Source: Ceratodon purpureus
Taxonomy: Eukaryota; Streptophyta; Bryopsida; Pseudoditrichales; Ditrichaceae
Assembly: GCA_014871385.1 (NCBI GenBank)
Contig: CM026433.1
Coordinates: 4,297,573 to 4,361,572, forward strand
Reading direction: 5' to 3'
DNA length: 64,000 nucleotides
Each line of letters begins with the position of its first letter. Position 1 is the first letter of the stretch. The translations under genes were made by a program, and so were the position numbers. The notes beneath the pieces were generated by a model. The model worked only from the letters and a program-made list of their open reading frames with translations. It did not search any database and was not told where the DNA came from. This document shows positions 1 to 64,000 of this stretch, one piece after another.

Positions 1-522
1 CAATGATCCCGCTCCGTCATCTTTCAGCAAACACACGTGAAGTCTTTCAATTGCATTTCGTCGTGATTGTTGCTCTTCGGCTGATAAGCAATTCAAAGGT
101 CTTTGAATAGTCTGCAAGATGAGTTACAATACAGATCCGAATGCAAGGGGCTTTTAGTGTGATTCATAAGTGGTTTCATAAAAATCTCTTCAAATCGAAC
201 GAACATCTAAAAATTAGGCAATTGTTCACATACTAGCCCTGATGAAATTGATCCTTATCTCATCAAACCACCTAATCATCACAATGGGGTGAGTTTTCTC
301 GTGCAACCTAATGTCTCATTACGTCTGCATGATTTGTGGAACTAACTAGTGATCGGTTGATCAATTAAGCAAACATGACTCTCTACGTTCAAAACAACAG
401 AATTCATGATAATGGTTGCATTGATAATCCACCACTTTACTGCAAAAATTCACACAACTCGAGCATACAGGTGAGGCCAGTTCAAAAACTCGAAAGAGAT
501 CCACAGAGATGTTATTTACTAC
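1..522. other. Unassigned DNA downstream of exon copy A
   Basis: On the minus strand this is the intron or body of the gene whose first exon is at 523-597. No further exon could be placed with confidence before the window edge. No RNA gene was recognised here. Confidence 0.4.
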
Positions 523-1400
523 CTGGAGAAATGCAGACACCACTTCCTGCTTTGTGATTTCTCTCGGATACCCAAGCTCATCAGTTAACTCCGCCATCGC
601 CACTGCTTCTGCACTCTCGATCACCACTCCAACCAACAACTCACAAACTCAAACACCTGTAACACGAATACCACTTGTTGTCACAATGTTCAAACAAGAG
701 AAACTCTGCAACTACGCCTTCAACTGGTACCCACGTTCATGCAATTGCACACAAACCCTAATTAGAGATTTTGGTGGATACAGATGTAGTTCATTTTGAA
801 AGGACATCGCTCAAAACTACATTCTGCTAGACTCATACAGGTCGAATGATGATGTTATCACAGTGAGGTACAGGAGCTGGTAGGTTACGAAGGGAAGCCA
901 TGGCCGCATAATGTCACAAACATTTCACAATTCTGTAGACACCATCAAGAGATCCAGAATAGCCAGAGACGTGAAAATCTGACAAGATGCCATATCTTAC
1001 ATGTCAAAGAATGCGATGTCTTACATGTCCAAGTAACAACATAGCCTCCATTCCCACAACCACAACTGAGAAACGAACCCCCCTTGGTTACAAGAATCCA
1101 CCCAAGCTAACAAACGAGAAAAAAACGTTGAGAACAATGGCAGTTACCCACATCAATCATCCTCTGAATGCACAACTTCGAAACATGGGGCAGATTGATT
1201 CCACGGACTAAACTTAGGCCCAAGTCTCACCATGATGCATCCCTCCCATGAAATTGAGGACCGAGGCAAGCATGATGAAAACAGAGCCTAGACATCGGAT
1301 GCCGACTCAACATATGCATCAACGAGGTAGCAACCATTGCAATTCCCCATAAATGCGAAAAACCTGAAAATTACCCGACATAAACTGCAGAATTGATCCC
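480..1400. repeat. Host segment, uninterrupted copy A of a duplication
   Basis: Two stretches reappear elsewhere. The part from about 480 to 1014 matches 5790-6130, and the part from 1041 to about 1380 matches 35234-35600. Anchors include the exon at 523-597, GGGAAGCCATGGCCGCAT (near 892) against GGTAAGCCATGCCGCAT (near 6033), ATAGCCTCC at 1041 against 35234, and GACCGAGGCAAG near 1259 and 35496. Copy A lacks the 29-kb insertion and acts as an in-window empty-site reference. Confidence 0.7.
523..597 (-). CDS. First exon of unrecognised gene, copy A (partial)
   Basis: Twenty-five codons start at an ATG in good context (gtggcgATGGCGGAG) and end in phase 0 at a donor, CTCCAG|GTAGTAAAT. The peptide begins MAELTDELGYPREI and ends SAFLQ. 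Upstream on the minus strand is leader-like DNA with the AATTAGGGTTTG string common in plant 5' leaders. An exon of identical length with the same donor lies at 5808-5882, which argues that it is a real exon and not a chance ORF. The family is not recognised, and the rest of the gene lies at lower coordinates or outside the window. Confidence 0.55.
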
Positions 1401-2345
1401 CTGATTCCTTCCTCGACTCAGTCCTGTCCATTTTAACTGATAGCATTTTTTTTTATCATATCCCACTGATGCCCACCCGGATACCAGCCACCACCATTCA
1501 TTGCTTCCTCCAACTTTCCCCAGACCAGCCAGCATTCCAAGTCTGGGGACTACGACTCCTCCGATCGGCCCATCTGCATCTATCAATTCGTCTCGAAATG
1601 CTGGAATCACCATGAAGAGATGATCTGATTCTCTTGCAACAGCACACATTTCTTACTTCCTGCCCAATCTCACAAACCGTCTGCCGGCCTCTGTCGCCGG
1701 CCTGCTCACTGTCCTTTCAATCTTCTCGTCTCGATCCCTCGACTGGAAACGGTTCCACGTTGTAGCTTCTTCCCAACCACCTTCTTCTCGGTAATGTTTC
1801 CAGTCATGTTGCAGACAAACAATTCTCTTCTGAAATGTTGTCAGAGCCTCCTGAATTGTGTTTTGGTTTTGCAGGATTTCGTTTAGCTGATTCTGTTGCA
1901 ATGAGATTTAGTGTGTTGGATAAAGGCATAAGTCCCACTTTTCCATGATGCTCTGGCAGCTTAACAATAGCAAAAGTGTGGTTTCGGTTCATTCATTCAT
2001 GCGTGATCCGAATCTGGCTTCATTCATTTGGACATGAAGTAACACATGGTGGGAGAAAGTGGAATTTCGAGGTCATAAATGGGGTGAAATTGTGGTGTGT
2101 AGAGGATAAGATGCAGCCTGCAGGGCGATGAGATCAGTTTAGGGTTGGAAGCATCGTCGTCGTGAGTTGAGAATCTCATCCTGCGAGGAGATGCTGCCAG
2201 AGTTCACACTTGGGCACATCATCATCATCATCATCTGGTGCTGCAGAATCGGAGCAGGAGCGGAGGAATCTGCGGGGAATTCCACTGTAAGTTTGTGCAT
2301 CCATTTTTGCAATGTACCCATGTGCTATGTAGGAGGGCCGTGCTG
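1400..2345. other. Intergenic region and promoter side of the S9 peptidase gene
   Basis: No gene is supported here. Minus-strand open stretches near 1653-1992 have no family signature and no convincing splice sites. The segment 2140-2345 is GC-richer and probably holds the leader of the downstream gene. No clear TATA box was found. Confidence 0.4.
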
Positions 2346-4901
2346 ATGGCGGTAGCTCTAGTGGCAGCCAGCGCCTCCGCATCAAGGTTGCTTCTGACTA
2401 CCAATCCTGGGCGCTTCGTCGGGTGCAGATGGGTGCCGCAACGTAGGGGATCACATGGGTCGCAGCAGAAGCTGAGGAGCTCAGTTTCTGGAGGGAGTGT
2501 GAGGAGGAAGGACAGTTGTGTGGTGCGCGCCATGGATCAGGTCGCGTCGGGGAAGGTCATGTCGCCGAGTGCGGGTGAGAAGACGGACGCAAGTTCAGAT
2601 GCGGAGTCTGAATTGTTGCAGGCGTTTTATGCCATTCCGAGCATAGACAAGGCGTGGACGATTCCGTCCCGGAAGGGCGAAGGGGGTTTTGATGTGGTGG
2701 TGGCCATGAGCCAGGTCAATCTTCCTGCGAATGCGAAGCGGACGTTTCTGTCGACCGTGTACATCCCCGAGACGACAGCTGCGACGACTCCGGATTATCA
2801 CTGGTCTCCGTTTCCGTTTGAGATCAGCGGCGCCAGCCTGATTGTGCCCTCGCCATCGGGGGCCAAGGTGCTCATAATTCGAAACCCTAAGGACGCGACC
2901 TCGCCCACGAAGCTCGAGATTTGGGGCCCGGGGCAACTGCTGCGGGAGATTTTTGTGCCGTCGTCAGTGCATGGCTCCATCTACGGGGATGGCTGGTTCG
3001 AGGGCGTCTCGTGGAGCCAGAACGAGGAGTTTGTCGCGTATGTGGCCGAGGAGCCTGCTCTTTCGCGACCCATCTTCGGGCAGAACGCTTCAACGTCGGG
3101 GCAGAACAGTAATGGTGCATTGGAGGCAGGGAATTGGAAAGGACAGGGGGATTGGGTAGAGGATTGGGGTGAGTCATATTCTGGGAAGCGGAGGCCGGTG
3201 CTGTTTGTAGCGAATGTCAGCACTGGTGCTGTGCAGGTTGTCGAGGGGATTGCTAGAGATGTTAGTGCTGGACAAGTGGTGTGGGCACCTCAAGCGGCGT
3301 CGTCTGATACCCCGCAGTCGCTGGTTTTTGTGGGTTGGTCCTCTTATGCTGACAACTTTACCACCCCACGGAAGCTGGGTATGAAATACTGCTTCAATAG
3401 GCCTTGTTATCTTTACCATGTTGAAGCTCCAGTTCCTGGTAAGGAGCCTTCGAATGCAGCTCCGGTGGCTACCAAGTTGTCAGAAGGCGTGAGCAGTGCG
3501 TTTTCTCCTCGGTTTAGTCCGAATGGGAAGATGCTGGTGTTCTTATCTGCTCAAGCGGCTGTCAACAGTGGAGCGCACAATGCCACCAATTCGCTGCATT
3601 GTATCGATTGGCCAGCAGATGGGATCATTAGTGGGAAGAGGCAGATCAGAGATGTGATCAACGTGGTACAACATGCGGAAGAAGGTGCATTTCCCGGTCT
3701 CTACTGCTCCAATCTGATTGCCAACCCTTGGTTGAATGATAGTTCGACGCTGTTGCTTGCCTCGTCCTGGAGGAGTCAGCAGGTCATTCTTGCGATAGAC
3801 GTTGAAAGTGGAACCATGACGAAAGTTAGCTCTTCCGAGTCTATGGCGTCCTGGAACATTCTTGGGATGCAAAATAGTTGCGTAGTTGCGATTGAGAGCT
3901 CCCCTACAAAGGTGCAGAGTTTGATGTTAGGTCACTTGGCATCTGGCGACAGCCCAGTCAAGGGTGGTAAAGAGTGGAACTGGTCGGCGATCAATGTTCC
4001 TTCTCTCAGATTTGCCGCCAAAGTGGAGACAGCAATGCAGTCCATGAGATATGAAATTCTCCAGGTTCCTGCTCCCATGACGGATCCTCTGAAATCGTTA
4101 TCCGAAGGCTCTGGGCAACCGTTTGAGGCCATCTTCGTTTCGCCGACTGGGTCCATTAACCCTCCAACTGATGAGGCAAGGATAGAGAGTATTCCTCCTC
4201 TGGTGGTCGTGCTGCACGGAGGTCCGCATTCTGTGAGTCAGACGAGCTTCTCCAGGAATGCAGCTTTCCTCTCAGCCCTGGGATTCAGTCTGCTCCATGT
4301 AAATTACAGGGGTTCACTAGGGTTTGGAGAGGAAGCTCTGCAGTCGTTACTTGGTAATGTCGGTCGGCAGGACGTTGGGGATGTGCTTGCGGCATTGGAT
4401 CTCGTTATTGGGAATGGAATGGCAGACCCTGCGAGAGTTGCTGTTCTTGGTGGGTCTCATGGTGGTTTCCTGGCGGCACATCTGGTCGGTCAGGCACCGG
4501 ATCGGTTCACGACAGCTATTGCAAGGAACCCTGTGTGCAATGTCTCTTCTATGGTGGGCATCACTGACATTCCAGATTGGTGCTATGTGGAAGCTTTTGG
4601 GAAAGAGGGCATGACCAACTACACTGAAGCACCATCTGTGAAGGACCTGAGTGTGCTCTACCAGTGCTCTCCCATTGCTCACCTTTCCAAGGTGAAGGTG
4701 CCGACTCTGTTCCTGCTTGGAGCACAAGACAGACGAGTGCCAGTTTCAAACGGTTTCCAGTACGTGCAAGCCTTGCGAGCACGAGGCCAGGAAGTTAAAG
4801 TCATTCTGTTCCCGGAAGATCTCCACGCCATCGACAGACCACAATCAGATTTCGAAAGCTTTTTGAATATTGGAGTCTGGTTGAAGAGATTCATGCAGTA
4901 A
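2346..4901 (+). CDS. AARE: Acylamino-acid-releasing enzyme (prolyl oligopeptidase family S9C), plastid-type N-terminus
   Basis: An uninterrupted 851-codon reading frame. The first in-frame ATG is at 2346; upstream in-frame codons are open but contain no ATG. The first ~60 residues (MAVALVAASASASRLLLTTN..., rich in Ala, Ser and Arg) look like a chloroplast transit peptide. A second ATG at 2532 (MDQVASGKV) would give a cytosolic form of about 789 aa, near the usual family length. The N-terminal part is beta-propeller-like and the C-terminal third is the alpha/beta hydrolase. The catalytic triad is visible: Ser704 in GGSHGG, Asp795 in GAQDRRVP and His827 in EDLHAID. The oxyanion-side HGGPH motif is also present. 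The family removes N-acylated residues from peptides and degrades oxidised proteins. Plant homologues are usually intron-rich, so the intronless structure is odd and could mean a retrogene. Confidence 0.93.
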   Translation: MAVALVAASASASRLLLTTNPGRFVGCRWVPQRRGSHGSQQKLRSSVSGGSVRRKDSCVVRAMDQVASGKVMSPSAGEKTDASSDAESELLQAFYAIPSIDKAWTIPSRKGEGGFDVVVAMSQVNLPANAKRTFLSTVYIPETTAATTPDYHWSPFPFEISGASLIVPSPSGAKVLIIRNPKDATSPTKLEIWGPGQLLREIFVPSSVHGSIYGDGWFEGVSWSQNEEFVAYVAEEPALSRPIFGQNASTSGQNSNGALEAGNWKGQGDWVEDWGESYSGKRRPVLFVANVSTGAVQVVEGIARDVSAGQVVWAPQAASSDTPQSLVFVGWSSYADNFTTPRKLGMKYCFNRPCYLYHVEAPVPGKEPSNAAPVATKLSEGVSSAFSPRFSPNGKMLVFLSAQAAVNSGAHNATNSLHCIDWPADGIISGKRQIRDVINVVQHAEEGAFPGLYCSNLIANPWLNDSSTLLLASSWRSQQVILAIDVESGTMTKVSSSESMASWNILGMQNSCVVAIESSPTKVQSLMLGHLASGDSPVKGGKEWNWSAINVPSLRFAAKVETAMQSMRYEILQVPAPMTDPLKSLSEGSGQPFEAIFVSPTGSINPPTDEARIESIPPLVVVLHGGPHSVSQTSFSRNAAFLSALGFSLLHVNYRGSLGFGEEALQSLLGNVGRQDVGDVLAALDLVIGNGMADPARVAVLGGSHGGFLAAHLVGQAPDRFTTAIARNPVCNVSSMVGITDIPDWCYVEAFGKEGMTNYTEAPSVKDLSVLYQCSPIAHLSKVKVPTLFLLGAQDRRVPVSNGFQYVQALRARGQEVKVILFPEDLHAIDRPQSDFESFLNIGVWLKRFMQ

Positions 4902-5789
4902 TGCAGGGGCACAGTTGATTGGGTACATCTGAAATATATGATCTGCAATGACTCGAGACTAAAAAGCCCGGCCAAGGCAAGTTTTAACTGACGCTGAATC
5001 TGCTTGGCTTCTCAAGCTTCCCCACACTTTTCAGTTGAACATTATGGTCGCTCTAAAACCTCAGAGTGGGTCATTGAGGCTCGCTCTTGTGACCATCACA
5101 GAATTCTTACATCATTTTTTTATGAGAATTTGATAACTGGTATATTCTCTTCTTAAATTTTCTTGAGTTTATGCTGAACATTGTCACATGTCGCGACACT
5201 CTAGTGAATTTATCTGGAGGCATGAGAATAGAAGTAGAACGAAATCGAGGAATGCAGGTGTCAAATTTCATTTCAAATCAGCAATTCTTGAAATTTCATT
5301 AGATTTGTAATTTATCTGGACTTTATTTCGCTGGTGTGGGCTGAATTTATAGCACCTTGCTTATTGTTATTGTTATTATCTTAATCTGTTGGTATTTTTA
5401 ATTCACGATTGGACTCTCGCTCAAACACACTCTGAGTGACTCGCTACCTGAGATTTCAAAGTGACAAAACTCAAGACATTCCGAAAGACAATCGCGGATC
5501 GCCTCTGAATAGTCATGAACTCACAGAGCTGTACAGTACATTACTATTCAGAAGGCTACATCCAGGAAGTTTGAATCCCAGACAGGAAGTGATTCTAAGT
5601 CTGCTAGGGATTTATCTAATGGTTCAATAAGGAAGTTCACCCAAGATGTCGACTGGGGTTTGATTTGAACATGTTTTTTCTGATCCATGCAATTGTTTGT
5701 GATGAATTCCAATTAGAACATCTCAGGACCTGCATACAGATGGGTTCGAACTTCAATCTACTGACTTGAACGAGGTCAAATCGTGGGAG
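4902..5789. other. 3' region of the peptidase gene and intergenic DNA
   Basis: AT-rich DNA with no supported gene. The peptidase 3' UTR presumably occupies the first few hundred bases. A GC-richer stretch at 5430-5640 shows no recognisable coding signature. Confidence 0.4.
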
Positions 5790-6134
5790 AAGAATATCAT
5801 TGCCTACCTGGAGAAATTCAGACAGCGCTTTCTGATTAATTAATTCTCTCGGATACCCAAGCCCATCAGTTAATTCCGCCATCGCCACTGTGCACTCTCC
5901 ATCACCACTCAATCACCAACTCAGAAACCTTTCACACAAGCACATCATATGTCAAAAAATGGTCACACTAGAAGTTTCTGCAATGACTCCACTACAAATT
6001 GCCACTCCATATCCACACACATGTGACTTCTAGGTAAGCCATGCCGCATTCGACAAACGTCACAGCTAGATATGTGAAGAACCAGCGTAGCTAACTGCAA
6101 CATGATTTTCATACGTGTCAAAGGGGAATGCTAG
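5790..6134. repeat. Host duplication copy B, left half
   Basis: Direct-orientation copy of about 480-1014. It contains the duplicated exon and upstream DNA and stops at the left end of the 29-kb element. Near the junction TACGTGTCAAAGGGGAATGC matches TACATGTCAAAGAATGC of copy A (about 998-1014). The last four bases before the element are CTAG. Confidence 0.7.
5808..5882 (-). pseudogene. First exon of unrecognised gene, copy B
   Basis: Twenty-five codons starting MAELTDGLGYPREL and ending SEFLQ, with a phase-0 donor CTCCAG|GTAGGCAAT. Length, start context (gtggcgATGGCGGAA) and donor position equal those of copy A at 523-597. No downstream exons are evident between 5400 and 5800. The giant element sits about 250 bp upstream of this ATG, in what would be its promoter, so a truncated duplicate is the simplest reading. 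A still functional gene is possible. Confidence 0.5.
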
Positions 6135-6194
6135 GACATGAGCGATGAGCCGTGAGCCATGTGCCGTGAGCGAGTTTCCATGAGCCGTGAGCGG
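6135..6194 (+). repeat. Left terminal inverted repeat, heptamer-built
   Basis: Starts GACATGAGCGATGAGC and continues as degenerate 7-bp units of the form CRTGAGC (CATGAGC, GATGAGC, CGTGAGC, CATGTGC), then a short spacer and two more units. The first 10 bp exactly match the inverse of the right end. Confidence 0.75.
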
Positions 6195-6701
6195 ATGATT
6201 TACTTTTTTTAGTAAATGTATTTCATTCATCAATGACAATGAACTCATCCAAAATGAATGAACAATTTGGAAATCCACAGAGCAAACATCAAATAAAATG
6301 ATGATTAGTATTCCCAGGTGTCAAATTAAATCATTAGGAATGGAAAGCTTAGGTTCAGAAAAACGGCTCATAAAACAGACGAAGAAATTTGCAAGCCATG
6401 GCCAGGTAAATTAGGTTTAAACACGGATATGGCTTTTGCAAGCCATGGCAAAAAACCACGCGGTATGCATGTCACATTTTTGCACATTCATGTGGCCTAT
6501 CTCGACAGAGGTCAGTGTTTCTTAGATCGCTCATTGTTATGTACTCAGTCAGACACATCGAAGTGCAACACAGTGGGTAAGGGTTTCCGGAAATTATTTG
6601 TAGTGAAGTGAGCTGATATTGTGAATTCTAAGTGCGGTACTTATGTTAACTTTATGGGTAGACAATGTAGCACATTGCATGTGTATATTTGATCTGTACA
6701 G
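6195..6701. other. Left subterminal non-coding DNA
   Basis: AT-rich sequence with no supported gene. ATGGCTTTTGCAAGCC at 6429 followed by a GTATGCATG donor-like site could be a tiny first exon, but its phase does not fit the next exon-like stretch at 6702. Confidence 0.3.
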
Positions 6702-6900
6702 CTATACGGAGCAGGAGCGACGGTATACCGTAACATCTGACACCGATAGACATGAAGGAGGCTTTCTGGTTGACCTGCTGAAGAATTGGAGCAAGAACGA
6801 TGCACCGGAGTATGAGTTCTCGGTGTACTTTGGTCGGAGCGTGATTGAAATCAAAGCAGAGCGGAAGATTTCTGAGAAAGGGGGACAAGAAGCGCGCACC
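6702..6900 (+). CDS. Putative internal exon of an unrecognised gene (partial)
   Basis: Open in one frame, with an acceptor (ATCTGTACAG|CTATACGG) and a strong donor (CGCACC|GTAAGT). The predicted peptide is well mixed and charged, with parts reading YTVTSDTDRHEGGF and EYEFSVYFGRSVIEIKAERK. It ends in phase 0. No connecting exon in phase was found, and the family is not recognised. It may be a fragment of a degraded cargo gene or part of a longer transcript leading to the RING gene. Confidence 0.35.
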
Positions 6901-8018
6901 GTAAGTGTTCCTGTCAAGTATGCATCCAGTTTGTAGCATGCTTCAAACTTCAGTATGTTCGGTACTATGTTTTGATGTACATTTTCATGTTCACTTATTG
7001 ATTCAAGATTTTTGGGTATGGTATTGCAATTTGGGGAAAGTGGTACCTAATGGTCTGGCAAAATTACTCTAAGCTTTAAGAATGAATATGTTTAAAGGAC
7101 GTGCTGCGGCATGTTCGACAATAATCAGAATTCCACAGCAGTGCAGATGGAGGTGGGTAATTTCATGAATATATCTCTGTACTTATTTGACTACCATTCG
7201 CATGTCTTATATCAGCAATGGACGTCAGCATTAGCTGCCAGAAACTTTCTGAAACATATGTCCTGAAACCATACTCTCTAATGCACAGATAGATAGAAAT
7301 TCAGCTGGAAAAGAGAAAGTAGTACCAGTCCTGTAATTAGATCGATCAGAGACATTACTGGCGGCAAGGGCTCAAGTTGTAAAACCTTCATTCATTGATG
7401 ACCACTGATTCCTCCGTGTGGACTCTTTGTGCAGAAATTAAACCGGAAATCCATAACTGACTGGCCCTCCCTTGGAACTTGACACAACACATCTGCATAT
7501 CTGTAAGCCTCTTTTACTGCCCTCGAAAACATATTTTCTACTTCTAAAACGCAATACATGCTGACTGATTATCAGAATATGCTAGTCTAGTATATGAGAG
7601 ATTAATCTGAAAGCTCTAGTGTATAATATAACACGCATCATTGATTATGTTGAAAATATCACATGTACCTCATCAAATCCTCTTAAATTTGCTAAATTGA
7701 CTGAGTGGAAGCTCGCAATTCATACAGTAAACATCAATAAGTCTAGAAAGGTGATAAAAGCAAAGCTATGACAAAAACTCACATAAAGATGGCCTTCTGT
7801 TGCAGGAATCTTGAGAACACTTCGCTCACTGAAAATATTACAGAGTTCAAGAACATCTGGTTTCAAGTGACCTGTAAGTTCCACAACTCGAATTAGACAG
7901 GCGATTCAGTTTATGTCTAGGCATGACATGAATGAAACAGATTGACAAGAGAATGGCAGGAACTGAAGACCGAATGATGTTGTTCTATGCAGGAGGGCAA
8001 CAAGAGTGATTGAGCGTG
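6901..8018 (+). other. Non-coding DNA with a possible small exon, leader of the RING gene
   Basis: A 66-bp exon-like block at 7806-7871 has acceptor GTTGCAG and donor ACCT|GTAAGT, and codes for LENTSLTENITEFKNIW in one frame. A second acceptor (TCTATGCAG at 7992) lies 26 bp before the ATG at 8019 and probably starts the exon that carries the RING coding region. All three frames close between 7993 and 8019, so the preceding exons would be leader or a separate gene. Confidence 0.35.
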
Positions 8019-9364
8019 ATGGAGAGAAATAAACTAGAGAGAGGAAAGGAGGAATGGTTTGCATCAGAGGTTTGTTTGCCTAATTGGGGGCTGGATCCCT
8101 CAAGAGACTGCAACCATGTAGAGAATTCAGAGTTGGAGAGGATGTTTGGTGAGCGAAGGAAGAAGATAGGATATTTCTATCCAAATGCAAAGTCTACTAG
8201 AGTTCAAAAGCGGATAGAGGAATTAGTTCCTGCCATTTACCAATGTTCTAAGATGCCAAAGAATCAGAGTATCTCAGAGTCCTTGGCTAGGGCAATTGTT
8301 TCAGAGGTGTGTCACGGCCACCCTATGAATTGGGCACAGTATGCTGAGGAGAGGTGGAGGGCGAAAAAAAGTGGGAAGAAGAAGGTCAGTCCAGTCATAA
8401 AGTACGAAGCTCAAGAAACCAAGGATTCGTACTATGGATTGGTGAAGAGAAGATTTGAGACAGAGTTGACAAAAACAGAACTTCAGCACAGTGAGGTGGA
8501 GGCTGATTATAGCGACCGTCATATATTCATTAGTACCCTGATGTCCAAGCCAAAAAATCGAGCATGTGGAGCCGAAGCAGAGAAAATCAAGACAAGTATT
8601 TCAAGGCTTCGTGGGAGATTGGAAGCTTGTGAGGACGTTCTCAAAGACCTTGGGGACACTGAACAGAATGTGGAAGAAAGGAAGAGAGAGGAAGACCGCA
8701 TAGTTGTTCTGAAATACAGGATAAAGAAGAAAGAGATTGCCTTGGTTGACACAAAAGGTCAGATAACTGAAGCTATGGAGGAGCTAAAGAGACTTCAATC
8801 AGTCATGGAGGACCTTCAGCTTAAATCAGATCGACTAAAAGAAAAACTGGAGAAGATAGCTAAGTTACTTCCTATCCCTTTGACTTTGCATACAAGTCAT
8901 CATATTCAAGGAGATCCAACTGGTCGAAGTAGTTTCCAGATAAAAGTCAATCACTGTGCTCTGTGTGAATCGAGCTTCACACAAATGGATATACTTGTAG
9001 CACCATGCCACTGCACATACCACCTCTGGTGTGTTGTGATGCAAAGCATGCTGGCAGATGAATGTGCCAACAGTGAATGTAAGGAGACATTCACCGAGAG
9101 TTGGAAAAAAAGTCTCGGCCTCGACAAATTACCAGGTAAGATAACAATAAACCATATCTTTTTGATTGAACTCAAATCGTATTGGTAGAGATGTTAAGTT
9201 CTCTTTGACTTTCTTTATTTGATTCTAACTCAACCTGATGCTGTGAATTAATAGATTATGATCTTGACAAGCCACCAAGACAAGTTAATCAGCCAAGTCA
9301 AAAGCGTAAGCATACAAACTCAGACATTGGTGGGGTGAACTTCTCGAAGAAAAAGAAGAAATAA
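8019..9364 (+). CDS. Coiled-coil RING-like zinc-finger protein of the element
   Basis: Two exons, 8019-9135 and 9255-9364, joined in phase (CCA G|GTAAGA ... TTAATAG|AT), giving 408 aa. Residues ~1-130 are basic and mixed. Residues ~190-290 are a long charged coiled coil (for example EERKREEDRIVVLKYRIKKK). Residues ~311-365 form a RING-like Cys/His cluster: CALC, then PCHCTYHLWC, then CANSEC. The C-terminus ends in a basic tract (QKRKHTNSD ... FSKKKKK) typical of a nuclear localisation signal. The open frame extends nine bases upstream but only from a TTG; the ATG at 8019 is the sensible start. A role as E3 ligase or DNA-bound partner of the transposase is inference. It is the leftmost well-supported gene of the element. 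Confidence 0.75.
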
Positions 9365-9679
9365 ACATTTACTGGATGAGCAAGGTACAAACTGGTAAGT
9401 ATAAAATCCGAACTGATTGAAAATATATTGTTTACTACTTTATGAACTGTTTACCATATTATAGTATAACATGTAATACTATCATGTGCAGGTTTGTAGC
9501 AAGATTAGATACTTGAATCAACGACTTCGAGTGTTCCTTGAAGGTGAATTCCAAAAGTATTTTAAAACGCAGATAAATGGTCTTGACGATCACGATAGTT
9601 CAAGTCTGTTTTTTAGAAACTCATTGTGGAATAGAAAATCTATTTTGAAAACTGATTTTCAATTGAGAGCTTCATAGTC

Positions 9680-10841
9680 GTTCGGCACCGAATGTAGGTG
9701 TAGACGCTAGAATAACTGTTGCCTTACTCGGGCAATGCCGAACATTTGAACTCGTATAAAAATGCATGGGCAATGCCGAACATTTGAACTCGTATAAATA
9801 TGCATGTTTTCAATTACCGAGATATATTGTGCCATAAGTTCACATTGACATGAAGTATATATCACAATTGAAGTTAACAGATCAGAACTTTAGTTAACAC
9901 TAATAGTAACATTAATATGTAACACTAGTAGAAACATGTCCACTGTAATTGACTAACCAGAAACATTTCAAATAGAAGCGGATGACCCGTTCGGCACCGA
10001 ACCACTAGCATAACTCAAAAAGATATACACAAAAGCTGTTTGTAAAAGGCACCCAGCTGTTTGTAAAAGGCACCCAGCTGATTGACATATTCAAAAATCG
10101 AATTCACATTTGATCCCTGGTTGCTACACTGGCCAGGAGCACCCTCGTTCATTTCTTTCGGCATTGTACACGGTTCAGCAGCATAACCAAGGTTTGATGG
10201 CCACTGCCATGCCAACATATGCATATCTGCTGCTGGAAAGTGGGAAAAAAAAGTGTTGTCAAATTGCCCATATTGAAGCTGCTGCAAGTGGGGCGGCAAG
10301 TGATTCTCCGTGAAGGTACACCACGAGGGGAAGTTATAACCTACTGGATCCGATTACATTAAAAGTGAGATTTTACTCAAGGCAGAGAGCTGATTTTGCA
10401 AGTTCGTTGCCGAACGAGCTATGTAGGGTTGATTTTGCTGAATGGCTGTGTTGCGGTATTTGTATAATTTCAAGTGGAGAATGGGCACAAGAGATATTGC
10501 ACTACAGATCTGAGTTGAACTTCTGAATTCTTTTGGGGATCTAGTTCTGACAGCTACTTACTAATCTAGAATACAGACAGTTTTCTTCTTGGAATTAGGA
10601 ACCACTTCAATTTACAACATTGAAGGGGTTCTATCAGGTGGCCACTTGTCGTTCTGTAGCGAACGACACCATCGTCCCCAATTTGACTGCCATATAAGTG
10701 AGAGAAATAAAATTGGGCTATACACCCTGTTCTGTACAGAATGCCTACGAAGGCACCAATTTCTAAAGAAAATAAATTATACAGATTTTCATTGACATCG
10801 TAGATTTAATTAAGTCTGAGGGATGGCGTTCGTGCCGAACG
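9680..10841. repeat. Palindrome cluster 1 (six 14-bp dyads)
   Basis: Sites at 9680 (GTTCGGCACCGAAT), 9989 (GTTCGGCACCGAAC), 10402 (GTTCGTTGCCGAAC), 10651 (GTTCTGTAGCGAAC), 10729 (GTTCTGTACAGAAT) and 10828 (one base shorter, GTTCGTGCCGAAC). All lie 3' of the RING gene in DNA without a supported gene. Confidence 0.85.
9730..9805. repeat. 38-bp direct repeat, two units
   Basis: The unit starting GGGCAATGCCGAACATTTGA occurs at 9730 and again at 9768 with one difference. It contains the half-site GCCGAAC. Confidence 0.85.
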
Positions 10842-12548
10842 GCTTGACAAGTCCCTAATTTATAGTCCCATATAAAGTTTATTTTCAGAAGAAAAAAAAA
10901 TCCAATAATTTCCATATCAGTATTCTCCATATTTAAGTTAGTAAATGGTATAAGGTATGTTCCATATAATATTAGAGAAGAATCTTAAATTATTACATGA
11001 ACACATGTTCATGTTTATAACACATGAATAAAGATATACTATTAAATATAATATCATAATATCATATCAAAATATTATCTTCAAAATCATATACTTAAAT
11101 AATTGTGACAAAGTCATACATATATATCTAAAGCCTACTGTTGGTATGGACTACTTAAGCAAAAAACATATCATATAGCGATGTATGTTTGATAATTATT
11201 CTCTGATAATCATATAAAAATACTATATATAGATAGAAAATATGAATTAGTAAAAGACACATATAAACTTAGCAACTTAAATAATTTGAAAATATACTTA
11301 TTATCTTTTTTATTTAAAAATATTAATAGCATCTACATCATAAAAAAACAAATGTTTTCTTATTATAGTGGAATTCAAAATTATATAAAAAAATATTTAA
11401 AAAAATATCTTTATGGATTTATATATTTCTTTAGAGATTGGAAAGGATGCTGTAAACTAAAGAGACAACTGCAATGTAATTTAAAATAATAATTGCTCAT
11501 TAGTTATTTGTGACTGAATTTTGTTTAAATATATATATATATATATTTATATAATATGGTTTTCGTGTATATATTCATTTATACATATATATACATATAT
11601 ACAAATATATATATATAGAATTATATACATATATTTATTTATACATGAATGTTTAAAGATGTATATAATTATTTGTAATTATAGAATTTCATAAACATTT
11701 GCTTTTATATATGCTTCTTATAAATATTAGAAGATATAAAAAAATAAATATATATTACATTATATATAAATTAATAAACACATTTGAAATATATTTATTT
11801 ATACAATAATATAATATATATATGCATAATATTTTGAAATATTAATATTATATATAAAATTTTAAATATACAATTTAAAATTAGATAGAATTAGCTATTT
11901 ATTATATATATATATATATTATAAAATAATTAATTTTTTATTATTTTAAATATGTTTTTAAAAAATATACGTTTATATGTGTGTTTTTAAGTACTTTTAT
12001 ACATTTAAATAAAATCGTTTTAATAACTATAGTATAAATAAAGAATTTTATCATAATTATGGATAGATTATTATAAAATGATTCAAAATAAATATAAAGA
12101 ATACGAATATATTGATATAAATTGTTGCATTTATTGAAATAATATATTTTAGAGTCAACTAACATTATCAAATTAATAATATACATAAGGTTTAATTTGT
12201 ATTTATATTAAAAACCTGATGCATATATATTGTTTTGCATAATAATTGGTATAAAATATATTGACATTGCGTTTGATAGGAATTTATTATATTATGATTG
12301 AAAATTAAAACATCACAAAACTTCTTTTTGTGCAATCACAAGATTTAATATATTAATTTAGAATAGAGTATTTATGGTTAATTTTATACGTTACTTTGCA
12401 TAATCTTAACAATATTAATAAGATTTTTATGTTTTTGTAAATCTCATTAGATATTTTTGTAATAAGACCTTATATATAACGTAATCTAATCACCATCCAC
12501 AGCCAGGACTACAATCGGAAAATCCGAATCCTCCGGTTGGAAATGGGT

Positions 12549-12596
12549 GTTCTGTACAGAACATATGTGAAGTGTAATGTGTGTTCGGTACAGAAC
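12549..12596. repeat. Palindrome cluster 2 (two dyads)
   Basis: GTTCTGTACAGAAC at 12549 is a perfect palindrome. GTTCGGTACAGAAC at 12583 combines one arm of each class. They sit 34 bp apart in the GC-richer island within the AT-rich block. Confidence 0.85.
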
Positions 12597-13037
12597 ACCT
12601 GTTTCATATTTTTCATGAACACATACGTTAAATGATAGGCGTTCGTTCAGGAGGTCCAAAACATAATTGAATCAGTTAACGTAAGTATATAATACTGCAT
12701 ATATACATATGAGCCTTTTTATTAATGTGTATTTGAATTCTATGTTTCATTTATACATTTATGAATTATGATATATAAATGATTATTAATTCTTAGATCA
12801 ATAAGAATGGAAAATAATTCAGTTTTATTTCATAATTCATTTATTTTATTAAAAATAACATACATTTTACTTAAAAAATAGCATTGTGTTAAATAAAAAA
12901 CATTAAATCAAATTAATTACTTATACATATATTTAAGAAATCATTATTACTATACTATATTTTTAAATAGTATGTAATTAGTGAAAAAACATTTATAATT
13001 CTTCATTTAAAAGTGTATAAAATCATTGTTTTTAGAG

Positions 13038-13202
13038 ATGAAGTTTCATCTTGAATGTCAGGCAAATGTGGTGTACTACCACGATTGTTTCACTCGCATA
13101 AAGGCGCTTGATTTCATGAAGACAGAGTTTTCACAAAGCGTGGAGTTGAAGACTTGGAAAACGCTTTGTGGGAATTGTCATAAGCATAACGTCGAAGCAT
13201 AA
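13038..13202 (+). CDS. 54-codon Cys/His-rich ORF or last exon
   Basis: ATG at 13038, stop at 13200-13202. The peptide contains ECQ, YYHDCF and LCGNCHKH, a spacing that could hold zinc. It lies in a sharply GC-richer island in an AT-rich region, and a possible acceptor (GTTTTTAG) directly precedes the ATG, so it may be a terminal exon of a longer gene. No family is recognised. Confidence 0.4.
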   Translation: MKFHLECQANVVYYHDCFTRIKALDFMKTEFSQSVELKTWKTLCGNCHKHNVEA

Positions 13203-14381
13203 GGTCCTTAGCTATGAAGAATGCACGCTGACAATGGAATGCATGACTTAATACAATACATTGCAAGTCAAATATTTAGATTCTCTGACCTTCACTGTTG
13301 TTTTTTTAAACTTTTTTTAATATAAAAATGAAATGAACGCCATTAACTAATTGAAAAAGAATTTCAAAATGAAAATTACATCTCAGTAGAACTAGAGTGG
13401 TGTAGGATGTGGCTTTTAGCAGTGGCTGAGATGTGGAGGAAGAAAGCATCTGCACAATGGATAAGAGAAATATCTTCTTTCCATAGATAATACAGCTCAT
13501 TATGGGACTCATGTGCATTCACGAGCAAATACATACAGCATGGGCATTTGAAGCTGTTGCAGAACTCATTGACAATGTTCGAAAAGCCAAGGCCACATGG
13601 TGAACTTAAAGAGTTAAATATACACTTTTAGGAAATGCGATGAATTATAAGCTAAGTACATCATAATTACCTTTAATTCATAAAAACAATATATAAATAT
13701 ATACAAAAGTATAATATTCTTAAAATAAATTAAATATTTGGTATTATTAATAAAACTACTATATGTTAAATCTATTTTATAAAAATTCAACAAAAAAGTG
13801 TTTGCAAAATAACTTTGAAGGAGTATATAACATTTGCCTTTTTGATTAACAATTTTTCAAAATAGTGTTTTGCTTATTTCCAATTCGTTGCATTACTATT
13901 TGAATACAAAAATTAAAAATTTATAATACTCTTGAATATGAATAGTAATAAAGATTGAACCACAAGACTTCTCTTTGTGCAACTACAAGATTTGGTATAT
14001 GAATTTAAAATGAAATATTAAACCTATACATTAAAGACTTCTAAGATTTATGAATAGAAAAGGCAAACATTTATATTTCAAATTTAATATTAAAAAAAAT
14101 ATATATATGTATATCTATAATAATATAAATTAAACATTTATATGTATATCTATAATTTTGGATGAAAAATTATATTACAGTTATTGTGGTTTTTTATATA
14201 TTATTTAACTCAAAATTTTAATTATGTATATAAACATTGATAAATAACATGAGACATGTTTTTTAAAATATATGTATTATATAACTAATAGCATTAAATA
14301 CAATAATAATATTACATACTTTATTAACAAAATATATTAAAGTTATATACTTGTGTTTTGATGTTCAAAAACAATATATAA

Positions 14382-14433
<52 letters not shown>

Positions 14434-14750
14434 TGTTTAAATATCTAAATATATATTGATGTTTGCATATTTATTTATATTTCAATATAAATATCTAATT
14501 TGGTAAATTAGGAATGAAACTAATTTCTATATTTTTTTTATTTTCGAATTCATTATATTTTTAATAGAGTATAAATAATATTTGAATATTTAAATAAATA
14601 AATATATTTTTATATATTTATTTATACATATTTATAAATAATTATTAATATACATTTGATTCACATGAAGTAAATAGATGTCTCCAACTCTTTTATATAT
14701 ATTAGTAATAGTATTATTAAAAATCTAAAATTATTTATAAATTATTATGA

Positions 14751-14754
<4 letters not shown>

Positions 14755-14832
<78 letters not shown>
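14755..14832. repeat. (AT)n microsatellite
   Basis: A nearly uninterrupted AT dinucleotide run of about 75 bp. Similar runs occur at about 14384-14427 and 15455-15555. Confidence 0.9.
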
Positions 14833-14838
<6 letters not shown>

Positions 14839-15467
14839 TTATGTTAAATATTATTCTATATAAACATACGTAAATGTTAACATTTATGTCAAAAAATAAA
14901 TATATTACCTTGAATATATATCTAGTTTTTTTTTTAAAAATTGTGATAATACATGAATATATTCATATATATATATAAGGAGTATTTAAGATAATTACTT
15001 TTTATGTCAAAATAATAATTTTTAATTTTAATTCATATATATTATTATATTATATACTATTGTATTACTTATATATATATTCATATTAATAAATATGAAA
15101 TAGTTCTTTATAAAACAATTACTTATTCTTACATGTGTACACATATATTACATAAGGTATACTTAATTCTATATATTATAAATTATGAATATTTACATAT
15201 ATACACAAAGATTTATTTATATATTAATAAAGATATATAAAATAGATAATGAATAAATATGAGTACAATTATTTATATATATATATATTTTTAGATATAT
15301 AAATTCTGCTACCCATATGGATATATTTATAAGTAAATGAATCAATCAATATCTATATACACATATATATGTATACATATAGGATTTATATATATATATT
15401 TGTTTATATATAAGCTGATGAGTGTAAAATACTGTTATCTATTTACATATATATATATATATGTATA

Positions 15468-15554
<87 letters not shown>

Positions 15555-15966
15555 CTTCATATATTTTTATAAATAATTAAATATATGTAAATATATATTT
15601 ATATATGAAGACTAGTGTAAACATATATATTTTTATGTTCTTATTTTTCTACACATTGTTAATTTATATATTGTTTGCCTTTAAATTTTTATATATTTTT
15701 ATTTAATACATTTATTTATATTTATAGATATTTGTATATTTATAAATTTGAATCTATGGTTTTAATATAATAAGAACAATGTATTTATAGTTTTGGTCAT
15801 TTAGTTTAACAAGAGAAACTAATAAGACAGAAATGTAAATCGCTAATGTTACTATATATATATATCTAAATATATCAATGAATTTGCTATTAGATGATTA
15901 TGTTATTTAATATATTCATATGAATTAATAAATAATGTATAAATGTTCAATATTTTCATTATCCAT

Positions 15967-16076
15967 GCCTACCCGGTATGGTACCGGGATAATACCCTGT
16001 TGGTACCCGGTTTTGTACCATGATGGTACCCTATTGATACCCTGATGATACCCTAATGATACCCTGACGGTTTGTA
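15967..16076. repeat. GGTACC / GATACCCT minisatellite
   Basis: Successive degenerate units of about 12-18 bp around the cores GGTACC and GATACCCTGAT (for example TGATACCCTGATGATACCCT). It begins with the small palindrome CCCGGTATGGTACCGGG. It marks the right border of the AT-rich block. Confidence 0.75.
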
Positions 16077-16140
16077 CGGCTATATTTTCGCAAGAACTTT
16101 TGAAAAATGAAATGTGAATGGAAGCTTGAGCTCATGGTCA

Positions 16141-16287
16141 TTACTCTGTAGTTTCAGGACCATCAAAAGATCTACAAACCACAACATGAGGACCCAACTG
16201 AATAAATGAAGAAAGGAACGAACGAGTAAACTGATCCCAAGGAAGGAGCTCACTTGAACCATGAAGTATTCGGCACAGTGCATCAAA
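16141..16287 (-). CDS. Putative terminal exon of an unrecognised gene
   Basis: Forty-eight codons then TAA, open in phase 0 after the acceptor GATTTTTTAG|TTTGATGC. The peptide begins FDALCRILHGSSELLPWDQF and ends FDGPETTE. It has mixed, protein-like composition. It may be the last exon of the coiled-coil gene immediately upstream on the minus strand, but no donor in a fitting phase was found to connect them. Confidence 0.35.
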   Translation of the reverse strand, partial: FDALCRILHGSSELLPWDQFTRSFLSSFIQLGPHVVVCRSFDGPETTE

Positions 16288-16542
16288 CTAAAAAATCCAG
16301 TAAGGATACTTAACCAAAAAATCTCCCTACTGCCATGTTACCATGTGGCGATCCAGTTTGATATTGTCTACATTGTTAAGGCAATAGTTACCTTGTGGGC
16401 AGTACTTGTTTTTTTCTGCTTTTAAGGAATTTGCAATTTTTAATCTAAGCATGCAAGAAATCTACTCGTAATGGTGATTATAAAAGCTTCAAGTACAGAA
16501 AAAAAATCTGATTATTTAGATTGACCTAACTCTGAGGCTTAT

Positions 16543-17009
16543 TTACATTGAGGCTTCCTCGGTTTGATCACGTAATTCACGCTCTTGCTCAATCATCTCC
16601 ATCAACTGATACCGTAGGTCTGCCATCTTCTGAGTGAAATCCTCTGCCTCTTCTTTAGCTTTGTCCTATTCTGCCGCTACTTCATCCTAAAGAATACGAA
16701 GGTTGTAATGGTTGTGGAAAATAAGTTATACAAGACGTATGTGAGAGGGAGAGAACGTCTGAAAGAAGCATTCGATACAGCTCTGCAAAATTCTTGCTCG
16801 AATGTTCGGTTAGTGGTGACGGTAAGATTTCTGATGGTCTATACCTTCAGCTCAGTGATCTGAATTTTCAGGTCTTCGAGCTCCCGATCTTTCGATGCCA
16901 ATGCATGGAGGGCCGTTCGTTCACTAGCCACAGATTCTTCGATCCTCACTTTAAGTTCATGTATGTCCTCTTCTACCTCTAATGAAGCTTCTCCCATGTC
17001 AAGTAGGGT
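16543..17009 (-). CDS. Coiled-coil exons of an element gene (partial)
   Basis: Exon 17009-16845 (55 codons, acceptor CCTTACAG, donor AAG|GTATAG) reads as charged heptads such as LEVEEDIHELKVRIEESVAS. A second exon ending with TAA at 16543 continues the coiled coil (for example EEAEDFTQKMADLRYQLMEM). With the acceptor AATAG the second exon starts at 16665 and stays open in phase 0. With the stronger-looking TTTAG it starts at 16686 and meets an in-frame TAG after six codons. Upstream exons were not identified. It could also be a 3' extension of the methyltransferase transcript, because a GTAAGT donor overlaps that gene's stop codon. Confidence 0.45.
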
Positions 17010-17164
17010 CTGTAAGGAAAGCCCATGAAAGGTCCCAGGAGTGAGGTTTTAGAAGTTACCGATGTAAAGCCTCTGATTCAGAGCTAGTTTTCAGATTGAG
17101 AATGATCTCATGTCCCAGAGTGAGGCTATCCTAGTGCTTTTAATTCCTATCCCGATTGACTTCT

Positions 17165-17326
17165 AAAGATCCCGATGTCATTATTAGACTAGGACCAGGA
17201 CTCAAAGAGCTTGCTCGCAACTTGGTTTCTGGTGCTGTCGCCGAAACAATCAATACCGTGCAGAGAGCAACGGGTGCTGTCACTTCTGCTACTAGTGGCA
17301 CAAGTACCGAGTCCGTTCACAAGTGA
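17165..17326 (+). CDS. Plus-strand C-terminal exon-like ORF
   Basis: Open from a stop shortly upstream to TGA at 17324-17326. It encodes a soluble-looking peptide that includes KDPDVIIRLGPGLKELARNL and a Ser/Thr-rich tail. A possible acceptor (GACTTCTAAAG) lies at its start. It runs opposite to the neighbouring genes. No family is recognised; it may be a chance ORF. Confidence 0.25.
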   Translation, partial: KDPDVIIRLGPGLKELARNLVSGAVAETINTVQRATGAVTSATSGTSTESVHK

Positions 17327-17469
17327 TTGAAACGTTCATGCTTTCGGAATACATTACCTCGAACTACTATCCAAAATGAACTAGTACTGAATTTCGACTG
17401 AAATGTTTATTTGTAACATGATTTTAGCTTAGTGATGCAGCCGTGGAATATTGCACATTAAGTTACTTA

Positions 17470-20400
17470 CTAATAAGATATCGCGCTTTCCCCTGATGAT
17501 TCAGGAGTCACATCGTCACCGGATCTACTTCCAGTCTCGGATTCGGATGCTTCATCGTCCACGAACATACTGCCTCTCCAGAACCTTCCTTCTTTGCGGA
17601 GATTACCTTCGGGTGATACTTGATTCGCAAGTAAAGTAGCTAACGCCGCAGCCGGCGGGGGGAGATTGTAAGTTGGTGACGGACTCTTGAAAAAGTCTGG
17701 ATCTGCCCAGAAAGGTATGAACGAGCCACATTGACCTGCGAAGTACCGAGTATTGACCATGTGACAGAATTCAAAAAAATAAAACATGAGATGGATATCG
17801 AATGCATGCCATTGCAAGTGAATGGAAATGGTTACTGCATCAATGGAAATGGTTAATACATCACAATGTAGAACTGACAGGGGCGACGATGATATGAACT
17901 GAAAGTCGAAAATCCAATAAATACGTGGAGGCTCTAATGAACCAGATTACAGAAGCCGGCGACTTTGTTAGTGCGCCGTTGTAGTTAGTAGAATTCAGGG
18001 CTCAAGAGCTCAGCATCCATACCCCTTCCATTACGAGGCTTCGGCGATTCAGGTTGTTTAGCCATGGGCATCAACACTGTTTGAAACATATTGTGATCCT
18101 CCTCGATGCCGAAAAAGTGACGTCCAGAAGCGCGACATGCACGCAGCGAAGCTCCCGTGGATGCAGAAAGATCAACCACAATGTCCCCTTCTTTGGAACA
18201 CATATCTATGAGTGTTTGAAAGAAGACATCTGACTTCTCGTGTGGACCTCGCATCGGTTTTTGGTCAACTCCCAGAGTGGGTGTTTGGACATCATTTCGC
18301 AGGCTCAAGAAACGCAGTGGATCCTCAGGTGTATTGGCCAGCAACGGGTCTGAATTCAATTTCAGAGGCTTCGGAAGTCTGTCCCAATCTGGTTTCCCAT
18401 GAGCGCGTCCAGTCTTCAACAGCAATAGAGCCGAAAACATGTATGTCTGCAAAGACCATTTGATGAGCAATTAAACGAACTTGAGCAATTTCACCTTTGA
18501 AACAAATAAAGGCAAAACCACATGCTGAAAGGAATGAGAGTTAAGTTATATACCATCATGTCATCGTAGAGAGGATGTGTGAGCGGTTCTGATTGATGGC
18601 AGGACCATTCGCATTTAGTCTTTAGTCTATGCTCAATGGACAACCTCATAATCTCGTAATTCATACCAGACGGCATGAAAATCAATATTCCACCATCGTC
18701 ATGGAGATATCGAGATGCGAATTCAAAGCGGGTGATGTACCATTCCTTCGGTTTCCCTCCCATGGAGTTCCACTTAGGGACCTGATTGCCAAATCCCGAG
18801 ACAATGGAGTCAAACGGGGTGTCCATAATGATCAAGTCAGCACACGGAAACATTCCCTTCTTGCCTCCAATGTAAGTTTCCTCATTGCCGCGTGCCTACA
18901 ATAAACACATGCCATATGTTAGAGGAAATTTGATTAAGTATTGCTAAACACATAGCAAGAAATCACATCATTGAAAATGAAGCAAGGCGCGGCTCAACCA
19001 GCATCTGTATATATTATAAGCCAAACTTAGGATGATTCAACTGTACCATGCGAGGTAATAATTAACCATCATCTGTAATATAAAATTAAATCACAGCAAA
19101 AGAACTTCAGCAAACTCTAGCAAACTATCTCAAATAGAAATGAAACTAATGTACTTAGTATGAAACTCTTATAGTCGCAACAATCATAGCAACCGACCAC
19201 AAAATTAAAACAACTGTCCACGTTCGGCACCGAACGCAAGGTTCAGTGTCTTAAAAATCCCACTGGGGCAACAAATCGTTCTCCATAGAACACAAACCTC
19301 ATAACTAAATTCGACTTCAAGCTGGCCTAGACCTCAGACCGCCACCACTTGAATTATAAGCCATTTGTCATGCAGCAGCAATCTAATTATCATGGAAGCC
19401 ATAATCGATAACGAGTAATGTGAACTCTAAATATTCTCAACCAGCCCCCTCTTTAAATTCTCAACCAGCCCCCTCTCCCCCTCGACCGTGCAAAAAAAAA
19501 TACAATAAACTAAACGGCTAATTCACAGACAAGACAATTTGAAGAACTTGTAGTCAAAAAGCCGACTCTAAGAAAGTAAAAGCACCCCTACTGACCCTGT
19601 TCGGCACCGATCAGACCACCTCAACTAACCTGCATGACTCAATAATCTCAACCAATCCTCCCTTTGATGATGCACGATAGAGATTAAAAATCGGGAAGCC
19701 CTCAAATCGAGTAATTTATCACAAAGTGAATGAAATAACATAATAGTGATTACTTATAGCGGCTCACATGCATAAATCCACGAACTCCATAAAATTGACA
19801 GTCTAGTACAAAATATAATCACAGCGAACCAGCTTAACCGAACTAATTACAATAACGAAGAAACTAATCTACAAAGTATGATTGAATGTTAGTCGCCACG
19901 GTTGTATTTCAGGCCATCTTAAAATTGAACTCAGTGACCTCGTTCGGCACCGAACTGCGGATGGCAAGCCTCAACCACCCCTAGCGAATCAATAAATGCC
20001 TAAAAACCAGAAAGTCCTATCCCACTATTACAGTCCGAATCCACCTAGTCCAGACCGAATGACCTCCGATATTATTCGACATCAACCATCAGATATAATG
20101 GACATGACAATACTTATATATTAATCAAAGAAAATGTATAAACTGTATAAACCAGGTCCTTCTGTTTGACTAAGCTCGAAATTGACCAGAACATGCAATC
20201 TCCTAAACCGAGGCATCTAAAACAAAATGACCCTAGTTAACATGCCTGTCGACTTATTTAACTAACAACGAATGTTGTGAACACAAAAATCTACAAACTA
20301 ACATAACAACCTTAGATCTTTGTTATAAATGAATCATGAGAACTTGGGCACACACACCTTTCGGGCGAAGTCTTGAAATGTCTCCGTATCAGATTGAAGG

Positions 20401-23400
20401 AAATCCGCTACTGATTTGTTCACAAGTAGCTCATAGTACTCAACTCCATGAGGAGCTCGGCTGATTAGCGATGTCCTCAAAAGCGACGCCTGGCCTCCAC
20501 CAATACTCCGACCAGTCTGCGACTGGGACCTAGATGATTTAGCCTCCGATTGAGAACCCTCATTATTGTCGACTGGGTCATGTTCTTTGTAACCTTGTTT
20601 ACCTCGTTTCGGAATGTTGACCTCCTCTTCTTCTGGTGGACTAGGAGCATTGCGCTTGTTGTTTTGCCGTGCAGCCCCTGTGGAAGCCTTCTCAACTCCC
20701 TTTGCAGTGGAAGCTTTTTCGTGTCCAGATTTTCCCTTGCCTTTTTGAGCCCGACCTTGTGCGACATCGTGACCAGATGTTTTTCCTACGCCTTGAGCTT
20801 GAACTGGTGCCGGTTTGAGAAAGGCAGGTTCAACTTCTTTTCGTAGCTCAACAAGATGAGGTGGTGTTTCGTCTGGATCCATTTCAATATACCAGTGGCA
20901 CGCCTTAAGGTGGATTTCGGACCAGTCTCTTGCCTGGTCGGCCATGAACATTGTATCCGAATTCTGAACATCCAGCCAGGATGCGAAACATGGATGTGGG
21001 GCTTTGACAACTCCTTCCTTCAGCAAGAGGTGTGTCCAATACCTTTAAAACCACCAAATTCTTCAATAAATGAGAATCAAACCGAATGCTAACCATAGGA
21101 GAGTCATATACAAAATATTGAATAAGATAGAATCATCACCTGTATATTAGCCGGTGCATTGCAGGCTCTCCGTGGGGCTGCTTTGGCGAATCCCACTCCG
21201 CTGATTTACTTATCTCCTTCTTCATAATGGGGATGTTGAACGCATAATCCCACTGGTAAATTCGATGATAGTCGATGTAATGATCAAAGGTCTGCGAGCA
21301 GTCCTTCTCTGAAGTAGGGTAGTGCTGCATGATTGAATTGTACAAAGACAATGACGCGGTCTTTAGCTGAAACCAGAACACATACTTGTGCAGATAGTTG
21401 TTGAAGACAGGATCGTTGAATGGAGAAATTGGAAACTTGTTCATCTTTCGATCGGATTTTGTAGAGTTCCAAAGCTTCAGCAGGTACTCCTTCTCGGAAG
21501 ATGGAAGGCAGGCAGCTGCTAAATTCTGAAGCTTCTCTGTCGTCATCTCTGGCGTAATGTTTGTAGACCAATGTTTCGCAATCTGCCATAGAAGTATACT
21601 GCCAACTCATTAGTTCAGTAGCCAAAATATAAACTCGAACATGATTACAAGTTACAATCAAGAGACACAGTATTCTATTTGGCTGAGATCAAGTTCTAAC
21701 CTACTAAACCCATTCGGCACCAATCAAGCACTCGCACGTAAAGCAATAAAATGAACTGAATTTCGAAAATCATTCAAGCAGAAATCATTAAGATCTGAAT
21801 GTGGATTAAGCCCCCTTCTCATAAAATTAATCAACATCAAAACAACTTAATTAATTAAGAGATTTGAACATATGAAATTCATTCAAACAAGACAAGACAA
21901 ATACCGGAAAGTACACTGTACCTAAATGTATCCAAATCATACTACGACCACCTGTTCGGCAACGAACACGGATTTTCTAGGGATAAGATCCTAGTCGCCA
22001 CTGCAGTAATTCATGAATAGAGTTTAGGGGTACTGAACGTGTTTCGAGTACAGTAAACATTACTATGCTAGATAAAAAACCAATGACCTATTACGAAATT
22101 AATTATCCCTTCATACCCAATTCGGCACCGAACAATGACTTGAACGGTAAATTAGAAAACTGAGCTACATTTTAAAAGCAATCAAAATGAACATTTTCAA
22201 TACTCTTGGATTAAACCATGGCCTCATATAAAACATCAACATCGAGTCTACTTCACAATTTATAAACTTTGCGAAACCAAAAAATGAGGTGAATTTCGAA
22301 AATCATTCAAGCAGAAATCATTAATATCCGAATGTGGATTAAGCCCCCCTCTCATAAAAGAAATCAACATCAAAACAACTTCATTAATTAAGAGATTCGA
22401 ACATATGAAATTCATTCAAACAAGACAAGACAAATACCAAAAAGTAAACTGTAACTAATTGTATCGAAATCATACTACGACCACCTGTTCGGCAACGAAC
22501 ATGGATTTTCTAGAGAAAAGATCCTAGTCGCCACTGCAGTAATTCATGAATAGAGTTTAGGGGTACTGAACGTGTTTCGAGTACAGTAAACATAACTATG
22601 CTAGATAAAAGACCAATGACCTTTTACGAAATTAATTATCTTTACATTCCCAATTCGGCACCGAACAATGACTTGAATGGTAAATAAGATAACTCAGCTA
22701 CATTTTAAAATCAATCAAAATGAACATATTCAGTACCCAGTCCTGGATTAAAGCATGGCCTCATATAAAACATCAACATCGAGTCTACTTCACAATTTAG
22801 AAACTTTGCGACAAAAGATACTATTCAAAATTCAACATTACTAAACCTGTTACACTGCCAACACAATATTCAAACAGGAAAGACATCAATGCGTACTACA
22901 AAACTAGAACAACACGTAAAAGAGAAGTAGGAAATAGAAACTGAACTCAAGGCACAGGAGTAAAGCTAAGGCGGTGAAGTTTTGAATCAAAGGTGCTGAC
23001 ATCATTCGGCACCGAACATGCAATCGCCCAGAAATATAAACCTTAACTAAAGCATAAAAGCAATTTACATGTACTCATTTAAAACTGAATTTGGTTATAG
23101 CTAAGAGAAATGAACATCAACTAAAAAAAAAGAAAACTTATCCCATCAAATCAATTCAGCATCAGAGAGAAGACCTCAGTTTGTTCGCAGTATATACTCA
23201 TAAGCGAATTCAGAATAAGTACCCCATGCCAAATTGTAATTAAACCAAAGTAAATTCATTAGCATTCAGCAACTAACTTTGATTTTAATGGCGAATGCGA
23301 TATAAAATTAAAGCACACATGAAGTACTCGTTCGGCAACGAATTGGGTAGTCATGGGCATCTGATGACTTTCTGCAATCATAAGAGATTCATGTAAATGT

Positions 23401-25194
23401 TTACCTCGGGTAGGAAGTTCTTTCCATTTGCTGGATTGGCGATTGCAAGGAATTTGTTGAACGGAGCCGTAAGAGCTTTTCTCTTGGCTTCCATGGCACC
23501 GTTTATGGCAGCGTTCAGCCCATCTGCGGTCCGTCTTTTTCGAGAAGTCTCATCTTCATATCTCCTTTGCCCCTCATCTCCAGCTTCCATAATATCTTGC
23601 TGTACATACACAAAAAACCTAATTCGAATGACCTCAGAAACTCAATTGATCGAAACGAAAGTTACCAAATGGTCAAAGATAACTTACACTGTGTATGTAG
23701 TCAAGAAACTTGGCACGTGAGAGAGGATACCACGGTCTCTTCTCAAGAGGAATCTCCTGTTGCTTCTTCGCAGCTTGCAATTCTTCGGCCGTGAGTACAT
23801 CCTTGAATTTGTCGAGAGATAGCATGCCAACCTTTTGCATGCGATGCAGCGTATGCACAAGGTTCTGTTTGACGTGGCTGTTCTCATTGGATTTGTTTAT
23901 ATCATGCATAGCAGTGAGTACGTCGGTTACGCTCTCTGCAGTGCGGAGCACAATTGAACGAACCCTATAGTGCCACTCCAAGTCCTGCTTATGCGACTTC
24001 CGAATGAAGTCGTACCATGCCACCAATCGGTGGTTACCATCCCACACATAAAAGAACTTGTTAGAAAGCACGGCTAAATCAGGATCTGTCTTTAGGAAAT
24101 CCTCAAATTCTTGGTCTCTTATGCGCCAGTTCGGACTCCACTTTGCTCTTTCGACATCGGTAACCAACTTCTCCTGGCCCTCGAAGTTCGTTGTTGAGAC
24201 ATAGAATACCGCCGCACCATCGCGGTATCCATGTGAGAACTTTGCTTGCATCTTAGCAACGTCGTGCTCCAATGCAGGTCGCACTACTTGAAGCTTACGC
24301 ATTCTGCATAAAGGAATATGCATCATCGACTTGCCGGATGGAATCATCTCAAGCCTCTTCAGTATCTGGATGGAGTTGACACGTGTCTTGCGATGTGCTA
24401 CAATCATGTCGTATTCTTCTCTAGGGTCGAGGGCCGGTTCCCTTTCACCTTCTCCTGCCCCCGAATGGATATCATCTTCTTCGTCCTCTTGATCTTCCTG
24501 CTGTTCGGGAAAATCTGGCTCTTCCGGATCACTTTGACCACCCTCTTCTTGCTCATTGTCCGAATGATCCTCCATGCCTGAGCCATCACTCTGGTCATCA
24601 TCCTCTGAACAAAATCATCAACTCCTTCTAATCAGTACCAGTTTTATTTCTCATCATAGCAGATTATGTTACAAAATCGCACTGAGCTAGTCCATTCGGC
24701 ACAGAACGGTACATCCATGGTAATAGTATAATTAACCAAGGAAGCTCGAACCTGGGTTACGTAGGGGATGCTCCAATGTTTGCGTGGCGTCGTCATTACC
24801 ATCCTCGGATTGCAAATTTCCGGTAGGCGCACCTGAACATGATTAGAGTGCGGCATTGTTAGGTGTTGTTTTCTCATATCTTTAAATTACAGGCCACAAA
24901 AGATAAGAGTAATGTGATAAGATCATTATGATTCAAAACCGTACCTTCCCTCTGGGGTTCTGGTAGATCCTCGATGCGCAAGTAGTCAAACATTGCATGA
25001 TTATCATCGGGATTTGCTGTACACCACATTATTAAATTGATGAGTATTTTACCGTTCGTTACAGAACATGCAAAATTCAGAAATATTAAAAAGCAACGGT
25101 TGCAAGAAAACATAAGGCATACGGCATAAGCATTCATCCGACCTTGTGAGGGAGAGGGCACCCACTCCAGGTCGTTATCTCCTTCGGCTGCCAT
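17470..25194 (-). CDS. ParB/sulfiredoxin-like domain fused to DNA N6/N4-methyltransferase-like domain
   Basis: Ten exons assembled by eye: 25194-25143, 25016-24945, 24832-24752, 24604-23688, 23599-23405, 21582-21140, 21042-20358, 18895-18554, 18446-18023, 17735-17470. Every junction is GT-AG and in phase, and the sum is 3477 bp (1158 aa plus stop). Residues ~69-135 are very acidic. Residues ~175-320 resemble a ParB/Srx fold, with the signature YVWDGNHRLVAW (DGNHR at 257-261). The middle is novel, including a low-complexity basic linker. The C-terminal domain has the beta-group order: motif IV-like IIMDTPFD (residue ~840), then motif I-like VDLSASTGAS (~1020) and FFGIEED. ParB-methyltransferase combinations are known in bacteria and phages. 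Both catalytic motifs deviate (DTPF for DPPY, DLSAST for DPFxGS), so activity is uncertain. Large introns carry many 14-bp dyads. The transcript may continue, because GTAAGT overlaps the stop. Confidence 0.8.
19222..19955. repeat. Palindrome cluster 3, intron 18896-20357
   Basis: Dyads at 19222 and 19942 (both GTTCGGCACCGAAC), 19599 (GTTCGGCACCGATC) and a weaker one at 19278 (GTTCTCCATAGAAC). All lie in the 1.46-kb intron just before the methyltransferase motif-IV exon. Confidence 0.85.
21745..22813. repeat. 533-bp tandem duplication inside a methyltransferase intron
   Basis: The sequence from about 21745 to 22275 is repeated from about 22278 to 22813 with few changes. Shared landmarks include TGAATTTCGAAAATCATTCA, CCACTGCAGTAATTCATGAA and TCGAGTCTACTTCACAATTT. 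Each unit carries one GTTCGGCAACGAAC and one ATTCGGCACCGAAC, 166 bp apart. Confidence 0.85.
22980..23280. repeat. Dispersed repeat module, copy 1 (copy 2 at about 26985-27320)
   Basis: The module begins ATCAAAGGTGCTGA-ATCATTCGGC and includes CACATGTACTCATT, GAAATGAACATCAAC and CGCAGTATATACTCATA. Copy 2 lies about 4 kb away in the 5' leader intron of the same gene. Each copy has one dyad near its left end (23004 and 27011). Confidence 0.8.
24694..25067. repeat. Palindromes in two very short introns
   Basis: ATTCGGCACAGAAC at 24694 lies in the 147-bp intron 24605-24751. GTTCGTTACAGAAC at 25054 lies in the 126-bp intron 25017-25142. Placement in such small introns, but never in the flanking exons, fits exclusion from coding DNA. 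Confidence 0.8.
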
Positions 25195-25298
25195 CGGAAG
25201 CTGTATCTGCAACCAGCGAATAAAGAATCAGAAAAGCAGTTTGCTTTCGATTTACGAATAATCCTTCAGAACTGAAATAAATCATTAGTGGAGAGGTT

Positions 25299-26432
25299 GT
25301 TCGGTACAGAACGATACAATACGGCACACATTTATTGATCAATACGGCACATCATATGTCTTATTATGCAGAAGGTGCTAAATATAATCCAAATTCTTAC
25401 TCAAAATACCAATGTGACAAAGAAATTGAGTACAAAATGACTGATCTGTACCGAACAGCAAATACTTTACAATTTGAATACCATTCAAAGCAATTCCAGA
25501 GAAATACAATCGAACCTAAAGAGCCGTGAGAATCTATGATCTCTGGGTGTTCGTCAACGAACGGCATTTTTTATTTAATTTAAAACTGAATCATATAAAC
25601 CTTTTAAAACCTATAAAGTTCAAATTGGCCCTTATGTGCTTGATCTGTACAGAACAGCAAATACTTTACAATTTGAATACCATTCAAAGCAATTCCAGAG
25701 AAATACAATCGAACCTAAAGAGCCGTGAGAATCTATGATCTCTGGGTGTTCGTCAACGAACGGCATTTATTATTTAATTTAGAACTGAATCATATAAACC
25801 TTTTAAAACCTATAAAGTTCAAATTGGCCCTTATGTGCTTGATCTGTACAGAACAGCAAATACTTTACAATTTGAATACCATTCAAAGCAATTCCAGAGA
25901 AATACAATCGAACCTAAAGAGCCGTGAGAATCTATGATCTCTGGGTGTTCGTCAACGAACGGCATTTATTATTTAATTTAGAACTGAATCATATAAACCT
26001 TTTAAAACCTATAAAGTTCAAATTGGCCCTTATGTGCTTGATCTGTACAGAACAGCAAATACTTTACAATTTGAATACCATTCAAAGCAATTCCAGAGAA
26101 ATACAATCGAACCTAAAGAGCCGTGAGAATCTATGATCTCTGGGTGTTCGTCAACGAACGGCATTTATTATTTAATTTAGAACTGAATCATATAATCCTT
26201 GTAAAACCTATGAAGTTCAAATTGGCCCTCAAGTGCCTGATCTGTACCGAACAGCAAATACTTTACAATTTGAATACCATTCAAAGCAATTCCAGAGAAA
26301 TTGAACCTAAAGAGCCGTGAGAATCTATGATCTTATAATCCGTGTGTCCAATAATTTAAAAGTGAATCATATAATCCTTGTAAAACCTATGAAGTTCAAA
26401 TTGGCCCTCGAGTGCCTGATCTGTACCGAACA
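25299..26432. repeat. 199-bp tandem array with two dyads per unit
   Basis: Units recur at an exact 199-bp period, with anchors at 25549, 25748, 25947 and 26146; the last, partial unit is shortened. Each unit holds GTTCGTCAACGAAC (25549, 25748, 25947, 26146) and GATCTGTACAGAAC or GATCTGTACCGAAC (25443, 25642, 25841, 26040, 26239, 26418). A further dyad, GTTCGGTACAGAAC, precedes the array at 25299. Repeated 70-codon ORFs across the units simply follow the repeat. The array lies in the 5' leader intron just upstream of the methyltransferase start codon. Confidence 0.93.
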
Positions 26433-26498
26433 CTGCTTGAAAGGCAATTAGTGATCCTTTATATTAAATTCTATTGAATGTATACGAAACTGAAGAGT

Positions 26499-27672
26499 GT
26501 CCGTCACCAAACGAGCGTGCCTAAACATTTCAGAAACTTAACTTTAATTTACCGACCTATGGTTGATCTGTGCAGAATACACAAATCCTGGACCATCATA
26601 ATGTATATGACATGCCAGTGTCACGGACCTGTTCGTCACAGAACGACCGGCCCCTACCTAATTCGTCACAGAACGACTGGTCCCTACATACGCAAATCAA
26701 GTAACATAGACGGTAAATATAAGAAAGCAATTCATGAATGATTCTGTTAATCTCCACAGAATAATCCAATTATGTCAATAGAAGAACATCATAGTGCTAC
26801 TGAAAGTGACATGGAAATGTGCTAACTTGGCATGTTCGGCACAGAACGGATCATTCCTATCAAATATCAAGACGTTCCTGGAATTCGAAATCATTGACTG
26901 ACACTCGGTCAAATACCATAAATTATCATTCCTTTCCAACTGAACAGCACACAAAGGAGAATGCTACAACATCAAACCCTGTTGAATTTTAAATCAAAGG
27001 TGCTGATATCATTCGGCAGCGAACAAGCATTCGCGGCAAAAATGAAAACCTTAGCTAAATCATTAAGCAATTCACATGTACTCATTCAGAACTGAATTTG
27101 GACTTAGCTAAGAGAAATGAACATCAACTTAACTTAACAATAACTTATCCCATCAAATCAATTAAGGATTCTGATTCGATCTCCGACATTAGTTACTTCA
27201 ACAATAAAACCTCAGGTGGTTCGCAGTATATACTCATACGAGAATTCAGAATAGATACCCCATGACAACAATCAAAATTGTAATTGAACCAAACTAAATT
27301 CATTAGCATTCAGAAACTGAAACATCATACTGCTACTGAAAGTGACATGGAAATGTGCTAACTTGGCATGTTCGGCACAGAACGGATCACCCCTATCGAA
27401 TTTGAAGACGTTCCTGAAATTCGAAAGCAATTACTGACTACACAATCATCAGAACTCGCAAACATTAGAACTCTAGACTCTATACTCATTTGGTCGACTA
27501 AATCCGAATTCTAACCTAATTGACTTCTCTAATCCAGAGTTAAAGATTGGGTCTAGGCATCGTTGTTCCGTACAAGTCTACAACTGAAGGTCGATCTATT
27601 ACAAACTTGAATGCAATCTGTAGTTCACATTAAACTTCATTTTGTGGGTACAAAGGTCGTTCGTCACAGAAC
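26499..27672. repeat. Palindrome cluster 5, rest of the leader intron
   Basis: Dyads at 26631, 26661 and 27659 (G/ATTCGTCACAGAAC), 26834 and 27370 (GTTCGGCACAGAAC) and 27011 (ATTCGGCAGCGAAC). A degenerate one is at 26499. The pair 26834/27370 lies in a repeated module of about 95 bp (26785-26880 and 27322-27415). Confidence 0.82.
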
Positions 27673-28130
27673 GGCAGGACCCAACCTAATCCAAAATCCA
27701 TTAACCTAACCACGGCATTACACAAAATCTATCACATAGGAAAACTAGTCACTTTCAATTTGAACATCCACCAGACCCACGTTTCAATACCAATCTCTTA
27801 CTGAATTTGTGTAACCCACCAGAACAATAACTATCGAACAATAACTATCGAACAAGTCCAATGATCCGACACATCGCACATGTCAATATCAAAGAACTGA
27901 AATGTGACTCAGAGAACGAGTCAATATCGTACTTAAGCTTTCTAAGGACTATCTAAGGCCTCCTCTTCCCCTCAGACTCAAGTACAGAAAACAAAATTTC
28001 AGATCCACACTCGAAATCATCTAGAGTTGAAGTACATACCCTTGACCCGAAAGCTCAAACACGCATCGAGCTGAATCCGAAAGAGGAGTGTCATGTCTGC
28101 CATAGGAAATATATACGAGTGTGTACTACT

Positions 28131-28701
28131 CCTTAGAATGAACCCCGTAGTGAATGATAGCTGTTCATCCAAAACGGTGATCCTAAAAATCAGATCTGAG
28201 GGAATGAATTGACACAGAAAAATTCAGTGCCAGAAAGTGATCTGCTAATAATGGGGACAGACGACCACTTCTCTACCCGGATTAAACCTGACTCCAATCT
28301 TAGTGACATGATTAAGTTCTAAATCTTTATATGATTGAAACTGAATATTCACATTATTTCCTACTATAGGACGATTCTTTATGGCATTAGTCTTATCAAG
28401 TACAGACCATTGGATGAGTAGGAGTGTGTAAATGTAACTACTAATCGTTCTAAAAGTAATTCCATATCATCTTACATCTCAGCAAACAATTGCACATTTT
28501 GCCTGACACCTGAGTGGTCCGCAGCTTTTGGGAATTCAGAAGGTTCATATAAATGAGAAATACTACAGTGAAGCAGAGAGTCGCCAAATCCTTTAGGATA
28601 CGCCCTACCTAACGAAACCTGTCCATCAATTTCAACGACTACTTCAAGCTACTAATACCTTATCTTTAGACTACGAAAAATGGCAGTGCTGAATGGCTCA
28701 A
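28131..28701. other. Intergenic DNA between the methyltransferase promoter and the membrane-protein gene
   Basis: No coding signature and no dyad of the 14-bp family were seen. It presumably holds the 3' UTR of the small membrane-protein gene and the upstream promoter of the ParB-methyltransferase gene. Confidence 0.4.
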
Positions 28702-29325
28702 TCATCTGTCAATGTGATTTTCGAGATTGTCGTATTCTTCGTCTCCCATGGCATCATAAAACTCAGACCACAAATGGTATGCCTCTTCATTTGAATCCAC
28801 AACGATACCGTCAATCCTTGAATCAGTACTGCCACTTTCAGTTGGTGACTCAGTTTCATGACTGCCACGCACATTCTGAATAATTTCTCTAGTAGAGTGG
28901 ATGGAGTTTCTGTAACTTAGACTAAAAACTCCAACTGAAATAATTGCTATAACTACTAGAATTATAGCCTCGTGAGACATCTCCACGAAAACAGCAAAAT
29001 AAAATTTAGCCATAGCTTCTGTGATGAATCTGAATTGAAGACATAGAATGGGTGAATACCATGTTTGAATGGAATCATAGATCAAGGACATACACAAATA
29101 ATAGAATCAACATATGACAAAACATTCTCACAGTCTGATAAATAATTCGGTACTCACTTGTTTTGGAGTACCCGGAAATGACTGCACCCCGCGACGTCTA
29201 TAAGTACGTGGGTAGCACTCTAAGTCGCCCTCAAGTCTTGAGACAGGTTCTACGGTTGTCCTGGAGCTCTCCTCAATACCTTCTAACAATGCCTTCGCTC
29301 TTCTAACCGCTCTCGTCTCGACCAT
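28702..29325 (-). CDS. Small single-pass membrane protein of the element
   Basis: Two exons. Exon 1 is 29325-29158 (56 codons, start MVETRAVRRAKALLEG, donor CAA|GTGAGT). Exon 2 probably begins at 28980 (acceptor TTTTCGTGGAG|ATG) and ends with TGA at 28702, giving 148 aa in phase. Exon 1 is basic. Exon 2 opens with a hydrophobic helix (AIILVVIAIISVGVFSL), followed by a Ser/Glu/Asp-rich acidic tail. A TATA motif lies about 60 bp upstream. The exact acceptor is uncertain: a better-looking CAATTCAG acceptor at ~29040 breaks the frame. Exon 2 could also be a separate 92-aa protein. The function is unknown; membrane anchoring is inferred from the hydrophobic segment. Confidence 0.5.
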
Positions 29326-29381
29326 GTCTTAGAAACCACTAAAACGCTCATCTTGATATGATGAATCCAGAACCAGGTGCT

Positions 29382-29390
29382 CCTTATACA
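29382..29390 (-). promoter_or_regulatory. TATA box of the small membrane-protein gene
   Basis: TGTATAAGG on the minus strand, 57-65 bp upstream of the ATG at 29325. Confidence 0.5.
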
Positions 29391-30172
29391 TGGTGCCTTC
29401 TATGACTTAACACGCTTCATATTTAGCATGACATTTCTTCTCCAGCGGCTTAAGCTGATAATAACATTAGAATTTCAAATTAAAGTTTATTCCAGAAGCA
29501 CGATCTCCTAATTAGTACAAAAATAAACACGTAATGAATGACTCTTGGTTGTATGGCTAAACATAATTTGTTAAAGGCTCAAGCCGCCTTTAACACGTAA
29601 GGCAATTTGACTTACTTGAATTTTAAGAGATGCCGAGTTGTCTATATTTGTACGACACTTTCTGAAACAGAAGTTCATGCATCATGCGTTAAAACCTTTC
29701 CCGGAATATTATATCTATTTTCTTAATTTTACAAACTCCATGAATAGGAACCCGGTTTATTCGAATTTCTGTGCTTCCATGTTACTATTTGTGAATAATT
29801 AAAAGCCGTAATTTTTATACTATACTTGTATTTGCTATTTTACGATCCTTGGGCGAAATCGTCCGAGCCAGAGAATTAAGGTCTTCTGTACCATTCTGTG
29901 CAGAACGAGCACCTAGTGGCCACTTTGTCTCATGCCTTCTCAAATCAGAAATTGGCATTCTGTACAGAACGCCCCAGCAGCACATGATTTGTGAGAGTCA
30001 GTAGTTTCTTCTATATGTGGACGTCTAGCCGCCTTCTACCAACCTCCACCAATTTGGGATCTTGACAGTTCTTTCCATCTGGCATTCCCGTCTTGCAACT
30101 AAATAAGATTGAGATCCAAGGACTACATATTGAAGAGGACCATCTCCATAGTTCATCATTCTTAGTATCACA
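29391..30172. promoter_or_regulatory. Divergent promoter region with two dyads
   Basis: Non-coding DNA between the minus-strand membrane-protein gene and the plus-strand transposase gene. It contains ATTCTGTGCAGAAC at 29893 and ATTCTGTACAGAAC at 29957, about 200-280 bp upstream of the transposase ATG, and a TATA-like CTATATG near 30012. Placement at a likely promoter suits a regulatory role for the dyads, but that is inference. Confidence 0.45.
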
Positions 30173-33100
30173 ATGGCTTCTTCTGTTGTTTCTTTCCGTC
30201 TTGTACCTTCGTCTGTTCCCTTTGTACTCCATGTTGACGATGATGGATTTGTTGTTGTTGATGAGAGAATGCTGTGTCTTAGATTTCAATTGCAGGAGCG
30301 ATCATTGATTGTTGAGAAAGAAGATTTTGATAGTGCCGGATCTGTGGTTCGAACTGTGTATCAGAAGCCTGAACTTGTCAATGGCAGGACCATCTATAGA
30401 GTCTGTGCAGGTTCTTATACCATCATTGGTGGTTATCAGGCCTATGATAACTCACAGTCTTCCACTCTGACTCCTCGCTCCAATCTAGGTCGTACTAGGC
30501 GCACTCCACATTATTATAAATTGCCTTCAGTGAGTGAGACTCCTGAGAATTCAATTCATATTGTCAGTTCTGACGATGAAGAAGATGCATTTGGAGCCCC
30601 ATCTTCTTTTAAAGAGGGGAGAGTGAAGAAAGAGATTGCAGACAGTGAGAAGATTTGGACATCTTTCTCGTCGGATAGTATCAATGATGACTCCTTTGTG
30701 AGTGCAGATACAGTGTCTAAGTCACTTGTTTCCGAAACTCCATCATCGGACACAAGGGGATCAGATTCCAAGGACTGCGCCGGAAGTGAGACTCCTTCAA
30801 CTAACATGACTCACTCTGTTTCTACGGAGGGCGCTATTCCGAACACACCGTGTATTGGTCGAAGTCCTACAGTTCCAGGCGATGGTGGTGTCGATGGGAG
30901 TGGATTTCCTGCTACCCCGGAAACTGCCTCTACGGATTACACTAACAGTCTTTCTCCAGATTCGGAGAGATCCAACTCAGTGGCTGCGACACCTGTCACT
31001 GATTCTCATGGAAAGGGTTCCACTACTGCTGTGCTGTCAGAGACCTCACTTTCAGCTTTCGTGAGCATCTACGACTCCATTGTAGCACTTGGGAATCAAC
31101 GGATGTCAAAGAGTGAATTGAAGTCAGCGGATCTCTCTTCGTTTTCACATCATAAGGTGAAGTATCTTCCTGTCAAGTTTGATGGGAATGTAATTTTTGA
31201 ATTACCCAATTTACCTGCGGTCAAAGAAGGAGGAGCTGGTCTGTTGGATGGCATGGATCGTAGAAGTGACGGTCATGCTTGGACTGAGACAGCGACGACG
31301 AACATATCTGATCCTAAGTCTCAGTTATCATTCAAGTATGTGAAATGTCTTGGACATTTGCGTTGTTTGAATGACACTTGCCCACATATTGAACGGACTG
31401 GAGATTACAACGACCTTTACTGGGAAGGGTCGACTCCTGAGGTTCTTACGCCTGGCCCCAATCCAAAAATGCCTAAAAAGTGGTCTCTTGTTTGTCGTTT
31501 CTGCAAGACTGCTCCCTCTTGTTTGAAATTGTGCTCATGTAAGATGTATTATATTGTTTCAAAGAACCCTGCCATGTCGCGAGCCGCCGTTCATTTTGGC
31601 AACCATAATCATCCGGTTGCGACTGGGGAGTGTAGGGAGGCATTAGATTTGATTCGAGATGAAATCTTGAATCAGGTGTCCCGAACACCGAATGCCAAAG
31701 TTAGTGCCATAGGAATGGCAGTTGGTCGAGAGTTGCTTTTGAAGGGCCTTGTGGATGAGAGTCGTGAAGGAAAAAAGTTAACGGAGGATGAGCTGAAGCA
31801 GGTTTTTGATAAGTGGGCAAAGCTTAGCACTCCTAGTATTCGGAATATGATTGCCGAGGCTAGGAGTTTCTGTGGTCAAGGGGGATACATTGACAACATC
31901 TTGAAGTTGAAGAAGTCATCAACTTATGACTACATCCACGACAGCGTTTTCCCTGGACAAGGCAAAGACTTGGTTTACCTTTTTAAGATGTCAACTTGTG
32001 GAGTTGGAAGCGGAGTTGACCTCGTAAAGAGGATGCAACCAGGAGGGGACTTGGAGAACGAATGGGTGATGTTCGACCACGTCAAACGAGTGAAGGAGTG
32101 GTCGACACTAAGCATCCACGTTTATGATCCAGACTACCGCAAGGTTATGACCATCGCTGTTTGCGATATGCAGTCGGAATCTGCTGAAGCCCAGGAAAGG
32201 ATGTGGTTATCCATGTTGAATACGCTCGAGCAGCATGGCGTTACGAACGTCAATTTCAAAGGGTTTATGGCAGATTCTGCCCAAGCAAACTTCAATGCTG
32301 TTCGAACTATATTCGGAACCGGGAACCCGAAAGACAAGATGGAGGGGAAGGAACGAACGTGCCAGTTTCATTGGTCGATGGCACTCGACCGTCACACAAA
32401 ACAGCTTATCAAACCTGAACTCCAACAAGTTCATCTGAAGCTTTGTCATGAGTACCGGAAGTCAAGATCGAAGACAGACGCAGATGCAGCTTTGGCCTCC
32501 ATCAAGGCGTGGTGGTTTTCGTCAGGAGCAGTTGCCGAAGGATCGTTGAAGGAGCTATGTGACTGGATTCACTTTTGGCATTTCAGATTCCACCAGTGGG
32601 GATCTCACGTCTCTGAGGTAAATAACCATAATTCCTTTATTATTTAACTTATTGTTTCTGTTTTGTATGACCTAAAATATGATGTTCGTTAGAGAACGCC
32701 CATTTCTCTTGCCCTAATTTGACCCGTTCGGTACCGAACGACCTTTGTCCATGCCCTAATTTTCATGGTTCGGTACCGAACGCCCTTTGTCCTTGCCCTA
32801 ATTTTCATGGTTCTGTACCGAACGCCCTTTGTCCTTGCCCTAATTTTCGTCGTTCGGCACAGAACAACCTTCGTTTAAGACTTGAAATGAGTATTAGTTG
32901 AAATTTAACTTTTTGGTAAATTAGCTTGATGTTAGCAGTTCTTTACAGAATGCCTCATTTGCCCACGATTTAAAGAAGGAATAGTAATTTCCGAATATTA
33001 TTGACCATTTTTATATATTTTGACATTTAGCATGGTGTACGCTGATCTGTACAGAACGACTTAATCGGTGCTGATTTGAGTTTTGCTTCATCTAAAAAGT

Positions 33101-34799
33101 ATCATCTAAGTAGTTTATTTTGAAATCAATTGACTGGCTTTAGGCTGTTCTTTACAGAACTACATTGTCGAAGCTGATTGTCGTTAGTTTCTTAGAATGT
33201 GGATTTGTGCATTTCTGGGATTCTATAATATGCATTTGGTATCATGTACTAGAGGTTTGTTTACTTGCTTAATTCTAACAACGTTTTTGTTCCGATATTT
33301 TTTTCACGCAGTTTCTCTCTCTGGAAGAAGAAGCTTCCATGCCTACGTGTAATTTGTCGGAGACTGTGCACAACAAGTGGCTGCAAGCATCAGGCAACAA
33401 TATGGTTGACCTCTATGACGCCACGCTTGACGATTATTGCAGAGCGGCTTTGCAATCCACTCAATTCCACAACTTCTTGAAGGGGCATCTTGGAGGATCA
33501 GGGCCTTGTAGGAATGTGCTCAAGTTGCGTGCAGCGACGCGGAATGGTAACCCAGTGAAAATCGCTCAGATCGTTGGACAGATCTCTGTCGATGCTGGTT
33601 TAAATTCACGAGTTCCGCACCTGGAAGGCGAGAGTATTTTTGGGTCAGCCAAGCGTAAGTTAGACCTTCCTCCTGGCGATGACGATGACTCCCATCGCCA
33701 TGATCGGGTCAATTTCTCAATTCCAAAATTGGGAAAGAAGTCAACACCAGGGGCGACGCGTAGCTTGAAGCGATCTCCGAAGTCATCGGAACTGGAATCG
33801 GATATTGTGCCACCGGTTGTACCTGTGGTAACTCGAAACAACTTGCCAATCCGGGAGTCCCCTTGTACTAATCCTCTGGAATGGCGCATTGAACGGATTT
33901 CGCCTGAATGCAAGGATCAGTGTAGGGGTTACAATGGTGATGGCAAGAGGTGCAACGCTCGCATTGCCAAGTACAGGCGACCCACTGCTGCTCCAACTTT
34001 CACCGGAATTCAGAGGAAGTTCAAATCCAGTGACACGGAACAGAAGCAGTTCTGGTTTTGTCCCACTAACCTTCAGGCATGTGTGATGGGTGGGCGTTCT
34101 AAATACATCATGCATTATGCCGATGTTCCAGAGATCTGGCCAGTCATGTCAGGTACTAATTTGACTCAGATTGAGATAGACAGTTTTGAATCTGCTGGTT
34201 TTAAGCTAGATGAGGGATTTGTAAGCCACGTCGAAAAGACCCACGCTTCTACAGTTGAAGGTCATCCATCGACAATGCGTGGAGGACCCACAGTTGATCG
34301 CTTCAAATGGAGTGATCCAGTTTATTCTGAGACCGATGTCAACCATGTTCCAAGGCCCCCTAAGTCATCTGGGGATTATAGGCCCACTATGCGAGAGGGT
34401 AAGAAATTCAAGAATGTTGCGGAGCCATCAGCTGAGCATACTGCAAAATTTAATAGGTCCAAGACAATCGAGTGTTCTTTACTGAAGGTGAAAAAGGTCC
34501 CTCATCCAGGTTATGGATACGTTTTCACTGTCCACACTCCTGGATCTATCGCCAAGAACCAGCTATACGAAGTCACTATCGGTGATTTCCCATCATGCAC
34601 TTGTCTTGACTTCATCACAATGAAGACTAGTGCCCTCGGCCGTGGCCAGAAGAAATGGATTCTGTGCAAGCACCTTTATTTCTGCCTTCAGAAGTTCATG
34701 GATTGTACCGTGGAGGATAAGTTCATCCATCGCCCTGCTTGGACGTTCAATGAAGTCCGTATGTTGACAGATAAAGCTGATTGGTATGCTTACACTTAG
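30173..34799 (+). CDS. SWIM zinc-finger transposase (MULE/KDZ-like)
   Basis: Two exons, 30173-32617 and 33312-34799, joined in phase 0 (TCTGAG|GTAAAT ... TTCACGCAG|TTTCTC), giving 1310 aa. The start, ACAATGGCT, is in good context. Residues 1-~330 are Ser/Thr-rich and probably disordered. Residues ~388-490 form a Cys/His zinc domain (CLGHLRC, CPHIE, CRFCK, CSCK, NHNHPV) resembling FLYWCH/GCM-type DNA-binding modules. The core has RNase-H-fold-like segments, including VMTIAVCDMQSE, GFMADSAQANFNAV and ERTCQFHW with a C..H pair. The last ~70 residues carry a SWIM finger: CTC at ~1243, then CKH with Cys1267 and His1269. SWIM fingers and a C-x2-H pair are typical of MULE transposases, and KDZ-type elements are a possible alternative. 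It lies about 400 bp from the right inverted repeat. The 694-bp intron is packed with dyads. Confidence 0.8.
32684..33160. repeat. Palindrome cluster 6 with 42-bp triplet, transposase intron
   Basis: Eight dyads: 32684 (GTTCGTTAGAGAAC), 32726 and 32768 (GTTCGGTACCGAAC, perfect palindromes), 32810 (GTTCTGTACCGAAC), 32852 (GTTCGGCACAGAAC), 32938 (GTTCTTTACAGAAT), 33043 (GATCTGTACAGAAC) and 33147 (GTTCTTTACAGAAC). Sites 32726-32852 are spaced exactly 42 bp apart in repeated units containing CCTTTGTCCTTGCCCTAATT or a close variant. Confidence 0.92.
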
Positions 34800-35182
34800 G
34801 TTTCTCAGCTTTGGCGGTTTCCGTTAGATATATTAAGAAGGTTGCACTATTAAGCTATAGAATACTATAGCTCTGGATGTTGAAGTAGAGTACTTTGATT
34901 ACTTTCTTTTAGCATTCCAGTATATATCGGCAATTTGCATTGCTTGGTTTTGATTGGATTTGTGCCAATTAAATAAGCACCCTCTACTTGTTTCCTAATT
35001 TCATATTAATTGATCCGTTTACATTTTGTTCCTTACTCATTTTACTTAGTTTTACTTACGGTAGTGCTACATTTATCATCCATTTTCAGACGAAAGTCAC
35101 GAATGATAAATATTTCATTCGTTGTCATCGACAGTTTACATCCGGTAAAAAAACATGGAAATTACTAAAATAAGAAAAATTG
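34800..35182. other. Transposase 3' region and right subterminal DNA
   Basis: AT-rich, non-coding. No dyad of the 14-bp family was seen here. A weak inverted match to the left subterminal region is visible around TTTTAGTAA. Confidence 0.4.
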
Positions 35183-35233
35183 CATGAGCCATGAGCGCTC
35201 ATGGCTCATGGCTCATCGCTCACCGCTCATGTC
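35183..35233 (-). repeat. Right terminal inverted repeat, heptamer-built, with internal hairpin
   Basis: Reads CATGAGCCATGAGC, then turns into the inverse GCTCATGGCTCATGGCTCAT and ends CGCTCATGTC. The outer 10 bp are the exact inverse of the left end. The internal turn near 35196 makes a perfect foldback of about 28 bp. Confidence 0.75.
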
Positions 35234-35620
35234 ATAGCCTCCCTCCGTGTCAAAGAACAGATGTGATAACCAAGTGGAAAACACCTCGGTTACAAGTATC
35301 CACCGAAGGTAGCCAACGACAAAACAAAATAACAACAGTCACCCAGATCAATCATCCTCTGCTCTGTCTGCACAGACTCTAAACTTGGTACAGACTGATT
35401 TCACAAAACCCTGGAGACTAAACTTAACTTAAGTTAGGGCCAGGTCTCTCCTCAAGTTGCTCTTGCCATGCATCCCTAGCATGGAACTCACTCAGACCGA
35501 GGCAAGTGGGATGAAACAGCGTCCGGGCATCGGATAAGGTGCTCCGTCCGATGTCGACTCAGCATGAGCATCAACGTGGCAGCAACCTCCCCCAAAAATA
35601 TGAGAAAACTGATGAGCTCA
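35234..35620. repeat. Host duplication copy B, right half
   Basis: Continues the duplicated host segment after the element, matching copy A from about 1041 to 1380. Matches include ATAGCCTCC, GGTTACAAG-ATCCACC, CAATCATCCTCTG, CATGCATCCCT and GACCGAGGCAAG. Similarity fades after about 35600. Confidence 0.65.
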
Positions 35621-37024
35621 TACCAAACTTGCCCGGCATCATCGACCCTGATTCCAGATGCGTTGAAGACTCAACGTTCCCCATTCTGCCTTCAAGTTGC
35701 CTCCTGGAGCCCTCAAAGGCGGTCACCACCATGCTCATTGCTCCGATCACCATCCCATGTCCCTGTCTCCAACCCAAACTCTCATTTTGTTGCTCTGCCT
35801 AGAAGTGTTCCCATCTTCCACTGGATTCTAGTTCGTGCAGCTTTGTTTGCAGGTTGCTAGCTCATCGTTGAAGGTATGCGTGCACCATGGCTTGAATCCT
35901 GCTCCTCTGTTCATCTGCTAGGATTCGATTTGCTGCGATCGTCTGTGATTGCCGCACAATTGGAAGGTTTTATGATGTTTGACTTACTTGAGTTGAGGAG
36001 TGATTTTTTTTACTTGTATGGTGATCGTTTGAGGAGATTTTTCTTCCTTAGCCAGCGGTGGAATAGCTTGAAGTCTAAGAGTCTAAGAGCTCGATGTTGG
36101 TGATGTTTTTTTTCTGTTGATTGAATGGTTGGAAGTTTTTTTGTGACTTGAGTTTTTGGGTTTAGGGCCCGGTCAGTTAGAACGGCGATGTTTTACATAC
36201 GGGTTGAGAGTGTAGAGGTCATGTAAGATTGGCTGGGCTGTCTCTCGGATTGGAGCATGGATGTAGGCCTTTGATGCTCTTTGGAGCCAGGGAGGGTGTT
36301 CCAGTAATTGAGTTTTTGCTGGTAGTTTGTTGTTAGATTCGAGATTCCTGAGGAATCGTTTGAGCGGTGAATTGGTCATCTCCTGCCATGGATCGCCTTG
36401 TTACCGATCCGAGCATGTTAAGCGATTGGGAATGTAGATTAGTAAGGAGTGCTTTTTTTTCCTTGTTCGGCCGCTCGTCCCTGTGGAACATGGCGTGTTC
36501 CGTGTTTGGATTTGTGGAGATTTATATGTCTGTTGCACTTAGTCTCTAAGATGTACTATCTAATCGCCTGCTGCCAAGGTAGTGTCAAGTGTTTTGGTAG
36601 CGGAGGCTGCCATAGCCATCGACCTTGGTGAATCGTGTGAAACTCAGCAGTGATGAGAGAATCTAAATCAACCTCGGAATCTTATTATAGTATGAGATTC
36701 TAAGAATCAGCGGAATTTAGAAAACCTTGATCATGAAGCAATATGCCATTGAATCTTAGCATGTATAATCATTCACAATCGCATAGTCAGAGTGTTCAAA
36801 GTTTCATATATGAACATTTGAGTAAGAAACGTGGTTTTATTGATATGTTCTCTTAAGCAGATTTTGCCATTTGTTTCCTTTGAGTCCTATGTTTTGGGTT
36901 TTTCTTTGAACGTTACAAGGTTTATGTCTCTAGTATCTCAATTTCTGTCAGAAACGGAGGCCGTTAAATCACTTATATTTTCACGACTCAGTGTCTTTGA
37001 CGATGTTCACTATTCTCTAAGAAA
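35621..37024 (+). other. Intergenic DNA and probable leader of the 37025 gene
   Basis: No coding region is supported. A donor-like GAAG|GTATGCG near 35873 and several later acceptors suggest a spliced 5' leader for the downstream gene. This is tentative. Confidence 0.3.
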
Positions 37025-37621
37025 ATGAGCACTAAGGAGTTTCTGACACGAGAAGCTGATACCCCGGAATACAGGATGGTGGGATACGATTCACAGAAGT
37101 CGTTCGGCAAACCGAGCCGCAGTGAGGACCTCGGCACCCCGGAGGAGCAAGAGGAGCACGCACGCAAAGTACGAGCCTACCTAGAAGCAAATGCCCCGAA
37201 GCGAATCGTGAAACCTAGCCGGAGCGATGCAGATGACATGACCAGCAATGCAACCAGCGAAGTGGGTGCAATCTCCCATGACCCACCTGAGCGGATGAAG
37301 TACCTGCAACTGCTTGCCAACGGCGCCCCGCTGCAAACACTAGGCTCCGGGGAAGTGGACGAAGACTACACCGAGAGCGAGTACTACAAGTGCATGGCTG
37401 CCATCGACAAGGAGCACCACACCACTGGCACTGGATTCATCAAGATCGACAAGACTCCCGGAGGATTTCACCTGCATGTTGCCAATCCCCAGGGCTCTCG
37501 TAGCTTCCGAGAGCGGTACCGATGCAATCCTGCCATGAATGATTGGGAACCTGCACATGATATCAGTGTTGCTGCATCGACCTTGAAGCCTCTCCGTAGT
37601 GAATCAGGAGTGGAGTTGTGA
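37025..37621 (+). CDS. Plant-type conserved protein of unknown function (198 aa)
   Basis: Single-exon frame with start AAAATGAGC. The product is hydrophilic, with two KPSRS motifs (FGKPSRSED and IVKPSRSD), an acidic TESEYYKCM segment and HHTTGTGFIKID. The motif set recalls a small plant family of soluble proteins of unknown role (I think of MEE59-like proteins, from memory and not checked). GC is clearly higher than in the flanks, as expected for an expressed gene. No signal peptide or membrane helix is visible. Confidence 0.65.
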   Translation: MSTKEFLTREADTPEYRMVGYDSQKSFGKPSRSEDLGTPEEQEEHARKVRAYLEANAPKRIVKPSRSDADDMTSNATSEVGAISHDPPERMKYLQLLANGAPLQTLGSGEVDEDYTESEYYKCMAAIDKEHHTTGTGFIKIDKTPGGFHLHVANPQGSRSFRERYRCNPAMNDWEPAHDISVAASTLKPLRSESGVEL

Positions 37622-38229
37622 GTGCAGTGGTATGCTCTGAGCTTATAGTGAAATTCAATTATGGCTTGTTAATCCCCATGTGTGATATTATAGCTGTAGC
37701 CTGGTCTGCAAGTTTGGGATTCAGGTTCTGAGAATTGCTTCTCAAACCTTGTACAACTTCTGAAAATCTCTCGTTGCAACCACGATTATTCTCTCAGATT
37801 CATTCTCTTGGGTAGCTCATTTACAAAGGAGTTTTCTCTTTCTCAGCTCTTATCATACTTTGATGGAGAGTTATGCTCTGATTATTGGAAGAATCTCTTC
37901 AAGGTATTCCACAGGATTTGAAACTAAAGTTTCCTGATGCTTCTGTTTGAGATTGTGGACAATGATGTCTGATAAAGATGGTGACCATGGATTGCAATGC
38001 TTTGTACCAAAGTAGACCTCTGGATTTCTCAAAGAGAAGAGTCTCTCTATTTGTCCAAAAGGCTGGGGCATGTAAGGAATTCAGTTGAACAAAAAGAATT
38101 TTGTAAGCGTAGCAAAATTGTTGAATATATGCTCAATTATTTCAAAGAAAATGAACTAGAACTACCCAATTACTTCCACATGTGGGAAAAGATGGATGGG
38201 AAGTAAATGCCATCGAAGCATAAATTTCA
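37622..38229. other. Intergenic DNA
   Basis: Contains the presumed 3' UTR of the 198-aa gene. Short ORFs at 37871-38206 have no family signature and may belong to the adjacent copia remnant. Confidence 0.35.
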
Positions 38230-38450
38230 GATTCAACCTTGAACTAAGGTTGAGGAATCAAACTAACACCTAAATTTATTGCACATTGTTTATGTTTATT
38301 CAGAGGGACCAATTTTGTGAAAATATCAGCAGTCAATCAGGCTCAGTTGGAATATAATGGAATTGAATTTCTCTTGCACGAACTTTTTCTCTAGTGAGTA
38401 TCAACATGCTTACTACGAGAATGATAATTAGAATAGACAATACTCCCACA
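38230..38450 (-). pseudogene. Ty1/copia polyprotein remnant (RNase H end)
   Basis: On the minus strand the broken frame reads SRSKHVD, then REKVRAREIQFHYIPTEPD, followed by stops. This matches the copia RNase-H C-terminus pattern (SRSKHI-x-HFLRE...G-I-x-YIPTEEQ). In-frame stops and missing flanks show an old dead fragment. No LTRs were found. Confidence 0.75.
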
Positions 38451-39121
38451 CCAGGTAGTTTCAGTTTCAAGTGTATAAATAAGATCGGTGATGGAAAAAT
38501 GTTTACCCTTGCCCTATGTCCAGGAATGAATATGTCTAAAAATCCAAATCAGTATGTCTAAACAGTCATGGATGTTCTTTAAAAAAATCCAAATCATGGT
38601 TTATACAATATTTACAATTTCATCATGTTCAGTAGTTCAAATATATACACCAGTGGAGTCATTGAATCACACATCTAGAACATCTGAGAAAACTAGCACT
38701 AAATGTTAGCATAAAATGAAGTACTGTGATGGCTGCATAATCTCACTAAAAAGAAAACATCTGGCTCAAGATCCAGTCTGCAACTAAAAAGCAACACCAT
38801 TACAACACCTGAGTCTTCAGACTAAGTGACTCAAATCTCAAAAGTCAACATGCAAATTATTCGTGAGTACTCTGGAAGGAAGCACCTCTTGATTCACACC
38901 AGCTTCCAACAAGGTTAGTCCTTCTGATCCCTCTAGCACCTGCACTGGGACGTGAATTAGAAGGTAGATGCTTCCTCTAACTACGATATCATACTATTAA
39001 CCATGTGTGAACCTAAAACTTATCTGTTACAGTCACTGGAGCTGTGCTGTTTTGCATTATGATCCTTCCCACAAGATGGTCGTTTAAAACAAAGTCGGCA
39101 ATGCTATATAATCGACACTGT
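38451..39121. other. Intergenic DNA 3' of the Ca2+-ATPase
   Basis: AT-rich; probably includes the ATPase 3' UTR. No other gene is supported. Confidence 0.4.
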
Positions 39122-42100
39122 TCACACAGCAGATACGACATGGGTTTTCTCTCCGTCATGAATTTCTCCATTTGATGGAAGGCGTCGGTTATCAGCATCA
39201 CTTATGTTTCCTCCATGATGGTTCGATGTTACAGCTATTGGATCTGCAACACATTCACTGTGAGACACATAACATATTTTCTGTTCCTTTTGAGTGAGTA
39301 CCAACAGTTTGTAATACACATACAGTGTAAACCAATTTGCAATGATGAAATTGAAGCAGAAAAACCTCACCATTAGTCTGCTCACTCTCCTTTGGAATGC
39401 TTTCTGTTGCATCAAGGCTGTCTTTAGCTTTCGATTTCTTTTTCTTGCCCCATAGTCCACAGCAGAGGTTGAGTCTGGGTTGGAATTGCTTTTTCGGAAC
39501 AGGTAAAAACTTCACTAAGAATCCCACTGGCCAACTGTAACAGCACCACGTACCACAGGTGTTTGATAAATAACAATAATAACAATAATTATAATAATAA
39601 ATTTTGATTAGTTTTTTTTTAAATCATCTACACTTAAAGAAAATCTTGCAAATCAGGATCATGACACATCACGATACAGCATCAGCGTAGTCGGAACTTT
39701 AAACTTCAACATACCTTATAAAACCAATCACAATACAAAGACCCCAATATTTGGCTTCAAGTTTTGTAGTCCGGGCAAATCTATTCAAGAATTGCACGAT
39801 AACAAACTGCAATCATAAAACACGAGGAATATCAAGCATTAAATAAACTTCTTTTCAACAAGATCCTTGCTCAAAAGCTCAAGCATTACATGGATCAGCC
39901 CTCACCCAGCCTCCGATTATATCCCAGAAACAGAAAAGAATATTTAAAGATTACATAGTAACAAATTCTAGTAATCACATATAACTCCTGCAATCCTGAT
40001 CCTTTAGATAGGAGAACGTAAGTTAACTCACCTGAAGTATCACTTCCACTACTATAATACTAATGAAGAGGTAATTCTTATGAATGCCTTGAAAGATGTT
40101 GAAAGTGGTAGGTCTTCTTGCGTTGATTTCGTTGAAAACCTGAAGATATTAGAAGGAACTATTGATTAGAAATTGACAAAATCACAGAAACCAATGAAAG
40201 TCGTCGAAAATGACTACTGAAGCTCGGTGTTCACACAAAGCTCTACCAGTTCTCCTTGTTTCGTTCACCTGTCCTTCAAAGAATCACTAGCAACCACGGT
40301 CTCGATACAAAGTAATAAAAACTATAAGCTCACCTGGCAGAATACGAAGGCGTTAAATATAATCGTGGTTCTTAGTACGTCCCGTGGCTCGTCATCGTCT
40401 TTAAGAAGACTTTTGTCCGTTGGACCGTCGTTCGGAGAAAGCTTCAGGATGCTGTTTCCGGCGAAATCCAAGGTCAATAAAACCACTATTTGAAAAATGG
40501 CCTGCAAGACACCATCAAGGCAGACTCTCAGTGGAGGATGTTATCCAATAGGTTGTCGGTCAGGGTCATTTAACCAGTCAACCCCAAAAAATCTTCGAAA
40601 TCAAAGCACTTTGCTTGGGTAGGTGGAGTACCTGGGCTAATATATTTCTCCACATAATATTGGTGATCAGTGGCTCGCTGCATAACCCAAAGAACACAGC
40701 TTAGGAACCACGTCTTGTTCAAAGAATCGGAATAAAATGTTCATCCCATAAACATATATTGCTTGACCTAGCAAGCAAACGGCATGACTGTTCATATATA
40801 TCAAACTATTTCCAAAACTGCAGCTTCGAAGGCATAGAACGCACGTTCTACCAACTGGTTTCAAATCCATCAGGTCATCTGTGGGTGGCTCAGTCGCAAG
40901 TGCAAGTGCTCCGAGGGTGTCCATAATCAAATTCACCCATAATAACTGCCAGCACAGCATTATTCAACATGTCAAAACCCAAATGATCACAAATTGGAAA
41001 TAATCATATTGAACTATATAACATGTAGGCTTTACTCCGATAAAAGTGACTGCAAACTCGAAGCTTCTAAATATCCTAATATACAGACTGCAAGTACAAC
41101 ACAGAGGTACAAACCTGCACTGCTGTCAATGGAACCTTTCCGGTTGAAATTGATGATATAAAGTTGATGGTAAGAGCAGTGACATTCACTGTCAATTGAA
41201 ATTGTATAAACTTTTGAATGTTTGAGTACACTGACCGTCCCCAGCGCACAACCTGATAGTGAAGGTAGAAATATCAGACATAAATGCACATCGAACACAA
41301 ACCAAACGAAACTCCTATAACCCATTATTAGACAAGTCGACATGTACTGACACTTCAGACAATATATATTAAACTGCGCCTAACAAAATTAAAAAGCGAC
41401 AACGCACCTTGACAACGGAGGTGAAATTGTCATCCAGAATGATGATGTCAGAGCTCTCCTTTGCAACCTCTGTCCCTGAAATACCCATAGAGAGGCCAAT
41501 ATCCGCCTGCAATACCAGATACTAACATCAGCTACGACAGACTCATAATAAAAGAAAAACGTCATGAAACAGCCAGATCAGACTCCAAGCAGAAACATAT
41601 GGCTCCTTCCACCTCAGTGGCTTAATACCTCATGCAATGCAGGTGCATCATTTGTTCCATCACCAGTTACGGCCACCACATTCCCTCTCTGCTTTAACGA
41701 CTTCACTAATTTCAGCTTATCAGTTGGAGACGACCTAGCCATCACCTGCAGCACATTGAATAAGAAGTTGGTGTCAGTGGCATCTTACATTCTCAGAACG
41801 AGCAATCGTTTGTGTTCCAAACACTGACAGTTAGAACTAGTAAGAATTGTATTTAAGTGTAGTCAGAAGTGACCTGCTAACAAGCATAAGAAGAATTCCA
41901 TCAGCATGACAATGGCAAGAGTTACTTACGACAAGCTTCTCCAAATCTCTGTCAAGACGAGCGTCATCCCATGTTCTGAAATCGGGGCCCTCGACCACAA
42001 GCCCGTCATCCTTGAGGATACCACATTCTTGGGCGATTGCCCTCGCTGTAATTACGTTATCACCTGTGACCATGCGCACCTGACCAAGACCCAAGCACAC

Positions 42101-45100
42101 ATCAAAAACCTCAAAACGAATTCTGAATCATATTTACTGCACTGGGCGAAAAGATAGAAATTAGAATAGCGTTGTACAAGTGATATACCTTCACTCCTGC
42201 ATGTTGACATCTTTCAACAGCTTCCCGCACACCGTTTCTGCAAGGATCCTGCATAAAATAACAGCTGAATAAATGAGGGACCATATTTTCATGTCCATGC
42301 TGTTTGCCATTGAGAAACATCTCCGCTAAACACACTGTACCACTGTACACTGTCCATCGAGCAACAACGAAGTATCTATACCTTGATACCACAAATGCCA
42401 AGAAGAATAAGATTGTCTTCTGGCTGCTTCCATTCCGAACTCTCCTCTTCATTAGTGGGAACATTCGATCCCTCAATTGGCCGATAAGCGAATGCAATGC
42501 ACCGCAGTGACTTGGCAGCCATGCCTCCGATAACATTCTCTAGTTCAGTTCTCTGTCAGGTACCAAGGCCGAGCTCAATCTTTAGAGTCAATCGTTAAAA
42601 ATAACGATGGTGGTAACATGTGCAAAAAATGTGCCTCCCAATCATCTAAGATCACCACATTAGAATGGGCGTAACTCACTCTGAACTGTGTGGTATCAGA
42701 GAATATTCTTGCAGTGTGTTTACACCTAGCCCAAGCATTAACTACCGCTCTTCAATCAAGAAAGGAAGAAGAGCAAATTTTCTCAGTAATAGATCTAGTA
42801 ATCATGTGTTGTCCTGTAACTCCAAGTCTGAATGAATGAATACCTTCTCTGGTGACATCTCTTGCGGCTCTCCATGCTCATCTACAAATTTTGTACACAA
42901 ACCAAGAATGATCTCTGCAGCCCCTTTCCAGTGAGCTTCCACAATACCCTCATCATTCTGGAGCACACAATCAAAGATCAAAGAGTAGAAGATCGTCAGA
43001 CGGAATGGAACGCATGCACGTGACCGTCAAGTTTCAAACGATTGTTCATATGCTAGTTCATCAGTTGTTTATGAGTTCATCAGTTGTTCATCAGTTTATG
43101 CTTGACCGTCAAGTTTCAAACGATTGTTCATATGCTAGTTCATCAGTTGTTTATGAGTTCATCAGTTGTTCATCAGTTTATGCTTGACCGTCAAGTTTCA
43201 AACGATTGTTCATATGACTCCAAGCACAAACATATGGCTGCTGCGTTACTTTCAACAGAAACCTTAGAAATGAATCAATACATGGTATGCCACACGTAAC
43301 TCCAGTGGATAAGAACAGTTATAAATAAAGGACATAATGCCAAGTTAGGAAGACATGGCAGATGCTTGCCACAGGAATCAGACCTTGAAAACCACTCCGG
43401 CACGCTTTTTCGTTGAGTTGAAAGTCTCCACATGTAGAATGCGCGTTGCATGACGCAATTGCTTGAAATCCATTCCAAGCTACGTAACAAAATTAAACAC
43501 ATCGAGACAAAATCACAACACAGTTAACCAGGAGAGAGCTCCGACTAATGATTTTACAAAACACAACAACAGTTAGCTCCGAAAGCATACTCACTTTAAG
43601 TCCCCATCCCAAGCAAGCTGTCTCAGTTGGACTTCCGGATATCACTGGCTCTGCGTCCCCCTGTGAACATCGAACCGTATGAAAATAACAGTTAGCATAA
43701 TGTGCGGCTCGCGTCTACACCCAGAGCTTAGTCACCAAGTGCGGCAGCGTATATTAAAATCAATCTCATCTCCATCATCAGAAACCTCTTCTAAAGTTTC
43801 AATAGCTCTACATTGTGTTCCTTGCACCATGAACATCTGGCTGGAATGATCTATTGGTGAATCAGAAGGTTTAATAAGAAGAATCTAGGCGATCCCGATA
43901 CATATCCTAGTGTTGATCTCAATAAAGGCTCACCAAAATCATTCCCCCCTTAATCAGATACTAGCTGGGTGGATCTGGGGCCTCTTGTAAGGTATCAATT
44001 ACTGGACGGTATATTAGAACTTCAATGAAATTACACGAAAAATCATTTGTGCAGAAGCATTTCAAAATAATGAAATGTCGAATGAGTTCAAAAACCACAG
44101 AAATATGAATGAAGCCAGACCTTAGCAGCAGCCACCGTTCCAGTACTGTTGAGGCAAATTGAACGGATAATGGTTTGATGTAAATTGTGAGGAATAAATT
44201 CGTCCGAATCTACTGCATCATTCTCGGCGTTTCCTAACCATGCTCTTACAACAGTCATCTGAAATCATTGAAGACAAAATGATTAGGTTGGATTAAGTCA
44301 CCGAAACAAAACTCGGCTATTAAGTATACTATGAAAGATTTGAATGGCTCGAAAAATACTTCGCGATATACACGCGGCATAGCAGAATTAGAAATGAAAA
44401 AAGTACTTAGCCTCGGTTAAACAACACTTTCGAATTTTACCAAAAACCGAGCAAAATTAGACGCATACCTTGTTGGTGGTGAGAGTTCCGGTCTTATCAC
44501 TGCAGATGGTGGTAGCCGATCCCATAGTCTCACAAGCAGCCAGATGTCTCACCTGATAACTCAAGAAAACTAATCAGAAACAAAAGTCGACATGAAAGAT
44601 AGTGTACTCATACAGATTTACATATCAATCGCCTCTAGAACCCAACCCACATACTCCACGCAAGTCAATCTGTTGCCAGCAACAGCAAAGGTAGGAAAAA
44701 CTAAAAGCTCTGACAAATTCTCTTACCAGAGATTTATCTGCCATCATCTTACGCATAGAGTATGCTAACCTGTTTCAAAACAGGTAAAGGAGAGAGGTGG
44801 ATCATTATTAGTTTGCAAGTGAGTTCAAGGTATTGATGTTAAAATTAAATCCAAAACTTCATTGATCCAGAATCCAGGAAGACATACGTGAGGGTGACGG
44901 CCAACGGAAGTCCCTCGGGCACTGCAACTACCACAATTGTAACCTGTGCAACAGAAATATTATGGATAATCAGAATTTCCTCCATACTGCTCCTGATCAA
45001 GCATACGTGAATACTTCACCAATACCTTGAATCCTTGGTCATATTATTCAATAAAACTGCAACCCGAGTCTGCACAACTTGGGTGGCAGATGGCAACTTG

Positions 45101-48100
45101 GTTTATACAATGGGCCAGATACTCACCGCGATGGAAAACATCTCAACGATTTGGACGATGATTTTTGAAGGTTTCTTGTATTGAGGTTTCTTGTAGTCTA
45201 TGGCAAAGAATCTAATTTTCATACCACATCCCAATTCGATTAGCTATGCTCGTCAAGCCAAACCCACACGACAAAAACCGAAATGATGTTGATTGCAACT
45301 TGGATCAACAGTCTGGAGCAATTTACTTTGAATTCACGTGAGCCACATTGCATGCTAATATTTACATGACAACCTACGCAGAAACGATGCCAGAATCCTA
45401 AGCAGAACGAACACAATATCGAAAGAACATTTTAATCCAGGAAAATGCTAGTAAAATATTGCTATTAAATTGAATATCCGGTTGGTGCAAAAAACCAATG
45501 TCATTGAATGTGCAGTGCGTTACCAGCTAGGTGCCCTTACCGAATAAACAATATGACGAAGACGAGCACTGCTACTGTTAGACCTACTTTGCCAATAAAA
45601 GTTGCAACTCCATTCAGACGAACCTGCATTTCAATAATCGAAAAGGTCAGATCGAAATATATCACGCAGAGAAACGAATAACTAAATAATCATAACTGAA
45701 TGCAATTGAAAAGCATGACAACTAGTCAATCTGGTACCTGGAGAGGGGTTTCTTCTCCGTTGTCCTCACTGACTGAAGCCATGACCTGGCCCCACTCTGT
45801 GTTGATGCCAACTCCAGTAACCTGCACAAGGAAAAATGTCAGACCGGAGACACTAACTTCTATCTAAAGCACCATTACGTGAGCAATTCCAGATATGACA
45901 TCAAGCAAACTTAAATGCCACTAGCAATCTCACCAGCATAATGCCCTGGCCATCTATAACCTTGCACCCTGACATCAAGAATGGTCTTTTGCTGTCCTTC
46001 CTCACCTGAACAGGAAAAGCGACATGCACTGTCAACAAACATAGAAGCAACCAACACTACAACATACATAAACACAGGTGAAGGGAAATCTTGTGTGTTC
46101 CTAACATTCAATTTGCACTTTTCATTGATATGCCTAAAAGCATGTGAGTAAAGTGATTCAGTAGGCAATCAACCATGCGCGTAAAGTGATCGAGCGTTCT
46201 TCTGGGAGCCTGATCCAGCAACCTGTTTTTGGTTGGAACGTGAACACGAAAACCGAAGAAACGCAAGTAAAATTAATCTAGTGTATTGCAAGTTAAAATT
46301 TGACGAGAAAACTTACTGGCTCACTTTCTCCTGTCATAGTGGACTCATCGATTAAGAGTGAATGGCCTTCAATGAAAATGCCATCGGCAGGTACCTGCAA
46401 GAGAAAAATCCATACTATCACGATACTTTTAATACTTCAAACCATGAAGAGAAGACTTTCGTGTATAAATTAGCAGATTTAAATTTCAGCGGCAAGCATC
46501 CCTTAGGCTCTCCATTTTATGCCTCTGTAGATACCTGGTCACCAATAGACAGAGGAATAACGTCTCCAACGACTATGTCCCAGATGGATATTTTCTTCCT
46601 CTCGCCTCCTCTAATAACCTGATGGCCAAAGTCAAAGTGGTTAACCTTCATTTCGTACAATGTGAAGCAGAAACAACACACAAAGACATGGTTTTAGAAT
46701 TAAAGAAACATATTTAACAAGGAAATAGAACTCACAGATAAAATAATGTTCTCTTTCTCCGCATTGAGATTCCGAAACTGCAGCGATTGTTTGTAGTCAC
46801 TACCAGCTATTCTCAAAGAAAGTCGGAGCAGTTAGAAGTTGAGACAAGCAAGTACAATGTGACGAAGACTAAGAAGATCAATTTCACATACTCTAGGATT
46901 TTCCCGCAATATACACTCTTTCTCAATGGAAGTTGTGCTTCACAAATCTCATTCAACATAAAAATAGAATAATTAGCCAAAAAAGGTACTCACTTAAGTC
47001 CTATGCCTAACGTGATCCTAACAAGCCATCTTGAGTGATCTAAGAAACAAGTAATTTTGACAGACCACGTCGCAAGTGGCTTCGGCAAGACCCTAGTGAA
47101 CGAGCACAACCAACGTCACTGAATCATCACCGGCTACAAAACCATGTGCTAGATTTCCTCAAACACGACGACAACCATGAAACGAACTAACGAATCACAT
47201 AAGGGATGTGCAACCAAAAATACAAGTAGGCCATGGGATTTTACAATCACTTACCAGTAGTAACAATGACAATAAATACCGCTGCCAAGATAGCAGTCCC
47301 ATCATACCAACCCTCCTTCACTCCCTGAACATAGACAAAGCATCAAGTAAAAATACTATTCTGTAGTGTATGAGATGTTTGGTTGATAGCTGCGATCTGA
47401 AAGCCATGTGAACTCACAAAATTTCAATGACGATTTTAAGCCTGCAAGGTGCAAATCCAGTACCTGGCTCCACATCTCAGTACCCAAAGAAACAACAGCC
47501 GCGACCATAAGAATAATGAGAGTAGTGTCTTGGCATGCCTCCCACACGAAGTGCTGTGCGGTCACCAACATTCACCACAAACAACTGCCTCAGAATAACT
47601 CTGTGTAATTGAACCCAAATTGACAACTTCCGTAAAGTAAATTCTGGTCTGCCTTGTTGAATCATCAGATAAATCCACGCAAAGCTCATTTCCTTGCTCT
47701 CAGTGGCCGCAGAAAATCTGAGCATTCTAGCTTACCCATATGCCCTTGGCTTTTTTCTTTGGATATGTATTTGCTCCATAGGCCTCCTTCCTCTTCTGGA
47801 TTTCCTCTGGACCATCTTTGACACCCTCTTCTAAGTCGACACCGAGTTTCCCAGCCAGACCTTGGACCTGCATCTCATCAAGCCAAAATCTTCAGAATAT
47901 ATCCGAGCGTTGCATTGAAAGCAACAGTCCACTTCATCACTATGAATTAAAACAACTCCTGAATAATTAACCCAGCGTAGCAAGAGTGGACGCTTCAGTC
48001 AAAAAGAACGCTCACCTTTCCGAGTTTCTCAAGATCTGACAACTTCCGATCCTGAAGTAGGTGAACCAATTTTTTTGGGCCTACTCCAAAACCTCCAGGG

Positions 48101-49402
48101 GGTTCATCTGAAACAGAATGACAAGAAAGTCCAAGATGATGAGTGATTATCGCACTTGAATATCATGCTTATCAAACAAATCAAACCACGTCTCCAATAC
48201 GCAAACCGATTGTTACAGATACACAACACCTTATACCCAGCACTCTTAGTAACTACCCATGTCTGATATAATAACCAATCAGATACAGAAAACATAGTTG
48301 AATATATACTATAACTTGGCAAGACCAAGCTCAAAGCAGCACACCTTGTTCTGCTCCTCGTCCTGCCTGTTTGAACCTCTCCACAGCCTGCACAATGTGC
48401 AAATGCAACATTTACATACCACAGCTTGTGACTAAGTTGCTCCTTTGCTGTGACAACAGAGGAGGACTCCAAAAGCACATACGTTGGAAATCCAAAAGTG
48501 CAAAGGCAATTCCGAGGCACAAAGATACAAATGCAAAGTTGATAAGTATGTTTGCACAATTGGTGGCATTAAAATAGCGTGATTAAGAACTCACCCGAAT
48601 AACGTGAGTGCCGGCTCTTAATCGGGAAGCAGGATCTTTTTTCAGTCGCTGCTGTTCCTCGAATTTCTTGATATCCAAGGTATATCGAAATCGACGGGCA
48701 GCGTTTACAGTGAAGGTCACTTTCTGCAATGTGCAGTTGCATCATCATATATTGTTCTGATGACCGAGCTTGGCACGATGTGCCTTCTCACAGATAACAT
48801 ATATTAATTTCCATTTCCCTGAAATGAAGCCATAACGTGCTGCACCAATACTTCCCCAAATACCAAGGGAATTCATACAAGACGAGGTGAACAAGGAGGG
48901 CCCCGAAATCATTGGCGATTAGAGCTGAACGCAAGAGTGAAAGAGAGTACCCACGTTCCAAAAGCTTGTTAATGACCACTAATTGTTGCCATTATCTCTA
49001 CATCAGGAACATCACTAATCACCTCCCGCGGAACTGATCATGAGCATTACTTGGATTACCGATTATATTCCTGGATATGGCCACGGATCGTGGCAATCCT
49101 CCAAGATCACAAATGTGATCAGTGCGCCTATGCGTGAACTGTCTCATTTTAGATATGAGGACCTCTTAAAGAATGGCAGAAAAAATGATACATTCAACCT
49201 CGATGCAGAGAGGGTACAACCAGACTCGACGGAACCAGAGACCACAACACTGGCATGAAAATCTTACCCGCCATTCCTTCAACCTGTCAACGGGGCCTTT
49301 CGGTTGAATTTCGAAGGGATTGATGCTGTAATCCCTATCCCCCTCGGCATCCTCCCTCCCTTTCGAATGCCCGTTGTCATCAATTCCATGAGAGTCCTCC
49401 AT
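39122..49402 (-). CDS. PCA: Autoinhibited P2B-type Ca2+-ATPase, ACA8/ACA10-like, 34 exons
   Basis: Thirty-four GT-AG exons, all in phase, total 3381 bp (1126 aa). The exons run 49402-49268, 48723-48595, 48387-48345, 48107-48016, 47867-47736, 47553-47464, 47324-47255, 46806-46736, 46618-46535, 46394-46317, 46005-45934, 45821-45738, 45623-45541, 45211-45127, 44943-44888, 44769-44727, 44552-44469, 44258-44121, 43660-43595, 43479-43384, 42957-42844, 42552-42382, 42248-42189, 42079-41930, 41745-41629, 41506-41408, 41252-41115, 40945-40845, 40677-40632, 40501-40334, 40139-40032, 39806-39715, 39534-39371, 39243-39122. The N-terminus has a calmodulin-binding-like stretch ([20 protein letters not shown]). 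Also present are [20 protein letters not shown], the phosphorylation site DKTGT (Asp468), [12 protein letters not shown], and ten-helix-type membrane segments. It pumps Ca2+ out of the cytosol and is released from autoinhibition by calmodulin. The 34-exon structure matches plant ACA8-10 genes. Confidence 0.96.
43020..43225. repeat. 83-bp tandem repeat in a Ca2+-ATPase intron
   Basis: About two and a half units starting GACCGTCAAGTTTCAAACGA, at about 43021, 43104 and 43187. Internally each unit repeats GTTCATCAGTTG. It lies in the intron 42958-43383. Confidence 0.85.
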
Positions 49403-50600
49403 AACTTAATTCCCACCAACCTTAAGCTAGTGCGTGTTGAACCTTCAGGACAATCACTACATGCCCCGGAGTGACAAGCTGCACCAAACGCACAAACGCA
49501 ATCACATATACGTTTCTCGTTACATGCATACCGCCAGTTCCACAGAATTTAATATCAGCATAGAATTAGGCTCCCAAATCCTCGAAGCAAAAAAAATGTC
49601 TCTGATCAGACCTATGCAACTTGCAACAATCTTCACAGTATCTACACAAGATAAAATCAGAAAACAAAAATCAAATCTCAAACACACATCCAAAACCGAC
49701 TATGCTTTCCACTCAACGAACTCTGCACCATTCCAATTCCCATCAACACAAGAACACTCCAAAAGGAAATTCACAGACATGATTCTCCAAGCTACCGACA
49801 AAAAAAACTTAACAAAAAAAATCAGAACCAAGCTCCCTCTCACAAATAGGCTACGAAAACACCAAAGCAAACGAAAAACTCCCATGGCTGTCAAAAAACT
49901 CTCACCACTAAACCCTCGACAGCATCACACCACAATAGCAAATCTCTGACCACTCCACAAAGTTGGTCCAAACCCGGCAGATACATCACAGCTCCACAGT
50001 GAAATTCCACCCCCATCTTGAACAACGACCCTCATTACACACTCTCAAACTCCATTACAACAACAACCATCACCGCCAAAACCTCACACGACTAGTTCAA
50101 CTTGGAAGCAAATTACTCACATGTCGGTATGGCATGAACGAAGCGAAAATTATGGATGTCGCACAACAGCAGAAGACGAGTCCGTCATCACGCAGGAACG
50201 AGATGGCGCCAGATGCAGTTCAATTCGAGCAGCGGACATCAGAGACGAAGCGGGAAACGGAGGAAAAAACCTTTCCTAGAAGCGCCGAAACGGGAAACAG
50301 ATGCACCCAAGTTGGAAGACATGAAATCCTGGAGGCGCCTTCTCGCCAGACGTTGCTCAATGGTTCTCCGTAGACCGTCGTACAGCTCTGGACACACGCC
50401 GACTTTGCACTCGCAGAGCTCCAAAGACAGCTCGTCATGCACCAGCTTGCTATGGTACGGTTCCTAAACGAAGGCACCAAGCATTGCGCTTCGATCGAGC
50501 TCGAAGGAGCTCAAGTTAAGCAGTTTCGCAGACGGTGTCCTACCAAAGACGAAGCAGCATTGAAGCTACGGAATTATTATTATATTTCTCATATGGCAAC
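49403..50600 (-). promoter_or_regulatory. Probable spliced 5' leader and promoter side of the Ca2+-ATPase
   Basis: GC-rich DNA at about 50120-50560 reads like a plant 5' leader on the minus strand and ends in a donor, CGACAT|GTGAGTAAT, near 50122. A leader intron to about 49445 is plausible. The plus-strand ORFs here (49434-50373) are antisense to this leader and have biased Lys/Thr/His composition. Confidence 0.35.
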
Positions 50601-50929
50601 GATGGTGTGACTGTGCACCGGATGTTCCGATTCATGCACAGGGATCTACCAATTGATGGGCGGAAATCCTGGAGGAGATTTTAGTCTGCAAGGATTATTC
50701 GCAGTTGGGACATCCGCCTCCGACTGGAAGAAGAAACCTCGTCAGTTGTCGGCTTTACTTTATGAGCAGGGTGAAAACTTGACCTGGGTTGTGGAGGTTT
50801 TTCTGACCGACAGAAACAGTCGTTTTGTATATGCTGTTGTGAAAGTTGCAGCTTTGGGGGAGATAAAAAGGCTCAGAGTTTTGAACCTTTGAGTAATTCG
50901 GGTTTGTTGTGGTTTCGCACTGGCGGAGA

Positions 50930-52320
50930 GGAAGCTGTTGATGGTGAGGATTGCGTCGAGTTGAGGGATGGTTGCGGTATTTTGTGTTTGGAAAAATAAT
51001 TGATGGAAACTGTTTCTGGTAAGCTGGTTTGATTGGAGTTTTTCGTCACTGGGTCAGGGTTTTTTGTGTGGATTTATGCGTATGGGTTAAAGCTGTAGGT
51101 TTTGATATGGAGAGGATGGGTTTCCATCAGACTACGTTGGGGTCAATTGCATTTTTGAAGAGGTGGAAATTAGAGGTTTTTGGGTAAACCTTGTGGGAGT
51201 TGTTGGGCTCTAAAGGATATCTGCAGGTACGTGCAGACAGGTTCTTCGAGTTTGGAACTGTGCCATAGGTACGGTCTGTCGGCTGTAAATGTCTGCAATC
51301 TGCGTCGGGATGGGGGAGATTGAAATGAGGTTTTGAACACAGTGTAATTTAGTCTGGTGTAGGAAATTTGGGTCAATCACTGGCGGAGAGGACGCCGGTG
51401 ATGGTGAGGCGAGGTCGGAGGGGGGAGATGATTGTGTCATTAGGTGACCTGTACATGCTAATATGACGGTGAAAATTACAAGTCTCCGTTAAGATTGAAT
51501 ATCGGAGTTGTTGTTCGACTCTACAGGATTTCACGGTTTCTGTCTGCGACTATGTCCTCACAGGCTCTTCGAGTTAGGAACTTCAGCTATGGTTTCCTGA
51601 CCACCAGTGTACATGCCACTAATCTATGACTTGGAGAGATACTAGAGGTCAAGTGGAATGTGGGTTAAGTACTCTTCACGAAATTTTCAATTCTCACTGA
51701 GGGAAGAAGAAACTGTTGAGGATGAGGGTTTCGACCGGGGAGGTTGTTGCGTTATCTGCGCATGTCCATTTGGCGATGGATTAAGTTGTCTCAGCGTCAT
51801 TGAGATCTTTAACCAAATTTTTAACCGAGAGATTGCCTTCGGAAAATCAATCGATGCTGTCCGCGTTGCAGTGCTCTGTTAGGGTTGGATCTGAGTTTCC
51901 GAGGGTTAGAGAGTTGGAAGACAGTGGCGCGTGGATTCGTTGGCGAGATGTGGAGGTTTGGCTTTCGTGTGGGGTCATCGTTGGAACGAACTCCAGCGAC
52001 TGATTGCCTCTGAAATACTCTTTTCTTGCGGGTTCTTTCTCGTCAATTATGGTGCTCATGGGTCTAGGCAAGGTGCAGCAGCATGTGTCTGATGTCTGAA
52101 ATCTCTTGTTGTAAGAGAGTGTCTTTTGAACTAGTATTTTTGGTGTTATATCTGCTGGTTAGCTTTGCTGGTTAGCTCTGCTGGTTAGCTTTGCTGGTTA
52201 GCTCTGCTGGTTAGCTCTGCACATTTAGCAAGGAATTATATGCAGAGCCTGAGTTAGGCCAAAAAACAGAGGGCAGGGGACTCTGAGGAAAAGCTTAGGT
52301 CGGAACTTGGATTGGAAAAC
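50930..52320 (+). repeat. Segmental repeat, copy 1 (copy 2 at about 60420-61400)
   Basis: Non-coding, leader-like DNA sharing ordered motifs with 60420-61400: TTTCTGTCTGCG-CTATG, TTCGAGTTAGGAAC, GAGGGTTTCGA-CGGGGAG, GGGTTTCCGAGGGTTAG-type strings, GCTGGTTAGCTTTGCTG and GAGGAAAAGCTT. A third degenerate unit is seen around 50930-51300 (CACTGGCGGAGAGGA, TTCTTCGAGTTTGGAACTG). No coding frame is convincing. Confidence 0.55.
52150..52222. repeat. 14-bp minisatellite GCTGGTTAGCTYTG
   Basis: About five consecutive units of GCTGGTTAGCTTTG or GCTGGTTAGCTCTG. Confidence 0.85.
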
Positions 52321-52769
52321 AGTGCTTAACGTGGGACAATTTGTGCTTGACTTCTAACTTTACTTCCATTCGTATGTTTGTGTGAATGATTATTGGTATT
52401 TACACTCCGCGCAGTATTGGTGATTTTTCATTTGACAATGGTTACTAATATCAGACGGAAGAGGAATGATGAACTTTCAGGAATCCTTTCCGAGTGGAAT
52501 CCTGTCAACCTATTTCTTGCAATTCAATCGAATAGAAGGGTATCAATAAGATGTTCCTCGAATAAAAATAAAAAAACCTTTCAACAAATCCATAGCCTAA
52601 GATCAAACACTATGGACCAAGTAAAATCACTTTTACATTAAAGTAGGTTAACTTCTCAAACAAGCAAAGAAATGTAAAAGAATCATAACTTTTAAATTAA
52701 ACTAGTTTTGACACTATTTGTGGAAAATGTAAAAGTGGAAAATGTAAAAGTAAAGTAAAAGTATACTTA

Positions 52770-52776
52770 TATATAA
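52770..52776 (+). promoter_or_regulatory. TATA box of the 52932 gene
   Basis: TATATAAGG, about 160 bp upstream of the ATG. It is preceded by repeated GTAAAAGT motifs (52720-52760). Confidence 0.6.
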
Positions 52777-52931
52777 GGATGTAGGATTATGGAGGCCTCA
52801 CATTTCTAAACAATTCTCTCATTGTTCAACATTCTAGAGGAAGTCTCATTTCTAGATAACTTTCACTCTTTGATTTTCTCAACTTTCATTTGAAAACAAC
52901 TTTCATTCCCTTATCTTCAAGTGGAATTACA

Positions 52932-53447
52932 ATGGCAAGAAAGACGGCGATGGCACCAAAAGAGAAACCAGCACCATTGAAGCGGATCACTCGTTCCCCA
53001 CGCAAACAAGAGAAGCCAACAACTATGGCAAAAACGAAGGCGGTGGCATTGCAGGTGAAAGCAGAACCATTGAAGCGTGAGCGCAAACCACAAAAGACAT
53101 TTCCGGAATTGTATGAAGAGCGTCTCAGAAAATTCAGGGCCAGTTTGGGCTTCCATGCCGAACAGAAACCACGACATTCTCAAGACAAGAAGTCGACAAG
53201 TAATTCCCTCGGTGCACCGGCCAACTCAAGCCCAATTACAACGTCCATCGAGCCAATCGGCAAGGCACTCTCTGATCATGTTGCAAGTTCCTCATTGATG
53301 GGGAAATTTGGTGATCAAGTAATGGTTGGTTCGGACGTGGAGGATCTTACCAAGGATGTAGTGAGGTCCTGCATGAGGTTCGATATCGACCGTAAGTGTG
53401 TAGAAATTGTGCCCATCCCACAAGCTGGGTTGGAGCAGGTTGCTTAG
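52932..53447 (+). CDS. Small basic protein of unknown function (171 aa)
   Basis: Intronless, with start ACAATGGCAAGAAAG; the frame is open further upstream but only from a non-ATG codon. The first ~70 residues are strongly basic (KRITRSPRKQEK, LKRERKPQK), suggesting nuclear or nucleic-acid-bound localisation. Residues ~72-90 (FPELYEERLRKFRASLGF) look helical. The C-terminal part (SDVEDLTKDVVRSCMRFDID) looks folded. The TATA box, short leader and GC-rich coding frame support a real gene. No family is recognised. Confidence 0.6.
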   Translation: MARKTAMAPKEKPAPLKRITRSPRKQEKPTTMAKTKAVALQVKAEPLKRERKPQKTFPELYEERLRKFRASLGFHAEQKPRHSQDKKSTSNSLGAPANSSPITTSIEPIGKALSDHVASSSLMGKFGDQVMVGSDVEDLTKDVVRSCMRFDIDRKCVEIVPIPQAGLEQVA

Positions 53448-54802
53448 CTGAGGAGATGACTGCAGTGGGTGTCTGGGAATCTCGTGGTTGCCAATTAGAA
53501 TGACGATATAAAATTTAGTAACAGTCAGTAGTGTTGGAAAGGTTGTGTAGTTCAGTGAAATTATGTGTGTTCTGAAGAATTGATGAAGGGAGTTTTTGTA
53601 AATAAATTCACTCATTCTATTTTATTGGTAATTTTACACACATCAGAGATTCAGACTCGCATGGCAATTGTTACTTTGAGTACATTCCTTAGTATCATTC
53701 CATTTACAGAATTATGTAAGTTCACAGAATTTCACACACTAGGGAACTGAGGCCCTCTGGTAATTACATTAGGTTTTGCAGCTCATTGTGGTTATCAGTG
53801 TTTTTTTTCTCTGGCTTTTACAACCCAGATTGCAAAAAATGTTGCTCTCTACAAACTGCCTTTATGAACGTTAAGTGAAAAATCTAAATGAAGAAGCCAA
53901 ACTTGAGACAAATGTTTGTGAAAAGTTAGATGAAGATACCATATTATTGGATGGGGTTGATAATAAATGGGTGAAAGAACTTTTAGTTTCCAAAATATAG
54001 ATGACTATTGTTGTCAGGTACACTACCGAGCTTTTCTTCCACTGCAGCTGTATTAACATGCGCATGCGGAAGTAGGTGCTATACAATGTAGAATGGATGC
54101 AAGTTCGGTTCGCTGGTAAGTTACTGAAGAATCATCCCTAGTGAGCAGGACTGCTGCCATCCTCTACCAATTTGCTGTCTGAGGAACTCGGAAAAGATCC
54201 CATATGAATTCTGGCATACATGGTTCTCAAAATCACAGAACAGTCATGGTGGTCGTTTCTAGAAGCCACTCTTCATGCAGTTATGCAATTACAACACTGT
54301 TATGTTGGGATCGAGTTATTTGGGCAGTCCAGGTACCTTCAAGAACTGCAATAGATTTCCAGCTACAGGTAGGATTGAAGGTATATCCATCCCTTCTTTG
54401 TGGACGAATCTGTACTTAACCGGCGGATGTGTGGAATTCTCAGTTGTTTCGCTTCGGGTTTTGGTTATCAGGTTTCCTCACTTCATATTGAAGATCGTGA
54501 TTGTTTAATGGTCTGGAAGAGATGTTTTGTAGGATCAGAAACAGCCTCATGAATGTCTCCACAATTTTGTCAGAGATAGAACAATTGGTGTATATAATCA
54601 TATCCTCAATCTCCACGAGGGAATAAACCAGGGTTTAATTTAAGTTATCAGATACTTAATATAAATTCGGAACAAGGTACAGGGATCAGAACCACAGCCA
54701 TGGTTTGATATTTCGTCCACACATAATCTTTCAGAGTGGTAACGGATATGATTGTTCATCGTATCCCTGGCCTCAGCAATACCAGACGTTGTTTGATGGC
54801 AG
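53448..54802. other. Intergenic DNA, no gene supported
   Basis: Mixed-composition DNA with only short unconvincing ORFs. The first part is probably the 3' UTR of the 171-aa gene. Confidence 0.4.
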
Positions 54803-55705
54803 TGGCATGGTCTGTCCCAAAGAGTAAAAGCAGCGACGCTGCTCTCCAGGGCAATGGAATATGCGACTTCACTTTCACTAGAACAAGCAATTGCCTAGGG
54901 CAAGCTTCCTCAGATGACCGCATCGTTCTGTGACGTTAACAAAGGACTCTACGACCACAAGTGCATCACAAGGATGCTAAGGGTCGCCCCAAACTGTTAG
55001 AGTGACACCCCGCCAAGGGTATCACCCCCGTCGATAAATAATTTCAAGTTTCTGATATGCTTCTGCATGCTGTAATACCACTTAGAATTTATGATTGTAG
55101 TTGCCGGATATAGGCAGAATTATTTGTAGATACTATGTGGACGCTTTAAGGATTTAAGAAATATCGCACCATGGATTGAACCTGTTGCCATTAAAGAGAC
55201 AGTGGCTCACCACCTAAAAATGATGCATACGCTGTACCTGTAACTGACGAGAGATCAGTTCATGAGGTATCAATGATCTCTGCTTTTTGTACAGGACACT
55301 ATCTTACAAAAGACATCAACAAATGATGATTCAGAGACCATCATACGTAACAAAATCGTCAACACCCGAAGGTAGATTACGATCCGAAAGATGGTATTTT
55401 GATGGGATGTAATCATCGGCCTCTAAAATTCAGAAAGCGGGTAGCTACATCTATTTTAAATTCATATAAGTGGCATGGTCTGTCCCAAAGAGTAAATGCA
55501 GCGACGCTGCTCCCCAGGGCAATGGAATATGCCACTTTACTTCCACGCAACGCCGTTTCAAACACCGAAGCACAAGAAACAGCATCGCGTGACCGCATCG
55601 TTCTCTGACGTTGACGAAGGACTCTACAACCACAAGTGCATAACAAGTATGCGAGGGCCGCTCCTTACTGTCAGAGTAATACCCCGCCAAGGGTACAACT
55701 CCCGT
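54803..55705. repeat. Two direct repeats of about 230 bp (54803-55030 and 55471-55705)
   Basis: Both start AGTGGCATGGTCTGTCCCAA and share GCAGCGACGCTGCTC-CCAGG, GACCGCATCGTTCT-TGACGT, GGACTCTAC-ACCACAAGTGC and ACCCCGCCAAGGGTA. They are offset by about 668 bp. ORFs through them are not convincing, so this may be a duplicated fragment of a non-coding gene or an old element. Confidence 0.8.
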
Positions 55706-56620
55706 CATTAAAACCCAAACCGTCCAATGAAACTAAAGTAGTGCTGTCAGTTGGTAGTGCATGTTTGTTCCACACAAAATTTCAGAACAGGTCTATGAAA
55801 TTTATCTTCACCCAGCACATCATGCCCAATGAAAAACCACAACCCAGAAAGCCTCAGTCGAAAGATGGTGATATGTTAAACATCACAGAGATCAGAAGTT
55901 TTCGGATATTATCTTCATCACCAGCTTCAGGGTCATGTCACAAAAAGTATCTACATAATATTTAGGCCTCAGTCTACATTTTAGCGTCATAGAAATGTAG
56001 GCGGCATACTGAGGAGGTTCTCCTTGTCAAACAAGGTCCCAGCACCGCCCACAACTGCGCCCATAGAGGTAACCATCCTCGGCCATGAACCAAAAACCCT
56101 AAAAAAACCCTAAAACATGAAAAACATAAACTAACCTCAGAGGAGATAAGAGTGTGCACAGGACATAAGTAATGGTAGAGGGACAACCCAACCCACGTCG
56201 CGCCTGAAGCATTTCCTGTAGGCCACGCTTACGAGGTGGGGGTCGTTACACGCCGAGGCATGCTCACCGCACCAGATACCGGAGGCCAAACTTTACGAAA
56301 GAATCACATGGGAGAGGAAAGCAGAGGGAAGATGAAAGATGGCAATGAAGGAGAAAGGGAGTGAGGAGATGTTTGAGGTGGAGAAGTGGAGGGCAATATG
56401 TAGGAGGCGAGGTGCGGAGCCTGTGCCGCAAACCCTAATCCCTGCTCCCCGTGCGCTGAAGCTGTCAATTGATTTATGAAATGAAACCCTAATCGTTGCG
56501 CCGCTGGAGCCTGGTCTAAATCTAAGTACGGTCTAGATATGAAATATGCAGAGATGCAGCGTAGATGTGAGCCAGTGGCAACACTTCAAACTTCAGTTTC
56601 CCAAGTAAAAGCCTCTTTGC
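55706..56620. other. Possible minus-strand promoter/leader, no gene resolved
   Basis: On the minus strand, 56470-56230 reads like a leader (AGGGATTAGGGTTTGCGG, then pyrimidine-rich). A short first exon, ATGCCTCGGCGTGTAACG, ends in a GTAAGC donor at about 56236. No following exons could be joined. Confidence 0.25.
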
Positions 56621-59401
56621 AATGCTTAGTTGTTGTCATCAAGCTCCCACCATAAGCGTGGTGAACCTTCACAGGCGGTTTACAACAGGGACCAAGAACT
56701 TATCCCATGCCCCTCTAAAATATGTGATTGGCTCTTCTCACTCGTGAATGATAAATGGAGCCAATTCTACATTTTAGAGCTACGGTATATAGAACAAGTT
56801 TTTTTATCCATAGTGTTAACAGCCCTTTACAATGATGTCCAACTCTATTAGGGTGAAAAGCTGTAAACAAAGTCACAAATTACTTCTTATTAAAGAGTGA
56901 TTCCATGACAAACTTCCATCTCATTTCATCATCTCATCTTAATAACCTTGGAGCAACAAATATTTTTCTATCCGCTTCTCTTCTTTCCAATTAACTTGAG
57001 GTTGGATTTACAAAAATTTATTTCTTGATTTGATAGTATTATTTGAGAGATACTCTTGCTATAAAAGGTATCAAAATAAGTGATACGACACCTTCAAATA
57101 TAGCAAAATTGTCTATATTACAACATAATCTTAGCCGTAGAAAAATCCTATATAATAAATTAGTATGCCAAATCCTCTTAATAGGCAAAGTTTTCTCGCA
57201 TCTCTCCCATGACACACTTGCAAACACCAACTTGTAATAAAAGGATGTCCAAAATTGTGTTAATTGCAAAATTGCATTCAAAAGTGACGTTGTAGGTATG
57301 TACCCAAAATCTCAAAAAGCTCCATTCTAAACAATTGTTCTCTAAGTTATAAAGGGGAAACGGTTCTTAGCAATTTTGATAATCCAAAGTACCAAAGAAT
57401 TACAACTTGCACCATTCTTAAAATTAATGTCGATTACATTATTTGATAAAGAAGTTTAAATTTTATGAATTAAATCATGACTTACATCATAAATTAAGTT
57501 GGATGTCACCATTGATGTCTATGCAATGTAAAAAATCAAGGTTATTTTGAATTTTAGACCTATTTAGTGAAAGCCCTTACTAAGCTCTCAATTAACTGTT
57601 CATAACATTATTGATATTTCACACTAAATATAAAATCACCCTTTATTCATGACTTGATTCTTTATAAACATTCTTTGATTGTGTAGTTTATAAAGTTAAT
57701 CAATATAGAAGCAAAGATTCAACTTAAACATTGATGAATGAATAAACAAATGTTTTAACTTTTGCAAGTTTAAGGACCTATTTCTGTCACAAGTCTTGGA
57801 TTGAGTTCCAAGAAGATGAGGGATTTTCATTAGTAGATAGTCTTGTAATCACTACTTGGATTTCTTCTTTAAATCAGTACTAAACAAGATTGGATTAGGT
57901 TCTTATTATTTTACATATACAAAATCATATATGAGTTATATAAGGTAAGTGTAGATAAATGCATAGTCGATATTTTCTTCAACTTGAGAAAAATGTTTAT
58001 TAACCAACACACAAAAGTTGTTAATTTGATAATCTTTAAGCTCAACTAGAAACCCATAATACAAAATTGTTAAAAGAAACACGTAGTTTCTACGAAAAAA
58101 AGATTATTCTCAATTAATTGATGATTTAACAAAAAAACATTGCTTTTGATGTACCATTGATGTAAGTAAAAGGGATTTGAAATTTACAATTAAATTAGTC
58201 TTATAATAAGGCTTCTTATTTGTTTTGGTGATTTGAATTTAATTAAGGATAATTAATATTTACAAATTGAAAGATTATAGCATTTGTCCTATCATCAAAA
58301 ACACAATCATCTATTTTGATTGTCCATACTTTGAAATTGAAATGATAAGTGTTAGTTTTTACTTTTTGTTTTAATTTGAAAATACACCAAATTAGTAGTA
58401 GCAAATATTATGATCACTAATGACCTCTCATAATCACCCATAATACTAAATTCATGTATTTAATTGATAAATGTCAAATCAAATTGATCAAATGTCCTTT
58501 TGGAATAAAATGTTAATAGTATAATAGTAGGTGATTGGTAAAAAATGTGTAAGTAAGATTGTATTATATCTCTAGCAACAATTTTAAGAGTCTTTAATAA
58601 AATTTCTTTTAAAAAATTAAAATTGAAAAATGGATTTAAACTTCACATTCTATGTTTTACTCATGAATATTTTTTTATAGAATGTCATTATTTCAAACAT
58701 TGTTCAAATTCACGAAAACTACATCATATTTTTTTTCCAACAAATTCTTGATTTACATTGGTCATTTATAATAGGATTAATAAAAAAACTAAACTTTGCT
58801 CAAAGTTTAATTTCATGTGTGAAGTCCAAAAAATTCAGATTGCAAATACACTAATAAATAATCATATTGGACTGAACTAATTCCCAAATTCTATTGCCCT
58901 CCAAAGTGCCTACATATTAATAAAGGTCTTACAAGCTTTGGCTAAATAGATGATTTAAGTTGATTCAAAATAGAATTCCAAATTTCTTTCAAAGGTCAAA
59001 ATCTTCATTCTTATTGAAATAATATGCACAAGAACACATAATCATAGGGCTATCAATAATTGTTCATGTTTTACACATCTTATGAGACTATAGTTATTAA
59101 TTACTCGACATATTTTTACACCCAATTAGTTGAATTTATTAAAATACCAAATTTCACCAAACCATTACTTCTTAGTAGTAATGAATTTTGTGGATGAAAC
59201 TTTCTATATATTATTCACTAGATTTTACACCTTTTTCCATTTTCCATTTTTTAATATTTTAATTGTATATTTAATATTTTAATATTTTAATAGATGACAC
59301 ATTTAGTTTCAACAGTGTAAGAACCACCACCTCTGAGCTGATTGGAGAATGGTGGTTAGATGGAACCACCTCTTCGCGAACATCATCCAATAACCGTACC
59401 C
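56621..59401. other. AT-rich intergenic DNA
   Basis: About 2.8 kb with no supported gene, RNA gene or clear repeat. Probably decayed mobile-element sequence, but no diagnostic motif was recognised. Confidence 0.45.
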
Positions 59402-59408
59402 TATAAAT
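59402..59408 (+). promoter_or_regulatory. TATA-box-like element with unresolved transcript
   Basis: CCCTATAAATGGC lies in a GC-richer block (59320-59420), followed about 110 bp later by a donor-like AAAAG|GTGAGTT. This has the look of a core promoter and short leader exon, but no coding exon was found downstream. Confidence 0.35.
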
Positions 59409-59712
59409 GGCAGTATTCACAAGCAATGCATCATCTATTTCTCTACAAACAAGATTCTATTTCTAAAACAAATCCAACACAAGGCACTCATTGATTAGCA
59501 CAAGTCACCAAAAGGTGAGTTATCTTTGTGCATGCTTTTAGAAGGGGTCTATGTACACAAATATGTGTCTAACCATACAAAACTCTGAAAATTCATAACT
59601 TATTCATATAGAATCAGAAAAATATAATTTCACTTCCATTCTCATATCCTAGTATTTGCTAATCTGTGGGAAAAAAATTCAACTCATGCACAGCTTTGAA
59701 TCAAAGATATTT

Positions 59713-60120
59713 CCTTAAACCGGTAGTTCCCCACTCAGTCCCAAGGTTACCTCCCTCTTTCTAACTTCGGAGTGAAAATATCTTGAACTAGTGCTCTGAT
59801 TCGTTGAGAGCTCCGAGAGAGGTGGAGAGACCTCACAAGAATAGGGTTCCAAATGGTGCATAGTCTGTCCCCGCCAAATATGATATACCCGAACATCCGG
59901 TGTTCGGAAATAGGTGGTTCCACCTTAAACCGGTAGTCCCCCTGCAGTCCCAAGGTTACCTCCCGCTTTCTAACTTCAGCGTCAAAATATCTGGAACTAC
60001 TGTTCTAATTCGTTTAGAGCTCCGAGAGAGGTGGAGAGGCTCACAGGATTAGGGTTCAAATGGTGAAGTGCCTGTCCCCGCTTTATATACCGGGAAACCC
60101 GGTTTAACCATCGGTCCAGG
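59713..60120. repeat. Tandem duplication of about 219 bp containing a minus-strand core promoter
   Basis: Units 59713-59931 and 59932-60120 share CCTTAAACCGGTAGT, GTCCCAAGGTTACCTCCC, AGAGCTCCGAGAGAGGTGGA and TAGGGTTC-AAATGGTG. On the minus strand the unit reads as TATA element, AACCCTAATC leader and pyrimidine-rich transcript start. The right unit keeps an intact TATATAAA; the left one is degenerate. Confidence 0.75.
60082..60089 (-). promoter_or_regulatory. TATA box on the minus strand
   Basis: GGTATATAAAGCGGGGACAG on the minus strand, followed by GAACCCTAATCC and a CT-rich leader. It would drive transcription leftward through the 219-bp duplication. Confidence 0.45.
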
Positions 60121-60419
60121 CACCAAAACCCTAACCCTGGGTTGGAGTGCTGAGGAGTAAGTTACAGTTCCTTCCTTGTCAGCGTTTATGCGGATGGGTT
60201 CTCCGAGACCATGGAGATGTGCCACACAGGCCCTGCTGCTCGCAGGAACTGTCTTCAATCTCCTACGCTGCAGAGCGATTTCATTGCAACCTTTCAACAG
60301 ATCATGAAATAGATGTTGTGTTATTGCGAATGTGCCAAATGTCTCCTACTTTTCCAAATCTAAGTTACATCATGCCAGGGGTTTCGTCACAAGGAATGAG
60401 GGTGTGTCATTTGCTTCAA

Positions 60420-61400
60420 AGTGCGACAATTTTCGCACTGCTCTGCTGGGAGAGAGCGTCACATGATGGTGATGATGGGAGATGGTTGTGTTACTGGATT
60501 AAGCTCCGTATGCGAATTTGAATGTGGATTTTGACTCAGATAAAACGTTGTATCAGAGTTTTTGTTTGGATCTTCTATGTTTCACGGGTTCTGTCTGCGG
60601 CTATGCTCGTCGAGTTAGGAACTGTGGCGAGTTTGGCCTCAGAAATGGTCGCTTGTAGGTCCCATTAATCTTCGGCGGGGTGATTTTCAGTTTTGTAGAG
60701 GTGATGAGGTTAAGATGCATCTGGGTCCCAGTTCTTTTACGAAATTTGAAGGAACTGGCGAGAGTGGAAGCCGTCGTTGGTGAGGGTTTCGAGCGGGGAG
60801 ATTTTTGTGTTAGATTTTTGACGAGATTTCCCTCTGAGTGATCGAATAGTATTGATCCGCGGAACCAGGATTGGGAAGTTGTTGTTTTAGGGTTAGATTT
60901 GGGTTTCCGAGGGTTAGCGGACTGGAGGGACTGTGGCCTGTTATTGAGGTTTGGCTTGCAGTTTTTTTTGAGCTTCTGCGATCGTCGTCGGAATGAACTC
61001 GAGCTTGTGCTTGTTTCTGAAGTACTGTTTTCTTGAAGGCTTTTTACTCCAGAAGTGGATGTCCAATTGTTTTGATGAATCTGGGTTTAGGGTTTGGCAG
61101 CGAATGCGTTTCGAATGTGTGAAGCTTTAGTTGGAAGAGAGCGTACTTTGGATTGGTGTTCTTGGTGTGGACCGTTGTTGTGACTTGCCTATGTGTGCTG
61201 GTTAGCTTTGCTGAAGACTGCTACGTCGGCACAGCTGTAATGGGTTTTGTAGACATACATTTAGCAGAGAATCATAGTGATTCATTTTTTTGTTGGTGCA
61301 GGCGAAAATTTGGATAGATGGCCGAGGACTTTGTGAGGAAAAGCTTTGGGAACTTGGAATGGAAAATAGTGAAGGAATTTCTTAAGAGCGCCGTATATCT
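60420..61400 (+). repeat. Segmental repeat, copy 2 (copy 1 at about 51400-52320)
   Basis: Ordered matches to the region near 51400-52320, in the same orientation (see copy 1). Shared strings include CACGGGTTCTGTCTGCGGCT against CACGGTTTCTGTCTGCGACT, and GTTTCCGAGGGTTAG. No convincing coding frame. Confidence 0.55.
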
Positions 61401-62984
61401 GTTATTCTGTCAGATAATAACGAGTCCTTGGTGTAACCTTCTTGTGGTGAGACTGAAGCGAATAGAGTCTAAAGGTCGATGAAATGGATGCTTGTGAACC
61501 CTGAGGTGAGCACAAGCTCTGTATCGCTGAGCGTCTGAACAAGGTATGTGCTGGGCTTATGTCTTTAGTGTCCCCTGTTAGTTATTCTTTTCTCATTTCT
61601 TTGAGACTACGTTAATTTTTGTGCTTGAGTTCTGACTATGCTTGGTCCAAGTTTGCATGGATTTACGGGCCATTTGTGTTTCCAAGTTGTGAGAGTTTTT
61701 TGTTGTTGGTAAATATTGTGATCATGTCATGCTTTTGGAATTTTTGCTTCACTTGTGTCAATAAGAAATAAAATACAAGGGTATTGATTGTGAGGACGAT
61801 GTTGGATTGCATTGTGTGTGAATTACAGTAGATTGAACTTTTCATCAAAGTTTGGTGACAATTGAAGACTGTTTTCTTAGAGATTAGTCATAGCTTCATA
61901 GCTTCTAATGCTTCGGTTAAATCTTCAATTCTAGACTTTTATAAAGCTTTCTTCTACATCCTCGTGGGCATCTGTGCTTGCGATTGTGCTGTAGAGACTT
62001 CATTGTTACGTGTGTGGAGAACATTTTCATGACGTTTTCAGAGATTTGTTTTGAAGAATTTCGGAAATTTATTTATCGCCTGACTGCAGTGTTTGAGGAC
62101 TATGTTTAATCCTTAACGGCTTAACCAAACTACTGGGTTGATAAGTACTTTCAAATCTCCATTCCGATGACATTTTTTAGTATATAGTTTACGAAGGTAT
62201 TGTCCTATTGGATTTGGTATGGCTAAGATGCATTTCTCACTAGACGTTGTAATATGTGAAACTTTGACTGAACCAAATCGTATTAACTTTAGATAGAAGT
62301 AATTGATCATGTCCAATCATTTGGTTGGGAGCTGAGCTGCTCGCGTGAGGGCCAGAGTCCCAAGTTCATACTCGTTCACAGGTCACCTGATTCTGAACTT
62401 ATTTGCTCACTATAGAGCCACAGTTGCAGTTGGTGCGAACCAGATTGATTGATTCAACACCTTAATACCGTTAAGGAGAGGCTCATGGCAGATGAAGGTA
62501 GCCGAAGGAATGGCAGCAAGCATCATGCACTACAAGGTCATCAAAATTTCCCGGTCCAGGACAGTGACGCACACTTCAACGATTAGCTTGACTTCGGAGG
62601 CTTCTCCAAAATCAACTGCAGTGGCAAAAATGATTCTCCAATAGGAACTTAAGCCTGTGGATTTATGAACCTTGAGGTGTTGTAGCAGTAGTTGGACTCT
62701 ACCAAGAAAAGGTGGATTTTACCACATGAGTGAGCGTTTACACCAACCCGCTCCCAACTGCTGCAACCGGATTGCGGAGCGAGGTCACGGAGGAGGAGCC
62801 TTTGAAGCTAGCGCAACGACAAGAGCTTGCAATCCGTGTGTGACACACAAATAGAAGACATCACTGGTGCTGACCCCTTCTGACCAGGCTTCCTCTTTCC
62901 AACGTCAGCTGCACAATTCCGGAATGAGAAGCCAAGGTTTGCAGAGTCAGAGGCATGGTTCACCGGGACAACGTCAGAAGACAA
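61401..62984. other. Intergenic DNA, no gene supported
   Basis: Mixed AT-rich DNA. The last part, 62440-62980, is GC-richer and probably belongs to the dead transposase fragment that follows. Confidence 0.4.
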
Positions 62985-63243
62985 GTTTATGGAGAGATGA
63001 GCCATTCCGGGAAGCATTAGCAGCTGTAGATGACGGAATGAGCATGACGAAGGCAGCTATCACATACAACATGTTGTACTCTAGTTTGAGGGAATGGTGG
63101 TACGGCATTTGCAGCACAAGGAAGAAGGGACCCCACCATCTAGAGTCTGCTCGAAGAGGAAGAGCTCTTAAAGGAATGTGTGACCAAGGCTATGGATTGA
63201 GTCCAACAACACTTTGTTGCATATGGGTGTGTGAGATCACCTA
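62985..63243 (+). pseudogene. Pogo/CENP-B-type transposase N-terminal fragment
   Basis: The frame reads DEPFREALAAVDDGMSMTKA, then YSSLREWWYG, RKKGP and CDQGYGLSPTTL. This is the Pipsqueak/CENP-B HTH pattern of pogo-like transposases (alternating helix residues, then an S-L-R-E-x-x-x-G turn and an RK-GP linker). The frame closes at 63243 without the DDE domain, and the linker is scrambled, so it is a dead remnant. Confidence 0.7.
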
Positions 63244-64000
63244 GTCTAGATGATATCCTTTCAAAATGGGATCCTTGGCAACGGTTTGACGCACTAATGG
63301 AAGTAGAAGCATTTCATTCCACCTTGTAAGTATCACAAGCATTGGAATCAACACGGACAAAAGGACTATCTGAAGAAATTGTAAGAAGCTTCTATGAGAA
63401 CCTAGAACATTTATATTCTTGGTGCATTAAACAAATAAAGTCAAAAAGCCTCAAAATTGCCAAAATTCCCTCAAAATTGGCCTCTTTCAATACAAGGAGT
63501 AAGTTTTCAAGTTTTGATATATTTTGGGGATGTAACCAAACGACCTAGTACCTAACTTGTATATGTACATGTATCCCAAATCTTAGGTTCAAAAAATTCC
63601 CTTGTTGCAAAATGGGTCTGAAGTGTTTTGTAAGCCAAAAAAACCAATTTCAATAACAAATTTGATGTGAGGCTCTTCAAATTCTTGTTCTTAGGTGTGT
63701 CCATGCACTTTTTTTCCCTTATACGATCTATAAAACCTAAAGAAATGCTTGATTTTTCACATGAAGGTATGTTGAAATTCAAATACAAAGGCGAGTTTAT
63801 GATAGTAGAAAGGCATATGGAGAAATATTGAATTGAAAATCTGAGTGGTGAGATCATGCCTTCAAATTATTTTTACATGAAAAAAATCAAAACTTGAAAA
63901 AAAGTAAAATCTCAATTTTTGGTGAATTTTTGAAGTTTCTGCGATCTAATTAATTTCGGGCAGATTTTGAGCATATACTGCAGTTTTGGACAAAATTCAT
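63244..64000. other. Intergenic DNA at the right edge
   Basis: No gene is supported. Short repeats CTCAAAATTG(G/C)C occur near 63455-63485. Confidence 0.4.

What the first reader, a model, noticed from the sequence alone, without database searches (positions are those of the whole stretch)
6135..35233. A 29-kb transposon carrying a ParB-methyltransferase, a RING protein, a membrane protein and a SWIM transposase
Seen directly: matching inverted ends, a transposase next to one end, spliced cargo genes, and insertion into a host segment with an intact copy nearby. From family knowledge: SWIM-finger transposases belong to MULE-like or KDZ-like elements, and ParB-methyltransferase fusions are typical of phages and bacteria. 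A plant element combining them is not something I know to be described. I infer that it may modify its own DNA or read modification state to regulate transposition.
Basis: partly seen in the sequence, partly recalled or inferred. Interest (0 to 1): 0.95.

Follow-up and report, generated by a model that had tools for sequence, protein, structure and literature searches.

The report
Giant moss transposon with private DNA-motif array
A 29-kb jumping gene in a moss carries, besides its transposase, a bacterial-type DNA methylase gene, and its non-coding DNA is studded with a 14-letter palindrome found almost nowhere else on the chromosome examined, as if it carried its own address labels for a protein it encodes, possibly to escape silencing.

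Summary
The window is from Ceratodon purpureus. The finding is a real DNA transposon, 6123-35245, with 31/38-bp inverted ends and 9-bp target duplication CGTGTCAAA. Of 40 related left ends listed, 30 pair with a right end; 15 of 15 pairs examined have 9-10 bp duplications. Six copies read carry the same genes. Of 54 listed transposase loci, 48 have the methylase gene's ParB-like exon within 30 kb, all divergent. Methylase dN/dS is 0-0.24, transposase 0.08-0.14.

New: the palindrome GTTCKKYACMGAAC fills introns and spacers: 44 sites at 11/12 or better, 1 outside the element. Genome-wide: 1,463 matches against 111 for the reversed pattern; 77 of the 78 places listed, on one chromosome, lie at five element loci. 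Two clades keep it, in unrelated 42- and 63-bp arrays; sites outlast their surroundings.

Best reading: MULE-like elements with self-recognition sites for an element-encoded protein, probably the methylase, working like Arabidopsis VANDAL/VANC anti-silencing. Binding and modification are inferred. "RING" and "ParB" are weak labels.

The parts
6114..6122 (+). left target-site duplication CGTGTCAAA
   Evidence: sequence; identical to 35246-35254
6123..6160 (+). left terminal inverted repeat (31 of 38 identical to the right end)
8019..9188 (+). RING-like ORF (389 aa; probably the main exon of a longer gene)
   Evidence: zf-RING_4 E = 0.05, below cut-off; present in all 7 other copies compared, with 0-5 stops; dN/dS 0.11-0.34
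9681..10741 (.). palindrome sites 3' of the RING-like ORF (5 sites)
10900..16000 (.). AT-rich stretch (19% G+C), no ORF of 150 aa or more; two palindrome sites at 12550 and 12584
17985..25194 (-). ParB-like/DNA methyltransferase gene; exons 25143-25194, 24945-25016, 24752-24832, 23688-24604 (ParB-like), 23405-23599, 21140-21582, 20358-21042, 18554-18895 and 17985-18446 (the last two: N6_N4_Mtase domain)
   Evidence: all introns GT-AG, one 1,082-aa frame; PF01555 30.7 bits, cut-off 26.7; P0010 81% identical
19222..19955 (.). palindrome sites in the MTase intron 18896-20357 (3 sites)
21740..22811 (.). ~535-bp tandem duplication in an MTase intron, holding palindromes; intron 21583-23404 has 6 sites
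25442..26333 (.). 199-bp x 4.5 tandem array, one strict palindrome in each full unit
   Evidence: 97% matches; sites
28705..29013 (-). 103-aa ORF with one hydrophobic stretch ('membrane protein')
   Evidence: open in the five other copies read; weak constraint
29161..29326 (-). conserved coding exon; corresponds to the N-terminus of the annotated homologue P0010 of the MTase protein
29894..29970 (.). palindrome pair between the divergent MTase and transposase genes
30173..34799 (+). transposase gene, exons 30173-32617 and 33312-34799 (1,310 aa); conserved candidate D, D, E, C..H and SWIM-type CxC..CxH residues
   Evidence: dN/dS 0.08-0.14
32684..33161 (.). 42-bp tandem array with palindromes plus further sites in the transposase intron (7 sites)
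35208..35245 (-). right terminal inverted repeat
35246..35254 (+). right target-site duplication CGTGTCAAA

Best explanation
6123-35245 is a copy, with both ends, of a giant multi-gene Mutator-like cut-and-paste DNA transposon of the moss Ceratodon purpureus (shown; about 0.97 for 'one transposable unit'). It travels with a transposase and, divergently, a ParB-like/N6-N4 DNA methyltransferase gene, plus a RING-like and a small membrane-type ORF. Its introns and spacers hold 30-44 copies (five copies of the element counted) of a 14-bp palindrome, GTTCKKYACMGAAC, that are recognition sites for a protein the element itself encodes (strong inference, about 0.8). The most likely reader is the ParB-like/MTase protein (inference, about 0.5): it would find element DNA through the palindromes and mark or shield it (N6-adenine or N4-cytosine methylation, or displacement of host silencing), keeping the family transcribable, as VANC does for Arabidopsis VANDAL MULEs (inference, about 0.4). 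Spreading sites through tandem repeats in non-coding DNA would give a long element many landing points without touching coding sequence.
For: Ends and duplications: 15 of 15 pairs examined. Pairs: 30 of 40 left ends within 100 kb, 16 at 24-32 kb. Gene linkage: the 20 best-matching (86-100%) and 28 of 34 further transposase loci have the ParB-like exon within 30 kb, all 48 divergent (from the capped lists). Constraint where dS is measurable: ParB exon 0.08-0.19, other MTase exons 0-0.24, transposase 0.08-0.14. Palindrome: 39 strict sites against 2.4 expected, 1 in 34.9 kb of flanks; 44 against 1 at 11/12 or better, 0 of 39 strict sites in 9,065 bases counted as coding; 30-33 at 11/12 or better in four diverged copies. 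Genome-wide 1,463 against 111 for the reversed pattern; 77 of 78 listed places at five element loci. Conservation of sites between copies: 93% against 82% (16 alignable of 39 sites) and 90% against 78% (17 of 39), reached by 0 of 5,000 random draws. Clade 2: a perfect site in 8 of 8 segments fetched beside four transposase genes, in a 63-64-bp array unlike clade 1's 42-bp array, and 8 perfect sites in the C9 copy. VANC precedent (MULE, short motifs in non-coding DNA, tandem repeats, hypomethylation): passages of PMC5735166.
Against: No binding, methylation or expression data. Which protein reads the palindrome cannot be told: transposase and MTase co-occur at nearly all listed loci; 3 of 51 ParB loci considered had no listed transposase within 30 kb and were not examined. 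The catalytic motif is off consensus (DTPF, DQPF or DQPY instead of DPPY; SASTG or AASTG instead of FxGxG), so the MTase could be inactive. No Pfam ParB match. The clade-2 copy at C12 (L063, 9 kb) has no perfect site, only 10 at 11/12 and 9 at 10/12. A more distant clade (about 42% identity) that also pairs the two genes has no site at 11/12 or better in 12.45 kb and a single strict-form match: either its protein reads something else or the link is not general. The palindrome could bind a host factor.
Confidence: 0.55

Rival explanations
1. The palindromes are internal binding sites of the transposase (its cysteine-rich or SWIM-type modules), used for synapsis of a very long element or for autoregulation; the MTase is a separate function.
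For: Sites sit beside and inside the transposase gene in both clades: intron and upstream spacer. The transposase has cysteine-rich modules.
Against: Sites at 11/12 or better run from 9680 to 33147 and are absent from the two ends, where transposases usually bind (recalled); the right end is mostly coding, so only the left end is a fair test. The largest clusters are in the MTase gene and its upstream region.
Confidence: 0.25
2. The palindrome binds a host transcription factor or chromatin protein; the element captured a host regulatory site and multiplied it for expression.
For: Sites near promoters and in introns are compatible with enhancers.
Against: A host factor should have sites in host genes: only 1 of 78 listed places on C1 lies outside element loci. 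The same motif is kept in two clades whose ParB-like exons are about 64% identical.
Confidence: 0.12
3. The palindrome is a by-product: it spread by tandem duplication and gene conversion within the element and does nothing.
For: Some sites lie in clear tandem repeats (199, 42, 63-64 and ~535 bp); copies exchange segments.
Against: Alignable sites, most of them outside arrays, are conserved above their surroundings; arrays in the two clades have different units but the same palindrome.
Confidence: 0.08
4. The MTase protein is a catalytically dead DNA-binding factor (a sequence-specific blocker of host methylation), not an enzyme.
For: Motif IV departs from consensus in the four sequences inspected (window, P0010, P0011, L063) and motif I in the first three.
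Against: The catalytic exons are among the most constrained parts (dN/dS 0-0.13 in exons 8 and 9 where measurable), and PF01555 matches above its cut-off.
Confidence: 0.3

Closest known systems
VANDAL elements and VANC anti-silencing proteins (Arabidopsis MULEs; PMC5735166, passages read; PMC10398659, listing and short synopsis seen)
   Same: MULE-type element with several genes; a short motif private to the family, in introns and spacers, multiplied in tandem repeats that differ between related families
   Different: Here a 14-bp palindrome instead of 8-9-bp motifs, about 29 kb, clear terminal repeats, a ParB-like/N6-N4 MTase; homology to VANC was not tested; binding and demethylation untested
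TET/JBP-carrying KDZ, hAT, EnSpm and other transposons of fungi (PMC12730594, outline and section 3.1 read)
   Same: DNA transposon carrying a DNA-modifying enzyme, read by that author as escape from silencing
   Different: Would add (if active) a bacterial-type N6/N4 methyl group rather than oxidise 5mC; different transposase; 9-10 bp duplications; element-private palindromes
Mutator-like elements in general (PMC6446971, passages read)
   Same: 9-10 bp duplications, terminal repeats, SWIM-type residues, extra ORFs
   Different: No match to any Pfam transposase model; 29 kb; MTase cargo
4mC-writing enzyme of bdelloid rotifers (PMC8885841, search listing with start of abstract only)
   Same: bacterial-type amino-methylation at work in a eukaryote
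   Different: There a mark of the host genome; here a gene of a mobile element in a plant, activity untested

Membership tests
Mutator-like (MULE) superfamily | target duplication of 8-11 bp | tested here: met
   9-10 bp in 15 of 15 pairs; range from a passage of PMC6446971
Mutator-like (MULE) superfamily | terminal inverted repeats | tested here: met
   31/38 bp, conserved across copies
Mutator-like (MULE) superfamily | MULE-type DDE transposase domain by profile | tested here: not met
   no Pfam transposase model at E<=1 for any of 10 family members; weak NCBIfam IS256 match E = 0.024
Mutator-like (MULE) superfamily | D, D, E, C..H residues and SWIM finger | tested here: inconclusive
   candidate residues conserved between sequences about 43% and 33% identical in the two exons; SWIM E = 0.6; assignment of the residues recalled
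KDZ (Kyakuja-Dileera-Zisupton) | 8-bp target duplication (as reported for Zisupton-1_PGr, PMC12730594) | tested here: not met
   9-10 bp
VANDAL/VANC anti-silencing system | short motif private to the family, in non-coding DNA and tandem repeats | tested here: met
VANDAL/VANC anti-silencing system | element protein binds the motif and causes hypomethylation | not testable with these tools
   needs DAP-seq/EMSA and methylomes
VANDAL/VANC anti-silencing system | encodes a VANC homologue | not tested
   no VANC sequence was compared
ParB/parS | ParB N-terminal domain by profile | tested here: not met
   no Pfam ParB match for the isolated region at E<=10; only the DGNHRLVAW motif, recalled
N6/N4 amino-methyltransferase (PF01555) | profile match above curated cut-off | tested here: met
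   30.7 bits, cut-off 26.7
N6/N4 amino-methyltransferase (PF01555) | catalytic (D/N/S)PP(Y/F/W) motif and FxGxG | tested here: inconclusive
   DTPF, DQPF or DQPY; SASTG or AASTG; consensus recalled

The most novel reading that the evidence does not exclude
A eukaryotic transposon family that labels itself: an element-encoded ParB-like/amino-methyltransferase recognises an element-private palindrome and writes 6mA or 4mC on element DNA, a bacterial-style self-mark that keeps plant 5mC silencing off; the N-terminal and catalytic halves are reshuffled between lineages while the address is conserved.
Probability: 0.3. Interest if true: 0.95.

Novelty: new variant of a known kind. Interest (0 to 1): 0.8.

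Why it matters
If the palindromes are read by the element's own protein, this would be another sequence-specific self-recognition system of a plant transposon, in a moss and with another kind of protein than VANC, so that self-addressing would look like a recurrent solution for long transposons. If the MTase is active, a plant transposon would carry a bacterial-type DNA mark, making the disputed role of 6mA or 4mC in plants directly testable at a known motif. The palindrome is short and defined, so one binding assay and one long-read methylome would decide it.

Tried and rejected
Structure prediction of the transposase (exon 1, 10 sequences) and of P0010 (2 sequences) gave mean pLDDT 40 and 30; no fold search was run on them. 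PDB sequence searches gave 7 hits at E 0.05 or worse for P0010, the best being DpnA, and none for the transposase profile. Phages: two weak hits in the MTase part, none for the ParB-like part. Scans of viral contigs and prokaryote contigs with two short peptide patterns each found no relative of the MTase protein, and in viral contigs none of the transposase. The protein database gave few relatives: 9 for transposase exon 1, 2 for the MTase protein, 4 for its catalytic part. KDZ membership was rejected on duplication length. A host origin of the palindrome is disfavoured. A different palindrome in the distant third clade was looked for in about 12 kb and not found. My working guess that some clade-2 transposases lacked the MTase came from a capped list (40 of 5,266 candidates scored) and was wrong. 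Dropped rows: dN/dS of the 'TM' exon and of 'Nex' were computed in a wrong frame; many comparisons are saturated and give no ratio. In one search the left ends of C3:22.77 and C4:7.52 were missed by my search; searches show them. One search's c1b stretch included about 1.3 kb of left flank; one search used the trimmed stretch for site counts but took its conservation test from the alignment. One search was given 51 of the 137 rows; the 86 left out are more distant or partial, and none lies within 30 kb of the six unlinked transposase loci.

Literature searches on which absence from print rests: in one library of open-licence papers; I did not find the Ceratodon genome paper itself in the listings seen.
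Full report
What it is. The window lies in a 362-Mb genome held as G000 (C13:4297573-4361572). A homologous protein is annotated as Ceratodon purpureus, a moss. Outside them lies a perfect 9-bp direct repeat, CGTGTCAAA. The two ends match at 31 of 38 positions.

It is a family. A 277-bp probe from the left end gave 40 places and a 266-bp probe from the right end 40 main places plus 33 short reverse matches; both lists are capped. Of the 40 left ends, 30 have a right end in the correct orientation within 100 kb, 16 of them at 24-32 kb; the wider pairs are assigned by closeness only. I read both junctions of 15 pairs: all 15 have a 9- or 10-bp direct repeat exactly at the ends. No empty allele could be seen: only one genome is held and the joined-flank query did not complete.

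The genes travel together. Five further copies were read over most of their length (C13:6.84 Mb, C1:16.28, C1:23.78, C4:10.02, C6:84.76). All carry the RING-like ORF, MTase exons, the 103-aa ORF, the exon 29161-29326 and transposase sequence, some with stops or gaps; in the C1:23.78 copy the transposase is interrupted by another element. Genome-wide, the 20 best-matching transposase loci (86-100%) and 28 of 34 further listed ones (mostly a second clade, 78-84% identical in the core) have the ParB-like exon within 30 kb, in all 48 cases divergent; the six without it are partial or carry stops (from; 55 of 2,936 and 129 of 3,055 candidates scored). Conversely, 3 of the 51 ParB loci given to that count had no listed transposase within 30 kb. 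A further 71 ParB-like exons are 37-43% identical to the clade-2 query (capped).

They are selected. Between the window copy and others, where synonymous change is not saturated, dN/dS is 0.08-0.19 for the ParB exon, 0-0.24 for the other MTase exons, 0.08-0.14 for the transposase and 0.11-0.34 for the RING-like ORF. The 103-aa ORF is less constrained (0.5-0.7; one comparison, on very few changes, 3.5). Of 19 full-length transposase exons of clade 1, the 14 outside contig C6 have no stop and the 5 on C6 have 2-4 each. C6 is 110 Mb and probably the sex chromosome (recalled). The halves of the MTase gene have different histories: the C1:16.28 copy matches the window at 92% in the ParB exon and 68-72% in the catalytic exons, the C4:10.02 copy the reverse (74% and 90-92%).

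The palindrome. Reading the introns by eye showed GTTCGGCACCGAAC again and again. In the strict form TTC[GT]N4[AC]GAA there are 39 sites in the element against a mean of 2.4 in 30 first-order Markov sequences (maximum 6), and 1 in 34,877 bp of flanks against 2.8. Scored over 12 positions, 44 sites have 11 or 12 matches inside and 1 outside; 0 of 39 strict sites lie in the 9,065 bp counted as coding. Spacing matters: GTTC-N6-GAAC occurs 26 times in the window, all inside the element; other spacers from 0 to 19 occur 0-4 times. The central dinucleotide reads CA on the plus strand at 23 of 39 sites, TA at 13, TG at 2, GC at 1, an orientation bias I cannot explain. Four diverged copies have 30-33 sites each at 11/12 or better.

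It is private to these elements. Genome-wide the pattern GTTCKKYACMGAAC gives 1,463 matches (both strands counted) against 111 for the reversed pattern. The tool lists the first 100 rows, all on C1 up to 23.78 Mb: 78 distinct places by my count. Of these, 77 lie at five loci: four with a listed transposase and ParB exon of clade 1 or 2 (0.82, 16.28, 19.93, 23.74 Mb; the ends of the 19.93 Mb element were not read, and its sites are assigned by closeness) and one within 8 kb downstream of a partial left end (15.54 Mb). One lies elsewhere (22.35 Mb). The other contigs were not listed.

It is maintained. Aligned copies keep the palindrome better than its surroundings: 93% against 82% (16 alignable of 39 sites, C13 copy) and 90% against 78% (17 of 39, C1 copy); 0 of 5,000 draws of random non-coding positions showed as large a difference. 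In clade 2 I fetched about 950 bp on each side of the first transposase exon at four loci, without having seen their letters: 8 of 8 segments held at least one perfect site, upstream and in the intron, the latter as a 63-64-bp array. Clade 1 has a 42-bp array in the same intron. The C9 copy of clade 2 has 8 perfect sites in 4.8 kb. Against this, the C12 copy (L063, 9 kb) has none, only 10 at 11/12 and 9 at 10/12, and 12.45 kb of the distant third clade shows none at 11/12 or better.

How it probably works. Shown: a mobile, repeatedly copied unit whose MTase and transposase are under purifying selection and which keeps many copies of a private palindrome in non-coding DNA. Inferred: an element-encoded protein binds it. 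A host factor would be expected to have sites elsewhere. Between the candidates, a protein with a DNA-methylase domain and a ParB-like region is the most natural reader of a dispersed palindrome, but the transposase cannot be excluded because the two genes almost always occur together. The role as anti-silencing is by analogy: in Arabidopsis VANDAL MULEs, VANC proteins bind short motifs in introns and spacers, spread by tandem repeats, and cause loss of methylation (passages of PMC5735166). CpG is somewhat less depleted in the element's non-coding part (observed/expected 0.83, 0.73 with palindromes masked) than in the right flank (0.65), which would fit low methylation but does not prove it.

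Novelty. No paper on such an element was seen in the searches listed under Tried and rejected; the library holds only open-licence papers. Known precedents are VANDAL/VANC and fungal TET/JBP transposons (PMC12730594: outline and section 3.1 read). The combination, and the palindrome, appear new. I call it a new variant of a known kind, with mechanism open.

Noticed in passing
L012:1-5950 (copy at C1:23.74-23.78 Mb): A distant relative of the element (transposase about 43% and 33% identical in its two exons) is inserted into the transposase exon of this copy, at the place corresponding to window 30634.
   Followed up: partly
G000 contig C6, five clade-1 copies: All five full-length transposase exons on the 110-Mb contig C6 carry stops; all 14 listed on other contigs are open. 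Fits decay on a non-recombining sex chromosome.
   Followed up: partly
window:17985-24604 against the C1:16.28 and C4:10.02 Mb copies: The ParB-like half and the catalytic half of the MTase gene have swapped partners between deep lineages, reminiscent of specificity shuffling.
   Followed up: partly
C13:13.50, C10:5.96, C4:12.33, C5:5.75, C13:4.03 Mb: Pairs of ends only 14-16 kb apart; at two of them the transposase has 7-8 stops and no ParB exon is listed near: probable non-autonomous derivatives.
   Followed up: no
window:9681-33160: The asymmetric centre of the palindrome is strongly oriented (CA 23, TG 2 on the plus strand); unexplained.
   Followed up: no
G000 genome-wide: 71 distant ParB-like exons (37-43% identical) in a capped list: a third, probably larger clade of this gene.
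   Followed up: no
C8:9599673-9600575, C6:17173769-17174563, C6:20241897-20242652: ParB-like exons of clade 1 or 2 without a listed transposase within 30 kb; the first is open over its length.
   Followed up: no
window:2166-4901: Single-frame acylamino-acid-releasing enzyme gene (APEH_N, Peptidase_S9) next to the insertion; an ordinary host gene.
   Followed up: no
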